NCBI GenBank assembly: GCA_963920705.1
Contig: OY987232.1
Location: 17,769,942-17,833,941 of the forward strand
Reading direction: 5' to 3'
DNA from: Odiellus spinosus
Lineage: Eukaryota > Arthropoda > Arachnida > Opiliones > Phalangiidae
DNA: 64,000 nt
The notes below the pieces were generated by a model. It saw only the letters and a program-made list of their open reading frames with translations, searched no databases and was not told where the DNA came from. Position 1 is the stretch's first letter. Each line of letters starts with the position of its first letter. The position numbers and the translations under genes are program-made. This document shows, one piece after another, positions 1-64,000 of this stretch.

Positions 1-959
1 AAATAGTGAAACTCTTAATGGGGTTTGTAACAAGTTCACAAAAACAGGCTTAAGCCTAGTTTTTGGAATGTTTTACTTTTGAATTTAACTCTCCTCCATT
101 GATCCTTGTTAAGCCTACTTTTCAAAGTAAGTTAAAAATTGATTTGTAGATTAATATTTCTTTGTAAAATTTTTTACTACTAGATTAGGCCTATTTTAAA
201 CGATAAGGAATCAAAAAATCACTTGTTTTCTGGTTAATATGTCTACTTGGGAGATATTTGAATAAGATTTTGTCGTATCTTGAATTAAATTAACATTAGA
301 GCTAGTTAAAAGACCAAGTGTTAGTTTAAAAATCTTTTTTTATTCTTTGGTGTAGGAAGTACCCTTTTTCCACTTCTTCAAGTCGCTGTGTCTGAATGAA
401 TTTAAGTTTAGTTAAGTCTTACTACAAAATTAAGGCAGTAATTGTACCAAATACTTACAAGCGTGAATGTTCCGCTCCCTCGTAAGAGTTGGTTAGAAAG
501 AAATTGTAAGCAAGTTGCCCTAAAAAACAAAGCTTTCAAATTCACCATGATTTTTAGTTTCTGGGAAACTAATCTGAGGAATTGTGCCACTATTGCGGCA
601 AATAGGGACAAAAAAACCAGACGGGATAGGTTTTAGGGTTAAAGTATAGTCTACGCAGTTCTAGAACAAGAAGCCCAATAGCTAAACATTTCAACAAAGA
701 ACCCGAGAATGTACGAAGCTAGAATTGTGCTATAGTGCAGAGATCTCACGAATTATAGCATATTCCACTTGGGAGTGCTCCAAGTCTTGCTAAAAACCTA
801 ATTACTCTTGCCCTCGCTAGCTACAGAGCAGTACAACTTAATTTTAGAAACAGATTCCATCAACCAATCATATCAATGATAAAAATGGGGACTTTTTCGA
901 TAACTCTTTGAAAAAGACCGCGATTAAAGTTTGAGTCTAGTAATCTTTTTTAAAAACTG
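1..959. other. Intergenic, repeat relic only
   Basis: I see no gene here. Positions about 111-211 are a relic of the palindromic family called M8 below (it ends with the pattern GGATTAGGCCTATTTAAACG, here slightly mutated). The open frames on both strands around 408-636 have no recognisable composition or splice context. Confidence 0.5.
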
Positions 960-1936
960 TCACAATGACGTCATACATTCTCGGTACATATCCTTAATGG
1001 GTTCAGGTTTTAAAGATCTCATGTAAAAAACAAAAAACTGACCAGGATTTGTGGGGCAATCTTCCGGAAGATAGCAGTAGCCAGCAAAGAATTTCAATCC
1101 ATCAGAACAGAAGCATCCCTCGTGGCATTGGTTGACATTTTGACACGAGCCTAAAGGAAGTATTCCTGGACAAGTATTCTGACAATAATTACCGCAAGTC
1201 GAATATACAGTTCCTTCTTTGCATTCCCCTGAAACCATAGAAATATGCATTACACTTGATGATCGGCCCATAACACTGAACGCTGTCGTGTTCACTGAAA
1301 TCCCCAAATGCTTAATCTCTCACTACGGCTCATAAATGATCCGTTAAATTTTGATTCATGGGCTATCCGTTACAGTAGCAGTGCTTGTTTTAAATTTAAC
1401 GCAAACTCGTAGCGCTGATCAGGTATAAGTAGGATTTCTTTCTCCACTATATCGTGATACTGTCATCATTTGGATTTACTCGGTGGACAAGAATCTTCCT
1501 CGATGCATTGATTATTAAACCAGACTTTATCATCGGGGCAAAAACAACCAGGTGTGCATGGGTAACTTGATTTTGCGATTTTGTCGGTGTTAAAACAAGT
1601 ATAGTTGTAGAAACAACTAAACCAATCCATTCCATCGTTGCAAGTTTCTGTCAGAGGATAAATTTTTAGAGAATTCCTAAAGTAAAACGTTCAAATACAA
1701 ATTTTTGGGTAACACTAACATAATTCACAAAAAAACATGAATTCCCACTTAATTGCTATACTTATAGGTATTATGTTACTTAAGGTCATACCTCTGTAAG
1801 GCTCATCATCCTCAACAGTTTTAGGTCTAGGTAAACCAAATGATTTCGTAATTTTTAAGGAAAATGTAATGAACACTGATAGATACAGAAATGATAATTG
1901 CCACCACGTGTACCTTAAAGTTGAGGCCAAAATCAC
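960..1936 (-). CDS. Secreted protein with two TIL (trypsin-inhibitor-like) domains
   Basis: Three exons on the minus strand: 1792-1936, 1480-1647 and 960-1228. Both introns are GT-AG and phase 1, and the total is 582 nt (193 residues). Exon 1 encodes a signal peptide: a basic/aromatic start and the hydrophobic run LSFLYLSVFITFSL, followed by a short acidic linker. Exon 2 encodes one cysteine-rich domain (about eight Cys, ending CTPGCFC ... QCIEEDSC). Exon 3 encodes a second with ten Cys (starting CKEGTVYSTC, with CHEGCFCSDG and YCYLPEDC), the classic TIL pattern with CxC near the end. TIL proteins usually inhibit serine proteases or form cysteine-rich secreted modules. The one-domain-per-exon, phase-1 layout is typical of shuffled extracellular modules. 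The C-terminal tail after the second domain is not part of the fold. A possible donor (GTCAGT) at 1042 could instead lead to a further exon I did not find. Confidence 0.72.
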
Positions 1937-4537
1937 TAAATATTAGATCAAAATGAATACAACATCCAAATTAATTTAATTTTAGGCTTACCTTAGCGTG
2001 GCAAACATGTTTATTACGAAACTAAACGATGCAAATTCAACTGACAAACGCTGTAGATGAAATTAACATTTATAGGAAGTTAAGTCAACAGATCTCGACT
2101 CTTCGAAGCTTTACTGATCACCCCTTTTAATATAGTGTTTGTTATAAAATAGAATGACTACGTATTTAACGCATATCAACTTTCTTCAAAACGTGATGTA
2201 GTCATTTATCTACATTATAAGGTTTATTTTAAAGGGAAACTAAAGCTAGCTGGGAAATAGATAAAGTTGAATAACAACACCTGGCGTCCTCTACCGGCAA
2301 ACAGGGTCAAAAATATTAACTAACAAAACCTTGTGCTAGGTTGCTAGGGATTCCTTTACCAAAAAGAAAATTTAGTCTTAAGAGGTATAGTCTTTCGGAT
2401 GTCATATGTAGTCTTAAGAGGTCTCGGGGAAGTCTTTCACTATGTCAAAAAGTTAAAGACTTCCCAAGACTTCTTGACATAGTGAAGACCTCTTCCGATC
2501 AGACTAACTTTTTTCGGTAAGGATAAAAAAAGACAGAGACGCGGAGGTTTGTTAGTTACTACATTTAGTAATTAAGAACGCTTATTAAAGGGAAACCAAA
2601 GTTTTGCAAAGCAGACGACAAAAAAAGGGCGGGATTACATCCATCCAATAGGAGTAACTTAAACTCAAGGTCCGTGAAATTACTTCAGCCTTGCTTTAAG
2701 TCACGAAGAAAATATAAGTTATACAAAATAAGTTACAAATAAGGTTTTAAAATAGTTTCAGAAGCACTAACTGTTGCTTAGATCTGCCCGTTAACTTTAT
2801 GAAATATTTGTTCACATTTCAAATACCAAATAGGGCAAAGAGGGACAAAATGCTTCTGACGCTCCATCTTTCCGACTCATAAGTATTTCTGCGAACCAGC
2901 TGGAATATTGTTATCAATTTTATAACCACTAGCTTAGCATTTAATGAACAATTATAATTTATATTGTGTTGTCAATAGTATTGACGCTCGTTTAAATTCC
3001 ACCTGCACAAATATTTAAAGAAAAAAATGAAGCCTTATATAATTTTTATAGTCCAAGGCTGGTTCTGAATAACATGTTATTAGACCCAAGACTCAATTGC
3101 TTTAAATTCTAAGAATATTATTTTTCACTAATTTCTTTCACATTTTTAAAAACAAGTTAGCCAACTTATTAAAACTTCATTAGGCTTAGCAATGCGTCTT
3201 AGTCTCCAAATAACCAATCAGTACCAAGTAAGGTTATAGAACATAGGCTAGAATACGGTCACACGGTAAAATCAAACCGATATTCGAATCGCCTGGAATC
3301 GTTTGAAGCGTCACGTGTTTGCTTTCGAAGATACAAGAAAAAGTTTCACATGTAAAACCAAGCTTTAATTATTACAATTTTACAAAGGAGTTAATATTGT
3401 AACAATTTTCCTTAATTACGCACTATTACTAAACAGAAACGGTTTTAATTTAAATTAAAAAAGTAAAAGGAGTATGACCTTCCTCAATTCGGCTTTATAC
3501 CCCTTTGGACGTTAAATCTATACACACCACGATTGAAGTACATTCACTGACGAAGCGGTATTAATATTTAAAAGCACCTTTGAGCTAGGTCAGACTAAAT
3601 TTTTGACTATTCTTGGACCTTGCAATCTAAGAAATCGTACTGTTACTGCCGTACGAGATAATCGGATAAGTGAAAAACTATATCCTTTCGGTTGTTACTA
3701 TAAGTACGGCTTTTTAATTTAAGGTTGAAAAGAAAAATGAAGTGCGTTTTTTAATCAGTTCTGCTTTTAAAAATAATTTTAGTGGGAACTGTAAACAGAA
3801 TTGTAAACTTTCTGATTTTGATATTAGCTATGACTAATCAAAGATATCCCTTTCGTTAGGCTTAGTAAAATCCCCGCAACACGTGCTGCGTATTCATTCA
3901 TTGAATCACGTTAATTCTAGTGTCACAGTTATTTTATGAAGGCAAAGCTACAGGGGGAGTCTTTCGATTAGTCGTAGCTTTTATGATATTTCCTGAATGT
4001 TTAAATATGCAAACAAACAAGTCTTTTTAATATGTAAATAATAAAATCACTTGAATTTTCTCTTCATTCTCCCTTTAAAGCAGACATCGTCAGACTTTCT
4101 AAACAAACTGTTTTACCATGAGGGGAGTCCGAGGCTACGCTGGACGGAGTCCATTCTATTGGGGGTGTTTATTCACGATCGACCGTTCAACGACTACTGA
4201 TTTAAAGGGGTTAGATAGTTTTTGGTCAAAATTAAAACTCCGGTAGCCATTTTGGTTGAGATGGCGTCACTGTGACGTAAATTAACAACCAAATAAGTAA
4301 CTTCAATCTGTGTTTTATGACGCCACAGCGACGATTTTACAAAAATGATTTCTTAGCTTGCGGTACCTTTTAACTACGAAAATTGTAGTTATTGTAAAAT
4401 TTCTCCCTAAACACAACCATTCTAAAGTAGGAAATGCTCTAAGCTGTAGTATTTTTTTAAGTAAACTAACATTGATTTTAAAACCTAAAAATTAAGTGGA
4501 ATAAACGATATAAATAGAATCTAGCAACGACTCTAAC
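1937..4537. other. Intergenic, no gene recognised
   Basis: Contains an imperfect inverted repeat around 2400-2510 (see separate entry). The block about 2281-2335 is partly repeated near 44225-44275. A short piece near 3255-3350 resembles the 'GGTCACAC ... CGTCACGTG' repeat at 36840. Otherwise it is AT-rich sequence without supported exons. Confidence 0.4.
2419..2492. repeat. Imperfect inverted repeat (hairpin)
   Basis: GTCTTTCACTATGTCAA is followed about 30 bases later by its near-complement TTGACATAGTGAAGAC. Between the arms lies AAGACTTCCCAAGACTTCTT, which repeats half of the stem. The surrounding GTCTTAAGAGG direct repeats suggest a small decayed transposon. Confidence 0.5.
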
Positions 4538-4684
4538 CTGGTTCTGTAAGAAGGTAATTGCACAAGGGGTTTTGTTGTTATCCTCACCAAGACAAACGAG
4601 GGTGATGAGTCCGTTAGTTTGGATGAAGTGACCTGGTTTTAGTTTTGTGGGTTCGCAAACTACGCGAATCTCATCCTCACGTAC
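4538..4684 (-). CDS. Possible internal exon of an unrecognised gene
   Basis: A 147-nt window on the minus strand is open for exactly 49 codons. An acceptor precedes it (pyrimidine-rich tract ending CCCCAAG) and a GTTAGA donor follows it. Codon use and amino-acid composition look protein-like: it begins VREDEIRVVCEP and ends CAITFLQNQ, with three Cys. Both junctions are phase 0. I could not find convincing partner exons on either side, and I do not recognise the family. It may be an exon of a gene with very long introns, or the remains of a pseudogene. Confidence 0.33.
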
Positions 4685-6353
4685 CTTGGGGATAAAAACT
4701 AATCCTCGAAAACATGTTCAATTTTAATTTGTTCTTGATAGTGACAATAGTCAGGTCAATATCCCTTTACAAATACGAACAATTTTTATTTACTCTTATT
4801 AAATATCACACCAGTTTTCTTTCAAATTTAATACCGATTTAATATCTAAAAATTAAGTAAGCACATTTGCATGATTTATTTGGACGATTTTTTTTAACGT
4901 TCTATACATTCTTGGGACCTCAACTGATTCATCGAGTGGTCAGAGATATTTCGGGATTTCGTAAACCTTGGTCAAATTACAAAATCTCTTCAAAAAATAG
5001 CTCAGAAATCTCAAGATATTTCCTTAAGGCGAAGTAACGGAAGGATTAGATTACATTTCTGGCCACCAGAGGGCAGAATGTTGAGTAATGAAAGCTGATA
5101 GCTTCTCACAAACTCCATTTACAGTAAAACCTCCTTATAATTAAATTCTGGGTGGAAAAGAACTTAACTGTATCGGTATTTTGTTATAATTCCTAAGCCT
5201 TGGCTTTACAGAAGACACGATAGATGGTAAAGTATTCGGTCAAGTTCATTGGTTAAAACGAAAAAGGTGGCTTTCCTTTATAAAAAAAATGTTTGTCTGC
5301 TAAAGCTAGGCCTAAAAAATTCGTCTGTTTAATAAAAGTCACTGGTTATAACGTAAAAGTCAAGAATACAGCCATTTTCATTATAACAAGGTGTTACTGA
5401 ACATGAAAAACGTAATTTCCTTTCCCTACTTCTCGTTTAATCGTGAAAAATCTTGGAAATCCCGTACATAAACCTGTTAAATGTCGAACTCCTCGTTATT
5501 GATTAATAGTAATCAATTCTTTTACCCGAGAATTGAGTTCTCGGGGCCCTGGATTGACACGAAAGATCCAGCTTTGGGAATTTTTAGTACCCGTGTACCC
5601 GCATGTTTAAGTTTAAACCAATCAATTTTGAATTTAATTTTTAGTATTTTTAAGTCAGAGAGGTCATGCTCCCTTAAACCTTTTCATTTAAAATTTATTT
5701 ATTTTACTTTTCCCCAAGATTTCATTGGGTTATGGCTAAGAATATTGTTGCCAAGAAGTATCGAAGTGCCGTAATATTTTAGTTTTTAAATCAGTTTTGT
5801 TTGTTTTAATTACATACCCATATAAACGCGAGTGATTAAATTACTAACTTAGTATTTTACGTCGCATTTTAAATCTCCGAGTAACTACTTTTAGTTTTAA
5901 AAGCGTTTCAGTAAAACGAAAAGGAAAAATAAGCGCGCGTCAACAGTCCAAATGAACCGCGTTTTGCGGTGTATAGTTTCAAAATATAAAGAAAAATTAT
6001 AAAATAAAATTAAAAAATTAATATAAGAATGGGGATAAATAATATTTGAAGATTATCAAACCTAACGCAACTATTTCCACGACATAAAAAGAACAGAAAC
6101 CAACCGTAAGTATAACACAAACTTCAAGTTTTTGAAAATTCATGAAAACGCGCTGCCAAAAGTAATATTAATACCCTCATTTTTTATATCGAGAGCTTTG
6201 ATTCAAAAGCCAGTGAGTGTATTCCTTAACTCTTTGCATTTTTTTTTTTTTTGTTTGCAAAAGTTGGTTAGGTTTACGGGCTTTTGGTTTTTAGGGTTTT
6301 AGTTTCACAACGTGTAGTTTAAACTGTAATACATTCTATATATTGTCTTAGTG
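4685..6353. other. Intergenic, nothing supported
   Basis: AT-rich sequence. The open frame at 5481-5774 on the plus strand has no start context, splice context or recognisable composition. A poly-T tract lies at 6239-6252. Confidence 0.4.
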
Positions 6354-8490
6354 CTATCTCTCCTGATTAAAACCTCGCGATCCATCAGGTCCTTTCGGCT
6401 GACGTATCACAGATTTCTCAGCTAAATTGCTGCTTGTTCCTATAGGTGGATCACTGTTGACAATTTTTGCGCTGAAAGTATTATTTACTAAGTTAAATAC
6501 CCGGCAATTTCGGGTAAGGGACGCGGATAAAGCTAGTTAAGTACGTATTATAGGCTTTGCCGCTATGGTTGCCTGCTACGTAGTTGCGAAATATCATTAT
6601 TATAAGTAACACTACGAGATTATAACGTAAGGAATGCATAAAATACTTCAATTCAAGCTAAATATTGTCTTATTCGTCTCTTTCCGCTTAGCCGGGTACC
6701 TCAGTTGACTTATACACGAGTTAATTGTACCAATACGAAAAGAACTTGAATTTATATCCCACAAATGACACGTTAAAATTGTCTAAAACTTTGCACGGGT
6801 TCTTACCTCGGTATAAATATAGTTTCCATGTTAAAATAGTAACCCGCCCATGTCTGTATGGAGAAAATAGACCTATATTTCCTATAAGGAATTAAAATTT
6901 ATGGCTGGGTTCCCTGCTAGGCTTAGTAGACGCAGGAAATATCTGTATTCAGACTTATCAAGAGATTCTGCACATTGAACTACGTGCAGTCTAGATCAGG
7001 GTTTAACATAAGGCACTAGTCATGGCATTTGACTGCTAAAATTAATGTCCTGACTAGGGAAACGCTATATTACCACCATATTACATCGCAATGTATTTAT
7101 AAAGTTTTCAGAAGACAATTGAGTAACGACCATTTGACTTTGCTATAGGTCAAAGTGATTTAGCAATGAAAATTGACATTAATGTGTTCTTAACGATACC
7201 AAACACAAATAAGTATTGAAAAGTAGACTTGTAGACGATTTAAAATCTTTAACTTTGACCTCTTTTTAGTAATTTATAAAACTATAATCCTAAAGGTTTT
7301 TAAGTTATACTTTGGTAATTTCACCAGTAAATTACTGATTTAAAACTCTAGTTAGGTAAAGTTTAACTTCCGGCAAGTTTTTACCCCCTCTTTATCGATA
7401 TATTTCAGGCCAAAGCGCCGCCCATAACTTCCAGGGTTGAGATATAAAAGCTCATCTATGTACTTACCTTTCCGAAGATTCTATATGTCTGGCAGAGCCT
7501 AAAATTCGTAGCCTGGCTTCGGCGTATTCAGCTTCTCGTTGTTCTAAAGTTTTCAATGGTTGTTTCGTGGGTGATTTATCATTCGTTGCATTATGTCCGG
7601 CTTTCGCATCTGTTGGTCTCTTTAATATCTGTACTTGAGGTACAGTAATCATGTACTGAGTGCGAGTAGTGTCTTCCAATTTCATTTGAGGGGCTTTGCC
7701 ATTTTTGGTTGCGTCAACAGATTTAACTTTCAGTTCTTCGAGTTTCTTTTCAAGTACCTAGTTGGGATGTTAAAAGTGTGAAGTTAGCGGGTTATACTTA
7801 AATCGTGTGTTTTGTGAACTTGTTATAGAAAAACTAAACTCTTCAAAATATATAATACTTGATTGAAATATTTAAGGTTAATTGTTTAAGCCTAATTCTT
7901 CTCTTACACCTTGTTGAATAAATATATCTAAAATTCTAGCTCCTAACGAAGATCATATTTGATTTTCTTCTTCGAATTTCATGTTGGGGACAAAATTAGG
8001 TATTGCCTGTTTTTGGGGTCATGGTTCTGGCAAGAAAACTACTCAATAAAGTCATCCAGAGAATCTAATATATCTGGTTTGAGATTTCACCTTAAGATCT
8101 TTGACCTCTCAAAGGCACGAGCTTTGGATCATATTTTCTTTGATTATAACCAAGTACTTCATCTTGGTTGTCCAAGGTTGCAATAGAGTAAATGCAAATA
8201 TGTATTTATCTAAAACTTCTCATTACTAAGAAAAATTTTAAAATATTTTGATAAGTTTTTCATAGATTTTTGGCATCCCTAAACCAAGGCTTAACAAAGT
8301 AGATCATTAAGGTAAATATTTTGCCTAGAAATTTCATAACGTACGAACTACAAAGATTTAATAAGATGTTGCAATTATGAATAAAACAAATGGGAATCAT
8401 TATAATTTTAAAAAGATATGATATTTTTACCCCATTTTCGATCATATCTTCCCAACTGTCGCAAATCTCGTCCGACACGTCGTCTGCCAT
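6354..8490 (-). CDS. SZRD1: SUZ domain-containing protein 1 (SZRD1) orthologue
   Basis: Exons on the minus strand: 8431-8490, 7468-7757 and 6354-6471, giving 155 residues (vertebrate SZRD1 is about 150). The N-terminus MADDVSDEICDSWEDM is the acidic, Trp-containing start of the family. The SUZ domain occupies roughly residues 60-110, with QILKRPT and LEQREAEYAEARLRILGSA as its core. The C-terminus carries the SUZ-C motif RQPKGPDGSRGF at residues 140-151. Introns are phase 0 and phase 2, both GT-AG. SUZ domains bind RNA and are found in proteins linked to mRNA control; human SZRD1 has been tied to cell-cycle control. The last exon was found from the conserved RQPxGPDG signature and joins in frame, which supports the model strongly. 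The first ATG starts exactly where the family does. No transposon lies in either intron. Confidence 0.88.
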
Positions 8491-9402
8491 TTTACATTTA
8501 CGGATGATTCGTTTACTCGGGGCGGGGAGTCTGGGACAGGAGGAGAGTAGGAGACCCATTGTTTCAGGGCTATACATAACGATTTTAATTTGGTAATCTG
8601 CCTACAAGTGTATTGAAGACTGAAATGTGGAGATTTAGCAAACTATTTTCTTTAAAGGCCCTATCTGAAATATGAAACTTTAAAATACCCTTCCTTTATG
8701 CACACACCCTAGCTTTGTCTGTACAGTTTGTTATGGTAAACGTCGTCTGCTAAGCTAGAAAAGGCGGCGACTTTAAAGAACATTTAAATATCCCAGATAG
8801 TCCCTTTAAAGGGCAAACGATAAGCCTTGGCATACTAAGTTATTTATACAAATTACAAATTTGAGAGTAGCCAAGGCTATACTGTTAGAATATTTCAAAA
8901 CATTGTTTTAGTTGTATAAGCACTGAAACCAACTCGAGTTTTAAGCATAATATTTACATTTGAATAATTTAGTGAGAATTACTGTTTACGCGTGCCAAAA
9001 GCAGCCAATCACCTTTTCCCTTGCTCAGCTCTTTTCCTATAAACTATATTGAACCCGTTACAATGTTTCAAAAAATTGTTGATTTAGGTGTATAAACACT
9101 GGAACAAAATGAGGTTGACCATGGTTTTAAGCATGATATTTGTCTTATGACTATTTTGACTCTTTGAGTAAAACGTGATATGTGACGTCATAAAACGTGA
9201 TATATTACGTAACTATTTGAGCAATGCGCATGCCAAAAACCTTTCGATTACGTTTTCCGGTTAGAAAATTTGAAAACAATTTTTGTTATAGGTGTATCAA
9301 TAATGAAATGAAATAAAAATATTAACGACCAATTTAAGCAGAATTTGGACGTTTTGTTTATTTAGATAAGAGACTCTTGACAATAATAATTAAGGAAAAT
9401 GA
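8491..9402. other. Upstream flank of the tandem array
   Basis: No gene. From about 8960 the sequence matches the spacer that recurs before genes 2 and 3 of the array (motifs such as CCAATCAC, GAACCCGTTA and ACGTCATAAAACGTGATAT), so the duplicated unit starts near here. The block about 8740-8815 resembles repeat sequence near 30550-30780. Confidence 0.5.
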
Positions 9403-9410
9403 TATAAATA
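9403..9410 (+). promoter_or_regulatory. TATA box of array gene 1
   Basis: TATAAATA in a context (AAGAGACTCTTGACAATAATAATTA upstream in part) conserved before six array genes. A non-coding first exon should start about 30 bp downstream and end at the GTAAAT donor at 9496. The intron then runs to the TTTCTTTATAG acceptor at 9923, six bases before the ATG. Confidence 0.65.
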
Positions 9411-9929
9411 ACGCGTCCTCGGCCACTACTAATCATAACTCACCTTAGTAAGCGAACTGAACAGTCTAAAGAAACTGCTAAAGCTATCCAATAAAGTAAA
9501 TATTATAAAAACTCTAATTTAGTGGCAATAGTGGGAAGTTCTGTTGGTACTCATTCTCAGATTGTTTAACTTTGCCTGTTGTATCCAACGCTTAACGTTA
9601 ACTTCGCAACAGACGTTAATTTTAAATATATGTTTATCCTTTACTGCTATAAGTTTAATCAAATAATTATTTTAGGTTTAGTTTCCCTTTACGATCGAGT
9701 TACTCATTTTCACGGGTGTACAAACGCTGGCTAAGTTAACAGCATAAGTACACTACACCTCTAAGTAGCAAAAATGGGGAATTTGACCTTCTTTCTAATT
9801 TAACCCTCGCAATTAATTTAATGTAGCGTATCAGGGCCTCGCCGTTAATTATTCCATTTTGATAACCAAATGTTTCTCAAAGTAATACAGTAAATAAACT
9901 AAGATATTACAATTTCTTTATAGACAATC

Positions 9930-10196
9930 ATGAATTCGACAGTAGTTTTGGTATTAGCCATCCTTGTAACGATGTCCTCCATCGTACAAATGGCGCCTTC
10001 AACAGTCACCAACTCGGTAATTTCGAATACAACTCATTCAGATTCGACCTTTACCGACTCAACCGTGTCAAACTCTGTAATCACCAAGTCTACATTCACC
10101 AATGCTAAAATCAGTAATTGTAAAATTGACACGTCAACCATCACTGGATGTACACTCGATGGACAGACAATCACTGGCAAAACTATGACTTGCTAA
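9930..10196 (+). CDS. Secreted TxT pentapeptide-repeat protein, array gene 1
   Basis: 88 residues. Residues 1-23 are a signal peptide (hydrophobic VVLVLAILV). Residues 24-88 divide without remainder into 13 five-residue blocks, for example STVTN, STFTD, STVSN, STITG and KTMTC. In each block the first residue is small (S, A, C), the third is hydrophobic (V, I, F, L, M), and the second and fourth are mostly Thr/Ser. This is the register of pentapeptide-repeat beta-solenoids, where positions 1 and 3 point inward and 2, 4 and 5 outward, four blocks per turn; 13 blocks give about three turns. The outward Thr-x-Thr pairs resemble those on insect antifreeze solenoids, but function is not shown. Three Cys: blocks 9, 11 and the last residue. 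The coding part is a single exon behind a 5'UTR intron (9496-9923). AATAAA at 10231 is the likely polyadenylation signal. The sequon in SNTTH may be glycosylated. Confidence 0.8.
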   Translation: MNSTVVLVLAILVTMSSIVQMAPSTVTNSVISNTTHSDSTFTDSTVSNSVITKSTFTNAKISNCKIDTSTITGCTLDGQTITGKTMTC

Positions 10197-10199
10197 GTC

Positions 10200-11673
10200 T
10201 AATATTTCTTGTAACTACTTGAAATATTCAAATAAAATAAAATATTAATTTGCAAAATAATCATTGGTTTTTTTCTCTATCAATTTAATTTCCTACGTGG
10301 GTCTTACTTTAGACAAACATAATATCCTCGAATTATTTCGTAATGTGCTGATTAGTTAATTACAAACTGAGATAAGAACCGCAATTACCTTTTTAAAACA
10401 CCTCGGGCAAATATTTTACAAATAACTCTATCCTTCATACTAAACATATTCATTTTGTAGCCGTTATTGAATTTTGTAAATTGTATCATTTTTCTTAAAT
10501 TAACTATGAAATAAAATTAAAAAACTAATTTGTTGTATACTTAATTGGAGCCTTAAATGATATTTATATTTTTTAAATACAAATTATATTTAATTTGATA
10601 TTATTTTGATCATATTTTACATTAAATTTGTAAATCATGATTTAAATATTATAATATTCGTATTAATTAACTGATATTTAATGAAATAAACGTCAAAACA
10701 TGAAGACTATCACGTGTCTTTGAACACCACAAATTTTCAATAGAATATTATTTGCACTACACTTTACGATCGGTCCATAACGCTACACGCTAACGCGTTC
10801 ATTGAAATATTATTTCTCTCTTAGTTTTAAAAGATGTCTAATTTTCGACAATTTAAACTAGATTTAACCAGAATTTAAATATAATTTCATTTACTAGGGT
10901 AATTAAATATGTATTACTAATTATAATGGCTAATTAAATAATAAAGAACAATCAAGCGTGATTAACTAAGCTTCGAAAAAACAGAAAATGTCCTTGAAAT
11001 TTAAAAATTCTACGAATTTCAAATCATCTCAATATTTATTGAGTCGTAATTCAGTAAACTAAATTTATATTATCTGTTATTTTAGTAGGGAAGCTGTATT
11101 TACGTAATAATTCGACGAATTTAAACTATGTAACAAGTAGTTAATTTTAAATTTAATTTCATACGGAATATTAAACTAACATTAACGGGGAAAACCCCTA
11201 AATTAAATATAATCATCATGTGGGTGAAAGCCATAAACTTCCAAGAACTTTGCTAAATAAATTGCAAAACGCGAGATGTCACTGTTTACGCAATGCGAAG
11301 GGTAACAACCAACCAATCACCTCCCTCAACTCATTCCCTGGAAGCCATACTGAGCCCGTTAGTTGTCAAGGTGTATAAACGCTGGATCAAATAAAATAGT
11401 ATGACCATGGTTTTAAACCACATCTGTTATGATTATTTTGAGTAAAACGTGACACCTTACGTCATAAAACGTGATATATTACGTAACTGTTTGAACAATG
11501 CGCATGCCAAAAAACTGCCGATCACGTTTTCCGGTTAGAAAATTTGAAAACAATTTTTGTTATAGGTGTATCAACAATGGAATGAAATAATATTAACGAC
11601 AATTTTTAGCAGAATTTGGACGTTTTATTTATTTAGATAAGAGACTCTTGACAATAATAATTAAGGAAAATGG
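10200..11673. other. Array spacer between genes 1 and 2
   Basis: No second gene is seen. It holds the 3' flank (AATAAAATAAAATATTAATT), AT-rich sequence and the duplicated upstream flank with CCAATCAC and ACGTCATAAAACGTGATATATTACG, a partly palindromic CRE-like block (TTACGTCA) that is conserved before genes 1-3. Confidence 0.5.
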
Positions 11674-11681
11674 TATAAATA
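11674..11681 (+). promoter_or_regulatory. TATA box of array gene 2
   Basis: TATAAATA. The first-exon donor GTAAGT is at 11768 and the acceptor ends at 12183. Confidence 0.65.
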
Positions 11682-12189
11682 ACGCTTGCTTGGCTACTTC
11701 AAATCATAACTCACCTTAGTAAGCGAACTGAACAGTCTTAAAGAAACTGCTAAAGCTATCCAATAAAGTAAGTATTATAAAAACTCAAATTTATTGCAAA
11801 TAGTGCCAAGTTCTGTTGGTACTCATTCTTAGATTGTTAAACTTTTGCCTGTTGTATCCAACCCTTAACGTTAACTTCGCAACAGATATGTTTACCCTTT
11901 ACTTCTATAAGTTTAATCAAATAATTATTTTAGGTTCAGGTTCCCTTTACGATCGAGTTACTCACTTTTCACGGGTGTACTAAACGCTAGCTTAGTTAAC
12001 AGCATAAGTACACTACACCTCTAAGTAGCAAAAATGGGGAATTTGACCTTCTTTCTAATTTAACCCTCGCAATTAATTTAATGTAGCGTATCAGGGCCTT
12101 GAAGTTAATTATTGCATTTTGATAACCAAATGTTTCTCAAAGTAATACCGTAAATAAACTAAGATATTACAATTTCTTTATAGATAATC

Positions 12190-12456
12190 ATGAATTCAAC
12201 AGTAGTTTTGGTATTAGCCATCCTTGTAACGATGTCTTCCATCGTACAAATGGCGCCTTCAACAGTCACCAACTCGGTAATTACGGATACAACTCATTCG
12301 GATTCTACCTTTACCGACTCAACCGTGTCAGGCTCGACTATCACCAAGTCTACACTCACCAATGCTAAAATTACTAATTGTAAAATTGACACTTCAACCA
12401 TCACTGGATGTACACTCGATGGACAAACAATCACTGGCAAGACTATGACTTGTTAA
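12190..12456 (+). CDS. Secreted TxT pentapeptide-repeat protein, array gene 2
   Basis: 88 residues with the same 23-residue signal region and 13 blocks as gene 1. Block 6 is STITK instead of SVITK, which puts a further Thr-x-Thr on the second face (blocks 2, 6, 10). The protein is identical to that of gene 3 although silent differences exist, so the two are recent duplicates or are homogenised. Stop codon TAA, with AATAAA about 35 bp downstream. Confidence 0.8.
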   Translation: MNSTVVLVLAILVTMSSIVQMAPSTVTNSVITDTTHSDSTFTDSTVSGSTITKSTLTNAKITNCKIDTSTITGCTLDGQTITGKTMTC

Positions 12457-12459
12457 AGT

Positions 12460-14212
12460 CTAATATTACTTGTAGCTACTTGAAATATTCAAATAAAATA
12501 AAATATTAATTTGCAAAATAATCATTGGTTTTTTCTCTATCCATTTAATTTCCTACGTGGGTCTTACTTTAGACAAACATAATATCCTCGAATTATTTCG
12601 TAATGTGCTGATTAGTTAATTACAAACTGAGATAAGAACCGCAATTACCTTTTTAAAACACCTCAGGCAAATATTTTACAAATAACTCTATCCTTCATAC
12701 TAAACATATTCATTTTGTAGCCGTTATTGAATTTTGTAAATTGTATCATTTTTCTTAAATTAACTATGAAATAAAATTAAAAAACTAATTTGTTGTATAC
12801 TTAATTGGAGCCTTAAATGATATTTATATTTTTTAAATACAAATTATATTTAATTTGATATTATTTTGATCATATTTTACATTAAATTTGTAAATCATGA
12901 TTTAAATATTATAATATTCTTATTAATTAACTGATATTTAATAAAATAAACGTCAAAATGTTAAGACTATCACGTATCTTTGAACACCACAAATTTTCAA
13001 TAGAATATTATTTGCACTACACTTTACGATCGGCCCATAACGTTACACGCTAACGCGTTCATTGAAATATTATTTCTCTCTTAGTTTTAAAAGATGTCTA
13101 ATTTTCGACAATTTAAACTAGATTTAACCAGAATTTAAATATAATTCCATTTACTAGGGTAATTAAATATGTATTTCTAATTATCATGGCTAATTAAATA
13201 ATAAAGAGCAATGAAGGGTGATTAACTAAGCTTCGAAAAAACAGAAAATGTCCTTGAAATTTTAACATTCTACGAATTTCAAGTCATCTCAATATTTATT
13301 GAGTCATAATTCAGGAAACTTAATTTTTATTATTTGATATTTTAGTAGGTAAGATGAATTTACGTAATAATTCGACGAATTTAAACTATGTAACCAGTAG
13401 TTAATTTAAATTTAATTTTATACGGGATATTAAACTAACATTAACGGGGAAAACCCCTAAATTAAATATAATCATCATGTGGGTGAAAGCCACAAACTTC
13501 CAAGAACTTTGCTAAATAAATTGCAAAACGCGAGATGTCACTGTTTACGCAATGCGAAGGGTTAAAAACTAACCAATCACCTCCCTCAACGTTTTCCCTG
13601 GAAGCCATACTGAGCAGGCTGGGAAATAAGGATAATTTTTAAACTGGACTTGTGGCCAGCGGTTTAATTAAAAAACTGGACATTGGCCAGTTACGATTTT
13701 CACGAGCTTGACAATCTGTCATTATGACGTAGGACTATGAAGTAGGCTAAGAAACAGAACTAAATTTTGGAATTAATTAACTGGCCATGTGGCCAGTAGA
13801 CCCCCAAGCATTTAATTTTTAAACTGGCCCATCTAATTTTTAAACTGGACTTTTGTCCAGTAAAACCGCCTTATTTCCCAGCCTGATACTGAGCCCGTTA
13901 GTTGTGAAGGTGGATAAACACTGGATGAAATAAAGAATTATGACCATGGTTTTAAACCACATCTGTTATGATTATTTTGAGTAAAACGTGACACCTTACG
14001 TCATAAAACGTGATATATTATGTAACTGTTTGAACAATGCGCATGCCAAAAAACTGCCGATCACGTTTCCCGGTTAGAAAATTTGAAAACAATTTTTCTT
14101 TTAGGTGTATCAACAATGGAATGAAATAATATTAACGACAATTTTTAGCAGAATTTGGACGTTTTATTTATTTAGATAAGAGACTCTTGACAATAATAAT
14201 TAAGGAAATTGG
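12460..14212. other. Array spacer between genes 2 and 3
   Basis: A near-copy of the gene 1-2 spacer with one clean insertion (13615-13885, listed separately). No gene. Confidence 0.5.
13615..13885. mobile_element. hAT-like MITE with 8-bp target duplication
   Basis: 271 bp with perfect terminal inverted repeats CAGGCTGGGAAATAAGG / CCTTATTTCCCAGCCTG. The 8-bp duplication ATACTGAG flanks it at 13607-13614 and 13886-13893. The homologous spacer at about 11345 has a single ATACTGAG and no element, so the empty site is present in this window. Inside, TGGCCAG and CTGGAC motifs repeat. There is no coding capacity. An 8-bp duplication with CAG...CTG ends is the hAT superfamily pattern. Confidence 0.85.
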
Positions 14213-14220
14213 TATAAATA
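14213..14220 (+). promoter_or_regulatory. TATA box of array gene 3
   Basis: TATAAATA. The donor GTAAGT is at 14306 and the acceptor ends at 14727. Confidence 0.65.
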
Positions 14221-14733
14221 ACGTTTCCTCGGCCACTAGTAATCATAACTCACCTTAGTAAGCGAACTGAACAGTCTAAAGAAACTGCTAAAGCTATCCA
14301 ATAAAGTAAGTATTTTAAAAACTAAAATTTATTGCAAATAGTGCCAAGTTCTGTTGGTACTCATTCTCAGATTGTTAAACTTTTGCCTGTTGTATCCAAC
14401 CCTTAACGTTAACAGACGCTAATTTTAAATATATGTTTACCCTTTACTTCTATAAGTTTAATCAAATAATTATTTTAGGTTTAGTTTCCCTTTACGATCG
14501 AGTTACTCACTTTTCACGGGTGTACAAACGCTAGCTAAGTTAACAGCATAAGTACACTACACCTCTAAGTAGCAAAAATGGGGAATTTGACCTTCTTTCT
14601 AATTTAACCCTCGCAATTAATTTAATGTAGCGTATCAGGGCCTCACCGTTAATTATTCCATTTTGATAACCAAATGTTTCTCAAAGTAATACAGTAAATA
14701 AACTAAGATATTACAATTTCTTTATAGATAATC

Positions 14734-15000
14734 ATGAATTCAACAGTAGTTTTGGTATTAGCCATCCTTGTAACGATGTCTTCCATCGTACAAATGGCGC
14801 CTTCAACAGTCACCAACTCGGTAATTACGGATACAACTCATTCGGATTCTACCTTTACCGACTCAACCGTGTCAGGCTCGACTATCACCAAGTCTACACT
14901 CACCAATGCTAAAATTACTAATTGTAAAATTGACACTTCAACCATCACTGGATGTACACTCGATGGACAGACAATCACTGGCAAAACTATGACTTGCTAA
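14734..15000 (+). CDS. Secreted TxT pentapeptide-repeat protein, array gene 3
   Basis: 88 residues, identical in sequence to the gene 2 product, with the same signal region, 13 blocks and three Cys. The last few codons and the 3' flank (GCAAAACTATGACTTGCTAAG) match gene 1 better than gene 2, which looks like a gene-conversion tract or an unequal-crossover junction between paralogues. Confidence 0.8.
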   Translation: MNSTVVLVLAILVTMSSIVQMAPSTVTNSVITDTTHSDSTFTDSTVSGSTITKSTLTNAKITNCKIDTSTITGCTLDGQTITGKTMTC

Positions 15001-15567
15001 GTCTAATATTTCTTGTAACTACTTGAAATATTCAAAGAAATAAAAATTTAATTTGCAAAATAATCATTGGTTTTTTCTCTATCCATTTAATTTTTTACGT
15101 GGGCCTTACTTTAGACAAACATAATATCCTCGAATTATTTCGTAATGTGCTGATTAGTTAATTACAAACTGAGATAAGAACCGCAATTACCTTTTTAAAA
15201 CACCTCGGGCAAATATTTTACAAATAACTCTATCCTTCATACTAAACATATTCATTTTGTAGCCGTTATTGCCTTTTGTAAATTGTATTATTTTTCTTAA
15301 ATTAACTATGAAATAAAATTAAACTAATTTGTTATATACTTGGGTATCATTAGTTTATAAGAACATTGGAACCTTAAATTATAATTATACTATTTTTTAA
15401 ATGCAAATTATATTTAATTTGATATTATTTTGACCATATTTTATATTAAATTTGTAAATCATGATTTAAATATTATAATATTCTTATTAAATAACTGATA
15501 TTTAATGAAATAAACGTCAAAACTTTAAGACTATCACGTGTCTTTGACGTTTTGTTTATTTAGATAA
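15001..15567. other. 3' flank of array gene 3
   Basis: Duplicated AT-rich downstream sequence ending in a deletion junction at about 15547, just before a composite transposon. Confidence 0.5.
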
Positions 15568-15736
15568 GGGTTGGCAATTAGCCGGCTAAAACTAGTTTTT
15601 ACCGGGACATGTGGCAAAAAGTGGTTTTAACCGGCAAAAACGGAAAAAAACCGGCTAAAAGTGGCAAAAACTACCAATCAAGGGTAGAATACTATTAAAT
15701 GAAGTTAAATTGTATTTAGGACGTGTTGAATTTCAT

Positions 15737-16077
15737 CAGAAGCCGATGAAACCCTCCTTTGAAGTATACTACTCTAATGTTCCATATAGCGCTCCTCTCT
15801 GTATGGGTAAAATTCACAATTTTACGAGATCGGAGGGGTCCTACTTCATACCTCCCTGTCTACGGAAAATTGGAAATTCTCTCTCTCCACAAAAACGACG
15901 ACGTTTTTTTTGACGTACTCCAAGGCTGCTAGAGATATTCGCTCGACGAACTCCCGCTCCGAAAATATCTACCGTTAGGAGGCGTACGAATCGCGCTTTT
16001 TGAAACTAACCCATACAGAGAGGGGTAGACAAGACCAGGGAGTAATAGACTTCAAAGAAGGGTTTCTTCGGCTTCTG
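15737..16077 (+). mobile_element. M1 MITE, copy 1 (orientation A)
   Basis: First copy of the main family: about 338 bp, ends CAGAAGCCGATGAAACCCTC / GGGTTTCATCGGCTTCTG. The inverted repeats extend imperfectly to CCTCTCTGTATGGG (about 75 bp), and there is no transposase. Orientation A means that the AAATTGGAAATTCTCTCTC strand reads on plus. Flanks ATTTCAT/CTTTCAT are a 7-bp duplication with one change. It lies inside M12. Confidence 0.88.
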
Positions 16078-16427
16078 CTTTCATGTAAAGTACTAGCTGT
16101 TACTATCTGAATTCATTAGACAGTTTTTTTTTTGTTTTTTTTTTTTCTTCTATAGTTTATATCTATAGTGAGATACATTGCCCATTTCTCTTGGAACCTA
16201 TCCTCTGGACTTTTTAACCTAGAGGTGGGAAGCCTTCCATAAAGCAGTTGAGAAATATTTGGGGTAAAAAAAAGTTTCCCAAAACACTTGAAATCAGGTC
16301 TTAGTCCAATAAAGAAAATCGAGCTAAAGAATAGAAACATGATAAAGATATATGGGCTTGCTATTAGTTTGCTAACTGAAACGTCTATCACCATGTGATT
16401 TCACCAGAGTGTAGGTCTCACTAATAC

Positions 16428-16846
16428 CAGAGGTATATTATAACCCCCTTCGGGGGGGAAGTATGAAAGGTAGGCAAAATCGACGAACAACAAGTGCCCG
16501 GCGTAAATCGCGGCGGATCGACACACCGCTTTACTCCCAAAAAATAGTTACACCATTTTGAACCTCACTAAATTTTCCCTACGCGCACTTCCGGAACTCG
16601 CGAGCCGAAGTCAACCTTCGACTCCATTTTAACAGACAGCCTGACTCCCGAGACAGGAAGTTCTAAACACAAATCGAGCCGTCTTGTTTATACAAAGACC
16701 ATTTACTAGAGTAGCGACATTGAGAAATTCAGCGCGAGCTAGTGGCCTAGATAGTCAGCAGCGGGCTCTTGTTGTTCGTGATTTTTAGCATTGGTAGTAT
16801 AGGGGCTTTCATACTTCCCCCCGAAGGGGGTTATTATATACCTCTG
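16428..16846 (-). mobile_element. M2 MITE, copy a
   Basis: About 415 bp with termini CAGAGGTATATAATAACCCC and its inverse. Directly inside each end is a perfect hairpin, CCCCC-TTC-GGGGG. The body is GC-richer than the host and non-coding. The target duplication CTAATAC is perfect (7 bp). It lies inside M12. Confidence 0.9.
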
Positions 16847-17215
16847 CTAATACTAAGACTTTGGTAGTATTGTTGGCTTGACATTAAAAACGAGAGGTTA
16901 AGGTTTTGAACAACATTCCATTTTTGAGTTTGAGATATTTTTCAGCTTTATTTCTATATTTCTTGTTTTTTTTGTTTTTTTTTGGTTTTTTTTTAATCAA
17001 AAAAGCCACTTGAAGTGGGAAAAAACCGCGGCAAAATCTGTTTTTGCCATAAATTTTAACCTGGTTAAAACTGGGCGGAAAAAACCGCGGCCAAAACTAG
17101 TTTTTGCCACCCCGGTTTTAACCTGGAAAAAACCGCGATTTTTTTCCACCCCTGGCAAAAACTTGCCAACCCTTAAAGATAAGAGACTCTTGACAATAAT
17201 AATTAAGGAAATTGG

Positions 17216-17223
17216 TATAAATA
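17216..17223 (+). promoter_or_regulatory. TATA box of array gene 4
   Basis: TATAAATA. The donor GTAAGT is at 17310 and the acceptor ends at 17752. Only about 43 bp of the ancestral upstream sequence remains before the M12 insertion. Confidence 0.65.
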
Positions 17224-17758
17224 ACGCTTCCTCGGCTACTAGTAATCATAACTAACCTTAGTAAGCGAACTGAACAGTCTTAAAGAAATTGCTAAAGCTA
17301 TCCAATAAAGTAAGTATTATAAAAACTCAAATTTATTGCAAATAGTGGGAAGTTCTGTTGGAACTCATTCTCAGATTGTTAAACTTTTGCCTGTTGTATC
17401 CATCCCTTAACGTTAACTTCGCAACAGACGCTAATTTTAAATATATGTTTACCCTTTACTGCTATAAGTTTAATCAAATAATTATTATAGGTTTAGTTTC
17501 CCTTAACGATCGAGTTACTCATTTTCACGGGTGTACAAACGCTAGCTAAGTTAACAGCATAAGTACACTACACTTCTAAGTAGCAAAAATGGGGAATTTC
17601 TTTGGAGTTTGACCTTCTTATTTCTAATTTAACCCTCGCAATTAATTTAATGTCGCGTATCAGGGCCTCACCGTTAATTATTCCATTTTGATAACCAAAT
17701 GTTTCTCAAAGTAATACAGTAAATAAACTAAGATATTTCAATTTCTTTATAGACAATC

Positions 17759-18025
17759 ATGAATTCGACAGTAGTTTTGGTATTAACCATCCTTGTAACG
17801 ATGTCTTCCATCGAACAAATGACGGCTTCAACAGTCACCAACTCGCAAATTACGGATACAACTCATTCGGATTCTACCTTTACCGACTCAACCGTGTCAG
17901 GCTCGACTATCACCAAGTCTACACTCACCAATGCTAAAATTACTAATTGTAAAATTGACACTTCAACCATCACTGGATGTACACTCGATGGACAGACAAT
18001 CACTGGAGAGACTATGACTTGTTAA
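17759..18025 (+). CDS. Secreted TxT pentapeptide-repeat protein, array gene 4
   Basis: 88 residues, 13 blocks. It differs from gene 2 in the signal region (VLTILV; IEQMTA at the presumed cleavage end), in block 2 (SQITD) and in the last block (ETMTC). All three Cys are kept. The gene is intact despite the composite transposon immediately upstream of its promoter; whether it is still expressed cannot be judged from sequence. Confidence 0.78.
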   Translation: MNSTVVLVLTILVTMSSIEQMTASTVTNSQITDTTHSDSTFTDSTVSGSTITKSTLTNAKITNCKIDTSTITGCTLDGQTITGETMTC

Positions 18026-18029
18026 AGTC

Positions 18030-18742
18030 TAATATTTCTTGTAACTACTTGAAATATTCAAATAAAATAAAATATTAATTTGCAAAATGATCATTGGTTT
18101 TTTCTCTATCCATTTAATTTTCTACGTGGGTCTTACTTTAGACAAACATAATATCCTTGAATTATTTCGTAATGTGCTGATTAGTTAATTACAAACTGAG
18201 ATAAGAACCGCAATTACCTTTTTAAAACACCTCAGGCAAATATTTTACAAATAACTCTATCCTTCATACTAAACATATTCATTTTGTAGCCGTTATTGAA
18301 TTTTGTAAATTGTATCATTTTTCTTAAATTAACTATGAAATATAATTGAAAACCTAATTTGTTGTATACTTAATTGGAGCCTTAAATGATATTTATATTT
18401 TTTAAATACAAATTATATTTAATTTGATATTATTTTGATCATATTTTATATTAAATTTCTAAATCATGATATAATTATCATAATATTATTATTAAATAAC
18501 TGATATTTAATGAAATAAACGTCAAAACTTTAAAACTATCACGTTTCTTTGAACACCACAAATTTTCAATAGAATTTTAAATCATCTCAATATTATTTGC
18601 ACTACACTTTACGATCGACCCATAACGTTACACGCTAACGCGTTCATTGGATTATTATTTCTCTCTTAGTTTTAAAAGATGTCTAGTTTTCAAAAATTTA
18701 AATAGATAAGAGACTCTTGACAATAATAATTTAGGAAAATGA
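18030..18742. other. Shortened array spacer between genes 4 and 5
   Basis: Duplicated 3' flank joined at about 18700 (CAAAAATTTAAATAGATAAG) directly to the promoter-proximal flank of gene 5, with most of the usual spacer missing. Confidence 0.5.
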
Positions 18743-18750
18743 TATAAATA
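18743..18750 (+). promoter_or_regulatory. TATA box of array gene 5
   Basis: TATAAATA. The donor GTAAAT is at 18837 and the acceptor ends at 19257. Confidence 0.65.
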
Positions 18751-19263
18751 ACGCTTCTTCGGCTACTACTTATCATAACTAACCTTAGTAAGCAAACTGA
18801 ACAGTCTTAAAGAAACTGCTAAAGCTATCCAATAAAGTAAATATCTTAAAAACTCAAATTTATTGCAAATAGTGGGAAGTTCTGTTGGAACTCATTCTTA
18901 GATTGTTAAACTTTTGCCTGTTGTATCCAACCCTTAACGTTAACAGACGCTAATTTTAAATATATGTTTACCATTTACTGCTATAAGTTTAATCAAATAA
19001 TTATTTTAGGTTCAGGTTCCCTTTACGATCGAGTTACTCATTGTCACGGGTGTACAAACGCTAGCTAAGTTAACAGCATAAGTACACTACACTTCTAAGT
19101 AGCAAAAATGGGGAATTTGACCTTCTTTCTAATTTAACCCTCGCAATTAATTTAATGTCGCGTATCAAGGCCTCACCGTTAATTATTCCATTTTGATAAC
19201 CAAATGTTTTTCAAAGTAATACCGTAAATAAACTAAGATATTACAATTTCTTTATAGATAATC

Positions 19264-19530
19264 ATGAATTCAACAGTAGTTTTGGTATTAGCCATCCTTG
19301 TAACGATGTCCTCCATCGTACAAATGGCGCCTTCAACAGTCACCAACTCGCAAATTACGAATACAATTCATTCGGATTCGACCTTTACCGATTCAACCGT
19401 GTCAAACTCTGTAATCACCACGTCTACATTCACCAATGCTAAAATCAATAATTGTAAAATTGACACTTCAACCTTCACTGGAAGTACACTCGATGGAATG
19501 ACAATTTCTGGCAAGTCTATGACTCGCTAA
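19264..19530 (+). CDS. Secreted TxT pentapeptide-repeat protein, array gene 5 (two Cys lost)
   Basis: 88 residues in 13 blocks with the conserved signal region. Unlike all its paralogues, block 11 begins with Ser instead of Cys (STLDG) and the final residue is Arg instead of Cys (KSMTR). Only one of three Cys remains, so any disulfide between them is lost. The reading frame is intact. It may be a diverged functional copy or an early pseudogene. Confidence 0.72.
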   Translation: MNSTVVLVLAILVTMSSIVQMAPSTVTNSQITNTIHSDSTFTDSTVSNSVITTSTFTNAKINNCKIDTSTFTGSTLDGMTISGKSMTR

Positions 19531-19609
19531 AGTCTAATATTTCTTTTAACTACTTGAAATAGTCAAATATAATAAAAATTTAATTGTTCTTTTTTTATTC
19601 CTATCCATT

Positions 19610-19815
19610 TAATTTTTTATGTGGGCCTAATTACGCAAATTACGGTTACAATTCATTCAGTTTCGACCTTAACCGGCACAACCGGGTCAAACTCGACTAT
19701 CACCAAGTCTACACTCACCGATGCTAAAATCAATAATTGTAACATTGACACTTCAACCATCACTGGATGTACACTCTATGGACAGACAATTATTGTCAAG
19801 ACTATGACTTGTTAA
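19610..19815 (+). pseudogene. Headless partial copy of an array gene, after gene 5
   Basis: From about block 2 (QITVT) to the end (KTMTC and TAA) this is a pentapeptide-repeat sequence, but it lacks the ATG, the signal peptide and the 5' exon. No splice acceptor is seen just before it. It follows gene 5 by about 90 bp, after that gene's AATAAAAATT. Block register and Cys are kept; TLYG and IIVK are aberrant. Confidence 0.65.
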
Positions 19816-20027
19816 AGTCTAATATTTCTTGTAACTACTTGAAATATTCAAATAAATAAAAATTTAATTTGCAAAATAATCATTGGTTTTTTTCTCTATC
19901 CATTCAATTTTCTACGTAGGCCTTACTTTAGACAAATTATTTCGTAATTTACTTATTGCAACTGAGATAAGAACCGCAATTGTCTTTTTAAAACCCCTCG
20001 GGCAAATATTTTACAAATAACTATCCT

Positions 20028-20366
20028 CAGAAGTAGATGAAACCCTCCTTTGAAGTCTACTACTCTAATGTTCCATATAGCGCTCCTCTCTGTATGGGTA
20101 AAATTCCCAACTTTACGAGATCGGAGGGGTAATACTTCATACCCCCTGTCTACGGAAAATTGGAAATTCTCTCTCTCCACAAAAACGACGACGTTTTTTT
20201 GACGTACTCCAAGGCTGCTAGAGATATTCGCTGGACGAACTCCCGCTCCGAAAATATCTACCGTTAGGAGGCGTACGAATCGCGCTTTTTGAAACTAACC
20301 CATACAGAGAGGGGTAGACAAGACCAGGGAGTAATAGACTTCAAAGGAGGGTTTCATCGGCTTCTG
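20028..20366 (+). mobile_element. M1 MITE, copy 2 (orientation A)
   Basis: The left end has the TAGATGAAACC variant and the right end CATCGGCTTCTG. Flanks CTATCCT/ATATCCT (six of seven match). It interrupts the duplicated spacer sequence ACAAATAACT-ATCCTTCATAC, whose empty form occurs after genes 1-3. Confidence 0.88.
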
Positions 20367-20883
20367 ATATCCTTCATACGAAACATATTGGTTTATTGTA
20401 TTCATTTGTAGCCGTTATTGCCTTTTCTAAATTGTATCATTTTTCTTAAAGGAACTAAAAATAAAATTAAACTAATTTGTTATATACTTGGGTATCACTA
20501 GTTTATAAAAACATTGGAACCTTAAATTATAATTATACTATTTTTTAAATACAAATTATATTTAATTTGATATTATTTGGATCATATTTTACATTAAATT
20601 TGTAAATCATGATATAAATATTAAAATATTCTTATTAATTAACTGATATTTAATTAAATAAACGTCAAAACTTAAAGAATATCACGTGTAGGTCAAGACA
20701 TAAGTGTCTTTTAATACCACAAATTCCCAATATTATTTGCACTACATTTTACGATCGGCCCATAACGTTACACGCTAACGCGTTCATTGAAATATTATTT
20801 CTCTCTCAGTTTTGAAAGATGTCTAGTTTTCAACAATTTAAACTAGATACGAGACTCTTGACAATAATAATTTAGGAAATTGG
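20367..20883. other. Array spacer between genes 5 and 6
   Basis: Duplicated spacer, slightly rearranged. It ends with the promoter-proximal flank (GATACGAGACTCTTGACAAT). No gene. Confidence 0.5.
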
Positions 20884-20891
20884 TATAAATA
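20884..20891 (+). promoter_or_regulatory. TATA box of array gene 6
   Basis: TATAAATA. The donor GTAAAT is at 20977 and the acceptor ends at 21404. Confidence 0.65.
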
Positions 20892-21410
20892 ACGCTTCCT
20901 CGGCTACTAGTAATCATAACTAACCTTCGTAAGCGAACTGAACAGTCTAAAGAAACTGCTAAAGCTATCCAATAAAGTAAATATTTTAAAAACTCAAATT
21001 TATTGCAAATAGTGCCAAGTTCTGTTGGTACTCATTCTCAGATTGTTAAACTTTGCCTGTTGTATCCAACCCTTAACGTTAACTTCGCAACAGACGCTAA
21101 TTTTAAATATATGTTTACCCTTTACTGCTATAAGTTTAATCAAATAATTATTTTAGGTTTAGTTTCCCTTTACGATCGAGTTACTCATTGTCACGGGTGT
21201 ACAAACGCTAGCTAAGTTAACAGCATAAGTACACTACACTTCTAAGTAGCAAAAATGGGGAATTTGACCTTCTTTCTAATTTAACCCTCGCAATTTATTT
21301 AATGTAGCGTATCAGGGCCTCACCGTTAATTATTGCATTTTGATAACCAAATGTTTCTCAAAGTAATACCGTAAATAAACTAAGATATTACAATTTCTTT
21401 ATAGACAATC

Positions 21411-21677
21411 ATGAATTCGACAGTAGTTTTGGTATTAGCCATCCTTGTAACGATGTCTTCCATCGAACAAATGACGGCTTCAACAGTCACCAACTCGCAA
21501 ATTACGGGTACAACTCATTCGGCTGCGACTTTTACCGACTCAACCGTGTCAAACTCGAAAATCACCACGTCTACATTCACCAAGGCTAAAATCACTAATT
21601 GTAAAATTGCCACTTCAACCATCACTAGATGTACACTCGATGGAACGACAATTTCTGGCAAGTCTATGACTTGCTAA
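21411..21677 (+). CDS. Secreted TxT pentapeptide-repeat protein, array gene 6
   Basis: 88 residues, 13 blocks, three Cys kept. It shares IEQMTA with gene 4 in the signal region and KSMT at the C-terminus with gene 5. Blocks THSA-ATFTD, STFTK and STITR are private changes, some placing a charge on an outward position. It appears intact. Confidence 0.77.
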   Translation: MNSTVVLVLAILVTMSSIEQMTASTVTNSQITGTTHSAATFTDSTVSNSKITTSTFTKAKITNCKIATSTITRCTLDGTTISGKSMTC

Positions 21678-21739
21678 AGTCTAATATTTCTCGTGACTAC
21701 TTGAATATTCAAATATAATAATTTTATTTCCTATCCATT

Positions 21740-21945
21740 TAATTTTCTATGTGGGCCTAATTACGCAAATTACGGAAACAACTCATTCAGTTTCGACCTT
21801 TACCGGCTCAACCGTGTCAAACTCGACTATCACCTTGTCTACAATCACCAATGCTAAAATTACTAATTGTAATATTGACACTTCAACCATCACTGGATGT
21901 ACACTTAATGGACAGACAATTTTTGTCAAGGCTATGACTTGCTAA
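21740..21945 (+). pseudogene. Headless partial copy of an array gene, after gene 6
   Basis: Same arrangement as after gene 5: it begins about 75 bp downstream of the stop codon, with CCTAATTACGCAAATTACGG, and runs in frame to KAMTC and TAA without a signal peptide or start. The gene plus headless-copy pair was therefore duplicated as one piece. AATAAAAATT follows. Confidence 0.65.
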
Positions 21946-22668
21946 AGTCTAATATTTCTTGTAACTAATTGAAATATTCAAATAAAATAAAAATTTAATT
22001 TGCAAAATAATCTTTGTTCTTTTCTTATTCCTATCCATTTAATTTTCTAAGTGGGCCTAAAGATAAAAACAAATAAATAACGCCTCCTCATATCTGAAGA
22101 AACAGATAATGTAGATTCAACTTTAATTTTAAGTCTGGTTTTTCCCTTTACAGCTATACTTTTAATTTCCCTTTAGCCATTACTCATTCCCTTTCAAGTC
22201 GCAGTGACACGACATATCACGAGTGTTAGCAGAGGTATATAATAACCCCCTTCGGGGGAAGTATGAAAGCCCATATACTACCAATGCTAAAAATCACGAA
22301 CAACAAGAGCCCGCAGCTGACTATCTAGGCCACTAGCTCGCGCTGGACTTCTCAATGTCGCTACTCTAGTAAATGGTCTTTGTATAAACAAGACGGCTCG
22401 ATTTATGTTTAGAACTTCCTGTCTCGGGAGTCAGGCTGTCTGTTAAATGGAGTCGAAGGTTGACTTCAGCTCGTAAGTTCCGGAAGTGCGCGTAGGGAAA
22501 ATTAAGTGAGGTTCAAAATGGTGTAACTATTTTTTGGGAGTAAAGCGGTGTGTCGATCCGCCGCGATTTACGCCGGGCACTTGTTGTTCGTCGATTTTGC
22601 CTACCTTTCATACTTCCCCCCCGAAGGGGGTTATTATATACCTCTGGTGTTAGCTATAAAATCAGCAT
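21946..22668. other. Spacer with M2 copy, no gene
   Basis: Sequence between array gene 6b and the gene 7 unit. It contains the M2 element at 22230-22646. Confidence 0.5.
22230..22646 (+). mobile_element. M2 MITE, copy b
   Basis: Perfect 7-bp duplication GTGTTAG on both sides. Opposite orientation to copy a. Confidence 0.9.
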
Positions 22669-23295
22669 GAGTAAAGGTGGATTCACATATAGCGGTAGCG
22701 TAGTACAACATGGAGTAATAACTAAATGAGATTTAGGTTCTTGAACATGAATCTAAATAGGACGTGGTTCAATTTCCTTGTCACTATGGGTATCCCACCT
22801 TAAGAGTGGATTCAAATATATCTGTAGCGGATTGCAACATGGAGATTAAGGCTCGATAACAACAACCTTGAAGAACGAGAACGCATAGATATCCATTAAT
22901 TATTACCAGAAGCCGATGAAACCCTCCTTTGAAGTCTATTACTCCCGGGTCTTGTCTACCCCTCTCTGTATGGGTTATTCTCAAAAGGCGCGATTCGTAC
23001 GCCTCCTAACGGTAGATGTTTTCGGAGCGGGAGTTCGTCGAGAGAATATCTCTAGCAGCCTTGGAGTTCGTCCAAAAAACGTCGTCGTTTGTGGAGAGAG
23101 AGAATTTCCAATTTTCCGTAGACAGGGGGGTATGAAGTAGGACCCCTCTGATCTCGTAAAATTGTGAATTTTACCCATACAGAGAGGAGCGCTATATGGA
23201 ACATTGGAGTAGTAGTCTTCAAAGGAGGGTTTCATCGGCTTCTGTTATTACTCCATGGTTTGTTACTCTACAGCTGTACGTGAATCCACCTTTAC
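22669..23295. mobile_element. Palindromic element M10, interrupted by M1
   Basis: Ends GAGTAAAGGTGGATTCAC and GTGAATCCACCTTTAC are inverted repeats. The motif ACATGGAGTAATAACT recurs inside. An M1 copy splits it. The second copy at 26794-27093 has no M1. Confidence 0.6.
22907..23244 (-). mobile_element. M1 MITE, copy 3 (orientation B)
   Basis: Perfect 7-bp duplication TTATTAC. Inserted in M10. Confidence 0.9.
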
Positions 23296-23450
23296 AATTA
23301 TATTCTCATTGATCGAAAAACAATGTCTTTCCCCCACTTTGGAATATGAACCACATTTAAGTGAGAACCGAATAATATTTTAAACAAACACTTTTCTATT
23401 CAACTTCAAGCTCAACAAGTCGTCTCGAATTTTACTCGCAAAGAAATAGG

Positions 23451-23458
23451 TATAAAGA
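23451..23458 (+). promoter_or_regulatory. Possible TATA box of array gene 7
   Basis: TATAAAGA within AATAGGTATAAAGAAATT, conserved before gene 8. A first exon could end at the GTAAAG donor at 23517, with the intron reaching the CTTCAATAG acceptor at 24217. This would put the hAT insertion in the 5'UTR intron. Confidence 0.4.
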
Positions 23459-23593
23459 AATTGGTTAGGCTTAGTTTTAAAATCCTAAAGATTGGGAATA
23501 AGAACCGTAAAGTCCTAGAACAATAACTATTTAAATTAATATTAAAAAATTTTAATTTTGATTATTTAGAAAAGAGCTTCTTGAAGATAATTA

Positions 23594-24056
23594 CAGGGTG
23601 ACCACTGAAAATTTTAAAATCCTATATAGGAAATATAGGAAATTTCTTTGCGAAATATAGGAAAATATAGGAAGAATTTTACGTAAAATATAGGATAAAA
23701 CAGGAAGAAATAAGTGTAAAATATATGATAAAATAGGAAAATAACTAATTGAAAGTAGGAACCATGTTTATTATCGCGTCACAACTCTCGCCACCGGTTT
23801 AAACACGGTATTAATATGATCCAATTGCTTAAATAGTATGGAATTTTACAGACTATTTTAACTGGAAAATGTACAGTTAAGCTAAAATAATCTTATACAG
23901 CCACGGCTGACAGTATGATTTAAAACTTTACCCTTAACTAGAGATTTTGAGTAGAAATATAGGAGATTATAGGAATTGAAATTAAATTACAGGAGAATAT
24001 AGGAAGGAGGTGAAAATATAGGAAAAAATAGGAAATATAGGAAAAGTGGTCACCCT
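23594..24056. mobile_element. CAGGGTGACCAC element with ATATAGGAAA repeats
   Basis: Termini CAGGGTGACCACT and AGTGGTCACCCT are inverted repeats. The interior is built of repeated ATATAGGAAA. Flanks ATAATTA/TTAATTA match at six of seven. The gene 8 unit (28085-28125) carries the homologous sequence without it. The termini look hAT-like, but the duplication length is not certain. Confidence 0.75.
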
Positions 24057-24223
24057 TTAATTATTATTGCAATTTAATTAATTTTATGTAGAGTAGATAA
24101 TTATTACTATTAATGCCTCCGTTACACTTTAGCACCCTAATTAAAACTAACTTTTTCTCTCTAATTAATACCGTAAATAAACTTTGAATAATATCTAATA
24201 TTACAATTCTTCAATAGATAATA

Positions 24224-24490
24224 ATGAATTCAACAGTATTTTTCGTGTTGGCCATCCTTGTGACGATGTCTTCGATCGTACAAATGGTGCCTTCAGTAAT
24301 CACAAACTCGAAAATTACGAACACAACTCATTCAGATTCGACCTTTACCGACTCAACCGTGTCCAACTCGAAAATCACCAATTCTACACTCACCAATGCT
24401 AAGATCAATAATTGTACAATTAACACGTCAACCATCACTGGTTGTACACTATCTGGAAAAACAATCACTGGCAAGACTATGACTTGCTAA
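24224..24490 (+). CDS. Secreted TxT pentapeptide-repeat protein, array gene 7
   Basis: 88 residues, 13 blocks, three Cys. More diverged from genes 1-6: the signal region reads VFFVLAILV, block 1 is SVITN, block 9 CTINT and block 12 KTITG. Thr-x-Thr pairs remain in blocks 4, 7, 10, 12 and 13. Its upstream region is not the TATAAATA type but is related to that of gene 8. Confidence 0.78.
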   Translation: MNSTVFFVLAILVTMSSIVQMVPSVITNSKITNTTHSDSTFTDSTVSNSKITNSTLTNAKINNCTINTSTITGCTLSGKTITGKTMTC

Positions 24491-24687
24491 ATTCTAATAT
24501 TTCTTGTAACTACTTGTAATATTCAAATATAATAAAAATTTAATTTGCAAAATAATAATTATTTCTTTTCCTAAATAATTTTCACTGTTAATCATTTTTT
24601 CCAAGGGCCTTTAGAGAGCTTTACACGAATTATTTCATTACCAATTTGGCCAATTGCCTTCAAGTTAAAATTGTAACTAAAACAATG

Positions 24688-25150
24688 AAATTTGTATATT
24701 CGTATAATTGTTAAATGGTTTACCCGAAGATAAGCCTTTGCCGCTTTATCTATCTACAAATTACTCGTTTTCAAACGTATAACGATGGATAAGAAACATT
24801 CGCGTTTCCAGAATTAGTCGAAAATATAAGAAACAATATTTCAAATTGACTTTTAATTCGAAGAATAGAAATAAAACGATAAGATTTTAAATCATCTTTT
24901 TATTCATTATTTTTCACGGAAAATAAATTTTGAATTCAATTTTTATCCGAACGTATAACGCGGATAATATTCTAAGAGAAGGCGGCCATTTTTGGATAAA
25001 AACGGATATGGATTATGTTTTATTTACTTTATCTTGGAATAAGTTAACTCGAATGAAAAATAGTCTATTTTTAATCAAACAGATAATTAATCAGAATTTA
25101 GTAGATTTTATCCAATTAATAAAAATTATACGAATTCCGAGCTCTAATTT
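24688..25150 (+). mobile_element. M6 interspersed repeat, copy 1
   Basis: About 460 bp, nearly identical in inverse orientation to 58908-59350. Ends contain the inverted pair ATTCGTATAATT / AATTATACGAAT; the right end reads CCGAGCTCTAAT. It splits duplicated array spacer sequence. Confidence 0.7.
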
Positions 25151-25777
25151 CATACGGAATATTACTACGGTAGCTTCGAAAAAAACACAAAATGTCCTTG
25201 ACATTTAAAAACATTCTACGAATTTCAAGTCATCCCAATATTTATTGAGTCATAATTCAGAAAACGAAATTATTATTTGTTATTTTAGTAGGTAAGATGA
25301 ATTTACATAGTTTAAATTCGACGAATTATTAAGTATATAGTAGTTAATTTAAATTTAATTTTAAATGGAATATTAATCTAAGATTAAAGGGGAAAACCCC
25401 TAAATTAAATATAATCATGTGGGTTAAAGTCACAATCTTCCAGGAAGTCATTCCATACACGTATTTATAATAAATTTTGCTAAATAAATTGGAAAACGTG
25501 ACATATTACTGCTTACGCAATGGTAAAAAACAACCAATCACGCTATTCATCCCTTAGGTCTTACTCACGAAGCTGAACAATATTACACAACACTTGTTAT
25601 TGTAGTTGTATTAACATTGAAAGCAAAAAAACAAGATTAATAAGAATTTTAACTAGAAATTTTGTATTTGGTTATAAATGGAAGGTCATATTAAAGGGAA
25701 ACTTGGAGCTAAAAGTTTTTAAACGCGTTTTTCGTGTTTAAAATAATTTCTAAAGTTTACTAAAGTTTGAATTTTAG

Positions 25778-26542
25778 CAGAAGCCGATGAAACCCTCCTT
25801 TTGAAGTCTATTACTCCATGGTCTTGTCAACCCCTCTCTGTATGGGTTAGTTTCAAAAAGCGCGATTCTTACGCCTCCTAACGGTAGATGTTTTCGGAGC
25901 GGGAGTTCGTCGAGCCAGAGGTATATAATAACCCCCTTCGGGGGAAAGTATGAAAGCCCCTACACTACCAATGCTAAAAATCACGAACAACAAGAGCCCG
26001 CTGCTGACTATCTAGGCCACTAGCTCGCGCTGGACTTCTCAATGTCGCTACTCTAGTAAATGTTCTTTGTATAAACAAGACGGCTCGATTTGTGTTTAGA
26101 ACTTCCTGTCTCGGGAGTCAGGCTGTCTGTTAAAATGGAGGCGAAGGTTGACTTCAGCTCGCGAGTTCCGGAAGTGCGCGTAGGGAAAATTAAGTGAGGT
26201 TCAAAATGGTGTAACTATTTTTTGGGAGTAAAGCGGTGTGTCGATCCGCCGCGATTTACGCCGGGCACTTGTTGTTCGTCGATTTTGCCTACCTTTCATA
26301 CTTCCTACCGAAGGGGGCTATTATATACCTCTGGTCGAGCGAATATCTCTAGCAGCCTTGGAGTTCGTCAAAAAAAACGTCGTCGTTTGTGGAGAGAGAG
26401 AATTTCCAATTTTCCGTAGACAGGGGGGTATGAAGTAGGACCCCTCCGATCTCGTAAAATTGGGAATTTTACCCATACAGAGAGGAGCGCTATATGGAAC
26501 ATTAGAGTAGTAGACTTCAAAGAAGGGTTTCATCGGCTTCTG
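25778..26542 (-). mobile_element. M1 MITE, copy 4 (orientation B), split by M2
   Basis: M1 carrying an M2 copy inside. No clear 7-bp duplication outside. The flanks themselves form a long imperfect inverted repeat (CTAAAATTCAAAC on the right against GTTTGAATTTTAG on the left), so M1 lies at the centre of another palindromic element. Confidence 0.85.
25916..26333 (+). mobile_element. M2 MITE, copy c, nested in M1
   Basis: Perfect 7-bp duplication GTCGAGC, which is M1 sequence, proving that M2 moved after this M1 arrived. Confidence 0.92.
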
Positions 26543-26793
26543 TATTTACTAAAATTCAAACCTTACGAAACTTTAGAAATTAATTTAAAGACCAAAAACC
26601 GAGTCTAAAAATTCTGAAAAAAATTCGCTAATACGTTTTGTGGCATGGTGATTCCGAAAATAAATTCAAAAACATGTTCTTGATTTAGCAAATTCCAAGT
26701 TTCAATCTCAGTTTATCGTGGCTTCAGTTTCCATTTAACTATTACTACACGACACGAGTGGTAGGCTGGTAGCTAACAACCAGCTGAATAGCT

Positions 26794-27093
26794 TGAGTAA
26801 AGGTTGACTCACATATAGCGGTAGTGTTGTACACCATGGAGTAATAACTACAAGAGATTTTTTTATTCTTGAACATGAATTTTGAAATCTAAATAACCTT
26901 GTCACATGTTAAATTTCCCTGCCACTACACGTGGATCCATCCACCTTAAGAAATGATTCTTATATATATCTGTAACGGATTAGAAGATGGAGTAATAACT
27001 AAGGGAGATAAAGGTTCGATAACAAGAGCCTTGAACAACGGCTTATTGCTCCATGTTTCGTTACTCTACAGCTATATGTCAATCAACCTTTAC
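26794..27093. mobile_element. Palindromic element M10, uninterrupted copy
   Basis: Same ends as the copy at 22669, without an M1. It is also part of the duplicated upstream region shared by genes 7 and 8. Confidence 0.6.
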
Positions 27094-27216
27094 AGATAGG
27101 AATATAATCTCATATTTTTGTCGGAAACTAACGTCTTTCCTCCCCTTTGAAATATAAAGCAATTTTTAGAGCGAATCAAATACATTTTCAAGCGCAACTC
27201 GTCGACTCAAAATAGG

Positions 27217-27224
27217 TATAAAGA
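27217..27224 (+). promoter_or_regulatory. Possible TATA box of array gene 8
   Basis: TATAAAGA in the same context as for gene 7. A possible donor GTAAGG is at 27288, with the acceptor ending at 28232. The foldback element would then lie in the 5'UTR intron. Confidence 0.4.
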
Positions 27225-27322
27225 AATTCGTTAGGCTTAGTTTTAAATTCAAGATTAAAATCCTAAAAATTGGGAATAAGAAGAACTGTAAGGTCATAGG
27301 TCAATATCCATTTCAAATTAAT

Positions 27323-28041
27323 GGTATGTACCCATTTCGCCCAAAATGATCTATTCCCATTTCGCCCAAGGCATTTTTTGCCCAAAATTATCTATTTCCA
27401 TTTCGCCCAATCCTACTTTGCCCAATCGCTTTATCATTTGGCCCTAAATTATTTCTTCCCATTTTGCCCAAACTAAAAATTCCTTTTCTCAATTCACCCA
27501 ATCCCAATTTGCCCAATCGTTTTATCAGTTAGCCTAGAATTATCTATTCCCATTTCGCCCAACCCAAAAATTTCTCTTCCCTTTTCGCCTAAAACGATTA
27601 AAGCTTAAACCTTTTAAAATTTAAAGTCTTAGTAGGCCAAAAAAGAGACTTTTTTTTAATTTAGGTTAGGTTAGGTTAGGTTAGGTTGGGGGAAAAAAGT
27701 GGAAAAATGTGACTTGGGCAAAATGAGATTGGTCCAAATTAAAATTGGGCGAAACGAGATTGGGCGAGAAGACATTAGGCCAAATGGGAATTGGGCCAAA
27801 TGGAAATTGGGCCAAATGGAAATTGGGCCAACGGGAATTGGGCGAAAAGAAATTGGGCGAAAAGAAATTGGGCGAAAAGAAATTGGGCCAAATGGGATTG
27901 GGCGAAATGGGATTTGGGCGAAAAGAAATTGGGCGAAATGGGAATTGGGCGAAATGAAATTGTGCGAAAAGAAACTGGGCGAAATGGGAATTGGGCGAAA
28001 TGAAATTGGGCGAAAATAAATTGGGCGAAATGGGGGTAGAC
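27323..28041. mobile_element. Foldback element FB1 with TTAGG core
   Basis: 719 bp. The left arm is repeated CCCATTTCGCCCAA-type units, the right arm is the same unit inverted (GGGCGAAATGGG, GGGCGAAAAGAAATT), and the core is (TTAGG)5. A perfect 9-bp duplication CAAATTAAT lies at 27314-27322 and 28042-28050. The gene 7 unit (about 23540) keeps the empty site. Long open frames here on both strands are only the arm repeats. Nine-bp duplications are usual for Mutator-like elements, but there is no transposase. Confidence 0.85.
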
Positions 28042-28235
28042 CAAATTAATATTGGAAGAAAAATTAGCATTTTGATTATTTAGAGAAGAGTCTCTTGAAA
28101 ATTATTTAAGTAATAATTGTAATTAAATTAAATTAATAATTACTATCAGGGCCTTCGTTACCCCAATTAATAAATTATCGCATTTTGATTACCAAATTAC
28201 CGTAATTTCATTTTTTTTTTTATTTTAAATAGATA

Positions 28236-28670
28236 ATGAATTCAACAGTAATTTTGGTATTACCCATCCTTTTGATGATTACTTCGTCTCTACAAATGGA
28301 GCGCTCAATCATCACAAACACACAAATTAAGGGTAAATCGACATTCAGCAACTCAAACGTGTCAGATTCGTTTACCACAACGTCTACATTCACGAACTCC
28401 CAAATTAACGGTAGTAAAACATTCGATTCGACCTTTACCGACTCAACCGTGTTACGCTCGGTAATTATCGGGTCATCATTCACGAACTCACGAGTTACTG
28501 ATACTGAAACTTCGGGAACGACCTTTACCGACTCAACCGCGTTAAGCTCGGTAATCATTGGCTCAACATTCACTAATGCCAGAATCACTAATTGTAATAT
28601 TACTTCGTCAACCATCACTGGATGCGCAGTTACTGGACAGATAATCACTGGACATACTATGACTTGCTAG
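28236..28670 (+). CDS. Long secreted TxT pentapeptide-repeat protein, array gene 8
   Basis: 144 residues. A signal region of 23 residues (VILVLPILLMI) is followed by 24 five-residue blocks with a single extra Lys after the second. A unit of six blocks (30 residues), starting S/T-TF-S/T-N/D and including SVIIG and STFTN, occurs three times. The 88-residue paralogues contain it once, so the length gain is two extra copies of a 90-bp unit. The tail (STITG, CAVTG, QIITG, HTMTC) matches the paralogues and keeps the same three Cys. Six solenoid turns are predicted. ATG is preceded by TTTTAAATAG, an acceptor. AATAAAAATT follows the stop codon. Confidence 0.78.
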   Translation: MNSTVILVLPILLMITSSLQMERSIITNTQIKGKSTFSNSNVSDSFTTTSTFTNSQINGSKTFDSTFTDSTVLRSVIIGSSFTNSRVTDTETSGTTFTDSTALSSVIIGSTFTNARITNCNITSSTITGCAVTGQIITGHTMTC

Positions 28671-28803
28671 TCTAATACTTCTTTTAATTATTCTTGTAAA
28701 TATTGAAATATAATAAAAATTTAATTTGCAAAACATTATTTTTTCTCCTATCATTTAATTTTCATTGTTAGGCCTAATTATTTTCTCTATATGAGCATGT
28801 TAT

Positions 28804-29214
28804 CAGAAGTCGATGAAACCCTTCTTTGAAGTCTACTACTCTAATGTTCCATATAGCGCTCCTCTCTGTATGGGTAAAATTCCCAATTTTACGAGATCGG
28901 AGGGGTCCTACTTCATACCCCCCTGTCTACGGAATATTGGAAATTCTCTCTCTCCACAAACGACGACGTTTTTTTGACGAACTCCAAGGCTGCTAGAGAT
29001 ATTCGCTGGACGAACTCCCGCTCCGAAAATATCTATCGTTAGGAGGCGTACGAATCGCGCTTTTTGAAACTAACCCATACAGAGAGGGGTAGACAAGACC
29101 CCCGGGAGTAATAGACTTCAAAGGAGGGTTTCATCGGCTTCTGCCCATACAGAGAGGAGCGCTATATGGAACATTAGAGTAGTAGACTTCAAAGGAGGGT
29201 TTCATCGGCTTCTG
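28804..29214 (+). mobile_element. M1 MITE, copy 5 (orientation A) with extra terminus
   Basis: A complete M1 (28804-29143) is followed at once by 71 bp more of M1 right-terminal sequence of the other arm type (CCCATACAGAGAGG to CTTCTG). Flanks ATGTTAT/GTATTAT match only partly. It looks like a terminus duplicated during aberrant transposition or repair. Confidence 0.8.
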
Positions 29215-29759
29215 GTATTATAGAGACTCTGGGAGCTCTGAATAATCAAAAAAAAAATAGCTTTTTCGAAAAGCACCAATAGAATGTTAGCACCCACAAG
29301 GTACCATGAAATATTGGGTCACTTTGAGGAGGTTATGTTTATTACAACATCTATAGGTTTTAAGGGAGGAAAAACTTGACTAGGTATGAGAAAAGTTTCT
29401 ATTTCGAGTTGTTTTATTGTAAGTTTCTCGAAAAGGATTTTTGGCAAGAAACAAGTTTAAACATTCGTTGCTAAAAATTCCATATAATATTAGATGTTAC
29501 AAGAATTTCAAATCCGCATTGCGGTCTTCTCGATTACTACACGTGTTTTCAGAGTATTTGAGTCAAATGAAACAGCTCTTCTAACCCGTTGTTTTGGTAT
29601 ATAAAGGTTAATTTCGAGTAGAAAAACAACAAGAACATCAAGAAGTGTTGCGTTTGTGTACTTGTACTCTATTGTTTATCAGAGATTTTACAACAACTGA
29701 GCTATAGAGAAAGCGGCTTATAAGGACTTGTGGCGCCATCTGAGTTGAGCTGGCTGGAA

Positions 29760-30100
29760 ATGCGGTCACCCTGCAAATTAATTTAATTTCAGGTTTTTTC
29801 CTGACCTTTTCCACCGATTTTCCCTGACTGTTTCAGCTAATACTACCGAATTTTTAACCTTTAATTTTTTATATAATCGCGTTCGCCAAACTGCAGGCGT
29901 ATCTTTGTTCTAATATATACAACTGACACGGTCAGCTGAGAATCTTTTCCGCGGGTAATGATTGTAATTTCCTGACTTCTTGAAAGATCTTTAGATTCCC
30001 TGACTTTTTAAAATATCTTAAAATTCCCTGACTTTTTTTGGTTAATTTTCAAATTCCCTGACTTTTTTCTGTTTTCCCTGACCTGTGGCAACCCAATTTA
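29760..30100. repeat. CCCTGACTTTTT-rich repeat region
   Basis: Irregular repeats of TTCCCTGACTTTTT running from GGTCACCCTG (29764) to CCTGACCTGTGGCAACCC (30095). The same core makes up the 41-bp array at 33410. The ends resemble inverted termini of a CAGGGTGACC-type element. Confidence 0.5.
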
Positions 30101-30821
30101 AACATCAAAACCGTGCTTAAAAGCTGTGAAAAAATTGGGATGCTGATTCCGAACATAAATTCAAAAGCTGTTCTATTATTAACTCCAAGTTTCACTTTAA
30201 AGCTTTGATTTTTCCAGAAACATACACGACTATTTCTCAAATCCTGCATTCCAGCCAGCCAGCCAGCCACCAAACGATCAGAGCATCAAGTTGCGCAAGC
30301 AGTTTAAAATATAATTTCAACCGCGTGCCAGAAAAAAAAAAGCGTAACGGGACAGGAAATGTTGCCAAAATATTTCCCTGTTAAACTTGGGGTAGTGTAT
30401 TTGAAATTATACCGCTATACTGATGTATCATGGACGAATTATACTAAAGATATAGTAGATAAACGCATGACCCTGAAATTTTCGTCATTTTTATCTCGGA
30501 TTACTGGTACTTTAAGCGATTAGAGAAATGACAGTATCAGCGTTTATCTTGTTTAAGTGCCTATCCGCGATTTTTTATCCTCTTTAAAGTTTAAATTCGT
30601 CTCCTTATCTTAGTTAGCAGACGACGTTGGACTTAACAAATACGTACAGACAAATATGGAAGAACATATTAAAGGGGAAAATTCCAGAGCAGATAAGAGT
30701 TTTAAAGGGACTATCTGCGATTTTTAGGGCCCCTTTAAATTCGCCTTTTTTTCTAACTTAGCAGACGACGTTGGATATAAATTGCACAGTCAGAGATAGG
30801 CTGTGGGCAACTGGGCATAAG

Positions 30822-31111
30822 CAAGAAGGATCGGATAAGGAGAGGAAAAGTGGGGCTGCGTTGAGTTAGAGAGAGGAGCCAACCTCCCACTCGGGTGGAA
30901 AGGGGGGATAGGAAATTCTCGAGGTAAACTGTTGTCACGTGGTCGCTAGCTAGGGCGTCTCATAAAGGATTCGTTTTACCCACGTGACAACAATATACCA
31001 CGAAGCATCTCTACCCCCGTCTGTCCCCCGTTCTCCCAGAGTGGGAGTTTAGGCCGACGCAGTAGGAGCCGCGCCGTTCCCACTTTTCCTCTCCTTATCT
31101 GATCCTTCTTG
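30822..31111 (-). mobile_element. Palindromic element M4, copy 1
   Basis: Inverted ends CAAGAAGGATC / GATCCTTCTTG, continuing as GATAAGGAGAGGAAAAGTGG. Inside, two CACGTGACAACA boxes lie in inverted orientation around the centre. It is GC-richer than its surroundings. A second copy at 46407 is in opposite orientation. Confidence 0.75.
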
Positions 31112-31495
31112 GCATGTTTTTCAAGGGGCAAATTATAGAGCAGACGACCTCTCAGGTATAGCACATATGTTTGTCGACTTAGATAACATAATAACAGACT
31201 TATGATACAATAAATTTTGCCGATTGAGATCGAATCAACGAAAATCATTGAAAATTTCCTGAAATAAATTAGGGAAACACTATGAAACAGTCCTCCAAGT
31301 TATTTCTACTCCTCCAAGGCAGGGATGATGACAAACTCTCCTTATCCTCATTTCTCAAGGCAATTGGAAGGAGACAAACAAAATTGAAAAAACAAAACGA
31401 AGAGGCTAGGGGGTGGGCGAAACGTGAGAGAGAGGTAGTTGTATCTTTAAATTTCTGTTGTATGAAACTAGTAGGAGAGATTTCATGGTGTTTAT

Positions 31496-32372
31496 CAGAA
31501 GCCGATGAAACCCTCCTTTGAAGTCTACTACTCTAATGTTTCATATAGCGCTCCTCCCTGTATGGGTAAAATGATTTGGGTCCACTTGATCGACACCCAA
31601 ATGATCGACAAGAGGTCCACTTGATCGACACCCAAATGATCGACAAGAGGTCCACTTGATCGACACCCAAATGATCGACTCACAATTGATCGACTCCCAA
31701 ATGATCGACTCACAATTGATCGACTCCCAAATGATCGACAAAAGGTCCACTTGATCGACTCCCAAATGATCGACAAAGGGTCCACTTGATCGACTCCCAA
31801 ACGATCGACAAAGGGATCAAATGATTGATGCCTAATCCCAAATTACCGACAACAAAGGGTGCATTTGATCGTTTCCCAATTGGTCAACTTCGTAATAACG
31901 ATTATAAATAGATTAACCAACCTAACCTAACCTATACTCGTTACTCGCTAAAAAACTGGGCTGTCGATCAATTGGAATGGCTTGTCGATCAAATGGGAGT
32001 CGATCAAACGGAAGTCGATCAAACGGTAGTCGATCAAACGGTAGTCGATCAAACGAACTCCTTGTCGATCAATTGGAAGTCGAGCAAATGAACCTAAGCC
32101 GGGTAAAATTCCCAATTTTACGAGATCGGAGGGGTCCAACTTCATCCCCCCCCTGTCTACGGAAAATCGGAAATTCTCTCTCTCCACAAACGACGACGTT
32201 TTTTTTGACGAACTCCGAGGCTGCTAGAGATATTCGCTCGACGAACTCCCGCTCCGAAAATATCTACCGTTAGGAGGCGTACAAATCGCGATTTTTGAAA
32301 CTAACCCATACAGAGAGGGGTAGACAAGACCAGGGAGTAATAGACTTCAAAGGAGGGTTTCATCGGCTTCTG
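31496..32372 (+). mobile_element. M1 MITE, copy 6 (orientation A), split by a foldback element
   Basis: Perfect 7-bp duplication TGTTTAT outside. The element is 877 bp because FB2 is inserted in it. Confidence 0.9.
31573..32100. mobile_element. Foldback element FB2 (GATCGA arms, CCTAA core)
   Basis: 528 bp. The left arm repeats ACTTGATCGACTCCCAAATG, the right arm is its inverse with GTCGATCAAACGG repeated, and the core is AACCTAACCTAACC. A perfect 9-bp duplication GGGTAAAAT (31564-31572, 32101-32109) is cut out of M1 sequence. Ends GATTTGGGTCC / ACCTAAGCC are imperfect inverted repeats. Confidence 0.85.
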
Positions 32373-33409
32373 TGTTTATGAATATCCGCTGAGAAAGAGG
32401 GAGAGATGTTGGACCGATTATAAATGTTATGTCTGCGCAATCGCGTTAAGACTCTCTCTAGATCTCTAGTAAAAATAACCTCGCTCAGGAAAAATCGAGA
32501 ACCTTTGGAGAGTTGCCCGATTAAGGACGAAGCGGATGGAAATTTGGAGGAAACCTTGTTGCCTGAGACTTCCCTCTATCCGAGCATAGTGTCCTTAGCC
32601 TTAGTAGGACACTAGCGCCTCGGTAGTGTTTCGAACGAAACTATTAAGGGTAGTTATCGCGATACACACGGGAATCACGTAAATTAATAAACTAAACCTT
32701 AAGTAAGTCATTCAAAAAAGAGTGTCTTCAACGCGGTTACAAAAAAAAAACCCGATTATAACTAAAGATTAGACTATACCGTTGATTTAAGACATTATAA
32801 AATAGGATATTGTTTTTAAGCCTTAGAATAATCCTTCAAATAATATGATGAGTTTTAAATTTTATCTACGGGAGTGTCCTTGAGTTGACGACGCGAAGTT
32901 TCGACACTGGATTAAAAACACAAGACTGTATTCTATTTTTTAAGCTTCTAATTTCTTTCAACAACTTTTCGCGCCTTTTCACTAAAAAATACAATGGTAG
33001 GATATTATTATTATTTTTTGAACCTTATGTAGTTATGTAGTAAAAGTTGTAAATGGGTGTGTTTTTATAGTAAAATAAGAAATGGATTCTTTCATAGTTC
33101 TTCTAAGAATCTATACGTCACGCTGGTAGTCAACCAATTACATATAGGGGTTAGAAATTACACTCATAAATCTAACGGAGATAAGTTTTAGAATTTATTT
33201 ATGTAAAGTAGGAATCATTTCATCAATATTTTATAATTTAATTTCCCTGACCATTTATTAATAATTTCTATTTGACAGTTTATCACTCAGGGTCAGAATG
33301 GTTTACTCGGAATTTAGGAAAAAAAATTAATCTTTACGCAATTAGTAATTATGTTAAAATTAATTGGTCAACCAATCATAAATAGGTCTTTGACACGTAC
33401 CAAAATATT

Positions 33410-33898
33410 TAATTTATCTGACCATTTGGGGTAATTTCTAAATTCTTTGACTTTTCACTGACCTTTTGATCCAATTTCCAAATTCCCTGAATTTTTCCTG
33501 ACCTTTTGGGGCTAATTTCCAAATTCCCTGACTTTTCCCTGGCCTTTTGGGGCCAATTTCAAAATTCCCTGAATTTTTCCTGACCTTTTGGGGCTAATTT
33601 ACAAATTCCCTGAATTTTTCCTGACCTTTTGGGGCTAATTTACAAATTCCCTGAATTTTTCCTGACCTTTTGGGGCTAATTTCCAAATTCCCTGAATTTT
33701 TCCTGACCTTTTGGGGCTAATTTCCAAATTCCCTGAATTTTTTCCTGACCTTTTGGGGCCAATTTCCAAATTCCCTGAATTTTTCCTGACCTTTTGGGGC
33801 TAATTTCCAAATTCCCTGAATTTTTCCTGACCTTTTGGGGCCAATTTCTAAATTCCCTGACTTTTTTTTCTGACCTTTGGGGGCGAATTTCCAAATTC
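33410..33898. repeat. 41-bp minisatellite (CCTGACCTTTTGGGG)
   Basis: About 12 tandem copies of a 41-bp unit containing TTTTTCCTGACCTTTTGGGG and AATTTCCAAATTCCCTGAA, most regular in the middle. It ends against CGGCTTCTG at 33901, a possible scrap of an M1 end. Open frames in it are repeat artefacts. Confidence 0.88.
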
Positions 33899-34212
33899 CA
33901 TTCGGCTTCTGATATAGAGTATACCGAAGTACTTCAATTTAGACCGATTCTTGCTGCTTTCAAGTGTGTAAATATATTTGTTTAAAGAGGAGATGAAAAG
34001 GAAAATTAATTGTTTTTATTTTTTAAATTCTGATTCTAAAAATAAAACGTGCTTGCGTATTTAAAACATTAAATTAAAATGTCTTCTAGCTCGGAATCAG
34101 ATAATGATATCCATTGATAACTAGGCTTGTTTTCATATATTTTAATCTCGGTTAAATTTAAGTTAATATAAATCCACAAATTATATAAACAGAATCGTAT
34201 TCAAATGCTGGA

Positions 34213-34634
34213 TACGAATTAGACCCGGAGATAAAATTTTAATTAATAAACGAATTATCCATCAATTTATTCGAACGGATAACGGGCCGAGATAAAAATA
34301 CGACGTTTCTCGAAATCCGTAATAAAGAATGAAATATAATAATTCCATTTTTTTCATCTAAATCGAAAGGAACGGTTCTAGCTTCGAGATCTCAATTTTG
34401 GGTTAAAATAGACGAAGAAACTCTTTGGTTTCAAATTGTTCGTTATCGGCGAATGAATAACTTTATAACTCGTATCAATTTCCAATTTAACAATGAGTAG
34501 GAATTGCGTTAGTTTGTCGTTACATTCGGGTATCCGTTATCTCGAATAAGAAATGGATATTTTAATATCCGATTGACATTCACGATGCTCTTATTCAAAT
34601 AACAATTCAAGTTATACGAATTCCCGGCTCTAAT
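34213..34634 (+). mobile_element. M7 interspersed repeat, copy 1
   Basis: About 420 bp, repeated in inverse orientation at 56349-56765. Its right end GAATTCCCGGCTCTAAT resembles that of M6, so the two may be subfamilies. Non-coding. Confidence 0.65.
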
Positions 34635-34833
34635 ATCTTCTTTACCATGCCTTTACTTCAAATCTGGTCTAGATTTTTTTAAATAAATTTTCTCGCCAAG
34701 TTGGAAGATTTATTTACGTTTTAAGAATTTAATATTTTAACTTTAGCCCGCTATCTGATAGATGTGACAGGTTTAGTGACAGTTGGCAGGAAATGAAAGA
34801 TACAATTTGGGGACTAGGGGGAAGAGATTCAAG

Positions 34834-37800
34834 ATGAACTCTCAAAACTCGAAAGTAAGTTGTTGGCACTTGTCAATTAATATGTATGAAAATTCTTGGA
34901 CGAGATTTGAAAAATTAATCTAGACAAAAGTCTATCAATTTTATTCCATAAAAGTAAACAGCACCCTGTAGCTTAATACTATCAGCAAAGGTATATAATA
35001 ACCCCCTTCGGGGGGAAGTATGAAAGGTAGGCAAAATCGACGAACAACGAGTGCCCGGCGTAAATCGCGGCGGATCGACACACCGCTTTACTCCCAAAAA
35101 ATAGTTACACCATTTTGAACCTCACTAAATTTTCCCTACGCGCACTTCCGGAACTCGCGAGCCGAAGTCAACCTTCGACTCCATTTTAACAGACAGCCTG
35201 ACTCCCAGGAAGTTCTAAACACAAATCGTGCCGTCTTGTTTATACAAAGACCATTTACTAGAGTAGCGACATTGAGAAGTCCAGCGCGAGCTAGTGGGTT
35301 AGATAGTCAGCAGCGGGCTCTTGTTGTTCGTGATTTTTAGCATTGGTTGTATAGGGGCTTTCATACTTCCCCCCGAAGGGGGTTATTATATACCTCTGCT
35401 ATCAGCAAAGGTCCAGTTTTAAATCATGGCCCATCACTTAAAAATAGACAAAAAAGTCATCACCCCTGTCTGGCTAGAGTAATTTGGACTCTTCCTCGAG
35501 GGAGAGAGGGACGGAATTTAGACTGGCCACGCTTGGCTATCTTCCCTCCTTCCAACTCCGGAATGAATTTATCCGAAGAGTGGGGGCTTCCAATTTCACT
35601 ATTTACACAGCGTCTACGGCCGCTAGAGTGTCTCGAATCCTGCAGAATCTGCCGGTACATTTAACCGGACCTTTCCCAGAAGCCGATGAAACCCTCCTTT
35701 GAAGTCTACTACTCTAATGTTCCATATAGCGCTTCTCTCTGTATGGGTAAAATTCCCAATTTTACGAGATCGGAGGGGTCCTACTTCATACCCCCCTGTC
35801 TACGGAAAATTGGAAATTCTCTCTCTCCACAAACGACGACGTTTTTTTGACGAACTCCAAGGCTGCTAGAGATATTCGCTCGACGAACTCCCGCTCCGAA
35901 AATATCTACCGTTAGGAGGCGTACGAATCGCGATTTTTGAAACTAACCCATACAGAGAGGGGTAAACAAGACCCAGGAGTAATAGACTTCAAAGGAGGGT
36001 TTCATCGGCTTCTGCCTTTGCTGATAGTATTAAGCTACGGGGCGTTGTTCACTTTTATGGAATAAAAATTATAGACTTTTGGTATAGACGATTCCTCGAG
36101 TCAGAAGATAATCTAACTATAATTGTCGATATCAATCTCACGCTGTTATAATGGAATAAGTCTCCTAATGGCGTCCTTATAATTATGTCACCGTCTAGCT
36201 GTTTCACATGGTTTTTAATGATATAATTTAATTTGTTCCGTTTCAACCAGTTCTTTTCTTAATTTTTTTTTTGGAATATTTTTCTCTCTATTACTTCGTT
36301 AAAAAGGGTAATAAGCAGCAAATCGTTTAAATCTAATGGTCTAATTTAAGTGCCTATACAAAATTTTACTCAAAATTATTCAACAGTTTTCTCGGAAAGA
36401 GGATTTGAAATCGTTTTTTTAATATTTATCGATTCCTTATCGTTTAAATAATCCTAATCTAACAGTAAAAAAAATTACAAATAAATATTAAACAAGGAAA
36501 ATAGGCTTAGCTGAATTCATGGAGATTCTGAATATCTTCGCAATGAAGAGTCAGCGACCAATAAGCAGAGGCTGGTCGTAAAGGCGAGATCTTATGGTTA
36601 AACTTCCAATAAAATTCGATTGGTTGCTGACCCTTCAATGCGAAGAAATTCAGGATCTAAATGAATCCAGCTAAGCCTATTTTCAGGGTAAGTTTTAAAT
36701 TTATTTGTGAATTCAATTAGGTTTTATTCGCCCTTTAAGTTAGCTCTAAACGGTTTTCTGAACGCCTATTACGCCGACCTAGTGTTATTCTTGATTCTAA
36801 ATGACCTTTTCTTCATCACTGCCATTTAATAGTAAAGCTACGGTCACACTTGCATTTCCTAAATCGATTTGAAAAGGTAAAAATCAATATTCAAATCGCC
36901 AGGAATCGTTTAAAGGGTCACGTGTTCACGCATTATCTTTATAAATCGATTTATCGTAGCTTCATCTATCGGCTGTTGAAAGCAAATCGGTATGAAACTG
37001 GTTCCCGAAGCAGTTTCGATAAATCGAATCAAATCGATTCGTTCACACGACTTAAGCGAAACGTTTTGAAAAGGTTTAAATCGATTAAAAGGCCTAGTAT
37101 GAACGCGGCTTATGCCTTGTTGAAACCAAATCGTTGTGAAACTGGTTCCCGAAGCAGTTTCGAAAAATCGATTCGAGAAAAGACTTAAGCGAAACCAGAA
37201 GCCGATGAAACCCTCCTTTGAAGTCTATTACTCCCTGGTCTTGTCTACCCCTCTCTGTATGGGTTAGTTTCAAAAAGCGCGATTCGTACGCCTCCTAACG
37301 GTAGATGTTTTCGGAGCGGGAGTTCGTCGAGCGAATATCTCTAGCAGCCTCGGAGTTCGTCAAAAAAACGTCGTCGTTTGTGGAGAGAGAGAATTTCCAA
37401 TTTTCCGTAGACAGGGGGGTATGAAGTAGGACCCCTCCGATCTCGTAAAATTGTGAATTTTACCCATACAGAGAGGAGCGCTATATCGAACATTACAGTA
37501 GTAGACTTCAAAGGAGGGTTTCATCGGCTTCTGGCGAAACGTTTTGAAACTGTATAAATCGATTTCAAGGCCTAGTATGAACGCGGCTTTAGAAAATCGA
37601 AGCAAAGAACTTCTAACCGATCAATAAATGGAAGATTTTTCTTTTTTTTAGATTATCCATCAAATCAAATATGATTGAATGTTCTTTAGCTATAGAAAAA
37701 TTCTAACACGTCCTCATTTTTCAGGCGAGGCCTAAAAGCTTTTAACCCACTTCTCACCCCTGTTTCTGTCTCAAGGGGTTTGAATTTATTACGTGACTTT

Positions 37801-40800
37801 ACTTAAGCAAACGATAGGTTTTTTTTGAATAATGGTGTAGCATTGTATTTCGTTGAACTTTAATTAAATAAAGATAGAAGTTTAGATTATCATAAAAGTT
37901 TAGTCATGCTGAGTAATTCTTTTAACAATGCAACGTAACAAGTGATTTTTAATCGATTACTTATCGTTTAAATAAGCCTAATCCACCAGTAAATGTTTTT
38001 AGAAACAAATATTAAACTAGAAATAAATTTAAAACTTACCTTGAAAATAGGCTTAGCGATTCATGGATTCGTTTTGATGAGTCATCGTACAATGAGCAAA
38101 AGCTTTAATAACATTCGATTTGTCGCTGACACTTCAATAGTCCTGGTCGATTTGCCGGAAATAGGCCCTTGTCTCATAGCCGCGCCGCCATCTTTTTGTA
38201 GTAACAGGTTGCCAGACTATTCCTAATTTTATTTCCCACAAACCAAATTCAAGTTGTTAGTCCAACGCTTCCTATATGATAAAGTATAGGAGGCGTTGGT
38301 TAGTCTGTAGCTATTTTCACACTACAAAAAGATGGCGGACGATCAAGTGACAAAAAGTTTTCCCCGCCAAAATTTTCGCGAGGTTCTCTAGACTTCCGGT
38401 TTTGGAAATCGACCAGGACTATACGAAGATATTCAGATGATTTCCATGAATCCAGCTAAGCCTATTTTTCAGTGTAAGTTTTAAATTTATTTCTAGTTTA
38501 ATATTTATTTGTAATTTTGTTTTACTGGTGGATTAGGCCTATTTAAACGATAAGGAATCGATAAAAAAAACTTAATTGTTGTTAGGTTGCATTCTCCCTT
38601 TAATTAATTTAATTATATTATACCAATTAAGTTGAATTAAGAGTCAAAGTTTATACATACTGATCTGAAAGTAATTATGAACATAATCTGATTGGGTTAA
38701 TTAATTTACTGTTACTTTATGACGATAATTATGATTTTTTTTCAGACGGAATACGGACTAACTGATGAACAAATAGCAGGTAAATAAAAGTTACTATGAT
38801 TTTGAATTATTAAGAAACACTAGAACCAAATTAAACAGGGAAGACAATATAGCCAAGCGCGGCCCGCCTAAATTACGTCACTCTCTCCCGACTCAAAATA
38901 TCGAGGAAGAGTCCAAATCACTCGAGCATGACAGGGGTGATGACTTTTTTGTCTATTTTTAAGTCATGGGCTATGATTTAAAACTGGACCTTTGCTGATA
39001 GTATTAAGCTACGGGGCGTTGTTTACTTTTAAGTAGTAATGTTATAGTTTTTCGATGATGAATAATAAATATACCTTAAGCTGGGATCTATTAGTGGCTA
39101 GGTAATCTGCATGGGGAATGGTAAACACGATATTTGAAACTACTTAGCTCCTATTGAAGTCCTATTTCTTAATTTATTTCAGAATTCAAGGAAGCATTTA
39201 TGCTTTTTGACAAAGATTCGGATGGAATGATAACAGCAACGGAACTAGGAATTGTCATGAGGTCATTAGGTCAAAGGCCAACCGAAAATGAATTAAGAAA
39301 TATGGTTATTATGGTAGACCAGGATGGTAAGTTACTTTTATTCGGGGGGTTTGTCGTCTTCATCTCTTCATACATAAAAAATAGGCCATATTTAGGCTTA
39401 CTGACGTCATCTCGCGTTTTTTTAAACTCCCTCTTTGGAGAAATTCCGGAGTTTTGGGGGGGGGGGAGGGGGAGACAATATAGCCAAGCGCGGCCCGCCT
39501 AAATTCTGTCCCTATCTTCAGACTTAAAAATATCGAGGAAGAGTCCAAATCACTGGAGCCAGACAGGGGTGATGACTTTTTTTAGCTATTTTTAAGTGAT
39601 ATTATTAAGCTACGGGGCGTAGTTTACTTTGACGAAATTAAGTAATAGACTTTTGTTAGAACATATATTTTAAATAATAATTATAATCCTAGCTAGAATA
39701 AGTACTCCTTTGATGATGTTGCTTTTCGACAACAAATAATGCAGAGTTCCAAAACTAGTTATAAAGATCAAACTTTAAGGTAGTAACAATAACCTTTGAT
39801 GATATAAAGGTGAGATAATTATTCCGTAGAAACATAAACTAATTATTTAAGTAACTAGAGTTTGTCCGTTACTTATAAGTTAATTATGATAATAATAATA
39901 TTAAAAGACCCTTGAGAAAACAACAATGGATCTTAAAAGCCACTAGATTTCTCTTGGACGAAATTAAAGTCAAAAGTACATTAAAAGGGAAGTAGTTATA
40001 TGAAAAATATTTTTCATTTTAATTCTAAGTGGTTTATTTCCATTAGATCGAAAAATGTCTGATCGAATTCGATCAAATTTTGTTTCAAATGATCGAATCG
40101 AATTCGATCAAATTTATTTTATTCTCGTTTTAACTTTTGTGGCATTTGATCGATGTCCATTGGATCGAATTACAATTGATCGAAGTAGTAGTATTTAAAA
40201 TACTATTGTAGTAGAACTAAATCCTTTAGGGATTATTCTCATTAGATCGAACCTAAAATGATCGAACTAATTAAGTAGGTTTTTTTGTACAAAAAAATAC
40301 TTAAGCCTAAGCTTGGCTATGTTTGGTTGGGTTACGTTGGGTTGGGTTAGGTTAGGTTACGTTAGGTTAGGTTAGGTTAGGTCCAATGGAAGGGAAGCGT
40401 AAACGGGCAGGGCTTCAAGTCTTAGAAGTTTCCTCCTAAAATTGATTTCGATCAGGAAGCATTCGTACAAATGACACTTCGATCAAATGATATTCGATCA
40501 ATTGAGACTACCTTTAAAACCAAATAATTTCGATCATATGACCTTCGATCATTTGAGACAGCGTTCGATCATTTGGGATTCGATCAAATCGACCCCAATC
40601 TTGTAAGTAACCGAATATGGAGTAAAAAACACGAAATATGACGTCAATACGCCTAATTAGGGCCTAATTCTTTAGTTTTTACCGTTGCTCGTATCCAAAT
40701 TGGGGGACTTAATTTCAAAAAACCGCGATTTTAAAACGACATCTATGATCTTTCCACGTAAAATAATTAAAATACGCTTAATTCTAATTATATTTGATAA

Positions 40801-42347
40801 AAATTTGTTAAATATATTATTCGTGTCGCTATTAATTAAAATGTAAACGTTAGTAATCGAACCAGCCAATAGTATTTGAGCAAAAATAGTTTTATGTTTA
40901 ACTATATTATTATTTAAATTTCTGGTTAGAGTTTCGATTAATTAACTAATCAACTATTTGAATTATCAAGTTTTAAATAGTGAAAACAGCTTATTTTTAG
41001 AAAAGTTTCTTTCGTTGAACATGTTCACAAAAAACAACATAATTTAAATATTCCTAATATCTAATTCATGGGTGTGAACTTAAATTATAAATAATTGCAG
41101 TTATTTAAACCAAAATATTCAAAAACAACGCAATGGCATTTCAGGGTCAGTTTTCTTTTAAAGTTATGGACTTAATAATTTTTATTTAACTTAATTCCGA
41201 TGTGTTTAATGTTAAATTTGTAGATTACCATTCAAATTTTAATTTATGAATAATGGCAGAAGCCGATGAAACCCTCCTTTGAAGTCTATTACTCCCTGGT
41301 CTTGTCTACCCCTCTCTGTATGGGTTAGATTCAAAAAGCGCGATTCGTACGCCTCCTAACGGTAGATATTTTCGGAGCGGGAGTTCGTCGAGCGAATATC
41401 TCTAGCAGCCTCGGAGTTCGTCAAAAAAAAAAACGTCGTCGTTTGTGGAGAGAGAGAATTTCCAATTTTCCGTAGACAGGGGGGTATGAAGTAGGACCCC
41501 TCCGATCTCGTAAAATTGGGAATTTTACCCATACAGAGAGGAGCGCTATATCGAACATTAGAGTAATAGACTTCAAAGGAGGGTTTCATCTACTTCTGAT
41601 AATGGTAATATTTTAGGCAAAAATGTGCAGAAACTCCAAAACAAAAACATCCAAAAATATACCCAAAGTCTTAAAAACCCCAATGGTCTTATGAACTGGA
41701 CCATTTTGCTTAACTTAATTTAGATCTATTTAATGTTAAAATTGCACATTACCTTTCTAATTTCCGGCAGGTAATGGCACGATAGAGTTCAACGAATTCC
41801 TCCACATGATGTCAAAAAAGATGAAGGAGACAGACAGCGAAGAAGAACTTCGCGAAGCTTTCAGGGTGTTTGATAAAAATGGCGATGGCTTCATCAGCGC
41901 TCCTGAATTGAGGCACGTTATGACCAATCTCGGTGAGAAATTAACCGACGAGGAAGTAGAGGACATGATCAAGGAAGCCGACCTAGATGGAGATGGTCTT
42001 GTTAATTACGATGGTAAATATATTACGGACATATACTCCGAGATAAAACAATTATAACTTCATATCTCTAAAACCAAAAGTCTATAACGTTATTACATAA
42101 AAGTGAACAGCGGAGCGTAGCTTAATACTATCAGAAAAGGTCCCCCTACAGTTTTGTTTCGTATCCCATCACTTAAAAATAGACAAAAAAGTCATCACCC
42201 CTGTCTGGCTCTAGTAATTTGGACTCTTCCTCGATATTTTGAGTCGGGAGAGAGTGTTGGAATTTAGACAGGCCAACCTTGTGTACTTATATGAAATAAA
42301 GTTTTAGACTTTTGGTATTTCCATGGGAAGAAGAATTTGTAAGCTGA
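34834..42347 (+). CDS. Calmodulin-like EF-hand protein with a shortened C-terminus
   Basis: Five exons: 34834-34854, 38746-38779, 39183-39326, 41771-42013 and 42331-42347. They total 459 nt (152 residues), all junctions in frame and GT-AG. Four canonical 12-residue calcium loops: residues 28-39 ([12 protein letters not shown]), 64-75 ([12 protein letters not shown]), 101-112 ([12 protein letters not shown]) and 137-148 ([12 protein letters not shown]). In each, positions 1, 3, 5 and 12 are calcium ligands. The C-lobe is close to calmodulin and the N-lobe less so. The protein stops four residues after the last loop (EFVS), whereas calmodulin continues with a helix ending MMTxK, so half of the last helix is missing. 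Role inferred: calcium sensor that binds target peptides. The tiny first exon (MNSQNSK) rests on frame and donor only. GTAAGC inside the last exon could be a donor, but that would leave an 8-nt exon. Introns are packed with transposons. Confidence 0.8.
34986..35398 (-). mobile_element. M2 MITE, copy d, nested in M3
   Basis: Perfect 7-bp duplication CTATCAG, which is M3 end sequence. The left terminus is mutated to CAAAGG. Confidence 0.9.
35677..36014 (+). mobile_element. M1 MITE, copy 7 (orientation A), nested in M3
   Basis: Flanks CCTTTCC/CCTTTGC (six of seven). Confidence 0.88.
36429..36712. mobile_element. Palindromic element M8, copy in calmodulin intron 1
   Basis: Inverted arms: TCGATTCCTTATCGTTTAAA ... 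ATAGGCTTAGCT and AGCTAAGCCTATTTTCAG. The centre holds CTTCAATGCGAAGAAATTCA against its inverse. The right outer arm is missing compared with the copy at 37952. Confidence 0.65.
36840..37591. mobile_element. AATCGATT-rich repeat (M13), split by M1
   Basis: Begins CGGTCACACTTGCATTTCC. It has repeated blocks GGTTCCCGAAGCAGTTTCGA and GGCCTAGTATGAACGCGGCT. M1 copy 8 interrupts it. Related pieces lie at about 3255 and 61560-61650. Open frames over it are not protein-like. Confidence 0.55.
37196..37533 (-). mobile_element. M1 MITE, copy 8 (orientation B)
   Basis: Perfect 7-bp duplication GCGAAAC. Confidence 0.9.
37952..38561. mobile_element. Palindromic element M8 with nested M9
   Basis: Complete copy: starts TCGATTACTTATCGTTTAAA and ends TTTAAACGATAAGGAATCGA. 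M9 (38138-38421) sits in the middle. Confidence 0.7.
38138..38421 (+). mobile_element. M9 MITE, copy 1
   Basis: Inverted ends TAGTCCTGGTCGATTT / AAATCGACCAGGACTA; both ends carry TA, so a TA duplication (Tc1/mariner style) is possible. Inside is the hairpin CCAACGCTTCCTATA ... TATAGGAGGCGTTGG. Repeated at 55198-55481. Confidence 0.72.
38841..39051 (-). mobile_element. M3 fragment in calmodulin intron 2
   Basis: Inverse copy of the M3 body and one end (CTTTGCTGATAGTATTAAGC). The other end is missing. Confidence 0.65.
39411..39655 (-). mobile_element. M3 fragment in calmodulin intron 3
   Basis: Carries a G-rich stretch (39455-39475) and the end TACGGGGCGTAGTTTACTTT. It begins about 85 bp after exon 3. 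Confidence 0.6.
40031..40599. mobile_element. Foldback element FB3 (GATCGAA arms, TTAGG core)
   Basis: Same plan as FB1: a left arm with GATCGAATTCGATC units, a core GGTTAGGTTAGGTTACG (TTAGG-like), and a right arm of TTCGATCAAATGA units. Flanks ATTCTAAGT and CTTGTAAGT match at seven of nine, so the 9-bp duplication is decayed. It lies in calmodulin intron 3. Confidence 0.65.
41257..41598 (-). mobile_element. M1 MITE, copy 9 (orientation B)
   Basis: Perfect 7-bp duplication ATAATGG. Right end of the CATCTACTTCTG type. It lies in calmodulin intron 3. Confidence 0.9.
42075..42314 (+). mobile_element. M3 copy filling calmodulin intron 4
   Basis: Ends CAAAAGTCTATAACG and AGTTTTAGACTTTTG. It makes up most of the intron and stops 16 bp before the last exon, so its end contributes part of the pyrimidine tract of the acceptor. 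Confidence 0.68.
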
Positions 42348-42418
42348 TATAATATTAGTACTATAATTTATTCAGGCCAAAATTATTTCACCTAGGACGA
42401 AAAATACATGGATAATAT

Positions 42419-42756
42419 CAGAAGCCGATGAAACCCACCTTTGAAGTCTATTACTCCCTGGTCTTGTCTACCCCTTTCTGTATGGGTTAGTTTCAAAAAG
42501 CGCGATTCGTACGCCTCCTAACGGTAGATATTTTCGGAGAGGGAGTTCGTCGAGCGAATATCTCTAGCAGCCTTGGAGTTCGTCAAAAAAACGTCGTCGT
42601 TTGTGGAGAGAGAGAATTTCCAATTTTCCGTTGACAGGGGGGTATGAAGTAGGACCCCTCCGATCTCGTAAAATTGGGAATTTTACCCATACAGAGAGGA
42701 GCGCTATATCGAACATTAGAGTAGTAGACTTCAAAGGAGGGTTTCATCGGCTTCTG
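42419..42756 (-). mobile_element. M1 MITE, copy 10 (orientation B)
   Basis: Perfect 7-bp duplication ATAATAT. It starts 72 bp after the stop codon of the calmodulin-like gene, so it may be in the 3'UTR. Confidence 0.9.
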
Positions 42757-43272
42757 ATAATATAATCTTATAGAAATTAGTGTCCTTATTCGTCCTAGGA
42801 CTGAAGTTATACTTCAATTTCAATAAGAATAGCAAATAATTAAGCAAACAGCTCCCGCCATTAACAAACACAACCTGCATGGCTAAAAATGATATAAATT
42901 CGTGTGTATATAAGGCCTTAATTAACTAACCACAAGTTTTGTTGCATGGTTTTTTTTAATTATGAAAAAATAATATTTTTGTAAGGTCAGATTTTTGGAG
43001 AATTTTTTTGGTCTTTTTTTGGTTAATTTTTCATAAAATAAGCCGAAGTTTCAGCTTTTTTTGTGAGAGGTAAAAAAGGTAATGTAACTAACACTTGATA
43101 TTTTCTAATTTGTTTGAATATATGTTTGTAATTTCATTTCTTAAATATTAAAGATAATTTCCAGGTTATAAACTGAGTTTTAAAAGATTTCAAAACATAT
43201 AGATATTTATTTCACACGTCACAAGTACTACTGATGACGTTGCAATGGTTTCTCGCGTTTTTAAAGTCTAAC

Positions 43273-43659
43273 CAAAAGTCCATTACATTATTACATTAAA
43301 GTAAACATCGCCCCGTAGCTTAATACCATCAGTAAAGGTCCAGTTTTAAATCATAGCCCATCACTTAAAAATAGACAAAAAAGTCATCACCCCTGTCTCG
43401 CTCCAGTGATTTGGACTCTTCCACGATATTTTGAGTTTGGAGAGAGTGTTGGAATTTAGGCGGGCCGCGCTTGGCTATTTCGTCTTCCCTCCTTCCAACT
43501 CCGGAATGAATTTCTCCTCAGAGTGGCGCTTTCATTCATTATTTACACTAGCGGCCGCTAGAGTGTCTCGAATCAGAACAGCCGGTAGGTTTACCCGGAT
43601 CTTTGCTGATTAAGCTACTGGGCGTTGTCTACTTTTATGGAATAAGTTATGGACTTTTG
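43273..43659 (+). mobile_element. M3 element, long copy
   Basis: Both ends present: CAAAAGTCCATTAC and ATGGACTTTTG. The fullest uninterrupted copy in the window, including GCGGCCGCTAGAGTGTCTCG. Confidence 0.7.
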
Positions 43660-43721
43660 ATATGCCCCATAACTTTTAATTTTTGAGAAGCGTCATTGAA
43701 CATTTGTCCAATAAGTAAAAC

Positions 43722-44139
43722 CAGAGGTATATAATAACCCCCTTCGGGGGGAAGTATGAAAGCCCCTATACTACCAATGCTAAAAATCACGAACAACAAG
43801 AGCCCGCTGCTGACTATCTAGGCCACTAGCTCGCGCTGGACTTCTCAATGTCGCTACTCTAGTAAATGGTCTTTGTATAAACAAGACTACTCGATTTGTG
43901 TTTAGAACTTCCTGTCTCAGGAGTCAGTCTGTCTGTTAAATTGGAGTCGAAGGTTGACTTCAGCTCGCGAGTTCCGGAAGTGCGCGTAGGGAAAATTTAG
44001 TGTGGTTCAAAATGGTGTAACTATTTTTTGGGAGTAAAGCGGTGTGTCGATCCGCCGCGATTTACGCCGAGCACTTGTTGTTCGTCAATATTGCCTACCT
44101 TTCATACTTCCCCCCGAAGGGGGTTATTATATACCTCTG
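43722..44139 (+). mobile_element. M2 MITE, copy e
   Basis: Perfect 7-bp duplication GTAAAAC. Confidence 0.92.
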
Positions 44140-44669
44140 GTAAAACAAAGAATTCTGATAATTTTTTAAAATAACTGCGGAGTTACTGGACAAATGATCT
44201 CAATAGATAAAGAGGTATGATAAAACCTGGGGTTCACAAGCGTCCTCTTACGGCAAACTAACAAAACTGTGCGTGGCTGTCTATTCTATTTTGGAGCAAA
44301 GTTTTTATTGCCATGAATTATTTTTGGAGGTTTTTATTACGTATTTTATAATTGTGTTGTTGATGATAAAAAAAAATGTGAATTTTTCTTTGCATTTGCT
44401 GCCTCGATTCCTGCACAAACTCGCCTCCTCCTTGAGATATGAATTTTTTAACATTTTCAGAATTCGTCGCAATATTTCAGAATTTGTCACGATCTTGACG
44501 TCACCAAAGTGAAAATAAATCTACGAAGATCTAAACTAAAAACAATTCAACTTTCTTTCAACGAAGAAGTTTATTATCTATGGAATGGAAAATAAATTCA
44601 ATAAAAATAAAATGTCTTGAAATTTCCGTCATCGCCATTAAAATTGAATTGCTAATAGTATTTGGAAAT

Positions 44670-45233
44670 GATTTGGGTCCACTTGATCGACTCCCAAATG
44701 ATCGACAAGAGGTCCACTTGATCGACACCCAAATGATCGACTCACAATTGATCGACTCCCAAATGATCGACAAGAGGTCCACTTGATCGACTCCCAAACG
44801 ATCGACAAAGGGATCAAATGATTGATGCCTAATCCCAAATTACCGACAACAAAGGGGGCATTTGATCGTTTCCCAATTGGTCAACTTCGTAATAACGATA
44901 ATAAATAGATTAACCAACCTAACCTAACCTAACCTAACCGACAAACGAGTACTCTGACCCCATTTTCACGGAATAATTATTATTTGAATTAGTTCTTATT
45001 TATATACCATAATTTAACCTTTAATAGTTTCTTGCAAAAAAACTTTGACCTATACTCGTTACTCGCTAAAAAACTGGGCTGTCGATCAATTGGAATGGCT
45101 TGTCGATCAAATGGGAGTCGATCAAACGGGAGTCGATCAAACGGGAGTCGATCAAACGGGAGTCGATCAAACGGGAGTCGATCAAACGGACTCCTTGTCG
45201 ATCAATTGGAAGTCGAGCAAATGAACCTAAGCC
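44670..45233. mobile_element. Foldback element FB4, sister of FB2
   Basis: 564 bp. Same ends and arms as FB2 (GATTTGGGTCC to ACCTAAGCC) but with different numbers of arm units: it has five GTCGATCAAACGG-type units on the right. The core is CCTAACC repeats. Perfect 9-bp duplication TTTGGAAAT. Confidence 0.87.
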
Positions 45234-45423
45234 TTTGGAAATATATATGGTAACTCATCTCCCATTCCCGCCATGAATGTAAAGATTAAATTACCCTACG
45301 AATTTCTGTATTATTGTATAATAAAGCTGTTTTTATTTAATGAAAAGAATTTGCCTTAAAGTTATTGTTTTAAAAGGAGAATGCAATTGATAATTATTTT
45401 AGTTCCATCCTAGTCGGTAACTC

Positions 45424-45758
45424 CAGAAGCCAATGAAACCCTCCTTTGAAGTATACTACTCTAATGTTCGATAAAGCTCCTCTCTGTATGGGTAAAATTC
45501 ACAATTTTACGAGTTAGAAGGGGTCCTACTTCATCCCCCCTGTCTACGGAAAATTGGAAATTCTCTCTCTCCACAAACGACGACGTTTTTTTGACGAACT
45601 CCGAGGCTGCTAGAGATATTCGGTGGACGAACTCCCGCTCCGAAAATATCTACCGTTAGGAGGCGTACGAATCGCGCTTTTTGAAACTAACCCATACAGA
45701 GATGGGTTGACAAGACCCGGGAGTAATAGACTTCAAAGGAGGGTTTCATCGGCTTCTG
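45424..45758 (+). mobile_element. M1 MITE, copy 11 (orientation A)
   Basis: Left end CAGAAGCCAATG. No 7-bp duplication; instead CCTAGTCGGTAACTC stands just left of it and again at about 45793, so the right flank is rearranged. Confidence 0.85.
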
Positions 45759-45887
45759 GTTCCAATCCAAGTGGACCATCTCTAAGAGTTCCTAGTCGGT
45801 AACTCTGGTAAATCCTAAATTAATATTTTGGTAAGTGAACAAATTGTTAAAAGAGGTTAAAGTTTAACGATGAGGAAAGGTCATAGT

Positions 45888-45966
45888 GATGGGCTATGAC
45901 CTTTGCTGATAGTATTAAGGTACGGGGCGTTGATTACTTTTATTGAATTAAAGTTATATACTTTTG
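45888..45966 (-). mobile_element. M3 terminal fragment
   Basis: Only the end region: GGGCTATGACCTTTGCTGAT to CTTTTG. Confidence 0.55.
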
Positions 45967-46406
45967 TAATTACTTAAAATGACCTACAAATTTAACAAGA
46001 CGATTTGCTTGGTGAGCTTTAGATACCCGGAAATTCTCTTACCTTGATTGAATTTAATTTTGTTGGGGGGTTTTAATAGTTAATTTAAGTGTTTATTGTT
46101 TAATGAGTTAATATTTTTAGCTTCTCTTTATATATTGTACTTAGCAAATTGTTTGTTTATATTTCGTCACGCGTGATAAGCTTTTTCGAGGACGAATAGC
46201 GTGAAACTAATTATTTAAATTGCAAATACACGGTATAAAATAAGTTTATAGACGTCAGATTAAAAAAACAGAAGCGTATTAATTGAAGGATTAGGTTAAA
46301 TCAAAAGTATATAAAGGGGAGTCACTTTTCCAATTTTTTCCCGCCTTTATTTGTGCGATTTTAGCGGGAAATTCTTTTTCCTCAAAGGTAATGAGCATAT
46401 ACGTAT

Positions 46407-46698
46407 CAAGAAGGATCAGATAAGGAGAGGAAAAGTGGGAACGGCGCGACTCCTACTGCGTCGGCCTAAACTCCCACTCTGGGAGAACGGGGGACAGACG
46501 GGGGTAGAGATGCTTCGTGGTAAATTGTTGTCACGTGGGTAAAATGAATCCTTTATGAGACGCGCTAGCTAGCGACCACGTGACAACAGTTTACCTCGAG
46601 AATTTCCTATCCCCCCTTTCCACCCGAGTGGGAGGTTGGCTCTTCTCTCTCTAACTCAACGAAGCCCCACTTTTCCTCTCCTTATCTGATCCTTCTTG
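46407..46698 (+). mobile_element. Palindromic element M4, copy 2
   Basis: Inverse of 30822-31111 with few changes, including the paired CACGTG boxes. Flanks share ACGTA. Confidence 0.75.
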
Positions 46699-46710
46699 AC
46701 GTAGTTATAT

Positions 46711-46925
46711 CAAAAGTCTATCAGTTTGTTCCATAAAAGTAGACAACGCCAAGTTAGATTAAAAGGACCAGTTTTATTTCATAGTCAATCACTTAAAAAA
46801 ACGACAAAAAGTCATCACCCCTGCCTGGCTCCAGTGATTTGGACTCTTCCTCGATATTTTGAGTCCGGAGAGAGAGACGGAATTAAGGCGGGCCGCGCTT
46901 GGCTATATTGTGTTCCCTCTCAGTC
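46711..46925 (+). mobile_element. M3 fragment
   Basis: Left end CAAAAGTCTATCAG and part of the body; truncated on the right at GTTCCCTCTC. Confidence 0.6.
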
Positions 46926-47152
46926 GTTTTATAAACTTGAAGGATATTTTATGTTATTATATATACAATTATGGTACTGCATTTTTTTTTTGATATCATC
47001 ATTATTATATAGAAAATGATGTGTATACCCATTCAAAATTGATCATTAACATAAATCGATGATAAACCATGACCTAAACCGTTGCTAGAATTTTCTTCAT
47101 AATATATAATAATTGATATGGTTCACAGCGCCCAAATTACTTTTATAAATAT

Positions 47153-47489
47153 CAGAAGCCGATGAAACCCTCCTTTGAAGTCTACTACTCTATGTTCCAT
47201 ATAGCGCTCCTCTCTGTATGGGTAAAATTCCCAATTTTACGAGATCGGAGGGGTCCTACTTCATACCCCCCTGTCTACGGAAAATTGGAAATTCTCTCTC
47301 TCCACAAACGACGACGTTTTTTTGACGAACTCCGAGGCTGCTAGAGATATTCGCTCGACGAACTCCCGCTCCGAAAATATCTACCGTTAGGAGGCGTACG
47401 AATCGCGCTTTTTGAAAATAACCCATACAGAGAGGGGTAGACAAGACCCGGGAGTAATAGACTTCAAAGGAGGGTTTCATCGGCTTCTG
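47153..47489 (+). mobile_element. M1 MITE, copy 12 (orientation A)
   Basis: Full length. Flanks (TAAATAT and ATAAAAG) show no clear duplication. Confidence 0.87.
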
Positions 47490-47983
47490 ATAAAAGTAAA
47501 TATAAAATCGGACCAATCATATTAATTAACGAAGAATGAAGACTGATGACGTCATTGAAAGATAAAACTTAGAACAAATTAAAATGTTGTGGGTTCAAAT
47601 CCCGACCATGACCCCTAGATCTTTTTCACGCAAGAGTAAATTTATATAATTTTTATTTTTACGATTACGACTGACTTTTTTTGGATGCACATTTTTCATT
47701 ATGAGACCTTGAAAAACCTTAAACTTGAGAGTATAAGGTATTAACTAAATCTATCCCGCGTCAGCGTGGAGTATTTATTGTGGATTTGTTGGTCCTCCCG
47801 CTAGCAGAACAAGCTTGTTAAAGTCTAAATGTTAGCTATTAAATAAAGCTATTTCTGAAACCGACTGGAAATTATTTTCAAATCCAACTTTCATTCGAAA
47901 AAAAAAAAAAAAACGTAAAGATTGAAATATTTAAATTTTTTAGATTGTTTGTTTGTATCTACAGTTTAAATTGTAGCTACAGT

Positions 47984-48320
47984 CAGAAGCCGATGAAACC
48001 CTCCTTTGAAGTCTATTACTCCCTGGTCTTGTCTACCCCTCTCTGTATGGGTTATTCTCAAAAGGCGCGATTCGTACGCCTCCTAACGGTAGATATTTTC
48101 GGAGCGAGAGCTCGTCGAGCGAATATCTCTAGCAGCCTTGGAGTTCGTCCAAAAAACGTCGTCGTTTGTGGAGAGAGAGAATTTCCAATTTTCCGTAGAC
48201 AGGGGGGATGAAGTAGGACCCCTTCTAACTCGTAAAATTGGGAATTTTACCCATACAGAGAGGAGCGCTATATGGAACATTGGAGTAGTAGACTTCAAAG
48301 GAGGGTTTCATCGGCTTCTG
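47984..48320 (-). mobile_element. M1 MITE, copy 13 (orientation B)
   Basis: Perfect 7-bp duplication CTACAGT. Confidence 0.9.
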
Positions 48321-48550
48321 CTACAGTTTCGATATCTCGCTTCGATATCTCTAATCTTGAAAGATCCCAAACTTGTATGTGGGCTTTAATTATCGTTAGT
48401 TATCACGCGTGGCGGTTACGGTTTTGGGACGTAAGCTTACTTTTATTATTTTAAAGTTTTTATTTTTCTAAATTTTATTTAAACTATTCGAGATTTTTTT
48501 GTCCAATTAAGAGGCGCGAATTGGTAATTTTACATATAATTCCCTTGACA

Positions 48551-48558
48551 TATATTTA
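48551..48558 (+). promoter_or_regulatory. Possible TATA box of the NRF-6-like gene
   Basis: TATATTTA 94 bp before the start codon, in GACATATATTTAAGGG. A start of transcription near 48582 would give a 5'UTR of about 60 nt. Confidence 0.35.
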
Positions 48559-48644
48559 AGGGTTTGGTCTTTTTGGTATTTGAACTCCGTTGAGCTCACA
48601 AGTTGGACTGATTTTCTCTGAATAGTTAAGTTTAACTTTGCACG

Positions 48645-51600
48645 ATGATCACGCGTCTGTTATTTGGTCTCTGTTGTTTCGTGTGTCACGGAATATGTTT
48701 ACTAAGAAACCCACACGAACTTGGTGTAGCCCCGACAGAAGAAATTGCGTTTAATCAGTTATTAGCTTTCGAATCAGTCGTTAAGGAAAATGTTAATATA
48801 ATGTTAGCTAGCGCAATGCCATATTTAAGAACCTACGTTGCTGGAGCCGATATCAACGATAATTGTTCTAAAGCTATGAGGATGTTTATAAGAGATTTAA
48901 AGGAGCTTAAACTGTGGACAATTCAAAGTAAGATGGTGCTCTTGGAAATTCCCAATTTTTATTTATCATATTTTATCAGAAGCCGATGAAACCCTCCTTT
49001 GAAGTCTACTAGTCTAATGTTCCATATAGCGCTCCTCTCTGTATGGGTAAAATTCACAATTTTACGAGATCGGTGGGGTCCTACTTCATACCCCCCTGTC
49101 TACGGAAAATTGGAAATTCTCTCTCTCCACAAACCGACGACGTTTTTTTGACGAACTCCGAGGCTGCTAGAGATATTCGCTCGACGAACTCCCGCTCCGA
49201 AAATATCTACCGTTAGGAGGCGTACGAATCGCGCTTTTTTTTAAACTAACCCATACAGAGAGGGGTAGACAAGACCCGGGAGTAATAGACTTCAAAGGAG
49301 GGTCTCATCGGCTTCTGGTTGTATTTAAAACCAGTTAAAATGTGTCAGTGCAAATTTAACTTAAAAATATTTAACCATATTAACGATAATTTTCATACGA
49401 AACGTTAACTTTATGGATTAAGTACTTCAACGAAAAAGACCGCGTTAAAGCGACTTTATCACTGGCGCGAGAATCAAGTGTATGCTCTACAGTAGTTAAA
49501 TCAGACGATCATAGTGATGACGTAGATTGCGGGGAATTTTTTTCAGCAGTCTTTTCGAAAAGGCAACTTAATGTAGATTTAAGTTAATTAAAACTCCATG
49601 ACACCCTAACTTTAATTAAATTTGTAGAATACATTATGGTCTAAGGTTCCATAGTGATGACGTAGATTGCGGGGAATATTTTTCAGCAGTCTTTTCGAAA
49701 AGGCAACTTAATGTAGATTTAAGTTAATTAAAACCCTATGACACCCTAACTTTAATTACATTTGTAGAATACATTATGGTCTAAGGTTCCATAGTGATGA
49801 CGTAGATTGCGGGGAATTTTAATTTTAAAAATTTCGAAAATGGGCGATTATAAAATATGTATTTTTACTGTCGCTGTAATTTTATTCTATGACATATGTA
49901 TATATATTTTGAATCCTTTTTTAACGATCAACCCGAAAATATGACTCAAATTTAATTTAGAGCTCATGAACAATCTGTAACAGCCTCACTTTAATGAACC
50001 TACCAAAACTTTCCCTTTTCTTCGATATAGTTTTTTTAAAGCCTATATAAATATATTCACGAAATCAATCGTATTCTCTCTTACTATTATTATTATTAAA
50101 TTGAACGCTAATGTCACGCGTCTATGGGTTTAACGGTCCATTTATAAAGAAAACCACGAAGGTAGAAAGAGCCTTGAGTAAAATTATAGATGTCATTATG
50201 ATAAGTTTAAACAAACTGATCTAGATAGATAAATAAAATGAAGCAGAACTGATTGATTATTCTCAAATAGCTTGTTTACAACAATGCCAAGTCGAAAGAA
50301 GGTTAAAGGGGTAGTAAAAACTTTTATAATTCATGAAACAAATACAAGATGGCGTGGAAACTCTTAAGGGAGCTTACATTTAGAGTTCCGCCCCCAACCC
50401 GCCATTTTTGTCACCATGAGACGAGCTGAAAGTCGTTTTAGTAGATATTTAGTAGAGCCACTGTGGTGGAAAGATTCAACGCTGGAGATATTTCATACTG
50501 GTCCGTCGTGCGACTCCATCACTCCCCTGGAAGCCTCTAGTATAACACAAACCATATAGTTGCCAAAACTCTATCTATAGTAGTTTTAATCCTAACAGTA
50601 TCAGAAGTAGATGAAACCCTCCTTTGAAGTCTACTACTCTAATGTTCCATATAGCGCTCCTCTCTGTACGGGTAAAATTCACAATTTTACGAGATCGGAG
50701 GGGTCCTACTTCATACCCCCTCTCTACGGAAAATTGGAAATTCTCTCTCTCCACAAACGACGACGTTTTTCTGACGAACTCCAAGGCTGCTAGAGATATT
50801 CGCTGGACGAACTCCCGCTCCGAAAATATCTACCGTTAGGAGGCGTACGAATCGCGCTTTTTTGAAACTAACCCATACAGAGAGGGGTAGACAAGACCAG
50901 GGAGTAATAGACTTCAAAGGAGGGTTTCATCGGCTTCTGACAGTATTAATAGTACCTATTGCGTCGAAAAAACACTTCCCAAGTGCAAGGTTACCAAACT
51001 TTTAATTTAAGGCGCCGCAAAAAGTCTATTTTGACTTCGATTTCCCAAAGCCGCGAGTTTCTAACGGTGGCGACATCTCTAATTAACTTTCCACTTAACC
51101 CACCCAAAATGTTAATTATTCCAATTATACAATATCTCAATTAGTATATCATTTTATAATTAAAATACATTTTCAGTGTTGGATTCCACCGCCAAACCAG
51201 AATCAGGGATATTACGTGGCACTATGGGTCATTTAGGCGACTATCAACAATGTCTTGATGTGAACGGACCACGGATTGACTTGTTAGATTTTAACGAGCG
51301 AATACGTGGCAAATACTGTCTTCTAGATTTGAAACTACCATTACCACCTAAGCCTAAACATGTTCGACTCTTTGAGCCTGTCTTCAGTGTACTCAATACT
51401 AGCTTCAAATCAGAGGTAACAGGGTTTTAGAAAAGAATTTATGGCCTAGTAACAGAAGCCGATGAAACCCTCCTTTGAAGTCTACTACTCTAATGTTCCA
51501 TACAGCGTTCCTCTCTGTATGGGTAAAATTCCCAATTTTACGAGATCGGAGGGGTCCTACTTCATCCCCCCTGTCTACGGAATATTGGAAATTCTCTCTC

Positions 51601-54600
51601 TCCACAAACGACGACGTTTTTTTGGACGAACTCCAAGGCTGCTAGAGATATTCGCTGGACGAACTCCCGCTCCGAAAATATCTACCGTTAGGAGGCGTAC
51701 GAATCGCGCTTTTTGAAACTAACCCATACAGAGAGGGGTAGACAAGACCCGGGAGTAATAGACTTCAAAGGAGGGTTTCATCGGCTTCTGCTAGTAATGA
51801 TACGAAAAAACTGATTTGAATTTTAATTAATTAATTTAGACTTTAAATATGTTTGAGAAAAGATTATTATTTTTGAACTACTACACATCATTCAGATGGG
51901 CTATTTGTCTACCGTCTCAATGCTCAAATGACGACATAAACACTGTTTTAAGTCGAGGTACGAGTTTCTTGAAGGTTGAACGAAGTAATTAACCATAAAT
52001 AAAACTTAATTGATGAAGACATCAAAAAGATTTTGTGTCTGCTGACAGACTTTTTTAGCATAAGTCATTTGTTACATTACTTCATGATACCTTTAAGTAA
52101 TTAATACAATTAAAATTAATAATTGTATCATAATTTTTGCAGGTACAAAAGCTCTAGGTTTAAATGCCCAATTATTTTCTTGCGAAGTTAAAGAAGATAA
52201 AAAAGTGGATAATCTGCAATTGTCAATCTTGTAAGATTAACCAGAAGCCGACGAAACCCTCCTTTGAAGTCTATTACTCCCGGGTCTTGTCTACCCCTCT
52301 CTGTATGGGTTAGTTTCAAAAAGCGCGATTCGTACGCCTCCTAACGGTAGATATTTTCGGAGCGGGAGTTCGTCGAGCGAATATCTCTAGCAGCTTTGGC
52401 GTTCGTCAAAAAAACGTCGTCGTTTGTGGAGAGAGAGAATTTCCAATTTTCCGTAGACAGGGGGGTATGAAGTAGGACCCCTTCTAACTCGTAAAATTGG
52501 GAATTTTACCCATACAGTGAGGAGCGCTATATGGAACATTAGAGTAGTAGACTTCAAAGGAGGGTTTCATCGGCTTCTGGATTAACTTAACTACAGAATT
52601 ATCAAGAGATTAACCAATTAACATATTTATAGCGTTATACTTGGGTTTTTCTTGTTATTTAATCTTCTGGGAACATGTTTGGAGTCTTTCGTGCATTTTG
52701 ATGAATCTAACTCCAACACTTACATTGGTAATTATTATAATTCAGAGCTCTAATTATAAAATAAATTATTGTAATGTTTCTTAATATTTTCAGATATATT
52801 TAGAAAAGTCATTACTGCCTTTTCAATTCGACGTAATTTTGTTCAAGGATTTGAAATGAAAATCACTAGAAGTGCCAACCTTGATTTTATTTACGGTTTG
52901 CGGTACTTGTCGATGTGGTGGGTGTTTTTGGTGCATTCTTATGTACTTGTGGAAAAACACGCTCTAAGTATGAACATATTTAACTTAATTTAAACTCAAT
53001 TTAACGCTGTTAGATAATTATTTACTTTAACAATACAGAAAATATCCATAACATTGAAGAACACAGATCAAGTGTGCCCTTCTTAATGGTGGAAAATGGA
53101 TATCTTGCTGTCGAAACTTTTTTGTTCATCGCGTATGTAATGCTACATCATACCAGAAGCCGATGAAACCCTCCTTTGAAGTCTATTACTCCCGGGTCTT
53201 GTCTACCCCTCTCTGTATGGGTTATTCTGAAAAGGCGCGATTCGTACGCCTCCTAACGGTAAATGTTTTCGGAGCGGGAGTTCGTCGAGCGAATATCTCT
53301 AGCAACCTTGAAGTTCGTCAACCAAACGTCGTCGTTTGTGGAGAGAGAGAATTTCCAATTTTCCGTAGACACGGGGGGTATGAAGTAGGACCCCTCCGAT
53401 CTCGTAAAATTGTGAATTTTACCCATACAGAGAGGAGCGCTATATGGAACATTGGAGTAGTAGACTTCAAAGGAGGGTTTCATCGCCTTCTGATCATACT
53501 CCTAGGGTGCGTTCAGTAACTACGAATCGGTTATTTCGACTATCAGGTTCTGAGGTCACAATGCTCATTGGATGGAAATCAAAACAACCTGCAGATGAGG
53601 TTTATTTTTGATGGATATCCAATGATCATTGACTTCGTGACGCATCATTTTGTCATTGGTGCAGAAAGTTTCGCGCCTTTAAGTATTAAAACATAGTACA
53701 ATAACTTCTGAAGCTCTGACGTCAGCAGCTCACCTATAACCTTTGCAAAACATAGAGGTTTCTTCTGAAAAGTCTTACTGAACGTAGTCCTAGCATATAA
53801 TAGATGTCTGGTTAATATCATTCATTATTTCAGGGCAGTTTTATTGTCATACAAAGCCATGAAGGATAATCTCAACTCTAAGCATTACAAGCCAATACAG
53901 GCTTTCATTTGCAGAGTTTGGAGGTAGGAAAGATATTATACAAGTTAGAAACATTTACAAACAAATTTAACACTTACCCCGAAAATAGGCTTAGCAAGAT
54001 TCATGGAGATCCTGAATTTCTTCGCATTGATTGGTCAGCGACCAATCGAATGTTGTTGAAAGTCTCACCTTAAGATCTCGCCTAAACGATATGCCTTTGT
54101 TCATTGGTTGCTGACTCTTCAATGCGAAGAAATACAAGATCTCCATGAATCAACCTAAGCCTATTTTGATGGTAAATTTTAAATTTATTTCTAGTTTAAT
54201 ATTTGTTTGTAAATTATTTTACTGGTGGATTAGGCCTATTTAAATTAATTAGGCCTTTAATTAATATATTCTCTTTATTAGGCTTTTGCCATCGATTTTG
54301 CTAACTTTAGGTATTGCAATGATTTTCCCTTTGTTTTCATCGGGACCTTTATGGAAAACATACTCGGAAACTATTTATAAAAATTGCCGAGCAAGTTGGT
54401 GGGCAAATGCTTTATTTATTAACAATTTCATGCAATTTAGAGATATTGTGAGTATTTAATTTTCATTGTATCAGAAGCCGATGAAACCCTCCTTTGAAGT
54501 GTATTACTCCCTGGTCTTGTCTACCCCTCTCTGTATGGGTTAGTTTCAAAAAGCGCGATTCGTACGCCTCCTAACGGTAGATATTTTCGGAACGAGAGTT

Positions 54601-57600
54601 CGTCCACCGAATATCTCTAGCAGCCTCGGAGTTCGTCAAAAAAACGTCGTCGTTTGTGGAGAGAGAGAATTTCCAATTTTCCGTAGACAGGGGGGTATGA
54701 AGTAGGACCCCTCCGATCTCGTAAAATTGGGAATTTTACCCATACAGAGAGGAGCGCTATATCGAACATTAGAGTAGTAGACTTCAAAGGAGGGTTTCAT
54801 TTACTTCTGAACATGGTCATCTATGCAATATTAATTTATATTTTTCAGTGCATTATTACAACTTGGTATTTGCCAGTTGATGTACAATGCTATCTTTTAG
54901 GGATAATTTATATTATTTGTTACATCAAGTAAGAAACTTAAATAATCTTCTATTGAACCATTTTAACCAGGTTTTTTTGTGTGTAGGAAACCCATGTTGG
55001 GAAAAATATTTATTTTACTGCTTCTAATGAGTTCTATTTTGTCATCGGGCATCTTGACATTCATTAATGATTACGCGCCTGTCAACATACATGGGAATCT
55101 GGTCTGGTCCGACGGCATGTGAGAAATAAAATATTCGTACTCATTTAGTGAAATTAGCCAAGGCTTAGCGATTACGTTCAATATTCTAATGTTTAAATAG
55201 TCCTGGTCGATTTCCAAAACCGGAAGTCTAGAGAACCTCGCGAAAATTTTGACGGGGAAAACTTTTTGTCACGTGATCGTCCGCCATCTTTTTGTAGTGT
55301 GAAAATAGCTACAGACTAACCAACGCCTCCTATACTTTATCATATAGGAAGCGTTGGACTAACATCTTGAATTTGGTTTGTGGGAAATAAAATTAGAAAT
55401 AGTCTGGCAGCCTGTTACTACAAAAAGATGGCGGCGCGGCTATGAGACAATGGCCCATTTCCGGCAAATCGACCAGGACTATGCGAAAGACGTAGCCTTT
55501 TATGAAAATCAGTGGCATCTGGTGTTTTTTTTACCGTACTAAATAACCCTTTACTACCGCCCTAGGCGAGGTTGTCACTATTTGAATTTAAATACCAGAG
55601 CAAACGCAATTTTTTGAAAGAAAAAATTTCACTAAAATAGCGCGAAATCTTACTCATATTTGAGTTTTTACTCATTCATTCATTCATTCATTACTTAGAG
55701 TTGGCAATGAGTTTATGACTCACATGTATTCTTCGCCTCATGTACACATTGCGGTTTACGCCATTGGTCTATTCACTGGCACCATAATGGCTACGAAAAA
55801 AATTGAATTTTGCACGGTAAGTATTAATATTTTTAAATTATCAAGCTTAAACTTAAGCAAATGATTTCCCCCTAGTAACCTTAATATCAATTTTTAGTCA
55901 CAACCTCGTAACAAGGGGGTGGATTAAGCTCTTATATTGTCCATGCAGTAGTAGTAGTAGTAGTCTTATATGTTAAAAGTAAAAAAAATAAACTGTCACA
56001 ACTATTTCTTCTACAATCATAAAAACTAGAAAAAAAATGGTCTAAATCTTACAAAATCTTTTCTAAAAACTTAAGTCTTACATATCGGTTTTATATTTTA
56101 TATTATAATTTAAACAGGGGATGCTTTGGATTGGCTGGTTATCGTCTATCATAATAGCCCTTACAGTAACGACTGTACCATATCCGTGGCAAAGTGGAAA
56201 TCTATACTCAACAACAGAATCGGCAGTCTACGCCGCTCTTTATCGAACTGGATGGGCTTTGTCTCTAGCTTGGTTAACCCTAGCTTGTTTTTTTGGCAAT
56301 GGAGGTAATTTTTAATTGATATATAAATTAACCTCACCTTCTAAGTAAAGCTCGGAATGCGAATAACTTTAATTGAATAAGACCATCATGAATTTCAATC
56401 GGATATTAAAATATCCATTTCTTATTCGAGTGTTAACGGATACCCGAATGTAACGGCAAACTAACGCAATTCCTACTCATTGTTAAAATGGGAAATTGAT
56501 ACGAGTTATAAAGTTATTCATTCGCCGATAACGAACAATTTGAAACCAAAGAGTTTCTTCGTCTATTTTAACCCAAAATTGAGATCTGGAAGCTAGAACT
56601 GTTCCTTTCGATTTAGATGAACAAAATGGAATTATTATATTTCATTCTATATTAGAGATTTCGAGAAACGTCGTATTTTTATCTCGGCCCGTTATCCGTT
56701 CGAATAAACGCGTAACTTGTTTATTAATCCATGCAGGATGGCAGAGATTATTACTAATTCAAAGTTCTATTTTCTTACACAGGTATTATCAACTACATTT
56801 TATCATTTTCAATTTTTAAACCATTGGGTCAAATCACGTTTATGGCGTATCTTCTTCATTACTTCGTAATTTACTTTTATCTTGGTTCGACTGTGATACC
56901 AGTCGCATACAATCACGTTTCGATGGTGAGTTCAAAGGTTATTTTGTCAGTTACCCCAAGAGCCGAAGGGAGAGTTTCAAAATGATCCCTATACTAGTTC
57001 TGGATTAAGTACTTTTACGAAAAAGACCGCGCGAAAGTGACCTTATCACTGAAATCAGACGACTATAGTGATGACGTAGATTGCGGGGAAAATAAAATAT
57101 GTATTTTTACATATTTTTTTCAGTAGTCTTTTCGAAAAGGCTATTTAATTTAGATTTAAGTTAATTAAAACCCTATGACACCCTAACTTTAATTACATTT
57201 GTAGAATACATTATGGTCTAAGGTTCCATAGTGATGACGTAGATTGCGGGGAAATTAAAATATGTATTTTTACATATTTTTTTCAGCAGTCTTTTCGAAA
57301 AGGCTACTTAATTTAGATTTAAGTTAATTAAAACCCTATGACACCCTAACTTTAATTACATTTGTAGAATACATTATGATCTAAGGTTCCATAGTGATGA
57401 CGTAGATTGCGGGGAATTATTTTAAAAATTTCCGAAAATGGGCGATTATAAAATATGTATTTTTACTGTCACTGTAATTTTGTTCTATGACATATGTATA
57501 TATATTTTTAATCGTTTTTTAACGATCTTTACGAAAATATGACTCAATTTCCATTTAGAGTTCATGAAAATTTCATACAGTAAAGGAATTTGCATTTTCT

Positions 57601-57854
57601 TTTATTATCAAATGCAGGTGTATTATTTCTTTGGTCTGGCGAGTATTTCACACATAGTTGGATTTATTGGTCACTTATTTGTGGAAGCACCAATGTCACA
57701 AATAGGAAGGATTATACTAGATCTGTGTGACAGAATTTGGAATGAAAAAGCGGTTACACAAACGGTAGAAAATGGAACCAATCAGTTGAATCGAGTCGTC
57801 AAAACTGTGGCTGGAAATATACATTTTGATACGCGCGAAAATAACAAAATTTAG
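48645..57854 (+). CDS. NRF-6-like multipass membrane acyltransferase
   Basis: Fifteen exons: 48645-48927, 51177-51415, 51840-51957, 52143-52230, 52633-52727, 52794-52967, 53039-53132, 53834-53923, 54282-54447, 54849-54928, 54987-55118, 55699-55816, 56118-56304, 56783-56925 and 57618-57854. All junctions are GT-AG and in frame; 2244 nt, 747 residues, usual for the family. Order: signal peptide (1-19); secreted NRF domain (about 30-240) with TIQMLDSTAKP, GHLGDYQQCLDV and WAICLPSQCS; a membrane helix (LGFFLLFNLLGT); then the acyltransferase-3 domain. Its first helix has LRYLSMWWVFLVHSY with His322 at the conserved His position, followed by about ten more hydrophobic segments. C. elegans NRF-6 and NDG-4 act in drug response and yolk or lipid transport; the substrate is unknown. 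Every inserted repeat lies in an intron, so the gene looks intact. It converges with the Amt gene. Confidence 0.92.
48977..49317 (+). mobile_element. M1 MITE, copy 14 (orientation A), intron 1
   Basis: Flanks ATTTTAT/GTTGTAT (five of seven). It starts 50 bp after the exon 1 donor. Confidence 0.88.
49415..49970 (+). repeat. M5 repeat with 140-bp tandem unit, copy 1
   Basis: The unit beginning CATAGTGATGACGTAGATTG recurs at 49510, 49650 and 49790 (140-bp steps). It is framed by GGATTAAGTACTTC on the left and ATATGACTCAAA on the right. The same composite lies at 57002. Both copies are in introns of the same gene (1 and 14). Confidence 0.8.
50602..50939 (+). mobile_element. M1 MITE, copy 15 (orientation A), intron 1
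   Basis: Perfect 7-bp duplication ACAGTAT. Left end of the TAGATG type. Confidence 0.9.
51453..51790 (+). mobile_element. M1 MITE, copy 16 (orientation A), intron 2
   Basis: Perfect 7-bp duplication CTAGTAA. Without it intron 2 would be about 79 bp. Confidence 0.92.
52242..52579 (-). mobile_element. M1 MITE, copy 17 (orientation B), intron 4
   Basis: Perfect 7-bp duplication GATTAAC. It starts 11 bp inside the donor. Without it the intron would be about 57 bp. Confidence 0.92.
53154..53492 (-). mobile_element. M1 MITE, copy 18 (orientation B), intron 7
   Basis: Perfect 7-bp duplication ATCATAC. It starts 21 bp inside the donor. Confidence 0.92.
53950..54243. mobile_element. Palindromic element M8, intron 8
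   Basis: Arms AAAATAGGCTTAGCAAGATTCATGG and its inverse in part, with the right end GGTGGATTAGGCCTATTTAAA. It stops about 38 bp before exon 9. Confidence 0.65.
54472..54809 (-). mobile_element. M1 MITE, copy 19 (orientation B), intron 9
   Basis: No clear duplication (ATTGTAT, AACATGG). Right end of the ACTTCTG type with CATTTA. Without it the intron would be about 63 bp. Confidence 0.88.
55198..55481 (-). mobile_element. M9 MITE, copy 2, intron 11
   Basis: Inverse of the copy at 38138 with few differences. TA at both ends. Confidence 0.72.
56349..56765 (-). mobile_element. M7 interspersed repeat, copy 2, intron 13
   Basis: Inverse of 34213-34634. It ends about 18 bp before exon 14. Confidence 0.65.
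57002..57568 (+). repeat. M5 repeat, copy 2, intron 14
   Basis: Same framing sequences as copy 1. Its tandem units carry an extra AAAATATGTATTTTTACATA block, so they are longer than those of copy 1. Confidence 0.78.
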
Positions 57855-57867
57855 ACAGCAACAAGGG

Positions 57868-58035
57868 GTGTTTTTATGAATATTATGACATAGCCCATCC
57901 CTTATAAATAAGACAAAAAAGTCATCACCCCTGTCTGGCTAGAGTCATTTGGACTCTTCCTCGATTTTTTAAGGCTAGAGTGTCTCGAACCAGAATGTGC
58001 CGGTAAATTTATTTGTACCTTTGATGAGAGTATTC
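57868..58035 (+). mobile_element. M3 fragment downstream of the NRF-6-like gene
   Basis: Body sequence GTCATCACCCCTGTCTGGCT and a degraded right part (TTTGATGAGAGTATTCAA). It lies 14 bp after the stop codon. Non-repeat sequence with AATAAATAAG at 58127 follows, which could serve as a polyadenylation signal. Confidence 0.55.
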
Positions 58036-58196
58036 AATTACTATTGTTTAATTAATTATATTATAGATAGTTTTACTAAGTTACATTGAATATTATAATA
58101 TTTAAACTTCATGTATTATCATAAGTTAATAAATAAGATAAAAGTAACACAATTGTGTTATCAAATTTTAATTTTAAGCCAAAATTTGGTTGAAAC

Positions 58197-58533
58197 CAGA
58201 AGCCGATGAAACCCTCCTCTGAAGTTTATTACTCCCGGGTCTTGTCTACCCCTCTCTGTAAGGGTTAGTTTCAAAAATCGCGATTCGTACGCCTCCTAAC
58301 GGTAGATATTTTCGGAGCGGGAGTTCGTCCAGCGAATATCTCTAGCAGCCTCGGAGTTCGTCAAAAAACGTCGTCGTTTGTGGAGAGAGAGAATTTCCAA
58401 TTTTCCGTAGACAGGGGGGTATGAAGTAGGACCCCTCCGATCTCGTAAAATTGGGAATTTTACCCATACAGAGAGGAGCGTTATATCGAATATTAGAGTA
58501 GTAGAGTTCAAAGGAGGGTTTCATCTACTTCTG
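58197..58533 (-). mobile_element. M1 MITE, copy 20 (orientation B)
   Basis: Between the convergent genes, ending 11 bp from the stop codon of the Amt gene, so it probably forms that gene's 3'UTR. No clear 7-bp duplication (TTGAAAC, GTAGTAG). Confidence 0.88.
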
Positions 58534-58544
58534 GTAGTAGTAAT

Positions 58545-61500
58545 TTACTGAATTAAACAAGAATCATCATGAATTAACTTTTTTTTTCTGCGATCTCCAA
58601 TTCTAGACGAAAAGGGTCTAGATCGCAAAATAATTTGGGGTTTAGAATCAAAATCGCTTGTTGGTTGTAATTTGACGAGATATGTCTCAATTAAGTACTC
58701 GTCAAATTCAACCCTAGAAGTTATTTGATGTCTTTGACGTCGATGTTCTTCCATATCTATTCCATATTCTTTTTCAATCCCTTTCATCATTGCTTCGTAA
58801 TCGTAACCTTAAATAACCATTAAAATGATCTCAAAGAAGGACCAGTGGGACCACATTTCAAAGCAAGCAAGCAAGCAAGCAAGCGAAAGTCGTAACCTTA
58901 TATTACAATTAGAGCTCGGAATTCGTATAATTTTTATTAATTGGATAAAATCTACTAAATTCTGATGTATATTATCCGATTGATTAAAAATAGAATATTT
59001 TTGATTCGAAGATAAAGTAAAATAATCCATATCCGTTTTTATCCAAAAATGGCCGCCTTATCTTAGAATATTATCCGCGTTATACGCGAGGATAAAAATT
59101 TAATTCAAAATTTATTTTCCGTGAAAAATAACGAATAAAAAGATGATTTAAAATCTTATCGTTTTATTTCTATTCTTCGAATTAAAAGTCAATTTGAAAT
59201 ATTGTTTCTTATATTTTCGACTAATTCTGGAAACGCGAATGTTTCTTATCCATCGTTATACGTTTGAAAACGAGTAATTTGTAGATAGATAAAGCGGCGA
59301 AGGCTTATCTTCGGGTAAACCTTTTAACAATTATACGAATATACAAATTCAGCTCGTTAAACTAAAGAAAACGTCCCTAGGCTGAGTGTATTTCAAACAG
59401 TTTAGATAGATTTACCTTCGTGGCGAATATCATGCTCAATAAAATCAGCACCCATAATCTCTTCTTCAATTGGCATACGAATCGGTAATACGATGTTAAT
59501 CGCCTGTAATATTGCATTGTTATTCATTTAGGTTCAGCAACCTCGTGACTTTTGACGTCAAGTAGATAACTACCTTTAAAATTATGAAAGTCGTAGACAT
59601 ACTCCAAAAAGTGATACAAACGCAAGCTAAAATCTGCACCCCCAAGAGATAAAAACCACCCCCTCGAAATAATCCTCTTCGCCCTTGAGTCATGTCTAGA
59701 AGATGATCATCTTTGGCAAAAAGACCGACCGCAACCATGCCCCAAACCCCACCTACAGCGTGAACTGCAACGGCTCCAACTGGATCGTCAATATGGGCTC
59801 TGTCCAGAAGGGCAGGGACGGGACAAACCAGTATGGCTCCTATTATTCCTACGATTACCGAATCGACGGCTGTGTAGTAGCCAGAACCGGCTTAAGTAAG
59901 CAAAATAAGATTTAAATGGTTAACTTAAAAATTTAAAACTTTACACGAAACCCCCCATTTTAACACGCATTCAAAGGTTTCAGATTTTTGGCCAAAAGTC
60001 GCCAAGAGATAAGCCTTAAAGTCGGGCCAAGAGATAAGTCTTAAAGTCGGCCCAGGAGATAAGTCTTAAAGTCGCCCAAGAGATAAGTCTTAAAGTCGCC
60101 CAAGAGATAAGTCTTAAAGTCGCCCAAGAGATAAGTCTTAAAGTCGCCCAAGAGATAAGTCTTAAAGTCGCCCAAGAGATAAGTCTTAAAGTCGCCCAAG
60201 AGATAAGTCTTAAAGTCGCCCAAGAGATAAGTCTTAAAGTCGCCCAAGAGATAAGTCTTAAAGTCGCCCAAGAGATAAGTCTTAAAGTCGCCCAAGAGAT
60301 AAGTCTTAAAGTCGCCCAAGAGATAAGTCTTAAAGTCGCCCAAGAGATAAGTCTTAAAGTCGCCCAAGAGATAAGTCTTAAAGTCGCCCAAGAGATAAGT
60401 CTTAAAGTCGCCCAAGAGATAAGTCTTAAAGTCGCCCAAGAGATAAGTCTTAAAGTCGCCCAAGAGATAAGTCTTAAAGTCGCCCAAGAGATAAGTCTTA
60501 AAGTCGCCCAAGAGATAAGTCTTAAAGTCGCCCAAGAGATAAGTCTTAAAGTCGCACAAAAGATATGTCTTAATGTCGCCCAGGAAGTAAGTCTTAAAGA
60601 TGCCCAACTGATATGTCTAAAGGTTGCCAAAGGGTAAGTCAGTTAACACTTCAACGATTTAGGTCAACTGTACCTGTAACGGCCACCAGCGCTGCTAAAA
60701 CAGCGTTCATTATGTCGCTGACAAGAAACATCTTATTAAAGTAGTGACTAGATGTAATAATTAAAGATTAGATAAGATATATAGACTCAGATGTGGTTCT
60801 ATCAACTAGACGTTTGAAAAATCACCTATAAAATATTCCAACAAGTCCACCACCTAAAGAAGCGTTAACAGTTGTAACTGCGGCCCTAATGTATGAAACT
60901 TATAAGTTAACATCCATAGACTGTCTTACTACTTGGAAGTTAAATTAAACATTACCTTCCGGCGTAATGCCACTTGTTATTCGATATTCCAAAAGTACTA
61001 CCACAGTTAAAAACCAACCAACCCCACCTAAATGTTGAAAAAATGATATCATAAATCTTGCGGAAGTAGAACAAAGGTTTGCTACCATAAAGTGAATGTT
61101 CCAATCATGGCGTTGGTTGGATTTCCCATTTGTGAATTGTTTCCCTTGTCGTATCGATTAAGACGTGGTTTTAAGAGTAAACACGCAACGAGGGCGGATG
61201 CCCCACCTAGTAAATGAACTCCACTAGATCCAGCAAAGTCCAAAACACCCAAATTCTTGAGGAAACCATGGTCACCCCAAAGCCAACCAGCTGGGATGCA
61301 ATAAGTGATGGTGTTTAAGAAGGAAAACACGCAATACGCGTTGAAATCGGTTCTTTCCGCCATGGCGCCAGACACAATCGTTGTGGCTGATAAATTTGGA
61401 TTGCATTGGTTAGATTAAGTACTTAGTTGGTTTAAATATAGTTACTAACCTGTCGTAGCGAATGAGAGTTGGAAAATGAATGTGGTAAATACTACAAGTA

Positions 61501-62767
61501 ATTAAGAATGTGTTTTGAATTATTGGTAACGTACAACCAAGTACCCAAATCGATTTTAATCGATATTTAAATCTATCGGAATAGATTTAAGCGTCATATG
61601 TTGAAGCCGAATCGATCTTAAACTGGCTCTCGATAAATCGATTCAAGATATATCGGTTTTAGATTCATAAAACTCCAGGGAAAGGTTTCGATCTATTCCA
61701 TGAAAACCTAGCTTACCAGTTCCCATTGTACCGGGGTCAGCGTCAAGTAGAAACTTTCCCACACCACAAAAAGGACTGGTACCAGGACCATCACCATATT
61801 GGAGTCCATAACCATACATCCAATAACCTATTCCTCCCAATACCACGTCTGCAGCGTTTTTCATCATTATATTCACTTCATTTTTCTTTGTCACAGCACC
61901 GGACTCCAAAAGCCCGAAGCCTGCAGAAAATAATTATTGTAGCCTTGTGTTCTCCTAAGAATTCGTTAGAATGAACTTGTAACACAGGAAAAATCATCCT
62001 TCAAGTTTATAACAAGACGCATTATGATTGGTACGTGGTTCTGAAATTTTTGTCGTCAGAGCTTTCGCCCGAGGAGAGAAAATCCAAAAACACGGTTGAG
62101 ATTGGTGCTAATATCGCATCGAACTTTCTCGACGGAAAACGACTCATCTCTCATTTAGGGTGAAATCATGGACTGAGAAAATCGGACACACTTCATTGTC
62201 TTATAAACTTGGATGATTTGCTTGAGACAGAAGTAGATGAAACCCTCCTTTGAAGTCTATTACTCCCTGGTATTGTCTACCCCTCTCTGTATGGGTTAGT
62301 CTCAAAAAGCGCGATTCGTACGCCTCCTAACGGTAGATATTTTCGGAACGGGAGTTCGTCGAGCGAATATCTCTAGCAGCCTTGGAGTTCCTCAAAAAAA
62401 ACGTCGTAGTTTGTGGAGAGAGAGAATTTCCAATTTTCCGTAGACAAGGGGGTATGAAGTAGGACCCCTCCGATCTCGTAAAATTGGGAATTTTACCCAT
62501 ACAGAGAGGAGCGCTATATCAAACATTAGAGTAGTAGACTTCAAAGGAGGGTTTCATCTACTTCTGCTTGTGGTATTAACAATAATAAGACATACCAGTC
62601 TGCATGGTAAATATAACAAAACTTGCAGTAAGAATCCATGTCGCGTCGTCCGCAGTTAATTCGGACGTATGACCGTTTCTAATCGATGCTTTAGTACTCG
62701 TAACTGTATAATTTGTTCCATTGATTGAATAATCTTCAGGCGAAATAGTCGTGAGATCTGACATCAT
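58545..62767 (-). CDS. Amt: Ammonium transporter (Amt family)
   Basis: Ten exons on the minus strand: 62596-62767, 61717-61920, 61450-61491, 61086-61386, 60956-61027, 60826-60885, 60674-60717, 59574-59890, 59416-59503 and 58545-58807. All GT-AG and in frame; 1563 nt, 520 residues. Family signatures in order: GFGLLESGAV; the FIFQLSFATTATTIVSGAMA helix; the Amt signature DFAGSSGVH with Asp189 and the first pore His197; GWLVFNCGSTFG; NASLGGG; DDPVGAVAVHAVGGVWG with the second pore His342; and an acidic Ile/Glu-rich C-terminal start (PIEEEIMGAD) followed by HEGYDYEAM. Amt proteins form trimers in the plasma membrane and conduct ammonium or ammonia through a twin-His pore. The C-terminal tail is long and basic (RRKKKL near the end), and is the least certain part. 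Introns hold a minisatellite, M6 and M1. Confidence 0.93.
58861..58884. repeat. AAGC microsatellite
   Basis: Six units of AAGC, slightly imperfect at the end, in the last intron of the Amt gene. Confidence 0.9.
58908..59350 (-). mobile_element. M6 interspersed repeat, copy 2, Amt intron 9
   Basis: Inverse of 24688-25150 with few changes. It starts ATTAGAGCTCGG. Confidence 0.7.
60001..60625. repeat. 24-bp minisatellite in Amt intron 7
   Basis: About 26 tandem copies of AAGAGATAAGTCTTAAAGTC + GCCC. About twenty copies in the middle are identical, while the edge copies carry changes, as expected from slippage or unequal exchange. Open in several frames on the minus strand only because 24 is a multiple of three and the unit lacks stops. 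Confidence 0.95.
61540..61665. repeat. AATCGATT-rich fragment in Amt intron 2
   Basis: AAATCGATTTTAATCGATAT and TCTCGATAAATCGATTCAAG resemble the M13 repeat at 36840. Confidence 0.4.
62228..62566 (-). mobile_element. M1 MITE, copy 21 (orientation B), Amt intron 1
   Basis: Both ends are of the TAGATG/CATCTA type. Flanks CTTGAGA/CTTGTGG (five of seven). Confidence 0.88.
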
Positions 62768-62991
62768 GTCAGCGTGATATCTTAGACGATATTACAACGA
62801 AAACTGATACATCTAAACTATTCCAGTTTAAGAAATTCGAATATTTGGCTAGGAATTTATGAGATTCCATTTTTAGTAATATTTGAACAAAAACCTATAT
62901 TTTCCCTCGTAAAAGGTTTCCGTCCTTCGATAAACGAACGGAAACACACGCAGATGTCTTGAACTTCGTCTTTTTACCGTGAATAAAAGGG

Positions 62992-62999
62992 TATTTATA
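62992..62999 (-). promoter_or_regulatory. Possible TATA box of the Amt gene
   Basis: TATAAATA on the minus strand, 225 bp before the start codon. It implies a 5'UTR of about 200 nt unless spliced. Confidence 0.35.
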
Positions 63000-63244
63000 T
63001 TGATTAGGTCAGGTAGATGCGTTACTTCAGTTACAGCCTTTAAGGGAAAACATATTAGTCGATAATATACTCAAAACATTTTTCATGTTCGTGTAGACTA
63101 GGACTATTAACACATGGACTGTTGAAATTGACGTTTAAACATGGGGTCATAGTAGTTATATGGTGTGGCAATTTATTTTCGCTGTACAAGTTAATTTGTT
63201 AATTAAAACGGTGGACAAAGTCACTAGTCACAAGTTTGGCTGCT

Positions 63245-64000
63245 GGTTCTCCGTTTATTATTACTCCATGAGTTTACCTCTATCTTCCCCATTATTATTA
63301 CCAGAAGCCGATGAAACCCTCCTTTGAAGTCTATTACTCCCGGGTCTTGTCTACCCCTCTCTGTATGGGTTAGTTTCAAAAAGCGCGATGCGTACGCCTC
63401 CTAACGGAAGATATTTTCGGAGCGGGAGTTGGTCCAGCGAATATCTCTAGCAGCCTTGGAGTTCGTCAAAAAAACGTCGTCGTTTATGGGGATAGAGAAT
63501 TTCCAATTTTCTGTAGACAGGGGGGTATGAAGTAGGACCCCTCCGATCTCGTAAAATTGGGAATTTTACCCATACAGAGAGGAGCGCTATGTCGAACATT
63601 AGAGTAGTAGACTTCAAAGGAGGGTTTCATCTACTTCTGTTATTACTCCATGAGTTTACCTCTATCTTCCCCATTATTATTACTCCATGAGTTTACCTTT
63701 ATCTTCCCCATTATTATTACTCCATGAGTTTACCTCTATCTTTCCCATTATTATTATTACTCCATGAGTTTACCTCTATCTTTCCCATTATTATTACTCC
63801 ATGAGTTTACCTCTATCTTTCCCATTATTATTACTCCATGAGTTTACCTCTATCTTTCACATTATTATTACTCCATGAGTTTACCTCTATCTTTCACATT
63901 ATTATTACTCCATGAGTTTACCTCTATCTTTCCCATTATTATTACTCCATGAGTTTACCTCTATCTTTCCCATTATTATTTCTCCATGAGTTTACCTCTG
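63245..64000. repeat. 37-bp minisatellite, interrupted by M1
   Basis: Unit TATTACTCCATGAGTTTACC + TCTATCTTTCCCATTAT. One unit stands before M1 copy 22 and about ten after it, running out of the window. Steps are 37 bp except one of 40 bp with an extra ATT. The first units read CTTCCCC, later ones CTTTCCC or CTTTCAC. Confidence 0.93.
63302..63639 (-). mobile_element. M1 MITE, copy 22 (orientation B), inside the minisatellite
   Basis: Perfect 7-bp duplication TTATTAC, which is part of the satellite unit and the same target as copy 3. Confidence 0.92.

Follow-up and report, generated by a model that had tools for sequence, protein, structure and literature searches.

The tandem gene array analysed here likely encodes small secreted ice-binding (antifreeze) proteins, whose mature parts are predicted to form a three-sided Thr-x-Thr solenoid of the type found in the spruce budworm antifreeze protein CfAFP. 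Judged from the sequences, ice binding is the leading candidate function, and the CfAFP-like design was probably reached separately by convergence.

Members of the gene array

The window, i.e. the whole stretch of 64,000 nucleotides that was analysed, had been reported in an earlier note to contain eight intact open reading frames. All eight were recovered on the plus strand at the positions given there, seven encoding proteins of 88 amino acids and one a protein of 144. Gene 1 (9930..10196) consists of a signal-peptide-like start followed by 13 pentads and is followed by gene 2 (12190..12456), gene 3 (14734..15000), which specifies the same protein as gene 2 with three synonymous differences, and gene 4 (17759..18025). 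Gene 5 (19264..19530) is devoid of two of the three Cys residues (positions 74 and 88), and gene 6 (21411..21677) precedes gene 7 (24224..24490), which has the highest dS divergence among the 88-mers of the window. The long form is encoded by gene 8 (28236..28670), with 22 pentads and eight Thr-x-Thr rungs. Each of the eight frames begins with a hydrophobic, signal-peptide-like stretch, according to which the proteins are presumably secreted.

Two truncated copies on the plus strand, neither with a signal peptide, were additionally detected 3′ of gene 5 (19636..19812, matching residues 30-88) and 3′ of gene 6 (21763..21942, matching residues 29-88); the upstream part of the former is similar to the 3′ flank. 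A further intact gene (gene 9) and one truncated copy are located outside the window on the minus strand (C8:17.243-17.244 Mb), 0.54 Mb from the array. Neither this outlying pair nor the two truncated copies in the window had been noted before. Searching the genome (443 Mb) yielded 54 listed matches, 14 of which represent Thr-x-Thr pentad genes and copies; the remaining 40 had E values of 0.028 or worse, and the 16 of them that were inspected were all simple tandem-repeat frames. Ahead of the start codon, all eight window genes carry a T-rich stretch and the motif ATAGA[CT]AAT, which looks like the 3′ splice site of a 5′ intron; for gene 8 this splice-site-like sequence lies in the upstream flank (27986..28235, plus strand).

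A period of three pentads

As proposed earlier, the mature parts divide into whole five-residue blocks, 13 in the 88-mers and 22 in the 144-mer, in the latter only past an N-terminal remainder of 11 residues. Comparison of the 144-mer with itself gave identities of 0.37, 0.45 and 0.37 at lags of 15, 30 and 45 residues, compared to 0.21-0.29 at the other multiples of five up to 40 and a mean of 0.09 at lags not divisible by five; no excess identity was observed at lag 20 or 40. The motif [TS]x[TS] occupies eight out of eight blocks of one three-block phase and none of the 14 blocks elsewhere. None of 20,000 permutations was as extreme for three blocks per coil, and no signal was obtained with two, four or five, the blocks of gene 8 not being independent owing to internal duplications.

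In the 88-mers, blocks 1, 4, 7, 10 and 13 all read [TS]x[TS] in genes 1, 2, 4, 5, 6 and 9 (gene 3 being equal to gene 2), and four of these five do so in gene 7. By themselves the short proteins show the three-block layout weakly, with permutation P values of 0.016-0.10 in six proteins, and gene 7 does not show it at all (P = 0.50) because its first Thr-face block is SVITN. A four-block signal was absent from all seven 88-mers tested (P 0.63-1.0); this includes gene 7, whose four-block contrast of 0.5 exceeds its three-block contrast of 0.3 without being significant (P 0.63).

These data support, at the level of sequence, the earlier suggestion of a pentapeptide-type solenoid with outward Thr-x-Thr. 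The mature chain would form a three-sided β-solenoid whose coils each comprise three pentads (15 residues). In each pentad, the small residue 1 and the mostly hydrophobic residue 3 would point inward and residues 2 and 4 outward. One of the three faces would thus carry Thr-x-Thr on nearly every coil, resulting in a flat two-column Thr ladder with five rungs in the 88-residue forms (four in gene 7) and eight in the 144-residue form.

The four-sided Rfr fold assumed in the earlier note finds no support in the recurrence of Thr-x-Thr in every third block of the 144-mer, and that model is probably wrong. Rfr pentapeptide-repeat proteins have four blocks per coil. Thr-x-Thr in every third block makes a ladder only if a coil comprises three blocks, whereas on a four-sided coil it would spiral round the protein. 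Proteins such as MfpA, QnrB1 and those like McbG share the five-residue blocks with a small residue 1 and a hydrophobic residue 3 inside, but differ from the present family in having four blocks per coil rather than the three indicated by the period of the 144-mer. That we are dealing with an ordinary Rfr protein of some other function is improbable, even though MfpA (E 2.7e-4) was the best PDB profile match, with CfAFP (E 0.0075) ranking below it, and sub-threshold Pfam matches to Pentapeptide_4 and Pentapeptide_3 were obtained. A Pfam search had been suggested as a check of the pentapeptide assignment, and no match passed the curated cut-off: with Pentapeptide_4, all seven proteins submitted (gene 3 was left out as identical to gene 2) reached 23.3-27.4 bits against a cut-off of 38. 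These scores exceed those of the CfAFP model PF05264, both being below their own cut-offs. Shuffling of blocks lowered the Pentapeptide_4 score in both shuffles of gene 8 and in two out of four of gene 5, these four giving 17.5-21.5 versus 24.7 for the real protein, but the other two of the six shuffles outscored it. The score consequently depends mainly, though not wholly, on the pentad. Moreover, neither the lags of 15, 30 and 45 nor the spacing of Thr-x-Thr makes sense at four blocks per coil, and the 88-mers lack any four-block signal.

Conservation of the Thr face

Counted over the eight distinct paralogs, Thr or Ser occupies 77 of 78 outward cells of the Thr face, compared to 76 of 126 for the two remaining faces; as the paralogs are recent duplicates, these cells are not independent. 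Pentad position 4 of the Thr face is Thr in 39 out of 39 cases, its mean entropy being 0.00 versus 0.90 and 0.81 on the other two faces, where Lys, Asp, Asn, Val and Gln vary among paralogs. The Thr face thus stays regular while the other faces change, as is characteristic of the ice-binding class, here among recent paralogs. It had previously been argued that imperfect ladders, with Lys and Asp in blocks 8, 9 and 11, weigh against an antifreeze. This argument loses its force, since these blocks fall on the two non-Thr faces. The faces other than the Thr face are also rich in Thr in the 88-mers. In the 144-mer, they carry outward Val, Ile and Leu, for which the ice-binding view offers no explanation.

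In pairwise comparisons, gene 7 gave dN/dS values of 0.35-0.54 with genes 1-6 and of 0.82 with the outlying gene 9, and gene 8 gave 0.53-0.83 with the other genes. Values of approximately 1 or above (maximum 1.6) were found in nine pairs, each including gene 6 or gene 9, and weigh against the antifreeze reading.

The hydrophobic residues pointing outward in the 144-mer (SVIIG twice, STVLR, STALS) could pack against something, and might be explained if the three-sided solenoid were a structural or adhesive secreted protein of egg coat, silk, cuticle or gut lining, with the Thr face packing or bearing sugar. The neighbouring genes named by Pfam (TIL domain, SUZ domain, ammonium transporter) are ordinary, and none hints at cold. 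Nevertheless, we consider a structural role unlikely, as the strict maintenance of two outward Thr/Ser columns with the other faces left free is what ice binding predicts, and antifreeze proteins are the nearest known proteins built in exactly this way. The genome also contains numerous minisatellites whose translation gives endless peptide frames, in part with a period of 15 bp, so that the array might represent translated minisatellite DNA devoid of protein function. This is very improbable in view of nine copies with intact ATG-to-stop frames and a signal-peptide-like start, an AATAAA-type signal conserved shortly 3′ of the stop codon, dN/dS below 1 in the diverged pairs and conservation specific to one face.

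Comparison with CfAFP and other antifreeze proteins

CfAFP (sbwAFP) is the antifreeze protein family of tortricid moths (Choristoneura, Notocelia), represented by PF05264 and PDB entries 1EWW, 1L0S and 1M8N. It folds as a left-handed β-helix with 15-residue coils and TXT on one face of the triangular helix, occurs as short isoforms with five TXT and more active long ones with seven, and is encoded by genes of two exons, the signal peptide having its own, 15 out of 16 genes being clustered in one region (PMC9210311). The earlier remark that such proteins are not familiar in animals is therefore only half right, the closest known architecture being that of a moth protein (PMC9210311). Common to both families are 15-residue coils, here indicated by the sequence period, a single TxT face, a signal peptide (or a start resembling one), short and long isoforms, clustered genes and partial copies. 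Period and phase point to the 15-residue coil with its TxT face clearly in the 144-mer and weakly in six 88-mers, and do not do so in gene 7. In contrast to CfAFP, the long form has eight rungs instead of seven, and the host is probably a non-insect arthropod rather than a moth. A non-insect host is indicated by an ancestral order of the mitochondrial genes and by the lack of odorant receptor matches other than one gustatory cross-match, a chelicerate or myriapod being the best reading. The signal-peptide-like start and the mature part share one open frame and apparently one exon, unlike in CfAFP; as every ATG follows a splice-site-like sequence, a further first exon may exist. The conserved disulfide-bonded cysteines of CfAFP have no counterpart, with three Cys in genes 1-4, 6, 7 and 8, two in gene 9 and one in gene 5.

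When the family profile was aligned to CfAFP (1eww) with HMMER, the CfAFP blocks STLTN, TTCTG and STSTG fell on Thr-face blocks of the family. All seven proteins submitted matched PF05264 with 17.1-23.1 bits, under the curated cut-off of 25.9, and the real genes 5 and 8 outscored five out of six block shuffles; the model is unspecific, since a simple pentapeptide satellite (RIKGS) located on the contig of the array also exceeds its cut-off. In Smith-Waterman comparisons with 1eww and 1m8n (ten comparisons, five proteins), 2-64% of block shuffles and 2-76% of within-face shuffles scored at least as high as the real sequence, the proportion being 10% or more in eight out of ten comparisons. Only gene 7 stood out, its score against CfAFP being reached by 2-4% of block shuffles. 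A profile-profile run was uninformative, as it aligned four columns only and 17 out of 60 shuffles scored as high. The similarity to CfAFP is thus not clearly beyond the shared layout. True homology to the tortricid family, by descent or horizontal transfer, would account for the common coil length, TxT face, isoforms and clustering and would still make these proteins antifreezes; it appears quite unlikely, given the sub-threshold scores, the behaviour of the shuffles, the scarcity of Cys, the apparently single coding exon and a probably non-insect host.

In the spider mite Tetranychus urticae, likewise a non-insect arthropod, putative antifreeze proteins also form a small, mostly secreted multigene family, with 19-25% Cys and 12-residue repeats likened to beetle antifreeze protein (PMC4046741), unlike the 15-residue coils with at most three Cys indicated here. 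The beetle proteins TmAFP and DAFP similarly bear a Thr ladder on a repeat protein, but with Cys-rich repeats of 12-13 residues (PMC4046741), rather than the Cys-poor 15-residue repeats of the present family. The 15-residue period and the presence of three Cys or fewer do not fit this Cys-rich class.

Proposed function

Secretion, fold, handedness, ice binding and a role in cold survival are what we infer for the family. Ordered water would be held by the Thr ladder, which would dock on ice and thereby halt crystal growth in the body fluid. Tandem gene copies would provide a higher dosage and, by analogy with spruce budworm, the long form would be expected to have the higher activity. Antifreeze proteins have been invented many times in animals, usually with unrelated sequences and folds. 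Some of the 15-bp minisatellites present here read by chance as open pentapeptide frames, and we tentatively raise the possibility, though not a likely one, that a chelicerate or myriapod lineage invented the spruce budworm architecture independently, perhaps de novo from these minisatellites. If true, the three-sided Thr-x-Thr solenoid would have arisen a second time, outside the insects, in a rare convergence on one ice-binding architecture. The family would then provide a naturally Cys-poor variant for structure-function studies as well as a place to test the birth of an antifreeze from minisatellite DNA.

Gene Structure and Extent of the Family

The eight tandem open reading frames (ORFs) claimed in the earlier note were all confirmed at their places, each on the + strand; successive start codons are spaced by 1.5-4 kb. 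Seven of them (genes 1-7) comprise 88 codons and one (gene 8) comprises 144, and genes 2 and 3 encode an identical protein. The first ~22 residues of each ORF are mostly hydrophobic and resemble a signal peptide. Two truncated copies without this start lie just 3' of gene 5 and gene 6, and a ninth intact copy (gene 9), again followed by a truncated one, was found on the opposite strand of this contig at a distance of ~0.54 Mb; a cuticle protein domain lies ~7 kb from it. A T-rich stretch and the sequence ATAGA[CT]AAT precede every start codon, both being kept in gene 8 though the rest of its upstream flank differs. As the two together resemble a 3' splice site, a short upstream first exon may exist. 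An AATAAA-type signal is conserved at most ~50 nt past the stop codon.

Searching the 443-Mb assembly for the family yielded 54 matches, 14 of which represent the family genes and their copies. None of the remaining 40 had an E value below 0.028; 16 of them were inspected and all proved to be tandem-repeat frames (15 on contig C2 and one on C13). The family is real and well bounded. A dispersed repeat with LCMG in its reading, perhaps a mobile element, occurs on both strands at many places in the window (e.g., 22889-23244, 47117-47516, and 53058-53516).

Probable Coils of Three Pentapeptide Blocks

The five-residue blocks were counted back from the C-terminus and set three per row. For gene 2 this gives STVTN SVITD TTHSD / STFTD STVSG STITK / STLTN AKITN CKIDT / STITG CTLDG QTITG / KTMTC, with Thr-x-Thr in column 1 of all rows. 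Column 1 of gene 8 reads STFSN, STFTN, STFTD, SSFTN, TTFTD, STFTN, STITG, and HTMTC, so that [TS]x[TS] is present in 8/8 of its blocks versus 0/14 elsewhere, a three-block pattern that was reached by none of 20,000 permutations. Simple counting puts the chance at 1 in 319,770, which is too small since an internal duplication of gene 8 makes its blocks nonindependent. When gene 8 is compared with itself, identity is highest at lags of 15, 30, and 45 residues (0.37, 0.45, and 0.37), and no peak is seen at lags 20 and 40 (0.28 and 0.21). The 88-residue proteins taken alone carry little three-block signal, with P values of 0.016 for gene 5, 0.042-0.045 for genes 1, 6, and 9, ~0.10 for genes 2 and 4, and 0.50 for gene 7, in which the four-block contrast nominally exceeds the three-block one.

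The earlier note had proposed the four-sided pentapeptide-repeat (Rfr) fold and a Pfam search as a check. Pentapeptide_4 matched with 23.3-27.4 bits, though always below the cut-off of 38; of six block shuffles, two outscored the real protein (30.9 and 27.4 versus 24.7) and four fell short of it (17.5-21.5), and two residue shuffles matched nothing. The best PDB profile match was MfpA (E 2.7e-4), ahead of the spruce budworm antifreeze protein CfAFP (E 0.0075). However, the signal in gene 8 is complete when three blocks make a coil and absent when four do, and a four-block signal sought by permutation was absent from all seven 88-residue proteins (P 0.63-1.0). A four-sided coil is therefore disfavoured and in our view very improbable; the 144-residue protein has a period of three blocks, and the coil proposed before was probably wrong.

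Conservation and Selection by Face

Faces were compared in eight distinct proteins, gene 3 being left out because its protein equals that of gene 2 and gene 8 being represented by its last eleven blocks only. On the Thr face, the column formed by every third block, Thr occupies position 4 in 39/39 cells and Thr or Ser position 2 in 38 of 39, and on the two other faces positions 2 and 4 carry Thr or Ser in 76 of 126 cells, all these cells being nonindependent because the paralogs are recent. Outward positions of the other faces vary among Lys, Asp, Asn, Ala, Val, Gln, Leu, and Arg. In some coils of gene 8 (window 28236-28667), outward hydrophobic residues (SVIIG twice, STVLR, and STALS) occur on the two non-Thr faces, a possible dimer or packing surface.

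Diverged pairs gave dN/dS values of 0.35-0.83; values of 1.0-1.6 were obtained for nine pairs, all involving gene 6 or 9, which may reflect relaxed or diversifying change. Gene 5 lacks both Cys74 and Cys88, a joint loss that would fit a disulfide between them, whereas the loss of Cys74 alone in the ninth gene does not.

Similarity to CfAFP

The CfAFP family model (PF05264) scored 17.1-23.1 bits, below its cut-off of 25.9. With the mature part of gene 5, four block shuffles gave 13.1, 13.9, 10.8, and 20.6 where the real sequence gave 19.7; with that of gene 8, the real 17.1 compares to 9.6 and 9.4 in two such shuffles. When five proteins were aligned to two CfAFPs by Smith-Waterman, between 2% and 64% of the 1,000 block shuffles made for each comparison reached the real score, with the lowest fractions for gene 7 (2% and 4%), and no more than 0.1% of residue shuffles did so. 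Profile-profile comparison aligned only 4 columns. The pentad and coil layout thus account for most of the similarity, and a likeness by descent or transfer appears unlikely.

PF05264 had 28 matches in the genome, five being family genes and two a single RIKGS satellite; two of the other 21 were inspected (contigs C7 and C16) and were repeat frames. The endless pentapeptide frame of the RIKGS satellite (L065:4302-4898, corresponding to C8:17555801-17556397, - strand) passes the curated cut-off, which shows that simple repeats can give false matches to the CfAFP model. A 1817-codon frame at C7:12858139-12858321 reaches 27.1 bits with its neighbours in frame, likewise over the cut-off.

The Host

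The 16,074-bp contig C286 is the mitochondrial genome. The COX1 stop is directly followed by COX2, and a tRNA-Leu(taa) adjoins nad1, the non-insect, non-crustacean state. This arrangement is the ancestral arthropod one; PMC2231378 gives nad1-trnL(UUR)-rrnL for an arachnid and the Limulus order as ground pattern. The tRNA program also placed tRNAs inside other genes, two of which, in one of the two modes used, were Leu(taa); all of these were taken as false. The odorant-receptor family PF02949, to our knowledge confined to insects, had one match, in an open frame also matching a gustatory receptor, and the gustatory-receptor family PF08395 had 67. A large cluster of gustatory-receptor matches, mostly in single long open frames, lies at C15:11.71-11.80 Mb. 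On mitochondrial order and odorant-receptor count, a moth or other lepidopteran, to which the resemblance to CfAFP had pointed, was rejected as host. Arginine kinase scored highest with single-domain chains, presumably those of Limulus (378.7 bits, next 378.1), a margin too narrow to favour either. Among eight contig ends examined on four contigs, four carry long TTAGG arrays, which in two cases extend to the contig terminus; TCAGG repeats occur at the start of C1, and C8 shows none or few at either end. The animal is an arthropod, most likely a chelicerate or myriapod, and its COX1 sequence tentatively suggests a harvestman.

Origin and Putative Function

Many minisatellites were detected in the genome, some with a 15-bp period that reads as endless pentapeptides. 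A 15-bp array of ~21 copies (window 27714-28032) ends ~200 bp before gene 8, and four further 15-bp arrays are listed at window positions 31587-31740, 31984-32055, 44719-44772, and 45102-45189. A de novo origin of the family from minisatellite DNA is possible. A bacterial or viral source was rejected, as pattern-based scans of bacterial, archaeal, and viral contig collections revealed no relative. A TIL-containing protein is a proposed precursor of tortricid antifreeze proteins in PMC9210311; the window holds a TIL cysteine-rich domain (PF01826, 963-1319, - strand, E 5.9e-8), and no link between it and the Thr-x-Thr family was seen. Among the matches listed from open-licence papers, no comparable family was found in chelicerates or myriapods.

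According to PMC9210311, the ice-binding surface of CfAFP is a single face of its triangular, 15-residue coil that bears Thr-x-Thr ladders, with five rungs in short forms and seven in long ones, compared to five and eight in Odiellus. In the HMMER alignment, the family profile and CfAFP (1eww) are in the same register. Because this register, the layout of the ice face, and the comparable rung counts agree, we infer that the genes would encode secreted solenoids of 15-residue triangular coils, with putative fold and handedness, that probably bind ice via the Thr-x-Thr face. The earlier note had antifreeze among its options, a protein class that is probably right although its coil was probably wrong, and the objection it raised, that no single face has a perfect Thr ladder, arose from that coil. 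Considering the layout-driven similarity and the non-insect host, convergence with CfAFP would be the simplest reading, and this family probably represents antifreeze proteins of CfAFP-like layout in a non-insect arthropod.
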